From an uncultured Chloroflexota bacterium (GTDB lineage Bacteria; Chloroflexota; Anaerolineae; Anaerolineales; Anaerolineaceae), in assembly GCA_902795255.1 (NCBI GenBank), contig CADBKS010000020.1, positions 1-23,362 of the forward strand: a DNA stretch of 23,362 bases, in the 5' to 3' direction. This document shows, piece after piece, positions 1-23,362 of this stretch. The notes beneath the pieces are model-generated. The model was not told where the DNA came from. It did no database searches and saw nothing but the letters and a program-made list of their open reading frames with translations. Position numbers and translations under genes: made by a program. Numbering within the stretch: the first letter of the stretch is position 1; each line of letters opens with the position of its first letter.

Positions 1-259
1 GCTATAAGTGCCACTTTGATATGCGCGCGGCAGTCGGAAGAGAGTCTTTGCCTGATATGCCATGGTGCGGCTCGATCGCCCGTGTGTCTGCATAAGCCGT
101 TGGCCGCGCCTGGTTTGTTTAGCCGGGGCCGATCGGGCTGGCCTGTCGGCCACCCGTCAGCCCCGGCACCCCCCCGATTTAAATTACCTGAGACGACAGG
201 TTTATTTCTGCATCCAATGCTTATAAATGAACCTCGTCTGCAGCTAACGGCAGCTGCCT
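1..259 (+). repeat. Dispersed intergenic repeat, copy R1 (near full length)
   Basis: This copy opens with GCTATAAGTGCCACTTTGAT and runs to the AGCTGCCTGC block near 251-261. It shares ordered blocks with the inverted copy at 10950-11221: CACTTTGAT, CGGCAGTCGGAAG, a GTGTGTCTGCATAAG block, GGCCGCGCC, AGCCGGGG, CCCCGGCACCC, GAGACGACA and the terminal GCTGCCTGC. The segment at 129-151 also matches the far end of the copy at 19962-20104. The opening block recurs at 260-284, so R1 and R2 are in tandem with a period of about 259 bp. An 87-codon open frame crosses it, but the frame is not kept in other copies, so I read the element as non-coding. Its left limit may lie outside the window. Confidence 0.75.
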
Positions 260-306
260 GCTATAAGAGATCACTTTGATATGCTCATTGATTTCGGAAA
301 TGAGAA
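260..306 (+). repeat. Dispersed intergenic repeat, copy R2 (5' fragment)
   Basis: The block GCTATAAG..TCACTTTGATATGC at 260-284 repeats the start of R1 almost exactly. It is followed by TTTCGGAAATGAG, a variant of the TCGGAAGTGAG arm of other copies. The rest of the element is missing. The arms TCACTTT and AAATGAG can form the short first hairpin of the element. The remaining bases to 391 show no gene. Confidence 0.65.
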
Positions 307-391
307 CCCCGGCCAGTTCCGCCTCTTAAGATGCAGAACAGGATCCGCGCTGTATGGCGCACTTCAAAAAAGAAGCGCGCATCGTCCGGGA

Positions 392-422
392 ATCAAAAAA
401 AGCGCAGAGCGCTTTTTTTGAT
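392..422. terminator. Bidirectional rho-independent terminator
   Basis: This is a perfect inverted repeat: ATC, seven A, GCGC, a three-base AGA loop, then GCGC, seven T, GAT. The stem is 14 bp with a U tract on whichever strand is transcribed. It lies 37 bp beyond the stop of the minus-strand anti-sigma gene, and so should end the polA/sigma/anti-sigma transcription unit. It would work equally for plus-strand transcripts entering from the left. Confidence 0.85.
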
Positions 423-423
423 A

Positions 424-454
424 CTGCCGGCTGCCAGCTGCCTGCTGCCCGCTG
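424..454 (-). repeat. CNGGCAG heptamer tandem repeat
   Basis: On the plus strand this reads CTGCCGG, CTGCCAG, CTGCCTG, CTGCCCG, CTG: four 7-bp units that vary only at the sixth base. It begins 5 bp after the anti-sigma stop codon, between the stop and the terminator. Read with the gene, the unit is CNGGCAG. The same unit occurs twice after the arfB stop at 7855-7868. Confidence 0.7.
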
Positions 455-458
455 ATTT

Positions 459-1214
459 CTACTCCAGTTCCAGCTTCTTTTTCCGTTCCTTCAGGATGAC
501 GATCCCGGCAAGGCTGGCGGCCAGTCCGGCCCCGAGGCCCACTTTCAGCAGCAGCGAACGCTGATCCGCCTTTGCTTCCTCAACGCTGATGAACCCCTCC
601 GGCGGGTTGTCCGCATCCCAGGCCACACTTTCCCGGGCGCTGTTCTGTTCCTGTTCCAGACGCATCAGATATTCGATCCTGGGATTGCCGCCCATCACGC
701 CGTAGGAAGGCATGACCGCGGTATAGGATTCGGCTGCGGTATCATACCCATTGTCTTCCAGCACGATCCGCTCATCATAAAGAGCCATCGGCGCTTCTTC
801 TTCCTCAAGGCTCTGAACCTCTTCCGGTTCAATGCTCTTGGACTCATATGCCGGAGAGGTCGCAGCGGACTGCTGCCGGTCCGGTTTCGGCAGGTAGGGG
901 AACACAAACGTAAAGACCAGCGCCAGCGCGCAGAAAGCGGCTGCCGTCCGGAGCACCGGGAAAAGCCGTTCCCAGAACGGTTTCGGGCGAGCTTCCTCTG
1001 CCATGGCACGGGTGAGAATGTAATTCCGCGGCGGGGTCACGGTCGGGAGCTCCCGGATCATCGCCTTTACCTTCATCAGGTCTTCGACCTCCGAGGCGAC
1101 CGCGGGATCCTCTGCCATGCGCCCGGCAAATTTAACCACATCCTTCCGGTCCAGTTCCTGGTCCAGATAGCTGTTGATCAGTTCATAATCTTTCTGTGAT
1201 AATTTTTCCGACAT
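459..1214 (-). CDS. Anti-sigma factor, membrane-anchored, without zinc motif
   Basis: A 251-residue protein encoded 38 bp after the ECF sigma gene, and so very likely its cognate inhibitor. Residues 1-75 form an acidic/basic helical N-terminus (SYLDQELD at 16-23, EDPAVASEVEDLMKVK at 35-50) typical of cytoplasmic anti-sigma domains. There is no HxxxCxxC zinc motif, and the only cysteine (C95) lies in the membrane segment. A first membrane helix spans about 88-107. It is followed by an acidic low-complexity region (EEVQSLEEEE at 131-140), and a second hydrophobic helix spans 220-240 with a KERKKK stop-transfer tail. That places 108-219 outside the membrane as a possible sensory region. The start at 1214 is preferred because GAGGGAC lies just upstream; a frame opening at 1280 would overlap the sigma gene. 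The inducing signal cannot be read. Confidence 0.75.
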   Translation of the reverse strand: MSEKLSQKDYELINSYLDQELDRKDVVKFAGRMAEDPAVASEVEDLMKVKAMIRELPTVTPPRNYILTRAMAEEARPKPFWERLFPVLRTAAAFCALALVFTFVFPYLPKPDRQQSAATSPAYESKSIEPEEVQSLEEEEAPMALYDERIVLEDNGYDTAAESYTAVMPSYGVMGGNPRIEYLMRLEQEQNSARESVAWDADNPPEGFISVEEAKADQRSLLLKVGLGAGLAASLAGIVILKERKKKLELE

Positions 1215-1252
1215 CGCTGCAGTCCCTCTGTAGGTTAAACGGTGCTTCCCGG

Positions 1253-1843
1253 TCAAAAGTTCCCTTTTGATTTCAGACAATCCCGCATCCGGAGCCGCGC
1301 CCGCAGCAGACGGCTTTTGACCGTCCCGAGCGGGATCCGCAGCATATCCGCCACAGACTGGTAATCCATTTCCTGTACATCGACCAGCAGAAAAACCGTC
1401 CGGTAAACATCCGGCAGAAATTCGAAGCAGGACTTTATGGATTCCTGACGATCCTGGCGCTCGATTTGTTCCGCGGGAGATTCCGACGGATCGATCAGCC
1501 AGGGCGCGTCCTCATTTTCTTCCTCCCCGTCAGGGGACTGCGGGATCAGATCCTGTTCCGGGTGGCGCTTGTATTTGCGCAGTTCGTCATAACAGGCGTT
1601 GACCGTGATGCGCAGGATCCAGGGTTTGAAGGAGGTCCCGGAGAAAGAGCCGATATGGCGCCAGGCATTGATGAAGGCGGTCTGGGTAATGTCATCGGCG
1701 CGCGAAGCATCGCACATGATGCGCAGGGCAGTATTATATACAGCAGTCTGGTAATAGGTCACCAGACTGTTAAAGGCCTCCAGGCTTCCCTGAACGGCCA
1801 TTTCCAGATATCTGCTCTCGTTTTCGAATCCTTCGTTTGCCAT
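1253..1843 (-). CDS. ECF-type RNA polymerase sigma factor (sigma-70 family)
   Basis: A 196-residue protein with the two sigma domains of the ECF class. The sigma-2 region has FNSLVTYYQTAVYNTALR, then DDITQTAFINAWRH and FKPWILRITVNACYDELRKYKR. After an acidic linker rich in E and D, the sigma-4 region has LPDVYRTVFLLVDVQEMDY and the helix-turn-helix SVADMLRIPLGTVKSRLLRA. There is no sigma-3 domain. The start at 1843 is chosen because the upstream extension of the open frame runs into repeat copy R3, which begins 13 bp before this ATG. The ribosome binding site is weak (AGTGAAAA). It is followed by its anti-sigma gene and preceded by polA, all on one strand. It probably directs a stress or envelope regulon that is not identifiable here. 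Confidence 0.88.
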   Translation of the reverse strand: MANEGFENESRYLEMAVQGSLEAFNSLVTYYQTAVYNTALRIMCDASRADDITQTAFINAWRHIGSFSGTSFKPWILRITVNACYDELRKYKRHPEQDLIPQSPDGEEENEDAPWLIDPSESPAEQIERQDRQESIKSCFEFLPDVYRTVFLLVDVQEMDYQSVADMLRIPLGTVKSRLLRARLRMRDCLKSKGNF

Positions 1844-1855
1844 TATTTTTTCACT

Positions 1856-1936
1856 GCGATAAATGCTCACTTTGATATGCACCCGGCAGTCGGAAGTGAG
1901 AAAGGAGTCCGTATGGGGCAGGCGCGGCCCGCCTGA
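1856..1936 (+). repeat. Dispersed intergenic repeat, copy R3 (5' half)
   Basis: It contains GCGATAAATGCTCACTTTGA, then CGGCAGTCGGAAGTGAG and a GGCGCGGCCCG block, in the same order as other copies. CTCACTT (from 1867) and AAGTGAG form an inverted pair, the first hairpin. The distal half is missing. It fills nearly all of the gap between the polA stop (1944) and the sigma gene start (1843), with its left end against the sigma start. Confidence 0.75.
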
Positions 1937-1943
1937 ACGCCGG

Positions 1944-4724
1944 TCAGTCAGCGGCCGACAGGTTTCCCCAGTTCGTACCGCTTTTCGCTTCCGTCAGGAG
2001 CGGAACGGTCAGCGTGGTGATGTTTTCCATCACCTCCCGAACGGCATCCCTCGTCTGTGCCAGTTCCGCTTCCGGACATTCAAGCATCAGTTCGTCGTGG
2101 ACCTGCAGCAGGATCTGCGCGTGCAGCCCGCGTTTTCTCAGTTCGCCCGGGAGCCGGATCATCGCCGCTTTCAGGATGTCGGCAGACGTACCCTGGACCG
2201 GCGCATTGATCGCCTCCCGTTCTTCCCGGTTACGTAAATTGTAATTCATTTCCCGCTTTAAATTCGGAAAGTAACGTTTTCTGCCCGCAAGTGTGGAGAC
2301 CCAGCCCTGCTGCGCGGCGGTGACGCGGAGCCCGTCCAGGAAGGTTTTGACCTTCGGGAACTGTTCAAAATAGGCTTTGACAAAGGCGGATGCCTCCGCG
2401 GGCGTCAGACCGGTGGACTTGCTGAGCCCGAAGGAGCTCATCCCGTAGATCAGGCCGAAATTGATCGCCTTGGCATGCCGGCGCTGTTCCTTCGTGACTT
2501 CGTCAATGGAGCAGCGGTAGATCGCCGCGGCCGTTGCCGCATGGATGTCCTGTCCGGCATTGAAAGCCGCGATCATCGATTCATCCCCCGACATATGGGC
2601 CACGATGCGCAGTTCGATCTGGCTGTAGTCCACCGAAAGCAGCACACAGCCCGGGGCTGCGGTAAAAGCCGTGCGGATCTGCCTGCCGAGCTCCGTCCGC
2701 GTCGGGATATTCTGCAGGTTCGGTGAGGATGAGGCCAGACGCCCCGTCACCGTACCGGTCTGGCTGAACGAAGTATGGACCCGGCCGGTCTTCGGATCGA
2801 TGCTCTCCGGCAGGGTATCGGTATAAGTGCTCTTGAGTTTGCCCATTTCGCGGTAATCCAGGATCATATCGATCACCGGATGCTCCCCGCGCATTTCCTC
2901 CAGCACATCCGCGGCGGTCGAATAATTTCCGGCCGCAGTCTTTTTCGCTGTCCGCGGCGGAACGAGCCCCAGCGTATTGAACAGCGCGGCGGAAAGCTGC
3001 TGCGTGGAGTTGATATTGAAGGAATAACCGACCTCGTCACAGATCTGCTGCTCCAGGGCGGAGAGCCGTCCGCTCAGCTCCCCGGACATTTTTTTCAGGA
3101 ACTCCCGGTCCAGCAGGATCCCGCGCATTTCCATCTCCGCAAGCACCGGGATCAGTGGGACCTCCAGCTCGGTGAAGATCTTTTCGGTATTCTCCTGCCG
3201 CATGCGTTCCTGCAGGACCGGCATCAGCTGCAGCACCACTTCCGCGTCCGCAGCGGCATAAGGGGCCGCGTCCCGGACCGGGACCTGATCCATCGTGATT
3301 TGCTGTCTGCCTTTCCCGATGAGCGTTTCGATCTCGGTCATATGAATGCCGAGCAGGGCTTTTGCCATCGGTTTCAGTCCCAGCTGCCGGGATTCCGGAT
3401 CCAGGATCCAGCCCGCGATCATGCTGTCGAAGCGGATCCCCCGGACCGGCATGCCGCAGCGTTCCAGGACGATCATATCGTATTTGATGTTATGGCCGGC
3501 CTTGGGCAGGTCCGGATCGGCAAGGAACGGGCCGATCTTTTCCCGGACCGTTTCCAGGTCCGGTTGTTTTTCCCCGCCGGCATGGCCGACCGGGATGTAA
3601 TAGCCCGTACCGGGCTCCACAGCCAGGGAGATCCCGACCGGTTCACAGGACATCGGGTCGACCCCGGTGGTCTCCGTATCCAGCGCGAGGACAGACGCGG
3701 ACCTCAGTTTTTCGGCCAGTGCATCCAGCGCTTCCGGCGTATCCGCGATGATGGTGTTATTCTGATAAGGGCCTTCCGGCTCAGCCGGTACTTCGTCCGG
3801 CCCGAACAGCGACGGCTGCTGTGTCTCCTCCGGCACATAATTCGGGGCGAGGCGGCGCAGTTTCGGAAGCAGCGTATTGAATTTCAGCTCCCGGAACAGC
3901 CGGTCCATCGCAGGGAAATCGATATTGGCGGTGGAAGCTTCCTCAATGCGGAAATATTCCGGCAGGTCGGTGCGGATCCGGGCCAGATCACGGCTCAGAT
4001 AAGCCGAATCGCGGTTGTTTTCGATCTTTGTCTTCACCGCGCCCTTCAGTTTATCGATATTCGCGTAGATGTTATCCAGCGTATCATATGTTTCCAGCAG
4101 GCTCACGGCCGTCTTCGGCCCGATCCCCGGAACGCCCGGATAATTATCGGAAGGGTCACCGACCAGGGCTTTATAGTCCACCACCTGATCCGGCCTGACC
4201 CCGAGATATTCCTTCACCATCTCAGGCGTATAATCCTTTGATTCCGCCAGCTTGCCGCTGGGCAGACAGACCGTGATCCGGTCATCCACCAGCTGCAGCA
4301 GGTCCCGATCCCCGGTCATGATCCGGACATTGAATCCCTTTGCGGCCATCTGTTTGGCTGTGCTGCCGAGCACGTCATCGGCCTCATAGCCCTCAACTTC
4401 CAGACGGGGGACTCCGAGCGTATCGACCAGCTCCCGCATCCTTGTGATCTGGACCCGCAGGTCATCCGGCATCTTTGCCCGGGTCCCCTTGTAGGCCGGA
4501 TACAGGTCATTGCGGAAGGTTTTCCCGATATCGAAGGCCACCGCCAGATAGTCCGGATGGTTGTTCTCCAGCAGCCGCAGCAGGATCGAAGCAAATCCGT
4601 ACGTTCCGGCCGTCGGCTCCCCGTCCGGCGTCATCCAGCGGGAAGTATCTCCGCCGGCGGTCAGGGCAAAATAAGCCCGGTAAGCGGTCGCATGTCCGTC
4701 GATCAGGTAAAGGGTTTCAGTCAT
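1944..4724 (-). CDS. polA: DNA polymerase I with 5' nuclease and proofreading domains
   Basis: A 926-residue family A polymerase acting in repair and Okazaki-fragment processing. The 5'-nuclease domain spans about 1-295 (GYEADDVLG 112-120, MTGDRDLLQL 136-145, GDPSDNYPGVPGIGPKTA 189-206). The 3'-5' exonuclease domain spans about 325-505 with all three motifs intact (DTET 349-352, NIKYD 412-416, YAAAD 489-493), so proofreading is probably functional. The polymerase domain carries motif A (DYSQIELR 699-706), motif B (KAINFGLIYG 752-761) and motif C (VHDE 875-878). Length is normal. The start at 4724 is fixed by a clear AGGAGA ribosome binding site 7 bp upstream; an open frame continues 30 codons further into repeat R4 but has no support. 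Repeat copies flank the gene on both sides. Confidence 0.97.
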   Translation of the reverse strand: MTETLYLIDGHATAYRAYFALTAGGDTSRWMTPDGEPTAGTYGFASILLRLLENNHPDYLAVAFDIGKTFRNDLYPAYKGTRAKMPDDLRVQITRMRELVDTLGVPRLEVEGYEADDVLGSTAKQMAAKGFNVRIMTGDRDLLQLVDDRITVCLPSGKLAESKDYTPEMVKEYLGVRPDQVVDYKALVGDPSDNYPGVPGIGPKTAVSLLETYDTLDNIYANIDKLKGAVKTKIENNRDSAYLSRDLARIRTDLPEYFRIEEASTANIDFPAMDRLFRELKFNTLLPKLRRLAPNYVPEETQQPSLFGPDEVPAEPEGPYQNNTIIADTPEALDALAEKLRSASVLALDTETTGVDPMSCEPVGISLAVEPGTGYYIPVGHAGGEKQPDLETVREKIGPFLADPDLPKAGHNIKYDMIVLERCGMPVRGIRFDSMIAGWILDPESRQLGLKPMAKALLGIHMTEIETLIGKGRQQITMDQVPVRDAAPYAAADAEVVLQLMPVLQERMRQENTEKIFTELEVPLIPVLAEMEMRGILLDREFLKKMSGELSGRLSALEQQICDEVGYSFNINSTQQLSAALFNTLGLVPPRTAKKTAAGNYSTAADVLEEMRGEHPVIDMILDYREMGKLKSTYTDTLPESIDPKTGRVHTSFSQTGTVTGRLASSSPNLQNIPTRTELGRQIRTAFTAAPGCVLLSVDYSQIELRIVAHMSGDESMIAAFNAGQDIHAATAAAIYRCSIDEVTKEQRRHAKAINFGLIYGMSSFGLSKSTGLTPAEASAFVKAYFEQFPKVKTFLDGLRVTAAQQGWVSTLAGRKRYFPNLKREMNYNLRNREEREAINAPVQGTSADILKAAMIRLPGELRKRGLHAQILLQVHDELMLECPEAELAQTRDAVREVMENITTLTVPLLTEAKSGTNWGNLSAAD

Positions 4725-4732
4725 AAATTCTC

Positions 4733-4838
4733 TCCTGTAAGAGATCTCATTGAGATGCTCATGGCAATCGAAAGTGAGTGACCTGCTCCGTATGGGGCAG
4801 GCACGGGCAGCCATGTGTTTGCATAACTGCAGCTGTTT
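4733..4838 (+). repeat. Dispersed intergenic repeat, copy R4
   Basis: Blocks are TGTAAGAGATCTCATTGAGA, GCTCATGGCAATCGAAAGTGAG, a GTATGGGGCAGGCACGGGC variant shared with R3, and GTGTTTGCATAACTGCAGC. It fills the gap between polA and the upstream IS200-like gene. Its left end merges with the polA ribosome binding site (TCTCCT on the plus strand, 4731-4736). Confidence 0.75.
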
Positions 4839-4845
4839 GTCAGAT

Positions 4846-5334
4846 TCACCCGCACTCAGCAGCGGGCTGCTGCCGGGTCAGGATCAGCCGGCTGATCATA
4901 TCGTCGGTGATGCGGTCGCTTTCCGGACAGACAAAGCAGCTGCCCGACCAGAACGGTTCATCCTCCCGAAGGTCCAGGAAGAGATCCGCCTGCGCTTCCA
5001 GATCCGCACGAAACGCCCGGACCAGTTCCGCGGCGTCATCCTCCGGCCCCGTTTCGATCCGCCACTGGACGAACAGGGGACGGATCCGGATCTTTTCGGC
5101 AGGTTTTTCAATGCGCATCCCGGTCAGTAGCAGCGTCCGCCGGAACAGACGCGAAAGCCGTGCCGATAGGTACCGGCCGGACTTCTGCGGGAACAGCGTA
5201 AAGAGCAGCGGGCCCCGCATCTCATCGCCGGTCTCCCGGAAAAGGTCATCCACCCGGATAAAGTCCGCTTCCTCCGCGTAATCATCCGGATCGAAAAAGA
5301 TCAGATCGGGCATTTCATCGTAATTTTGATCCAT
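4846..5334 (-). CDS. Small IS200-like (Y1 transposase-derived) protein, probably not catalytic
   Basis: A 162-residue protein with a very acidic N-terminus (DPDDYAEEADFIRVDDLF) and then a compact domain: GPLLFTLFPQKSGRYLSARL, IRIRPLFVQWRIE, a helix with AAELVRAFRADLE, and FWSGSCFVCPESDRITDDMI near the end. The order of a GRYL-like strand, a RP..VQW strand, a helix and an FW...V strand before a final helix resembles IS200/RAYT-type Y1 transposases as they occur in Chloroflexota. The HUH pair expected in the RPLFVQW strand is absent, and I see no clear catalytic tyrosine, so it would be a domesticated or decayed relative. This assignment is from memory of the family pattern. The start at 5334 is preferred over 5430 or 5412, whose extra residues are atypical. 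A minus-strand TATAAT lies at 5422-5417. The gene ends beside repeat R4. Confidence 0.55.
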   Translation of the reverse strand: MDQNYDEMPDLIFFDPDDYAEEADFIRVDDLFRETGDEMRGPLLFTLFPQKSGRYLSARLSRLFRRTLLLTGMRIEKPAEKIRIRPLFVQWRIETGPEDDAAELVRAFRADLEAQADLFLDLREDEPFWSGSCFVCPESDRITDDMISRLILTRQQPAAECG

Positions 5335-5536
5335 CAGCCACCCCCGGTGCCGTATTGCAGGACAGTCTGAGGTCCGCCTTGCGGAATGCCGTCTTTTCCC
5401 GGTCCCGGTCATTAAAATTATATCAGTCAACAGAGCATAAATCCATCAATTCGCCTGACTGCATCAGGAAAGCGGTCCGTCATTCTGCTCATCCGCGGTC
5501 AGCGGCAAATGGCTTTTTATGTTACACTTTTCTTCT
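5335..5536. promoter_or_regulatory. Divergent intergenic region with a minus-strand -10 box
   Basis: This gap separates the minus-strand IS200-like gene from the plus-strand VanW gene, so both promoters should lie here. On the minus strand a perfect TATAAT is at 5422-5417, but no good -35 box sits 16-18 bp upstream. On the plus strand TACACT at 5523-5528 is 8 bp before the VanW ATG, but no ribosome binding site and no -35 box are evident. No repeat copy was recognised. Confidence 0.35.
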
Positions 5537-7384
5537 ATGAAAGAAAACAATAACGGTTCCAACACTTTTGCGAGAGTGATCTTCATCGTCTTCGGCGGTC
5601 TCATCACAGGAATCATTCTGTTCGCGGCAGCGGTGTTTTTCTACGGGAACAGTTTTTCCGGCCGCATCTACCGCGGCGTATCCATCGGCACAGTCGAAGT
5701 GGGCGGCCTGACGCCTTCCGAAGCAGCCGAAAAACTGGAGCGGGAGATCAGCTATCCGATCGATTCTTCCTTTGTTTTCACCTATGAAGGGCGGCAGTGG
5801 CAGGCCACACCGCAGCAGCTGGGGTTCCATCCGCAGACTTCGGAAATGACCTCCGCGGCTTACCGCATCGGCCGGACCGGCGGGCTGATGGATCAGATCA
5901 CGAACCGTCTTTCCGCCCTGCTGCACGGCGTCCGGATCCCGACGGTGTTCCTTTTTGATGAACGGGTCGCTTTCAACTTCATCACCAAAATGGCCGAAGA
6001 GATCGACACCCCGATGGATGATCCCTCGATCGTCCTGCAGGGCTCCGAAGTGGTGATCGTGCCCGGAAAAAGCGGGCTGCTCCTGGACCGTGCCATGACC
6101 ATGCAGATGGTCCAGATCTACGCGCAGAACATGCAGTCCGCGGAGATCGAGCTGCCGGTCATCGTCCTCGAACCCACGGAAGCCAATCTCGGCGAACAGA
6201 AACAGGTCCTGGACGGTCTGCTGAGCAAAGATTTCATCCTGTATACCAACGACGAGCGCGGGCTGCTCTCCGCCGGGTCGATCCCCGCAGATGTGCTGGC
6301 CGGAATGATCGACTTTGAGCCGGTCATGACGGACACCAGTCTGACGATCGAAATGACCCCGAAAGTCGACCCTTTTTACAGCCGTCTGCTTGAGATCGGC
6401 AGCAGTGTCTACCGCGCGGCTGAAGACGCGAAATTTATCTTTGATGATTCCCGTCTGACCCTTCAGCTGATCTCCCCCGCCGTGACCGGGAAGGAGATCG
6501 ACATCGAGAAATCGCTTGAAAACATCGCAGCGGCCATCCGGGCCGGCGCCAATCAGGCCGAGGTCGTTCTGAACGCGAAAGAGCCGCAGCTCAAAGGGAC
6601 GGAGACAGCCGAGGAACTGGGCATACGGGGCCTGGTCCATACGGAAAACACCTACTTTTTCTACTCCGACGATGAACGCATCCAGAACATTCAGGTCGGG
6701 GCCGGCAAACTGAACGGGGTCCTGGTCGCGCCGGGTGAAACCTTTTCCATGGCTGATGCCGTGGGGGAAGTCTCAAAGGAAACCGGCTACGCGGAGTCCT
6801 CGGTGATCTTCGGATCCGAAACCATTCAGGATGTCGGCGGGGGTCTCTGCCAGGTCTCCACGACACTTTTCCGCGCGGCGTTTAATTACGGTCTGGAGAT
6901 CAACGAACGCCACGCGCACGGGTACCGGGTCTATTATTACGAACGGCTCGCCAACCGCGCGCTGGATCCGGGACTGGCCGGTCTTGACGCAGCGGTATAC
7001 CTGCCGACGCTGGACCTGAAATTTACCAATGACACGCCGTACTGGCTCCTGATGGAGACGGATGTGGACACGAACCTGTTCCGCCTGCAGTGGCGTTTCT
7101 ACAGTACCGATGTCAACCGCTATGTGGAATACACCAGCAGCGGTCTGACCAACATTGAACCCGAAGGCGAACCGGTCTACAACGAAAATCCGGACCTGCC
7201 CGCCGGTTCCATCGTCCAGGTGGACTGGGGGATCGACGGCGCGGACGTGACCATCAACCGGACGGTCTATCAGGACGGTTACATCCATATCCAGGACCGC
7301 TTCGACACGCACTATGAAGCCTGGTCCGATATTTTCGAATACGGTCCGGGCACCCCGGGCATGCCGCCGGAGACCGGCGGGTAA
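5537..7384 (+). CDS. VanW family surface protein with putative peptidoglycan-binding domains
   Basis: A 615-residue single-pass membrane protein. A short basic/polar N-terminus is followed by a hydrophobic helix at about 13-37, so the bulk lies outside the membrane. Residues about 45-350 have the repeated layout of YoaR-like/PG_binding_4 domains (GGLTPSEAAEKLE near 60, then a second copy up to about 350). The VanW domain spans about 380-495, with APGETFSMADAVGEVSKETGY, DVGGGLCQVSTTLFRAAF near 432, and NERHAHGYRVYYYE. A proline/glycine-rich tail closes it. VanW itself has no established enzymatic activity; the family is linked to cell-wall binding. The ATG at 5537 places a normal n-region before the helix; an ATG at 5519 is possible. 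No Shine-Dalgarno is seen at either. ArfB follows 28 bp downstream. Confidence 0.85.
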   Translation: MKENNNGSNTFARVIFIVFGGLITGIILFAAAVFFYGNSFSGRIYRGVSIGTVEVGGLTPSEAAEKLEREISYPIDSSFVFTYEGRQWQATPQQLGFHPQTSEMTSAAYRIGRTGGLMDQITNRLSALLHGVRIPTVFLFDERVAFNFITKMAEEIDTPMDDPSIVLQGSEVVIVPGKSGLLLDRAMTMQMVQIYAQNMQSAEIELPVIVLEPTEANLGEQKQVLDGLLSKDFILYTNDERGLLSAGSIPADVLAGMIDFEPVMTDTSLTIEMTPKVDPFYSRLLEIGSSVYRAAEDAKFIFDDSRLTLQLISPAVTGKEIDIEKSLENIAAAIRAGANQAEVVLNAKEPQLKGTETAEELGIRGLVHTENTYFFYSDDERIQNIQVGAGKLNGVLVAPGETFSMADAVGEVSKETGYAESSVIFGSETIQDVGGGLCQVSTTLFRAAFNYGLEINERHAHGYRVYYYERLANRALDPGLAGLDAAVYLPTLDLKFTNDTPYWLLMETDVDTNLFRLQWRFYSTDVNRYVEYTSSGLTNIEPEGEPVYNENPDLPAGSIVQVDWGIDGADVTINRTVYQDGYIHIQDRFDTHYEAWSDIFEYGPGTPGMPPETGG

Positions 7385-7412
7385 CCGCTGCCGGACGAAA
7401 CAGGGAAACAGC

Positions 7413-7847
7413 ATGGGAATGATCCAAATTCTTCCGGACCTGGAGATCGATGAAAAACTGCTCACCTTTTCCATGGCCCGGGCCGGCGGTCCCGGCGGAC
7501 AGAACGTAAACAAAGTGGCGACCGCCGTCCTGCTGCGCTTCCGTTATAATGAATGTGAAGCGCTGAGTGACGGGATGAAGGAACGCCTGCGCGCTGCCCA
7601 TGACAGCCGCATCAACAATCTGGACGAACTGATGGTCGTCTCCCGCTCGTTCCGCACCCAGGAACAGAACCGCGCCGCCGTACTGAAGCGTCTCGGCGAG
7701 ATCCTGGAGTCCGTCCGCAGCGAACCGGCCGTGCGCATCCCGACCAAAGCACCGAAGACACCGAAAGGCGGAGGGGGCGGAGGCAGCGTCCGGCGCGCGG
7801 AACCGAAACGGATCCGCTTTTACGACCCGGAGGAATGGGAGGAATAG
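7413..7847 (+). CDS. arfB: Peptidyl-tRNA hydrolase ArfB (ribosome rescue)
   Basis: A 144-residue class I release-factor-like protein. The catalytic GGQ loop is at 28-30 within ARAGGPGGQNVNKVAT, the hallmark of RF-1 and ArfB/YaeJ. There is no codon-recognition domain, and the C-terminal tail is basic (KAPKTPKGGGGGGSVRRAEPKR near 109-130). That matches the ArfB tail that enters the empty mRNA channel and frees ribosomes stalled without a stop codon. The glycine run in the tail is longer than I would expect. The ATG at 7413 follows CAGGGAAA by a suitable distance; an in-frame ATG two codons later is possible. It lies 28 bp after the VanW gene, probably co-transcribed. Confidence 0.92.
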   Translation: MGMIQILPDLEIDEKLLTFSMARAGGPGGQNVNKVATAVLLRFRYNECEALSDGMKERLRAAHDSRINNLDELMVVSRSFRTQEQNRAAVLKRLGEILESVRSEPAVRIPTKAPKTPKGGGGGGSVRRAEPKRIRFYDPEEWEE

Positions 7848-7955
7848 GAGACAGCAGGCAGCGGGCAGTGCCGCTTCGCGGCTGCCCCGGAGTCAGCCCT
7901 TTCTGCGGTACCGGGCATAAAAACTTTTTTTGACTGTCATTTAAGCTTACAGAGC
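7848..7955 (+). other. Intergenic segment with heptamer repeat and GC hairpin
   Basis: Immediately after the arfB stop come CAGGCAG and CGGGCAG (7855-7868), the same heptamer family as at 424-454. A hairpin follows: GGGCAG at 7863-7868 and CCG at 7871-7873 pair with CGG at 7879-7881 and CTGCCC at 7882-7887, with a 2-base bulge and a CTTCG loop. There is no U tract right after it, so termination is doubtful. TTGACT at 7930-7935 resembles a -35 box, but no -10 box sits at the right distance. Confidence 0.45.
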
Positions 7956-8546
7956 ATGAAAATAAAGACCTTTTTCCTGATTTTTACAATATTTCTGCTT
8001 GCCGGATGCGTCCGGCATGCGGCGGATCTGAATATCCGGCCGTCCGCGGTCCCGGAAAAACGGATCACAAAAACCGCCATCCCGCCGCAGATCTCCGCAC
8101 GGTCCGCGATCGATCCGGACAGCGACCCCTGGGAGACCTGTGAAGCCGAAACGGACAGCGACCCGGTCCTGCTCCGCGTTTCGGACCTGGTGCCGGAAGA
8201 ATACCGCCGGCGGGTGCAGATCAGCTTCATGATCCAGAACGAAGCGGCATCCACCGCGCTGATCGCCCAGCGCTGTATGAACGGGAAGGTCTACGTCTGC
8301 CATGCCGAAGAAGGCAGAAACTGCCATGACCGGCTGGATTTTTCCACGATCCCGAATGAAATGATGGAAGCCGTCTGCGCCTATCCGGAACTGGAGGGCG
8401 GGATCCTCCCGGCTTCCGTCGTTGACCGGAACAGCGCTTATCAGTGGATCTGCCATGACGGGCAGCCGCTGATCAGCGGTGCGGCAGACCCGGACAGTGC
8501 GGGATACGACAGCTCCATCTGGACGGAAATCCCGAAACCGGAGTAA
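7956..8546 (+). CDS. Cysteine-rich lipoprotein of unknown function
   Basis: A 196-residue protein that I do not recognise by function. It begins with a lipoprotein signal peptide: MKIK, a hydrophobic run, and the lipobox LAGC ending at C18. It should therefore be a lipid-anchored extracytoplasmic protein. Residues 25-75 are proline/charge-rich and probably disordered. The folded part is about 70-190, with six further cysteines (C62, C107, C115, C123, C141, C166), an even number fitting up to three disulfides. The segment AYQWICHDGQPLIS near the end resembles a recurrent motif of small secreted Chloroflexota proteins, from memory only. No catalytic motif is seen. The TPR gene lies 47 bp downstream on the same strand. 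Confidence 0.65.
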   Translation: MKIKTFFLIFTIFLLAGCVRHAADLNIRPSAVPEKRITKTAIPPQISARSAIDPDSDPWETCEAETDSDPVLLRVSDLVPEEYRRRVQISFMIQNEAASTALIAQRCMNGKVYVCHAEEGRNCHDRLDFSTIPNEMMEAVCAYPELEGGILPASVVDRNSAYQWICHDGQPLISGAADPDSAGYDSSIWTEIPKPE

Positions 8547-8593
8547 AATTAATCTGAGGTCAGCCGGGATCCGGCAGCAGCGGAGGATATGGG

Positions 8594-9550
8594 ATGAACC
8601 AGACAGAAATACAAAAGATCCTGAAAAAAATCGAAGCCGGTCTGAACGGTGATCCGGATCATGATGCGGGCATGCTGCTGCAGTGGGCGGAAAAATACCG
8701 GAATGAACCGGGGGCTGAAACACTGGTGAAAGAGCTCGGCCGGCAGGCGCGGATGCTTTCCGGAGAGGCAGATGACGACCTGAACGAAGCGGTCCTCCGG
8801 AACACGGTCCTGACCGCAGCAGAAGATCATGAAGAAGCCCTCCGCCTGATCGGACAGGGACTTTATGACAAAGCGCTGGAAAAACTGCTGCCGCTGTCAG
8901 AACTGATCGATGGCTATCCGCTGCCGGATGACACCGTCTGGATGGATTTCAACAGTTATCTGGACTCCCTGGTCTACCAGGACCTGTTCAGTGAAGAGAT
9001 CGCCGGCAGACAGATCGGCCGCCATCCCATGCACCCCGGCCATATCCTTTACACGGCCGGGAGCCTGCTGATCGAAATGAACCGTGCCGAAGAGGCGCTG
9101 CAGATCCTGCAGCAGCTTCACGGCTATGACCCGGTATGCCCGAAATATATCTTTGAACTGGGGGAAGCCCTGAAGCGCACCGGCAGGATCAAAGAAGCCC
9201 TTGAAAACGCGTTATGGGGACTTACCTGCGCTGCAAACCGCGCGGATATGGCCCGCTGCTACCGGGACATGGGGTACTGTCTCACGGAAGCGGGTGATTA
9301 TGAAAATGCCGCCATGCTGTATCAGCTGAGTCTGCTTTACGAGCCCTCCGGACACGCGGAGAACGAGATCGAATGGATCCGGAGAACAACGGGCAGAGAT
9401 ATCCGCTTTGACAGCGATACCATCACCGCCCGCTGCGAGGAGCTGGGCATCCCGCTGGAACTGAATGAGACCGTCCTGAAAAACATCGAACTGCTGAAAA
9501 TGCTCTTCCCGCCGGAAGAAGAAGGCGGAGAGGCAGACAGCGGGGACTGA
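8594..9550 (+). CDS. Tetratricopeptide-repeat protein
   Basis: A 318-residue, mostly helical, probably cytoplasmic protein without signal peptide or membrane segment. TPR-like helix pairs can be seen, for example EEALRLIGQGLYDKALEKLL (about 76-95), LLIEMNRAEEALQILQQL (about 158-175), ELGEALKRTGRIKEALENAL (about 188-207) and MGYCLTEAGDYENAAMLYQL (about 222-241). The middle (YLDSLVYQDLFSEEI, about 121-135) fits less well. The C-terminus is acidic. TPR arrays bind partner proteins; the partner is unknown. The start is supported by a strong GGAGG eight bases upstream. It lies between a lipoprotein gene and the pyrimidine-nucleoside phosphorylase gene. Confidence 0.75.
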   Translation: MNQTEIQKILKKIEAGLNGDPDHDAGMLLQWAEKYRNEPGAETLVKELGRQARMLSGEADDDLNEAVLRNTVLTAAEDHEEALRLIGQGLYDKALEKLLPLSELIDGYPLPDDTVWMDFNSYLDSLVYQDLFSEEIAGRQIGRHPMHPGHILYTAGSLLIEMNRAEEALQILQQLHGYDPVCPKYIFELGEALKRTGRIKEALENALWGLTCAANRADMARCYRDMGYCLTEAGDYENAAMLYQLSLLYEPSGHAENEIEWIRRTTGRDIRFDSDTITARCEELGIPLELNETVLKNIELLKMLFPPEEEGGEADSGD

Positions 9551-9631
9551 CCTTTTTCCGGACGATGTCTTTCCGAAAGCCGAAAAGCGGCACAGGATCC
9601 AAACTTTGTACTTTTATTCAGGAGGTGTGTT

Positions 9632-10939
9632 ATGAATATGGTCGAAATCATCTGCAAAAAGCGGGATAAGGAAAAGCTCTCGCAGAAAGAAATCGAATAT
9701 TTTATCACAAACTACACCAACGGAACCATCCCGGACTATCAGGCTTCGGCGCTCGCGATGGCGATTTTGCTGAACGGCATGGACGAGGAGGAGATCAGCC
9801 AGATGACCCTCGCGATGTCCCGGTCCGGCGAAACGCTCAACCTCAGCGAACACGCGGCTTTTTCAGTCGATAAACACTCCACCGGCGGCGTCGGCGATAA
9901 AACCACCCTGATCGTCCAGCCGATCGTTGCTTCCTGCGGCGTCGCGGTCGCGAAAATGTCCGGCCGCGGGCTGGGCTTTTCCGGCGGCACCATCGACAAA
10001 CTTGAGTCGATCCCCGGGATCCGCCTCGATCTGAGCCGCGAGGAATTCCTTTCCCAGCTGCAGCGCATCGGGTCCGTGATCTCCGGCCAGTCCAAACACC
10101 TGGCCCCGGCGGACGGAAAAATGTACGCCCTGCGCGACGTGACCGGGACCGTCCCGTCTCAGGCCCTGATCGCCTCCTCGATCATGAGCAAAAAACTGGC
10201 CGTCAGCACCAACGCGATCCTGCTGGACGTCAAAGTCGGCAAAGGCGCTTTCATGAAGAACATTGAAGATGCCACTTCACTGGCAAAGCTCATGGTCAGC
10301 ATCGGCAAATACAACGGCCGCATCATGCGCGCCGAACTTTCCGACATGAACCAGCCGCTCGGCTATATGGTCGGCAACATCCTGGAAGTGAAAGAAGCCG
10401 TCGGCATGCTGAAATGCGAACCGGCCGCACCCGACCTGTACGAGCACTGCATCAGTTCCTGCGCGCAGCTCCTGCAGATGGCTTCCAAAGTCAAAACCGT
10501 TGAGGAAGGCTGGCAGATGGCCGAAGACGCGCTGAAGAGCGGCCGGGCCTATGAAAAGCTGAAGGAAATGATCGCGGCCCAGGGCGGGGATGTCTCCTAT
10601 CTGGATGATCCCTCAAAATTCCCGGATGCCCCCTTCACCGAGACCTGCACCGCGCCGGAATCCGGCTATATCGCCGCCATCGACGCGGAAGAAGTCGGCG
10701 AGACCGGTGTCGAACTGGGCGGCGGACGCCATCAAAAGACCGACCCTATCGACTACCGCGTCGGCATTGAGATCCATCACAAGGTCGGTGATGAAGTGGA
10801 AGAGGGCGAACCGCTCTTTACGGTCCACGCCCATGACGAGGCAACACTGGCTTACGCGCGGCTGCGCCTGCACGCGGCGCACCGCATCAGCGCAGAGCCC
10901 GTCAAACGCCTCCCACAGTTCTACGGCATCGTCGAATAA
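9632..10939 (+). CDS. pdp: Pyrimidine-nucleoside phosphorylase
   Basis: A 435-residue enzyme that splits uridine or thymidine with phosphate into the base and (deoxy)ribose-1-phosphate, for pyrimidine salvage. The phosphate-binding glycine loop KHSTGGVGDKTT is at 81-92. It is followed by MSGRGLGFSGGTIDKLESIPG (109-129). The base-binding residues of the family are visible at the expected places: R168 (in MYALRD), S183 and K187 (in ASSIMSKK). The C-terminal alpha/beta domain ends near YGIVE. Length is normal for the family. Uridine versus thymidine preference cannot be set from sequence alone, though the length and start resemble the bispecific bacterial form. A very good ribosome binding site (AGGAGGTG) precedes the ATG. 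Uridine kinase is the next gene, beyond repeat R5. Confidence 0.95.
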   Translation: MNMVEIICKKRDKEKLSQKEIEYFITNYTNGTIPDYQASALAMAILLNGMDEEEISQMTLAMSRSGETLNLSEHAAFSVDKHSTGGVGDKTTLIVQPIVASCGVAVAKMSGRGLGFSGGTIDKLESIPGIRLDLSREEFLSQLQRIGSVISGQSKHLAPADGKMYALRDVTGTVPSQALIASSIMSKKLAVSTNAILLDVKVGKGAFMKNIEDATSLAKLMVSIGKYNGRIMRAELSDMNQPLGYMVGNILEVKEAVGMLKCEPAAPDLYEHCISSCAQLLQMASKVKTVEEGWQMAEDALKSGRAYEKLKEMIAAQGGDVSYLDDPSKFPDAPFTETCTAPESGYIAAIDAEEVGETGVELGGGRHQKTDPIDYRVGIEIHHKVGDEVEEGEPLFTVHAHDEATLAYARLRLHAAHRISAEPVKRLPQFYGIVE

Positions 10940-10949
10940 CCGCCCCGCA

Positions 10950-11221
10950 GAATGCAGGCAGCTCGAATCAAGAACCGCTGATAAACAGGCACCCACTGCT
11001 GATCGCGGATGAGGCCGATTAAGAAGCCGAGGGTATAGAAATAATTTTGTTGTCTCCGGCACACTAAATGGAGGGTGCCGGGGCAACGGGCGTCTTTAGC
11101 CGGCCCGTGCCCCCGGCTGCATAAACCGGGCGCGGCCAGCAGCCTATACAAACACACGAACGACCGGGCCGTGCCCTGCGAAGCACAGCCTTCCGCCTGC
11201 CACGCACACAATAAAGTGAGC
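10950..11221 (-). repeat. Dispersed intergenic repeat, copy R5 (full length, inverted)
   Basis: This is the longest copy, in minus orientation. Read on the minus strand it starts TCACTTTATTGTGTGC, then GGCAGGCGGAAGG, GCTTCGCAGGGCACGGCCCG, GTGTGTTTGTATAGGCTGC, GGCCGCGCCCGG, CCCCGGCACCC, GGAGACAACA, and ends AGCTGCCTGC. Inverted arms GGGCGCGGCC (11128-11137) and GGCCGTGCCC (11167-11176) pair with one G-U. With R1 it defines the maximal element of about 260-270 bp. It occupies nearly the whole gap between pdp and udk, with its left end about 40 bp before the udk start. Confidence 0.8.
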
Positions 11222-11262
11222 GCCCGCAGCAAAAAGTCATGCCGAACACCGAAAGGAACCGT

Positions 11263-11916
11263 ATGGAACAGGAAATCACTCACAAGCCTTATGTAATCGG
11301 GATCGCCGGGGGAACCGGCTCCGGAAAAACGACCTTCTCCCGTGAGCTGGTCGCGACACTGATGACCAACAAGATCGTCTATCTCTCTCACGACTCCTAC
11401 TATCGGGACCTGAGCGACCTGCCCTTTTCGGAACGCGTCAAGGTCAACTTTGACCATCCGGACTCTCTGGAGACCGACCTGATGATCAAACACCTCGAGA
11501 TCCTCAGATCCGGCAAACCGGTCGACATCCCGATCTATGACTTTGTGGAACACACCCGTTCCAAAGAAACCGAACACATCGAGCCGCAGCCCGTCATCCT
11601 GATCGAAGGAATCCTGATCTTTGTCGTGAAAGAACTCCGGGACCTGATGGATATGAAGATCTTCGTGGATACCGATGCCGATATCCGCTTTATGCGCCGC
11701 CTGACCCGCGACATGGAGGAACGCGGCCGCTCCCTCAAATCCGTCTGCGACCAGTATTTCAATGTAGTCCGCCCGATGCATGAGGCCTTTGTGGAGCCCT
11801 CCAAACGCTACGCCGACATCATCGTGCCGCGGGGAGGCCGGAACCGCGCTGCGCTTGACATGGTCGCAGCCAAGATCATCTCCCATATGAATCAGCATCC
11901 GGGCGTCGAACAGTAA
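11263..11916 (+). CDS. udk: Uridine kinase
   Basis: A 217-residue P-loop kinase that phosphorylates uridine or cytidine to UMP or CMP in pyrimidine salvage. The Walker A motif GGTGSGKT is at 16-23. Substrate-site motifs follow: HDSYYRDLSDLPF, VNFDHPDSLETDLM, and IPIYDFVEHTR, then IEPQPVILIEGILIF (Walker B-like) and the lid arginines of RFMRRLTRDMEERGRS. All are typical of the udk family and length is normal. The start at 11263 is chosen for GAAAGGA seven bases upstream; an ATG at 11239 lies at the edge of repeat R5 and has no ribosome binding site. The gene is followed by a strong terminator and is probably monocistronic. Confidence 0.95.
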   Translation: MEQEITHKPYVIGIAGGTGSGKTTFSRELVATLMTNKIVYLSHDSYYRDLSDLPFSERVKVNFDHPDSLETDLMIKHLEILRSGKPVDIPIYDFVEHTRSKETEHIEPQPVILIEGILIFVVKELRDLMDMKIFVDTDADIRFMRRLTRDMEERGRSLKSVCDQYFNVVRPMHEAFVEPSKRYADIIVPRGGRNRAALDMVAAKIISHMNQHPGVEQ

Positions 11917-11993
11917 TTTCCGCAGGCGGGACACCGGAGATGGTTCCGGGTGCCCCGTTTTCAAAGGGAAGCGCTCCCTGTTTATCTGCACCC

Positions 11994-12022
11994 AAACCGG
12001 AATGAGATCATTCCGGTTTTTT
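11994..12022 (+). terminator. Rho-independent terminator after udk
   Basis: AAACCGGAATG (11994-12004) pairs perfectly with CATTCCGGTTT (12009-12019) across a four-base AGAT loop, and the U tract runs 12017-12022. It lies 78 bp after the udk stop and separates it from the nadK promoter. A less regular GC hairpin (about 11927-11955) precedes it. Confidence 0.9.
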
Positions 12023-12092
12023 CATTCCGGGGCAGATTCACTTTCTTTGCCCCGGCTCCGCCCCAGCGCCCATCAGAGTCCCGATTGTTTGA

Positions 12093-12098
12093 TATAAT
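12093..12098 (+). promoter_or_regulatory. nadK -10 promoter box, probably leaderless transcript
   Basis: A perfect TATAAT lies seven bases before the A of the nadK ATG at 12106. No ribosome binding site and no convincing -35 hexamer are present. With the usual 6-8 base distance from the -10 box to the transcription start, the mRNA would begin at or next to the ATG. Confidence 0.6.
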
Positions 12099-12105
12099 GG
12101 ATAAC

Positions 12106-12987
12106 ATGGAAAGGTATGTGAACACACCGAAACGCATCGCCGTCGCCTGGCACCCGGACCTTCCGGAAGCAAAGGGGATGGCATCCGAGATCGCAGCCGA
12201 GCTCAAAGAACGGGGGGCGGAACGGGCGGAAGATTTTTCGCTGAATGATGAACAGTTCCGTAAAGACCTGCGGGCACGGGAATATGATATGATCATCGCG
12301 CTGGGCGGTGACGGGACGATGCTGCGCGCCGGGAAACTCGGCGCCCCGGTGAGCGTGCCGGTGATGGGGATCAACCTCGGGCATTTCGGATTCCTGATCG
12401 AAACCCAGAAATACGAATGGCGGTCCCGGCTGGATGACCTGATGGCCGGCCGCTGGGAGACCGACAAAAGGATGATGATCCGCGTCTCCCACTATCGGGG
12501 AGAGGAAAGGCTCCGTTCCTGGGAGATCCTGAATGACGTGGTCCTGACCCGGGCCATGTCGGTCCGTCCGGTCCATCTGTTCGTCCATATCAACGAGATC
12601 GAACTGGCGGAATATGTCGCGGACGGGCTGATCCTCGCGACCGCGACCGGTTCGACCGCTTATTCCCAGTCTGTCGGCGGGCCGATCCTGCGTCCGGACA
12701 TGCGCAACATGCTGCTGGTCCCGGTCGCACCGAACCTGTGTGTGGACCGCTGCCTGGTGCTGCCGGATACGGATACGGTGACCTTTACCATCGCAGGGAA
12801 CGTGGAAGTGATGGTCTCCCCGGACGGCGCCTCCGGCCCGCAGCTGCAGTTCGGAGACCAGATCCGGGCCAAAGCATCAGAACATTCGGCACTCTTTGTC
12901 CGCTTCGGGGATAAAGGGATCTTTTACCGCAACATCACTGCATATATGCAGCGGAATCCGACGATCGGAGGAGTACAGCACACATGA
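12106..12987 (+). CDS. nadK: NAD kinase
   Basis: A 293-residue enzyme that makes NADP from NAD with ATP or polyphosphate. The catalytic GGDGT motif is at 67-71 (IIALGGDGTMLRAG). Further on are GINLGHFGFLIE (about 88-99), ILNDVVLTR, where NE is the more usual pair than ND, and the glycine-rich DGLILATATGSTAYSQSVGGP of the NAD site. Length is normal. The frame is open further upstream, but the start is taken just after a TATAAT box; an ATG at 12097 overlaps that box and is less likely. The stop overlaps the next gene's start as ATGA, so the two are translationally coupled. Confidence 0.95.
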   Translation: MERYVNTPKRIAVAWHPDLPEAKGMASEIAAELKERGAERAEDFSLNDEQFRKDLRAREYDMIIALGGDGTMLRAGKLGAPVSVPVMGINLGHFGFLIETQKYEWRSRLDDLMAGRWETDKRMMIRVSHYRGEERLRSWEILNDVVLTRAMSVRPVHLFVHINEIELAEYVADGLILATATGSTAYSQSVGGPILRPDMRNMLLVPVAPNLCVDRCLVLPDTDTVTFTIAGNVEVMVSPDGASGPQLQFGDQIRAKASEHSALFVRFGDKGIFYRNITAYMQRNPTIGGVQHT

Positions 12988-13547
12988 GCGAAGAAACGAA
13001 AGACGAAAAACAATTTTGTTATAAACATCCGGACCGGGAAACTTACCTGCGCTGCAACAAATGCGGAAAACCGATCTGTCAGGACTGTGCGGTCCTGACG
13101 CCGACCGGCTACCGCTGCAAAGACTGCATCCGTGAACAGCAGAAGGTCTTTGACACCAGCGAACCCAAAGACTACGTCATCGGCGGGCTGATCGCCCTGG
13201 CGATCGGGGCGGCCGGATCCTGGCTCGACCTGAACATCCTGATCAGCTCCTTTCTGACGGCGGTCATCATCGGCGGGTTATGCGGGAAACTGATCGGCAT
13301 CGTTGTGCGGAAAGCCGTCGGAGGCCGCCGTTCCGGGCTGCTGAAGATCATCGTTACCGCGGCCGCCGGGATCGGCAGCCTGCTGATCCGGCTGGACATG
13401 ATCGAATTTCTTCTGGCAGTCTCTTTTGCCGGCGGTTCCGCCTCCATCCTGAGCTGGGGCGGCAGTCTGCTGATGCAGCTGCTCTTTACCGTTGTGCTGT
13501 GCATAACGGTCTGGATGGATATGAGCGGGATCGTGCTCAACAGGTAG
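12984..13547 (+). CDS. B-box-type zinc-finger membrane protein
   Basis: A 187-residue protein. The N-terminus carries a compact zinc-finger with C12, H15, C24, C27, C32, C35, C45 and C48, the spacing of prokaryotic B-box fingers that often precede rhomboid or other membrane domains. From about residue 64 on the protein is hydrophobic, with about four to five membrane helices (64-83, 85-108, 118-135, 139-158, 163-182) and short loops. No rhomboid GxSG motif or other catalytic residues are evident, so I assign no activity. The finger should lie in the cytoplasm. It overlaps nadK by 4 bp (ATGA) and is followed after 4 bp by recN, so it is within a tight operon. Confidence 0.75.
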   Translation: MSEETKDEKQFCYKHPDRETYLRCNKCGKPICQDCAVLTPTGYRCKDCIREQQKVFDTSEPKDYVIGGLIALAIGAAGSWLDLNILISSFLTAVIIGGLCGKLIGIVVRKAVGGRRSGLLKIIVTAAAGIGSLLIRLDMIEFLLAVSFAGGSASILSWGGSLLMQLLFTVVLCITVWMDMSGIVLNR

Positions 13548-13551
13548 GGAT

Positions 13552-15279
13552 ATGCTCAAAGAGATCATCATCCGGAATTTCGCCATCATCGAATCGCTGG
13601 ACCTGGAGTTCACCTCCGGGTTCAACGTGTTCACCGGAGAAACAGGCGCCGGGAAATCGATCATCCTGGACGCGCTATCGATCGTCCTGGGCGAAAAGGC
13701 CGATAATTCATTTGTCCGCGAAGGGACCAAACGGGCTTCGATCGAAGCGGTATTCGATTACGGAGCCCGCAGGGCAGAGATCACCGGGATCCTCGAACGG
13801 GAGGACCTGCTCCCCGATGACGGGATCGATGAGCTGGTGCTGGCGCGGGAGATCCGGTCCGAAGGCCGGAGCACGGCCCGGGTCAACGGGCACAGCGTGA
13901 GCCTCAGCGTGCTGCAGGAGATCGGGACGCTGCTGGTGGACATCCACGGGCAGTCCGAACATCTTTCCCTGCTGAAACCGGCATCCCATATCCGGCTGGT
14001 CGACCAGTTCGCCGGGAACGAGGACCTGCTCCGGCAGTACCGCGGGCAGTACCGGCAGTACCTGTCTGTCGTAAAACAGCTGAAGGAACTGCGTGACGGA
14101 GAAGCCGAAGCGCTGCGTCAGCAGGATATGCTGACCTATCAGCTCAACGAGATCAGTGCGGCGGCGCTTTCGGAAGAAGAGGAAGAATCCCTGAACCGGG
14201 AGCGGGACCGCATGGCGAATTCGGAACGGATCGCCAAACTGCTGCACCAGGCGCTCCTGGCCCTATCCGGGCGTTCGGAAGAACGGCCGGGGATCATCGA
14301 CCAGCTGGATACGCTTGACGGCGCTCTGGACGGCCTGACCGGTTTTGACGACTCGCTGCAGGGGCTGTACGATACCGTTATCAATACAGCGGACCAGATG
14401 AATGAAGTGCTGGAAAAGCTGCAGCGTTACAAAGCCTCGCTCGGTTTCAGCCCGCGGAGACGGAACCAGATCGAGGAACGGCTGGCGCTGTACTATTCGC
14501 TGAAGCGGAAATACGGCGGCACCGCCGCCGCGGTCCTGGCATACGCGGAGACCGCAAAACAGAAGCTCGCCCTGATCACGGGAGCGGGCGAACAGATCGG
14601 AGAGCTCGAAAAAGAACGGGACACGCTGCTGGAATCGCTTTCCGCGCTTGCCCGTCAGCTTTCCGAACGGCGTGCAGAAGCCGCGGTTCGGATCTCCGAA
14701 GGGGTCGAGAAAGAACTCGATGACCTGCGCATGGCAGCGGCAAAGTTTGACGTCCGGATGGATACCGTTCCCGATCCGCAGGGGCTGTCCGGAAAGGACG
14801 GAGAGCGGCTGGCATTTACGGATACCGGTACGGACCGGGTGGAATTTCTGATCGCACCGAACCCGGGTGAAGGCCTGAAACCACTGGCAAAAGTCGCCTC
14901 AGGCGGGGAAACTTCACGGGTGATGCTGGCGTTAAAGAATACACTGGCTCAGGCGGACACCATCCCGACGATGGTCTTCGATGAGATCGACCAGGGGATC
15001 GGCGGCCGGATCGGCGCGCTGGTCGGGGAAAAGCTGCATCAGCTCGGACGGTTCCACCAGGTGATCTGCATCACCCATCTGCCGCAGCTCGCCGCTTATT
15101 ACGACAGCCATTACCATGTACGGAAGCTCCTCAGCGAAGAGCGCACGCAGACCGTCGTGAGCCGTCTCGGCCCGGAGGAAAGTCTGCACGAACTCGCGTC
15201 GCTGCTGGGTGCTGATAACGAAGAAAATGTTTCCGCCGTGAAAGCGATGCTGCGGAACAAAACGAATGATTTAGGATAA
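13552..15279 (+). CDS. recN: DNA repair protein RecN
   Basis: A 575-residue SMC-like ATPase for double-strand break repair. The N-terminal head half has KEIIIRNFAIIESLDLEF and Walker A GETGAGKS (29-36). Next come DIHGQSEHLSLL and a long charged coiled-coil region, about 150-400. The C-terminal head half carries the ABC signature VASGGETSRVMLALK (SGGE where LSGGELSR is usual), Walker B MVFDEIDQGIGG, and CITHLPQLAA with the switch histidine. Length is normal for the family. The ATG follows GTAGGG closely and begins 4 bp after the preceding stop, so it is co-transcribed with nadK and the B-box gene, a partnership often seen for nadK and recN. Confidence 0.95.
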   Translation: MLKEIIIRNFAIIESLDLEFTSGFNVFTGETGAGKSIILDALSIVLGEKADNSFVREGTKRASIEAVFDYGARRAEITGILEREDLLPDDGIDELVLAREIRSEGRSTARVNGHSVSLSVLQEIGTLLVDIHGQSEHLSLLKPASHIRLVDQFAGNEDLLRQYRGQYRQYLSVVKQLKELRDGEAEALRQQDMLTYQLNEISAAALSEEEEESLNRERDRMANSERIAKLLHQALLALSGRSEERPGIIDQLDTLDGALDGLTGFDDSLQGLYDTVINTADQMNEVLEKLQRYKASLGFSPRRRNQIEERLALYYSLKRKYGGTAAAVLAYAETAKQKLALITGAGEQIGELEKERDTLLESLSALARQLSERRAEAAVRISEGVEKELDDLRMAAAKFDVRMDTVPDPQGLSGKDGERLAFTDTGTDRVEFLIAPNPGEGLKPLAKVASGGETSRVMLALKNTLAQADTIPTMVFDEIDQGIGGRIGALVGEKLHQLGRFHQVICITHLPQLAAYYDSHYHVRKLLSEERTQTVVSRLGPEESLHELASLLGADNEENVSAVKAMLRNKTNDLG

Positions 15280-15340
15280 AAACGGATCATATCCCGCACA
15301 CTGTGTTATGATCCGGATCACGGAAAGGATCTGTGCTCTT

Positions 15341-16120
15341 ATGGGAAAAACAAAATCAATGCGGAACTTATGGACGGTGATCCTGGTATGCCTGCTGTCA
15401 GTCCTGACGGCCGGTGCCGTTTCCGGTCAGGCGATCCTTACGCCGACCCCGGATCCGGACGGGAACATCTTTTACATCATCAAAAACAATGACTCCTGTA
15501 TGAGCATTTCCCTGACAATGGGGATCGACCTGCAGACGCTGCGGCAGCTGAACAACCTGGATGAGGAATGTACGCTGATCGTCGGGACGCGCCTGCTGCT
15601 CGGCCGTTATGAAACACCGACTCCCACGCCGGGTCCTTCCCCGACGCCGACGCCGATCACCCCGACCCCGACTCCCTATAACGGCTACGGGCAGGTCTGC
15701 ATCTACCTTTTTGAGGATGAAAACGGCGACGGGATCGTCGGCGAATATGAATACGGCATCACGGGCGGTGCCGTCTCGATCACCAAACGGACCGGTTCGG
15801 ATAACTTCACCGGCCTGACCGCAGGCAATGACCTGCTGTGTTTCAATGAAGTCCCGGAAGGGGAATACAACATTTCCATCGCTCCGCCGACAGACTACAA
15901 CCCGACAACGAACATGAACTACGCGCTGACCGTCAAAGCCGGCGACAACACCCAGATCAATTTCGGCGCGCAGAAAAACTCCCAGCTCGAAGAGGCGGAG
16001 ATCCAGGTAGATACAACGCCGAAATCCCCGCTGCTGGCCATGGCCGGCGCTGCCCTGATCCTCGGCGGGCTGATCATCGTGTTCATCTTCGGTGTCCTGA
16101 AACGGAACGACCAACTGTAA
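15341..16120 (+). CDS. LysM-domain surface protein with C-terminal membrane anchor
   Basis: A 259-residue exported protein. The signal segment is about 8-29. A LysM module (about 43-89, YIIKNNDSCMSISLTMGIDL then LIVGTRLLLG) should bind peptidoglycan or related glycans. A threonine-proline linker (ETPTPTPGPSPTPTP..., 91-113) follows. Residues about 117-211 look like an SdrD-B/Cna-B-type beta domain with a calcium-loop-like DENGDGIVGEYE, where C120 and C167 might form a disulfide. A hydrophobic helix (231-252) ends with KRNDQL, leaving the C-terminus anchored with a short cytoplasmic tail. An upstream ATG at 15308 would add 11 residues before the signal; I prefer 15341, although AAGGA lies a little far from it. 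A TATGAT box is at 15307-15312. Confidence 0.8.
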   Translation: MGKTKSMRNLWTVILVCLLSVLTAGAVSGQAILTPTPDPDGNIFYIIKNNDSCMSISLTMGIDLQTLRQLNNLDEECTLIVGTRLLLGRYETPTPTPGPSPTPTPITPTPTPYNGYGQVCIYLFEDENGDGIVGEYEYGITGGAVSITKRTGSDNFTGLTAGNDLLCFNEVPEGEYNISIAPPTDYNPTTNMNYALTVKAGDNTQINFGAQKNSQLEEAEIQVDTTPKSPLLAMAGAALILGGLIIVFIFGVLKRNDQL

Positions 16121-16144
16121 AAATGTTTTTATAAACGATAAAGA

Positions 16145-17803
16145 ATGGAACAATACAAAAACAACGCTGATGATATTCAGGCTTTGATCGACATCTTTCC
16201 GGCGAAGATCTCCGGTGTGCTGAACGCTTACGGAGAGCTGGACAAACTGATCGAAGTCGTGATGGATGTCGGGCGCGCGCCCTTCGCGCGCTACACCACG
16301 GGCGACCTGCCGATCTCCGAGGACGAAGTCACTTATGAAGATATTGACGCCGTCGTCGAAAAGATCGGGAGCTTTGACCTGGATAACCGCGCCGGAATGG
16401 AGCGGACCCTGCACCGCATTTCCGCGATCCGCAACCGGCGGAACCGCATCATCGGACTGACCTGCCGCGTCGGCCGGGCTGTCTTCGGGACGCTGGACAT
16501 CATCGCCGACTATATCGGTTCGGGGAAAAGCCTGCTGATCCTGGGCAAACCGGGGATCGGCAAGACCACCATGCTGCGGGAAGCCGCGCGCATTCTTTCA
16601 GAGAAAAAGCGCGTCGTCATCGTGGATACCTCCAACGAGATTGGCGGGGACGGCGACGTTCCGCACCCGGCGGTCGGCAATGCCCGCCGCCTGCAGGTCG
16701 CCCAGCCGACACTGCAGCATGAAGTGATGATCGAAGCCGTGGAGAACCATAATCCGGAGGTCATCATTATCGACGAGATCGGGCGGGAACTGGAAGCCCA
16801 GGCCGCGCGCACGATCGCCGAGCGGGGCGTACAGCTGATCGGCACTGCTCACGGGCAGACGATCAACAACCTGCTGATGAACCCGACGCTTTCGGACCTG
16901 ATCGGCGGGATCGAGTCCGTCACGCTTTCCGATGAGGAAGCCAAACGCCGCGGGACCCAGAAAACGGTCCTCGAACGGCGTTCCCCACCCACCTTCGACG
17001 TGCTGGTGGAGATCCGCCAACGCGATCAGGTGATCGTTTATCAGGACGTTGCGGAAGCCGTGGATGCCCTGGTCCGCGGGATCGAACTGCAGCCGGAGAT
17101 GCGGACAAAGAACCGGAACGGCCAGATCATCCGCGAAAAAGCGCCGGCCCCGGTGCTGGAAGGGGCGGGCTCTGCCGATCCGAACGCTAAAGGCGGAAAC
17201 GGGAAAAAGGGAAAACAGCCGCTTTCCCGCGAACAGGCCAATATCGTCGAGATCAGCGGAAAGAGCAAACCCGTCCTCAGCGAATGGAAACAGGGCGGGG
17301 CCCGGGAACTAATGAAGGATCCGCAGTGGAAAAAGGAAACGATCCATGTGTATTGTCACGGGGTCGCACGGAACCGGCTCAATGAGGCCGCGACCCGGTT
17401 GGACGTCCCGGTCGCCGTGGTCAACAGCCTGGAAGAGGCGGATCTGCTGATGACACTGCGGCCCTATTACCGGGAACGCCAGTCCGTGATCGTTGAGGCC
17501 GAAGAACGCGGTTTGCCGATCTATGTGCTGCGGTCCAACACGACCGCGCAGATCGAATATACGCTGGCCAACCTGCTGAAGATCGAAGTGCAGGAGCAGG
17601 CCGTGAACTGGGAAGATGTCGAGGAGGAAACGGTTTCCGCGATCCGCTCGGTCCTGAGCGGGGAAGTCAGCTGGATCGACCTTTCCCCGGCGGACCGCTC
17701 GATCCGCCGGATCCAGCAGCAGATGGTCGAACAGGCCAACCTGATCTGCCAGCCTTTCGGCAAGGAGCCGAAGCGGCGCCTGCGCATTTACCGCAATAAC
17801 TGA
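16145..17803 (+). CDS. AAA ATPase with C-terminal R3H-like nucleic-acid-binding domain
   Basis: A 552-residue protein of the Ycf45/SpoIIIAA-like group. An N-terminal region (1-120) precedes the ATPase core with Walker A ILGKPGIGKTT (132-142), DTSNEIGGDGDVPHPAVGNARR (161-182) and Walker B VIIIDEIG (206-213), then AHGQTINNLL and an arginine-rich ERRSPPTFDVLVEI segment. A glycine/lysine-rich linker (about 340-365) leads to a second alpha/beta region. The C-terminal 60 residues (IRRIQQQMVEQANLICQPFG then KEPKRRLRIYRN) match the R3H fold. The histidine of RxxxH is replaced by Q, which I believe is usual in this group. It probably binds single-stranded nucleic acid; the cellular role is unclear. 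Thymidylate kinase starts 10 bp downstream. A TATAAA box at 16130-16135 lies 9 bp before the ATG. Confidence 0.85.
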   Translation: MEQYKNNADDIQALIDIFPAKISGVLNAYGELDKLIEVVMDVGRAPFARYTTGDLPISEDEVTYEDIDAVVEKIGSFDLDNRAGMERTLHRISAIRNRRNRIIGLTCRVGRAVFGTLDIIADYIGSGKSLLILGKPGIGKTTMLREAARILSEKKRVVIVDTSNEIGGDGDVPHPAVGNARRLQVAQPTLQHEVMIEAVENHNPEVIIIDEIGRELEAQAARTIAERGVQLIGTAHGQTINNLLMNPTLSDLIGGIESVTLSDEEAKRRGTQKTVLERRSPPTFDVLVEIRQRDQVIVYQDVAEAVDALVRGIELQPEMRTKNRNGQIIREKAPAPVLEGAGSADPNAKGGNGKKGKQPLSREQANIVEISGKSKPVLSEWKQGGARELMKDPQWKKETIHVYCHGVARNRLNEAATRLDVPVAVVNSLEEADLLMTLRPYYRERQSVIVEAEERGLPIYVLRSNTTAQIEYTLANLLKIEVQEQAVNWEDVEEETVSAIRSVLSGEVSWIDLSPADRSIRRIQQQMVEQANLICQPFGKEPKRRLRIYRNN

Positions 17804-17813
17804 GGGGGCGGGT

Positions 17814-18446
17814 ATGTTTATCACTTTTGAAGGCCCGGACGGCAGCGGGAAAACCACGCAGCTGCGCCTGCTTGCCCCGGTCCTGCAGGAAAAAGGGTTT
17901 GAAACCGTCCTGACCCGTGAACCGGGCGGGACCGATATCGGGGACCAGATCCGTTCGGTCATCATGAACATGAAAAACAAGTCGATGGACCCGCGTACGG
18001 AGATCCTGCTGTTCTGCGCCTCCCGCGCGCAGCTTGTGGAAGAACTGATCCGCCCGTCGCTCGCGGCCGGAAAACTGATCCTGTGCGACCGCTACGCCGA
18101 TTCAACGATGGCTTACCAGGGGTACGGCCACGGCCTGGACCGCGGGGATCTGGAACGGCTGCTCTCGTTTGCCACCGGCGGTCTGAAGCCGGATCTGACG
18201 CTGCTGTTTGACATCTCCGCGGAAGCGGGACTGCGACGGCGGCTGAAAAACCACGAGGAATGGAACCGGATGGATGACTATGCCCTGCAGTTCCACGAAA
18301 GGGTCCGGGGCGGATATCTCGCCATGGCGGCAGCCGAACCGGAACGCTGGGCCGTCATCAACGCGGACCGGGCGCCGGAAGAGATCCATGAAGAAGTGGT
18401 CTCTCTCCTGCTGGACAGGCTGTCCCGGGCACGGGATGCCGTCTGA
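17814..18446 (+). CDS. tmk: Thymidylate kinase
   Basis: A 210-residue P-loop kinase that converts dTMP to dTDP. The motif FEGPDGSGKTTQ (P-loop 7-14) is followed by TREPGGTDIGDQIR (34-47), the DRY motif (92-94) in LCDRYADSTMAYQGYG, and a lid region with RRRLKNHEEWNRMDDY. Length is normal. GGGGGCGGGT lies just before the ATG. The start is 10 bp after the R3H/AAA gene, so the two are co-transcribed. Confidence 0.95.
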   Translation: MFITFEGPDGSGKTTQLRLLAPVLQEKGFETVLTREPGGTDIGDQIRSVIMNMKNKSMDPRTEILLFCASRAQLVEELIRPSLAAGKLILCDRYADSTMAYQGYGHGLDRGDLERLLSFATGGLKPDLTLLFDISAEAGLRRRLKNHEEWNRMDDYALQFHERVRGGYLAMAAAEPERWAVINADRAPEEIHEEVVSLLLDRLSRARDAV

Positions 18447-18473
18447 TCCGCGGCTCACATCTCAGAATTCTGT

Positions 18474-18500
18474 AAGAATTCCCCGCAGCGGGTTTTCTTA
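18474..18500 (+). terminator. Weak terminator-like hairpin after tmk
   Basis: An AAGAATTCCCCG ... CGGGTTTTCTT segment gives a short CCCG/CGGG stem with a CAG loop, outer AAGA/TCTT pairing and a TTTT tract. The stem is weak and imperfect. Confidence 0.35.
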
Positions 18501-18515
18501 AGATAAAATAAACCA

Positions 18516-18538
18516 TATACTTTATGTGAGGCATTAAG
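18516..18538 (+). promoter_or_regulatory. -10 box and ribosome binding site of the DsbA-cyclophilin gene
   Basis: TATACT at 18516-18521 is a good -10 box, although no clear -35 box sits 17 bp upstream. GTGAGG at 18526-18531 gives a Shine-Dalgarno at proper spacing before the ATG at 18539, so this gene probably has its own transcript. Confidence 0.45.
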
Positions 18539-19813
18539 ATGAAAAAATATTCACTGTTTTTAGCCGTACTGTCAGCGGTCCTTTTCAGCTGCGCCGCGTT
18601 TGCCGCGGACGGAGAATGGACCGCCTGGGAAGCTGACCTTTCCGGCGCTGCCGCGGTCGAATGCGAGATCGCTCAGCCGCAGCTCGTCAATGAAAGCAAC
18701 ATGGCCATCCTCGGCGATGTCACCGAAGAAGACTGGGCGATCGGCCCGGAAGACGCCGTGATGACGCTGGTCGAATACGCGGATTTCCAGTGCCCGTACT
18801 GCTCCCGCGCCGGCCTGACCGCCATCGAGTTCCAGGCCGCCCATCCGGATGAAGTGCGCTACGTCTACCGCCACTTCCCGCTGAGCTTCCATGAAAAGGC
18901 GCCGATGTCCGCCTACGCCGCGGACGCCGCCGGCAAACAGGGGTTCTTCTTCGACGCGGAAGCCTTCCTCTATGAGACCCAGAGCGAATGGACCAACCTT
19001 GAATCCCTTGAGGTCTTCGACACCTGGCTCCGCGAACACATCGCCGAAGCGATCCCGGAACTGGATCTCGAACAGTGGACCGCGGATTATGAATCCGAAG
19101 AGGTCCGCTCCGTTGTGGACGGCGCCTTCGACAAAGTAGCCGCCACCGGCCTGATCAGCGGGACCCCGACATTCTTCGCGAACTTCTTCCCCGTCAGCTA
19201 TGACCCGGCAGTGCTCGAAGAGCACCTCAAAGCCTTCAAAATGATGCACAATTACAAGACCGAATGCCCGGCCCTGGCTGTCGAAGAAGGGAAGGACTAT
19301 CGGGCCACCCTGCATACCAACGCCGGCGATATCACCATTGACCTGTACGCCGCCGAAGCGCCGAACCTGGTCAGCAACTTCATGGTCCTGGCCGCGGACG
19401 GCTGGTACAACGGGAACTTCTTCCACAACGTCGTCCCGGGCTTCATTGCCCAGACCGGCGACCCCAGCGGCACCGGGATCGGACTTGCCGGATACTTCAT
19501 CAACAACGAAAATCTGGATAACGGCGGTTTCAATGAACCCGGCGCGGTCGCGATGGCAGCCAACGGCAACGGCCAGAACAGCTCTCAGTTCTTCATCGCC
19601 ATGGACCTGGACGCCTACTACCGGAATGATGCCGTCTCCAAGAATCCCGAGCTGACCGCCGAAGAGCAGGCCGCCAGAGCTGCCGAAAAGATCGGCATCC
19701 TGAACGCCAGATATTCCGTCTTCGGCCGTGTCGCGGAAGAGTCCCTGGAGATCCTGCCGCAGATCAATACGAACACCGTCATCAACAGCATCGACATCGA
19801 AGTCCGCGGCTGA
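18539..19813 (+). CDS. Secreted DsbA-like thioredoxin / cyclophilin fusion
   Basis: A 424-residue exported protein. The N-terminal signal segment (about 1-22) ends with AFA; C18 makes an atypical lipobox (LFSC) the alternative. Residues about 65-240 are a DsbA/DSBA-like thioredoxin fold: VTLVEYADFQCPYC style active site with CPYC at 85-88, FPLSFHEKAP (113-122), and the cis-proline loop GTP ending at 210. Residues about 252-423 are a cyclophilin (TNAGDITIDLYAAEAPNLVSNF, 260-281; PGFIAQTGDPSGTG, 300-313; QNSSQFFIAM, 346-355). The catalytic arginine of FHR is asparagine here (FHN, N297), and the histidine equivalent to H126 of human CypA is tyrosine (Y392). It may couple disulfide formation and prolyl isomerisation, or only chaperone binding, outside the membrane. 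It is single and flanked by its own promoter and a hairpin. Confidence 0.88.
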   Translation: MKKYSLFLAVLSAVLFSCAAFAADGEWTAWEADLSGAAAVECEIAQPQLVNESNMAILGDVTEEDWAIGPEDAVMTLVEYADFQCPYCSRAGLTAIEFQAAHPDEVRYVYRHFPLSFHEKAPMSAYAADAAGKQGFFFDAEAFLYETQSEWTNLESLEVFDTWLREHIAEAIPELDLEQWTADYESEEVRSVVDGAFDKVAATGLISGTPTFFANFFPVSYDPAVLEEHLKAFKMMHNYKTECPALAVEEGKDYRATLHTNAGDITIDLYAAEAPNLVSNFMVLAADGWYNGNFFHNVVPGFIAQTGDPSGTGIGLAGYFINNENLDNGGFNEPGAVAMAANGNGQNSSQFFIAMDLDAYYRNDAVSKNPELTAEEQAARAAEKIGILNARYSVFGRVAEESLEILPQINTNTVINSIDIEVRG

Positions 19814-19840
19814 TCCCGCACTTCCATCTGATGAGAACCC

Positions 19841-19865
19841 GACCGCCGGCCGATCCCCGGCGGTC
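19841..19865 (+). terminator. Terminator-like hairpin after the DsbA-cyclophilin gene
   Basis: GACCGCCGG (19841-19849) pairs perfectly with CCGGCGGTC (19857-19865) across a seven-base loop, 28 bp after the stop codon. The tail AGTTCATTT is only partly U-rich, so efficiency is uncertain. Confidence 0.6.
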
Positions 19866-19961
19866 AGTTCATTTAAAACGGGGAAAACCACCGGTCGGGG
19901 TAAGTTCTATTAAAAGCCTGAGACCGGTGCCGACGAGGCGCTCCATATGGTACAGGGATTT

Positions 19962-20104
19962 CAGATGCCGACAGCTCAGCCCGATCGGCCCGGTTAATAA
20001 ACCCGGGCGCGGCCAGCAGCTTATGCAAACACACGAACGCCCGTGCCGCGCCCTGCGAAGCACAGCCCTCCGACTGCCATGAATACTCTTATTAAATCAC
20101 TTTC
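19962..20104 (-). repeat. Dispersed intergenic repeat, copy R6 (inverted)
   Basis: Minus orientation. Read on the minus strand it holds CATGGCAGTCGGAGGG, GCTTCGCAGGGCGCGGC, CGTGTGTTTGCATAAGCTGC, GGCCGCGCCCGG, a GTTTATTAACC loop region, and GCCGATCGGGCTGAGCTGTC, which matches R1 at 128-147. The arms GGGCGCGGC (20005-20013) and GCCGCGCCC (20045-20053) are perfect inverted repeats, and GCCCGG/CCGGGC at 19988-20008 forms a second hairpin. Its left end stops 4 bp before the -35 box of the rib promoter. The gap from 19866 to 19961 shows nothing else. Confidence 0.8.
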
Positions 20105-20108
20105 AGTA

Positions 20109-20137
20109 TTGACAGATTTTTCAGACCGGTATAAAAT
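20109..20137 (+). promoter_or_regulatory. Promoter of the riboflavin-transport operon
   Basis: A perfect TTGACA (20109-20114) is followed after 17 bp by TAAAAT (20132-20137), one mismatch from the -10 consensus. Transcription should start about 20144, some 15 bp before the FMN riboswitch. This is the best sigma-70-type promoter in the window. Confidence 0.85.
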
Positions 20138-20158
20138 GCCGGATAGATACAAATCAAT

Positions 20159-20270
20159 ACTTCGGGGCAGGGTGAGGCAAAAGCCAATTCCCGACCGGTG
20201 GTAAAGTCCACGAGCGAAAGCTGATCCGGTGCAATTCCGGAACCGACGGTACAGTCCGGATGAAAGAAGT
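20159..20270 (+). ncRNA. FMN riboswitch (RFN element)
   Basis: The conserved RFN blocks appear in order: ACTTCGGGGCAGGGTGAGG, AATTCCCGACCGGTGGTAAAG, TCCACGAGC, TGATCCGGTGCAATTCCGGA, ACCGACGGTACAGTCCGGAT, and GAAAGAAGT. ACTTC at 20159-20163 pairs with GAAGT at 20266-20270 as P1. The RNA binds FMN. It lies between a consensus promoter and a rho-independent terminator, so FMN should cause premature termination and shut off the downstream transporter genes. The 5' CGGGGC (20163-20168) is complementary to GCCCCG in the terminator's 5' arm (20289-20294), giving a plausible antiterminator when FMN is absent. Confidence 0.95.
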
Positions 20271-20288
20271 GGTGCAAACCGTTAATAG

Positions 20289-20311
20289 GCCCCGGAAACC
20301 GGGGCTTTTTT
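20289..20311 (+). terminator. Riboswitch-controlled terminator upstream of ribX
   Basis: GCCCCGG (20289-20295) pairs with CCGGGGC (20299-20305) across AAA and is followed by six T (20306-20311). It is the expression platform of the FMN riboswitch. The GTG start of the permease lies only three bases after the U tract, so the GGGGC of the 3' arm may also be the only ribosome-binding-like sequence. Confidence 0.92.
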
Positions 20312-20314
20312 ATT

Positions 20315-21112
20315 GTGAACAGCAATTATCCGTCTCAAAAAAACAGCGACAAAAAAATCAGCCGGGCCCGCTGGATCCCGCCGCTTTCGATCATCGGCGG
20401 GCTGGCCCTGTGGGAGATCCTCGTCCGGATGAGCAATTATCCGGCGTTCATCCTGCCGGCCCCGTCCCGGATCTTCACCCGCTTCCTCTCCGCCAGCCGG
20501 GCCGGGATCCTGTGGCCGAATGTCTGGGTCTCATTTTACGAAGTACTGCTGGGGCTCCTGATCGGTACGGCCGCGGCCCTGGCTGCCGGTTACTTTCTGG
20601 CCCACTCACCGATCGCCGAAAAGATCATCTTTCCCTACATCGTCGTCAGTCAGGCGATCCCGCTGGCCGCGATCGCTCCGCTGCTGATCATCTGGTTCGG
20701 GTCCGGGGTCAAACCGAAGATCCTGATCTGCGCCCTGGTGGTCTTTTTCCCGCTGCTGATCAATATCCTCGTCGGCTACCGGGAACTGGAACACAACCTG
20801 AATGACCTGATGACTTCCATGAAGGCCGGGCGCTGGGCCAGGCTGCGTTATCTTGAGCTGCCGGGAACGCTGCCCGTCCTGCTCGGCGGGCTGCGCATCA
20901 GTGCGACCCTCTCGGTCATCGGCGCCGTTGTCGGGGAACTCTCCGGTGCCGACGCAGGCCTCGGATATCTGATCAATATCGCCCGCGGCCAGTATGATAC
21001 GGCGCTGGTTTTCGTCGCCGTGATCATGCTGATGCTGATCGCGCTCCTCCTGTACGGAACCGTGATATTGCTGGAAAGGAAACTGCTCGTCTGGAACCAG
21101 AAAGATGAGTAA
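20315..21112 (+). CDS. ribX: ABC transporter permease, riboflavin type
   Basis: A 265-residue inner-membrane permease of the BPD_transp_1 (SsuC/ThiX-like) family. A polar lysine-rich N-terminus is followed by about six membrane helices. The EAA loop that contacts the ATPase is visible around residues 165-190 (MTSMKAGRWARLRYLELPGT then LPVLLGGLRISATL). Function as a riboflavin importer is inferred from the FMN riboswitch directly upstream and from the known RibXY system of Chloroflexus. The frame opens at a GTG at 20315, just after the terminator U tract, with GGGGC as a weak ribosome binding site. The next in-frame ATG (about 20429) would cut into the conserved N-terminal helix. The gene overlaps or abuts the binding-protein gene. 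Confidence 0.85.
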   Translation: MNSNYPSQKNSDKKISRARWIPPLSIIGGLALWEILVRMSNYPAFILPAPSRIFTRFLSASRAGILWPNVWVSFYEVLLGLLIGTAAALAAGYFLAHSPIAEKIIFPYIVVSQAIPLAAIAPLLIIWFGSGVKPKILICALVVFFPLLINILVGYRELEHNLNDLMTSMKAGRWARLRYLELPGTLPVLLGGLRISATLSVIGAVVGELSGADAGLGYLINIARGQYDTALVFVAVIMLMLIALLLYGTVILLERKLLVWNQKDE

Positions 21113-21137
21113 TTTACAAAAAATGATCGGAGTTATG

Positions 21138-22112
21138 ATGAAAAAATTATTATTGACCGCTGTTTTGTTTGTTCTGCTGTGCTGCAGCCCGGTCTGCAGT
21201 GCGGACCCGGATTCATTCACCCTGCCCTGCGGGTTCGTCCCCAGCGTACAGTTCGCCCCGCTTTATGTCGGGCTGGAGAAGGGCTTTTTTGCCGAAGAGA
21301 ATATCGATCTTGAACTGGACCACAGCATGGAGACCGATACCGTCGCCCTGGTCGGGGCCGGAAAACTGCCTTTCGGGATCTGCTCCGGAGAGCAGGTACT
21401 GCTCGGCCGCGAACAGGGGCTGCCGCTGGTCTATATCACCAACTGGTACCAGAATTACCCGGTGGGCGTCCTCGCGCTGGCTGAAAGCGGGATCGCTTCC
21501 ATGGAAGATCTCAAGGGCAAAAGCGTCGGGATCCCGATGCTCAGCGGGGCCAGCTATATCGGCTTTGAAGCCATGCTCCGCAAAGCCGGCATGACGGACA
21601 GCGATGTACGGCTTGAATCCGTCGGCTACACCCAGTCGGAGCTGCTCGTCGCCGGCAAGATCGACGCCGCGGTCGTTTATACGACCAACGAACCGGAACA
21701 GCTGAAGGCGCTCGGGTATGACATCAACCTTTTCACGCTCGCGGAGATGACCTCCATGGTCGGGAACGGGCTGGTCACCAACGAACAGATGATCCGCGAA
21801 AATCCGGATCTGGTCGCCCGCATGGTCCGCGCGTTCGTCAAATCGATCCGCTGGACCCGTGAAAACGAAGATGAAGCCTTTGAGATCTGCAAAAAATACG
21901 TGGACGGGCTGGCTTCGGCTGAAGATCCGGAGCTGCAGAAACAGGTCCTCTACCGCTCGGCAGATTATTATGACGCGGGCCCGCTCGGCTTCGGATTCTC
22001 CGATGAGACGGCCTGGCAAAACATGAGTGACCTGCTGCAGGACATGGGAATGATCTCCGGCCGGGAAAGCGTTGATTCGGCTTTCACCAATGAATTCATC
22101 CCCGCGGAATGA
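21138..22112 (+). CDS. ribY: ABC transporter substrate-binding protein, riboflavin type (NMT1/THI5-like)
   Basis: A 324-residue exported binding protein. The signal peptide is MKK, a leucine-rich core and VCSA. The mature part opens with the NMT1/THI5 pattern: PCGFVPSVQFAPLYVGLEKG and FFAEENIDLEL. It continues with an ALVGAGKLPFGICSGEQVLL segment, SMEDLKGKSVGIPMLSG, and VVYTTNEPEQLKALGYDI. Proteins of this family bind thiamine precursors, aromatic sulfonates or riboflavin; riboflavin is inferred from the FMN riboswitch and the RibY precedent. The start at 21138 is favoured by GGAG five bases upstream (21129-21132); ATGs at 21135, 21123 and 21105 are possible, the last overlapping the permease stop. 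The ATPase gene follows 6 bp downstream. Confidence 0.85.
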   Translation: MKKLLLTAVLFVLLCCSPVCSADPDSFTLPCGFVPSVQFAPLYVGLEKGFFAEENIDLELDHSMETDTVALVGAGKLPFGICSGEQVLLGREQGLPLVYITNWYQNYPVGVLALAESGIASMEDLKGKSVGIPMLSGASYIGFEAMLRKAGMTDSDVRLESVGYTQSELLVAGKIDAAVVYTTNEPEQLKALGYDINLFTLAEMTSMVGNGLVTNEQMIRENPDLVARMVRAFVKSIRWTRENEDEAFEICKKYVDGLASAEDPELQKQVLYRSADYYDAGPLGFGFSDETAWQNMSDLLQDMGMISGRESVDSAFTNEFIPAE

Positions 22113-22118
22113 TCCCGA

Positions 22119-22901
22119 ATGGAAAAGAAACTCTTCCTTGAAGCCTCCCATCTCAGCATGACCTTTCCGTCAAAAACCGGCGGTCTGCATGTGCTCGGCG
22201 ATATCAGCCTGAAGCTGTACCAGCATGAATTTGTCTGCATCAGCGGACCTTCCGGTGCCGGGAAAAGCACGCTGATCCGGATCCTCGGCGGTTTGCTGAA
22301 GCAGACCTCCGGAGAGCTGACCTATGCAGACGGGAAGGTACCGGATCCGTGCGCGGTGGTTTTTCAGAATTCCAACCTGCTGCCATGGATGCGCACCGCG
22401 GAAAATATCGCGCTTCCGCTCATCATTCACGGGACCCCGAAAAAGGAAGCCATGAAGGAAGCGGAACGCTGGCTTGAGATCATCGGGCTCAGGGAGTTCG
22501 CCGGCGAATGGCCCAACAACCTTTCCGGAGGGATGGCCCAGCGGGTCGCGATCGCCAGGGCCCTGATCCAGAAACCGCAGCTGCTCCTGATGGATGAACC
22601 GCTCGGATCGCTGGACGCCATGACCCGCGAACAGATCTCCCTGGAACTGATGTCCTTCCGCGAACAGATCGATGCCACCGTGCTGATGGTGACCCATTCC
22701 ATCTCGGAAGCCCTGCTGCTTTCCGACCGGATCCTCCTTTACAGCGAGCGTCCGGCACGGATCGTGGATGAGATCACGGTCCCCTTCGCGCGTCCGCGCA
22801 AAGGAGAGCTGCGGGATGACCCGCAATTCCTGGAGATGACCCGCATGCTGCGCGGGATGCTGTTCACGCAGAAGCCTCAAACAGCCGGCATGATCCGGTA
22901 A
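22119..22901 (+). CDS. ABC transporter ATP-binding protein of the riboflavin-type importer
   Basis: A 260-residue ATPase of the nitrate/sulfonate/taurine (SsuB/ThiZ-like) subfamily that should power the adjacent permease. Walker A GPSGAGKST is at 43-51, the Q-loop VVFQNSNLLPW at 80-90, the signature LSGGMAQRVAIARA at 135-148, Walker B LLLMDEP at 155-161, and the switch histidine H193 in VTHSISEA. All catalytic residues are present. It starts 6 bp after the binding-protein stop without a good ribosome binding site, so translational coupling is likely. Its presence makes a complete importer under the FMN riboswitch. Confidence 0.92.
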   Translation: MEKKLFLEASHLSMTFPSKTGGLHVLGDISLKLYQHEFVCISGPSGAGKSTLIRILGGLLKQTSGELTYADGKVPDPCAVVFQNSNLLPWMRTAENIALPLIIHGTPKKEAMKEAERWLEIIGLREFAGEWPNNLSGGMAQRVAIARALIQKPQLLLMDEPLGSLDAMTREQISLELMSFREQIDATVLMVTHSISEALLLSDRILLYSERPARIVDEITVPFARPRKGELRDDPQFLEMTRMLRGMLFTQKPQTAGMIR

Positions 22902-22924
22902 GAGCCGGAAAGACAAACAAATCA

Positions 22925-23110
22925 TGACCACCGGCTTTGCCGGTGGTTTGCTCTGCGCCTGTTCCAGCGTGCGCTTGCAAGCGCAGAGCAGTGAACGCCT
23001 TGCAGTGCACATGGCATTCGGAAGTGAGTGCTTCGCAGGGCGCGGCCCGGTTATTCGTGTGTTTGCACAGGCTGCTTGCCGCGCCCCGGCACCCCCATTA
23101 ATGAGTCAGG
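22925..23110 (+). repeat. Dispersed intergenic repeat, copy R7, with 5' hairpin extension
   Basis: It starts with a perfect hairpin ACCACCGGC, TTT, GCCGGTGGT (22927-22947). TTTGCTCTGCGCCTG and the palindrome GCGCTTGCAAGCGC follow. The family core comes next: GTGCACATGGCATTCGGAAG, GTGAGTGCTTCGCAGGGC, GCGGCCCGG, GTGTGTTTGCACAGGCTGC, GCCGCGCCCCGGCACCCCC. The third hairpin of R1, R5 and R6 is missing here. The opening hairpin lies 25 bp after the last rib gene and may also end that transcript, although only TTTG follows it. Confidence 0.75.
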
Positions 23111-23225
23111 GCGATAGTTTTTTCCGCATAGCCATCATTTAGACTCAACAGACATTACGAAAACCTTTCATCTGAAGATCTTCCGTTCCATCTGCCTATC
23201 ATGCGGTTTTTCACTGATACAATCA
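23111..23225. other. Non-coding spacer between repeat copies R7 and R8
   Basis: About 115 bp of lower GC content with a T6 run near 23119. No open frame with a ribosome binding site, no RNA gene and no further repeat copy is seen. Confidence 0.4.
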
Positions 23226-23362
23226 GGACCACCGGCTGAGCCGGTGGTTTGCTCTGCGCCTGAAAGGCGCTGGTACCCGCGTGCGCTTGTAAGCGCATGT
23301 CTGTAAACGCTTTGCTGTGCACATGGCTATCGGAAGGGATTGCTTCGCAGGGCGCGGCCCGG
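23226..23362 (+). repeat. Dispersed intergenic repeat, copy R8, cut by the window end
   Basis: This is a tandem neighbour of R7 with a 301 bp period. It has the same hairpin ACCACCGGC, TGA, GCCGGTGGT (23228-23248) and TTTGCTCTGCGCCTG. A short CGCCT/AGGCG hairpin and a GCGCTTGTAAGCGC palindrome follow. The core then begins: GTGCACATGGCTATCGGAAG, GCTTCGCAGGGCGCGGCCCG, running off the window at 23362. The insert CTGGTACCCGC distinguishes it from R7. Confidence 0.75.

Follow-up and report, generated by a model that had tools for sequence, protein, structure and literature searches.

Related repeat families

The BOX, RUP and SPRITE repeats of Streptococcus pneumoniae are intergenic, ~100-200 bp long and present in up to more than 100 copies, with a modular boxA/B/C organization; lone modules, an RNAalifold structure and nested insertions were described, and the repeats are probably moved in trans by insertion sequences (PMC3049150). 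BOX and RUP are reported to have inverted ends and target duplications, and RUP and SPRITE to be AT-rich (PMC3049150). The repeats of our window (the whole stretch of DNA analysed, 23,362 nt) and of related genomes are alike in size range, copy number and predicted fold, in being intergenic and modular, in occurring as lone modules (copy B in the window; half elements in the relative G001), in nested insertion and in their probable movement by an insertion sequence in trans. They differ in that Type I elements lack inverted ends, that searches for a target duplication gave none, and that a GC-rich core is shared across unlike ends. Set beside the MITEs derived from insertion sequences (reviewed in PMC10969869), Type II elements are similarly short and non-coding, with terminal inverted repeats like those beside a relative's transposase gene; the conserved GC-rich internal fold, the lack of any target duplication seen and the missing inverted ends of Type I are points of difference. 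REP and REPIN sequences with their RAYT genes (PMC2817692 and PMC3733652) are likewise high-copy extragenic palindromes, and Y1 genes occur in the genomes studied here, but the present repeats are far longer, no RAYT gene at the loci examined is flanked by the core, and a constant GTAG tag with a single palindrome behind it is lacking. The ERIC/RU repeats of enterobacteria (compare PMC2759123) are alike in size (~127-168 bp), intergenic position, foldability and MITE-like character. They differ in host lineage, the comparison being one of descriptions and not of sequences. We know of no core that ERIC/RU hold in common with other element types.

Palindrome-associated elements (PATE), derived from IS200/IS605, have hairpins near both ends, no inverted ends or target duplication, and a T-rich site on the left. 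Type I elements show the same combination of end hairpins, absent inverted ends and target duplication, and T-rich left site, and copies G and H of the window have an IS200-like right end; they differ in that no IS200/IS605 element bearing Type I ends was found. In the literature surveyed, as far as it was available, no published name for this repeat family was found.

The repeats probably form a superfamily of MITE-like elements that is restricted to one lineage, is not autonomous and is mobilized in trans, with a foldable core that serves spread. The general kind of element is already known (compare BOX, ERIC, RUP).

Repeat copies in the window

The features are as follows, with the basis of each assignment in brackets; R1 is a covariance model whose alignment combined copies E, F and G with others found in relatives, A and H being left out.

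1..209, + strand: copy A, truncated where the window begins, Type I-like with diverged core (R1 match 29-114; blastn to E and F)
258..306, + strand: copy B, 5' module alone, CTGCTATAAGAGATCACTTTGATATGC... (direct repeat D4; blastn to C and D)
1854..1936, + strand: copy C, 5' module with CTCACTT/AAGTGAG hairpin and a different middle (pattern search, blastn, fold)
4732..4838, + strand: copy D, 5' module, CCTGCTCC/GGGGCAGG hairpin replacing the mini-hairpin, and degenerate hairpin 2 with 3 G-U pairs (pattern search, blastn, fold, R1)
11037..11221, - strand: copy E, 5' module, mini-hairpin, hairpin 2 and hairpin 3 (patterns, blastn, R1)
11177..11185, - strand: mini-hairpin TGC-TTC-GCA of E
11128..11176, - strand: hairpin 2 of E, GGGCACGGC...GCCGCGCCC, one A-C mismatch
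19962..20104, - strand: copy F, core like that of E, 5' module diverged (patterns, blastn, R1)
20054..20062, - strand: mini-hairpin TGC-TTC-GCA of F
20005..20053, - strand: hairpin 2 of F, 9 perfect pairs
22919..22985, + strand: IS200-like right-end palindrome joined to copy G (82% identical to 2073-1996 of locus L193)
22986..23097, + strand: copy G, core without hairpin 3 (patterns; R1 match 23013-23089)
23029..23037, + strand: mini-hairpin TGC-TTC-GCA of G
23038..23086, + strand: hairpin 2 of G, 9 perfect pairs
23221..23296, + strand: IS200-like right-end palindrome joined to copy H (88% identical to L193 2072-1997)
23297..23362, + strand: copy H, core truncated where the window stops (R1; GCTTCGCAGGGCRCGGCMCGG pattern)

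An earlier note had described eight copies of one element in which six blocks recur in fixed order. Pattern searches and shuffles of the 23,362-nt window place repeat copies where that note put them, above chance. Eight copies of a single element is too simple a description, given their modular make-up and the IS200-like end attached to two of them; a fixed order overstates the case, with no copy containing all six blocks exactly. The repeated parts of A and E stop, by blastn, near 209 and 11037, short of the limits first proposed, and the 5' parts once assigned to G and H (~22919-22985 and ~23221-23296) belong to the IS200-like end. Clear pairing of the proposed CTCACTT/AAGTGAG arms is confined to C and D.

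The strong copies are E, F and G, together with the truncated H; A is diverged, and B, C and D have mainly the 5' module in common. The pattern GTGTGTNTGYAYARGC-N3-6-GCCGCGCC matched four times (A, E, F, G) against a mean of 0.00 in 100 shuffles. With up to 3 mismatches, GCTTCGCAGGGCRCGGCMCGG also matched four times (E, F, G, H; shuffle mean 0.02), as did GGCAGTCGGAAGTGAG (A, C, D, G; shuffle mean 0.34), and TCCGTATGGGGCAGGCRCGG is common to C and D (2 matches, shuffle mean 0.00). CACTTTGAT is confined to A, B and C, and the GGGCGCGGC hairpin module is whole in E, F and G, begun in H before the window end cuts it, degenerate in A and D, and missing in B and C. Pairwise blastn linked A-E-F-G-H, A-C, B-C-D, C-D, D-F and D-G. 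On the window, R1 recovered the held-out copies A (38 bits, E 5e-8) and H (31.6 bits over model positions 1-39, E 2e-6), matched D weakly (12.4 bits, E 0.22) and did not find B or C.

Structure of the core

The core spans ~75-100 bases and consists of a purine-rich lead-in, the mini-hairpin TGC-TNC-GCA and hairpin 2, with 8-9 pairs enclosing a loop of ~30 bases, usually followed by the GC-rich hairpin 3. The 9-base mini-hairpin is nearly invariant, with a T-N-C loop in 152 of 153 copies. Covariation, which the earlier note had named as a check, was seen between subfamilies: of the 8 pairs in the main stem, 5 stay paired by double changes, and four of these depend on one subfamily. The number of double-changed pairs is by itself unexceptional, being reached in 58 and 35 of 500 shuffles for two covariation counts. 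Whole elements of ~182 bp gave modest support for two additional helices, and double changes were seen in 2 of the 4 pairs of hairpin 4. Double changes preserve the structure from one subfamily to another even as many individual copies decay, so the elements probably need the fold in order to spread and not for function at each site. The mini-hairpin and the hairpin-2 arms are less variable than the loop, which could mean that they have a local role where they lie, or could come from recent spread and detection bias.

Two features bear on the strand and molecule in which the fold forms. G-U exceeded A-C mismatches by 71 to 46 (one-sided p 0.013; 80+36 copies), with no clear excess in the first 62+23 copies; this points towards the + strand, and the mini-hairpin's loop rule towards bottom-strand DNA. 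The d(GCGNAGC) GNA-loop mini-hairpin is an extraordinarily stable DNA fold, and TGC-TNC-GCA reads as d(GCGNAGC) on the bottom strand; it might conceivably be a device for single-strand recognition or protection.

A long-range pairing of GGAGGG with CACCCC was considered and dropped, as no single register was clearly better and GGAGGG is missing in G004 copies. A coding role was rejected by eye: Type I and the window copies differ in the frame of the conserved loop bases, and Type II has an early stop in that frame.

Type I and Type II elements

The core is carried within elements of different ends. Type I begins with CTRCTATAAG and ends with hairpin 4, GGTTACC and TTTT, ends that are not inverted copies of each other, so that terminal inverted repeats are absent. 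These ends are sharp in 22 aligned copies with unrelated flanks. A subterminal 8-bp helix, P1, joins the 5' end with a 3' segment, after which comes the T-run. In 63 copies, elements lie to the right of T-runs (left flank 63-75% T at -4 to -1), and the right-end TTTT (92-97%) is element-owned. No target duplication of fixed length was found in 57 copies, flanks joined to mimic an empty site folded no better than mismatched control flanks, and GC skew of the flanks gave no signal of orientation relative to replication. Because Type I sites lie right of T-runs, with no terminal inverted repeats and no fixed target duplication, a single-strand (HUH) type enzyme would be the candidate for moving it, with the folded strand as substrate. 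Neither a mobilizing enzyme for Type I nor an autonomous element with its ends was found: the Y1 loci examined do not carry such ends, and blastn of the Type I consensus against 12 of them matched neither end.

Type II is a non-coding MITE of 125-428 bp with terminal inverted repeats GGRGCTGYCGCA. Searching for 12-bp ends with up to 2 mismatches each found both inverted ends in 25 rows, or 24 elements (L177, with two cores, being counted twice), and target duplications of 2-12 bp showed no excess over control in the 25 rows. A Type II-like left end, the only end seen, adjoins a DUF772 (IS1182-like) transposase gene in G002 (L179). PF13751 transposases over cut-off occur, among five genomes, only in G001, G002 and G003, those rich in or holding Type II, and the flanks searched of two such genes in G001 and G003 (L309, L310) have no Type II ends. 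An IS1182-like DDE transposase most likely moves Type II; the different ends would imply different transposition systems around one shared core. At L296, a Type II element is joined at the GGAG of a Type I 5' end, an insertion of one type against another.

Distribution

The family is lineage-restricted: of 147 genomes in the nearest GTDB family, 5 have it (E<=0.001, stricter filters); the carriers are close relatives, most from ruminant guts. At E<=0.1 the core matched at least 150 times in G001 (all 150 scored of 1,066 candidates), bearing out the earlier expectation of many copies in relatives, 23 times in G003, 13 in G004 and 2 in G002; G050 had 27 matches at E<=0.01. Four other Anaerolineaceae/Anaerolineales genomes had none at E<=0.1, and a class-wide search matched 3 of 396 genomes, namely G001 and two with single matches (L313, L314), for each of which the 251 bases inspected suggest a chance match in coding DNA. 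In Rfam (4,227 models), the comparison suggested earlier, no family matched the window repeats at E<=1 or nine loci of relatives. An exact window-copy pattern had 0 matches each in genome contigs and in viral contigs, which says little, as diverged copies in relatives escape it, and three other exact patterns had 0 in viral contigs. Single blastn queries, a Type I element against plasmids and copy E against phages, gave no match, a weak absence.

Probable mobility and alternative explanations

That the repeats are host-made functional structured RNAs, cis-regulatory or trans-acting, with transposition incidental, appears improbable. The fold and loop are conserved, P1 joins the Type I 5' end to the segment ahead of the T-run, and the G-U excess would suit RNA; yet copy number varies from 2 to at least 150 among related genomes, the sharp ends lie in unrelated flanks without a consistent neighbour gene, the same core sits within elements of unlike ends, and Rfam had no match. 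Less probable still are transcription terminators, bidirectional or one-way, kept by the host at gene ends. Of 26 Type II elements placed, most do sit downstream of the gene on their left (17 convergent, 6 sense), and the hairpins are GC-rich, but Type I occurs 15 times each in divergent and in convergent spacers, runs antisense in 25 tandem spacers against 6, and copies sit behind pre-existing terminators at L048, L061 and L064. Hardly more credible than terminators is Type I as a SINE-like retroelement, a U-tailed RNA copied into T-runs by reverse transcriptase with 5'-truncated copies. The element-owned TTTT would agree, as would the orphan right halves inspected in G001, 10 of 10 of which start somewhere from the hairpin-2 loop to hairpin 3, a possible stall site; five left halves (L289-L293) that end inside hairpin 2 are not expected from 5' truncation, and no RVT_1 match was found in G050 despite its Type I copies.

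The earlier note had suggested a folded RNA or a MITE/REP-like mobile element, and was right in kind, but REP/BIME repeats in the strict sense, moved by a RAYT (TnpA-REP) transposase, are the least probable reading of all. RAYT-size Y1 genes are present in all five genomes, the repeats are short intergenic palindromes of high copy number, and GGAG-like bases precede the mini-hairpin in many copies. Those bases are lost in G004 copies, however, and the RAYT-size genes with printed flanks (L195, L196, L197, L203) carry other inverted repeats. Among 12 Y1/RAYT-type loci examined of 21 matches listed, R1 found the core in two (L193, L196), seemingly as a neighbouring element and not as the gene's own paired flanking repeat, and none has a RAYT gene between inverted core copies. 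The palindromes at G and H match L193 DNA situated 40-117 bp beyond an IS200-like Y1 transposase gene, counted from its stop codon.

The copies, their types and ends and the conserved pairing are observed; movement in trans, the enzymes and the part played by the fold are deduced, and MITE-like elements moved in trans are the likely reading. A further step, that the core is a portable structured cassette which such unlike carriers as Type I, IS1182-like MITEs and IS200 right ends have acquired, and which aids their spread as folded single-stranded DNA, is conceivable but rather unlikely. If true, a little-studied gut Chloroflexota lineage would hold a bacterial MITE superfamily with one foldable core across different ends, and it would be testable whether the DNA fold, especially the GNA mini-hairpin, itself determines mobility. 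Should the cassette proposal fail, annotating these stretches as mobile repeats and not as regulatory RNAs would still be useful. The repeats would also provide markers, and probable breakpoints, in genomes as fragmentary as these.

Gene context of the window copies

Scripted placement of five window cores put one in a divergent spacer, one inside an ORF and three at an edge. Judged by eye from Pfam hits and the listed ORFs, copies C, D, E and F read antisense to neighbouring genes; those flanking C encode a sigma factor and polA, and copy D starts ~7 bp ahead of what is probably the polA start codon.

Distribution in related genomes

The repeats of the window are best read as a MITE-like superfamily with a common foldable core. 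This core, a lead-in, a mini-hairpin (TGC-TNC-GCA) and hairpin 2, usually followed by hairpin 3, occurs in an element without terminal inverted repeats (Type I) and in a MITE with inverted ends (Type II). By polA, the window groups with four metagenome-assembled genomes (MAGs) at 82-83% amino-acid identity:

G001, RUG11948
G002, RUG13631
G003, RGIG1627, goat abomasum
G004, Flexilinea sp. RGIG2505, goat jejunum

Tandem arrays lie near polA in relatives (locus L001, 19894-20209, 21-bp; locus L008, 16311-16642, 7/14-bp).

Copy E as blastn query gave 22 matches in G001, one in G003 and zero in G002 and G004, and from the matches in relatives a covariance model of the core, R1, was derived, built on an alignment (A5) of 20 sequences: three window copies, 13 Type I and four Type II. 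At E<=0.1, R1 found at least 150 matches in G001 (1,066 candidates; 150 were scored, all 150 positive), 23 in G003, 13 in G004, 2 in G002 and zero in four further Anaerolineaceae/Anaerolineales genomes; a further relative, G050, gave 27 at E<=0.01. Scanning the GTDB family with R1 under tighter filters (E<=0.001) left 5 of 147 genomes positive, and a class-wide draw of 396 genomes returned real matches in G001 only, with one doubtful match in each of two others. Nothing in Rfam matched the repeats of the window or of nine loci from relatives.

Copies in the window

Shuffle controls and blastn within the window showed repeats above chance where the earlier note had placed copies A to H, and these are not eight equal copies, since their modules differ. 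The hairpin module is common to E, F, G and H (H being cut by the window end), diverged in A and degenerate in D, and B and C consist of the 5' module alone. A CTGCTATAAG-like 5' end, as in Type I, opens A, B, C and D. The 5' parts of G and H resemble (82% and 88%) DNA behind an IS200-like Y1 gene in G003 (locus L193), where a core of another subfamily comes immediately after the matched stretch. By our reading of the ORF list and Pfam matches, C, D, E and F are each antisense to neighbour genes.

Type I and Type II elements

Type I, about 182 bp long, runs from a 5' CTRCTATAAGAGCTCACTTTGC to a 3' hairpin 4, GGTTACC and TTTT, and ends abruptly against unrelated flanks in 22 aligned copies. Matches to its 5' and 3' ends with <=3 mismatches numbered 78 and 74 in G001, and 19 and 15 in G050; G004 holds a diverged full-length version. 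Across 63 copies TTTT stands at 92-97% at the right end, against 63-75% T at positions -4 to -1 of the left flank, so that the element itself probably supplies the T-run on its right, whereas that on its left is probably the target. No fixed-length target duplication was seen in 57 copies.

In Type II the shared core starts some 28 bases inward of the GGRGCTGYCGCA ends. Both inverted ends could be identified for 24 elements of 125-428 bp (25 rows), in which target duplications of 2-12 bp were no commoner than in the control. At G002 locus L179 a Type II-like left end lies upstream of a DUF772 transposase gene, of the transposase type known as IS1182. PF13751 transposases scored above cut-off in G001, G002 and G003, and none did in G004 and G050; the two copies whose flanks were searched in G001 and G003 (L309 and L310) are without Type II ends. 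In one 295-bp Type II element (L177, G003:C167) the inverted ends enclose a pair of oppositely oriented cores, and in another (L296, G001:C47) the element meets a Type I 5' end at GGAG, which looks like a junction point.

Pairing and covariation

On A5, 97.5% of hairpin-2 cells are paired and 5 of 8 pairs show double changes. The covariation score and the double-changed cells exceeded 500/500 shuffles, and the count of double-changed pairs was matched or exceeded in 58/500. The same four Type II rows underlie 4 of the 5 double-changed pairs, whose changes could reflect one base pair added to both arms. In A9, an alignment of 19 Type I copies from three genomes with four given helices (P1, the mini-hairpin, and hairpins 2 and 4), 91.6% of cells are paired and five pairs are double-changed, a count matched or exceeded in 35/500 shuffles, the double-changed cells and score being matched or exceeded in 0/500. 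Two of these pairs fall in hairpin 4 and one in P1 (AU:10, UA:6, GU:2), where another position is unpaired in 13/19. A coordinately extended mini-hairpin (TGCTGC-TTC-GCAGCA) occurs in G050.

The mini-hairpin was located in 153/154 distinct copies, a placement (<=3 substitutions from TGCTTCGCA) biased towards conserved copies; its loop is T first in 153/153, T146 C3 G3 A1 in the middle and C last in 152/153. Its bottom strand, GC-GNA-GC, is of the same class as the GNA DNA mini-hairpins described in PMC4686876 as extraordinarily stable when a GNA/GNNA loop is joined to >=2 G-C pairs. GCGAAAGC, of the GNNA kind, occurs on the top strand in the hairpin-2 loop of Type I from G001 and G050 and is missing from window copies.

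Differences from consensus, counted over 80 copies of Type I and 36 of Type II, came to 1.3% and 0.3%, respectively, for the mini-hairpin, 3.8% and 6.5% for the hairpin-2 arms, and 6.7% and 15% for the hairpin-2 loop, with 10% in Type I hairpin-3 arms; mismatches comprised 71 G-U versus 46 A-C. The site-level picture points both ways, with a degree of constraint or recent spread and also much decay.

Half elements and genomic context

All 10 orphan right halves inspected in G001 start between the hairpin-2 loop and hairpin 3, and five left halves end within the hairpin-2 5' arm or loop, which suggests breakage at hairpin 2. G050 breaks elsewhere (L295 after 19 bases; L231 by internal deletion), and half elements may also arise from MAG assembly error. 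A lone hairpin-3 module lies in G004 (L010, 15233-15263; 94% over 32 bases to the G001 Type I consensus).

By a crude ORF caller (>=100 aa), 30 of 154 distinct cores overlap an ORF and 21 lie at an edge. In tandem spacers Type I is antisense 25 times versus sense 6 (two-sided p about 0.0009, by our own arithmetic), with 15 copies in divergent and 15 in convergent spacers. Type II lies in 17 convergent, 6 sense, 1 antisense and 2 divergent positions; pooling all types gives 33 antisense versus 13 sense (p 0.0045).

Other features

Further features of the window are:

342-420, adjoining copy B: a terminator-like pair of short, perfect palindromes accompanied by A/T-runs; the weak match here to isrK of Rfam (E 0.8) is probably chance
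16145-17803 (+): 552-aa protein, SpoIIIAA-like ATPase region and Pfam-named PTPase domain (PF25516)
18539-19813 (+): single 424-aa protein, thioredoxin/DsbA-like and cyclophilin-type prolyl isomerase parts
20154-20275 (+): FMN riboswitch (Rfam RF00050, 98.5 bits)
20315-22901, after the riboswitch: genes for a permease, an NMT1-like binding protein and an ATPase, an ABC transporter set that probably imports riboflavin or a flavin precursor

In relatives, RAYT-size Y1 genes at L195, L197 and L203 (G050) and L196 (G001) have their own flanking inverted repeats, long near-perfect palindromes at L195 and L197 and GGGGACGGTT-type repeats at L196 and L203, which are separate REP-like families.
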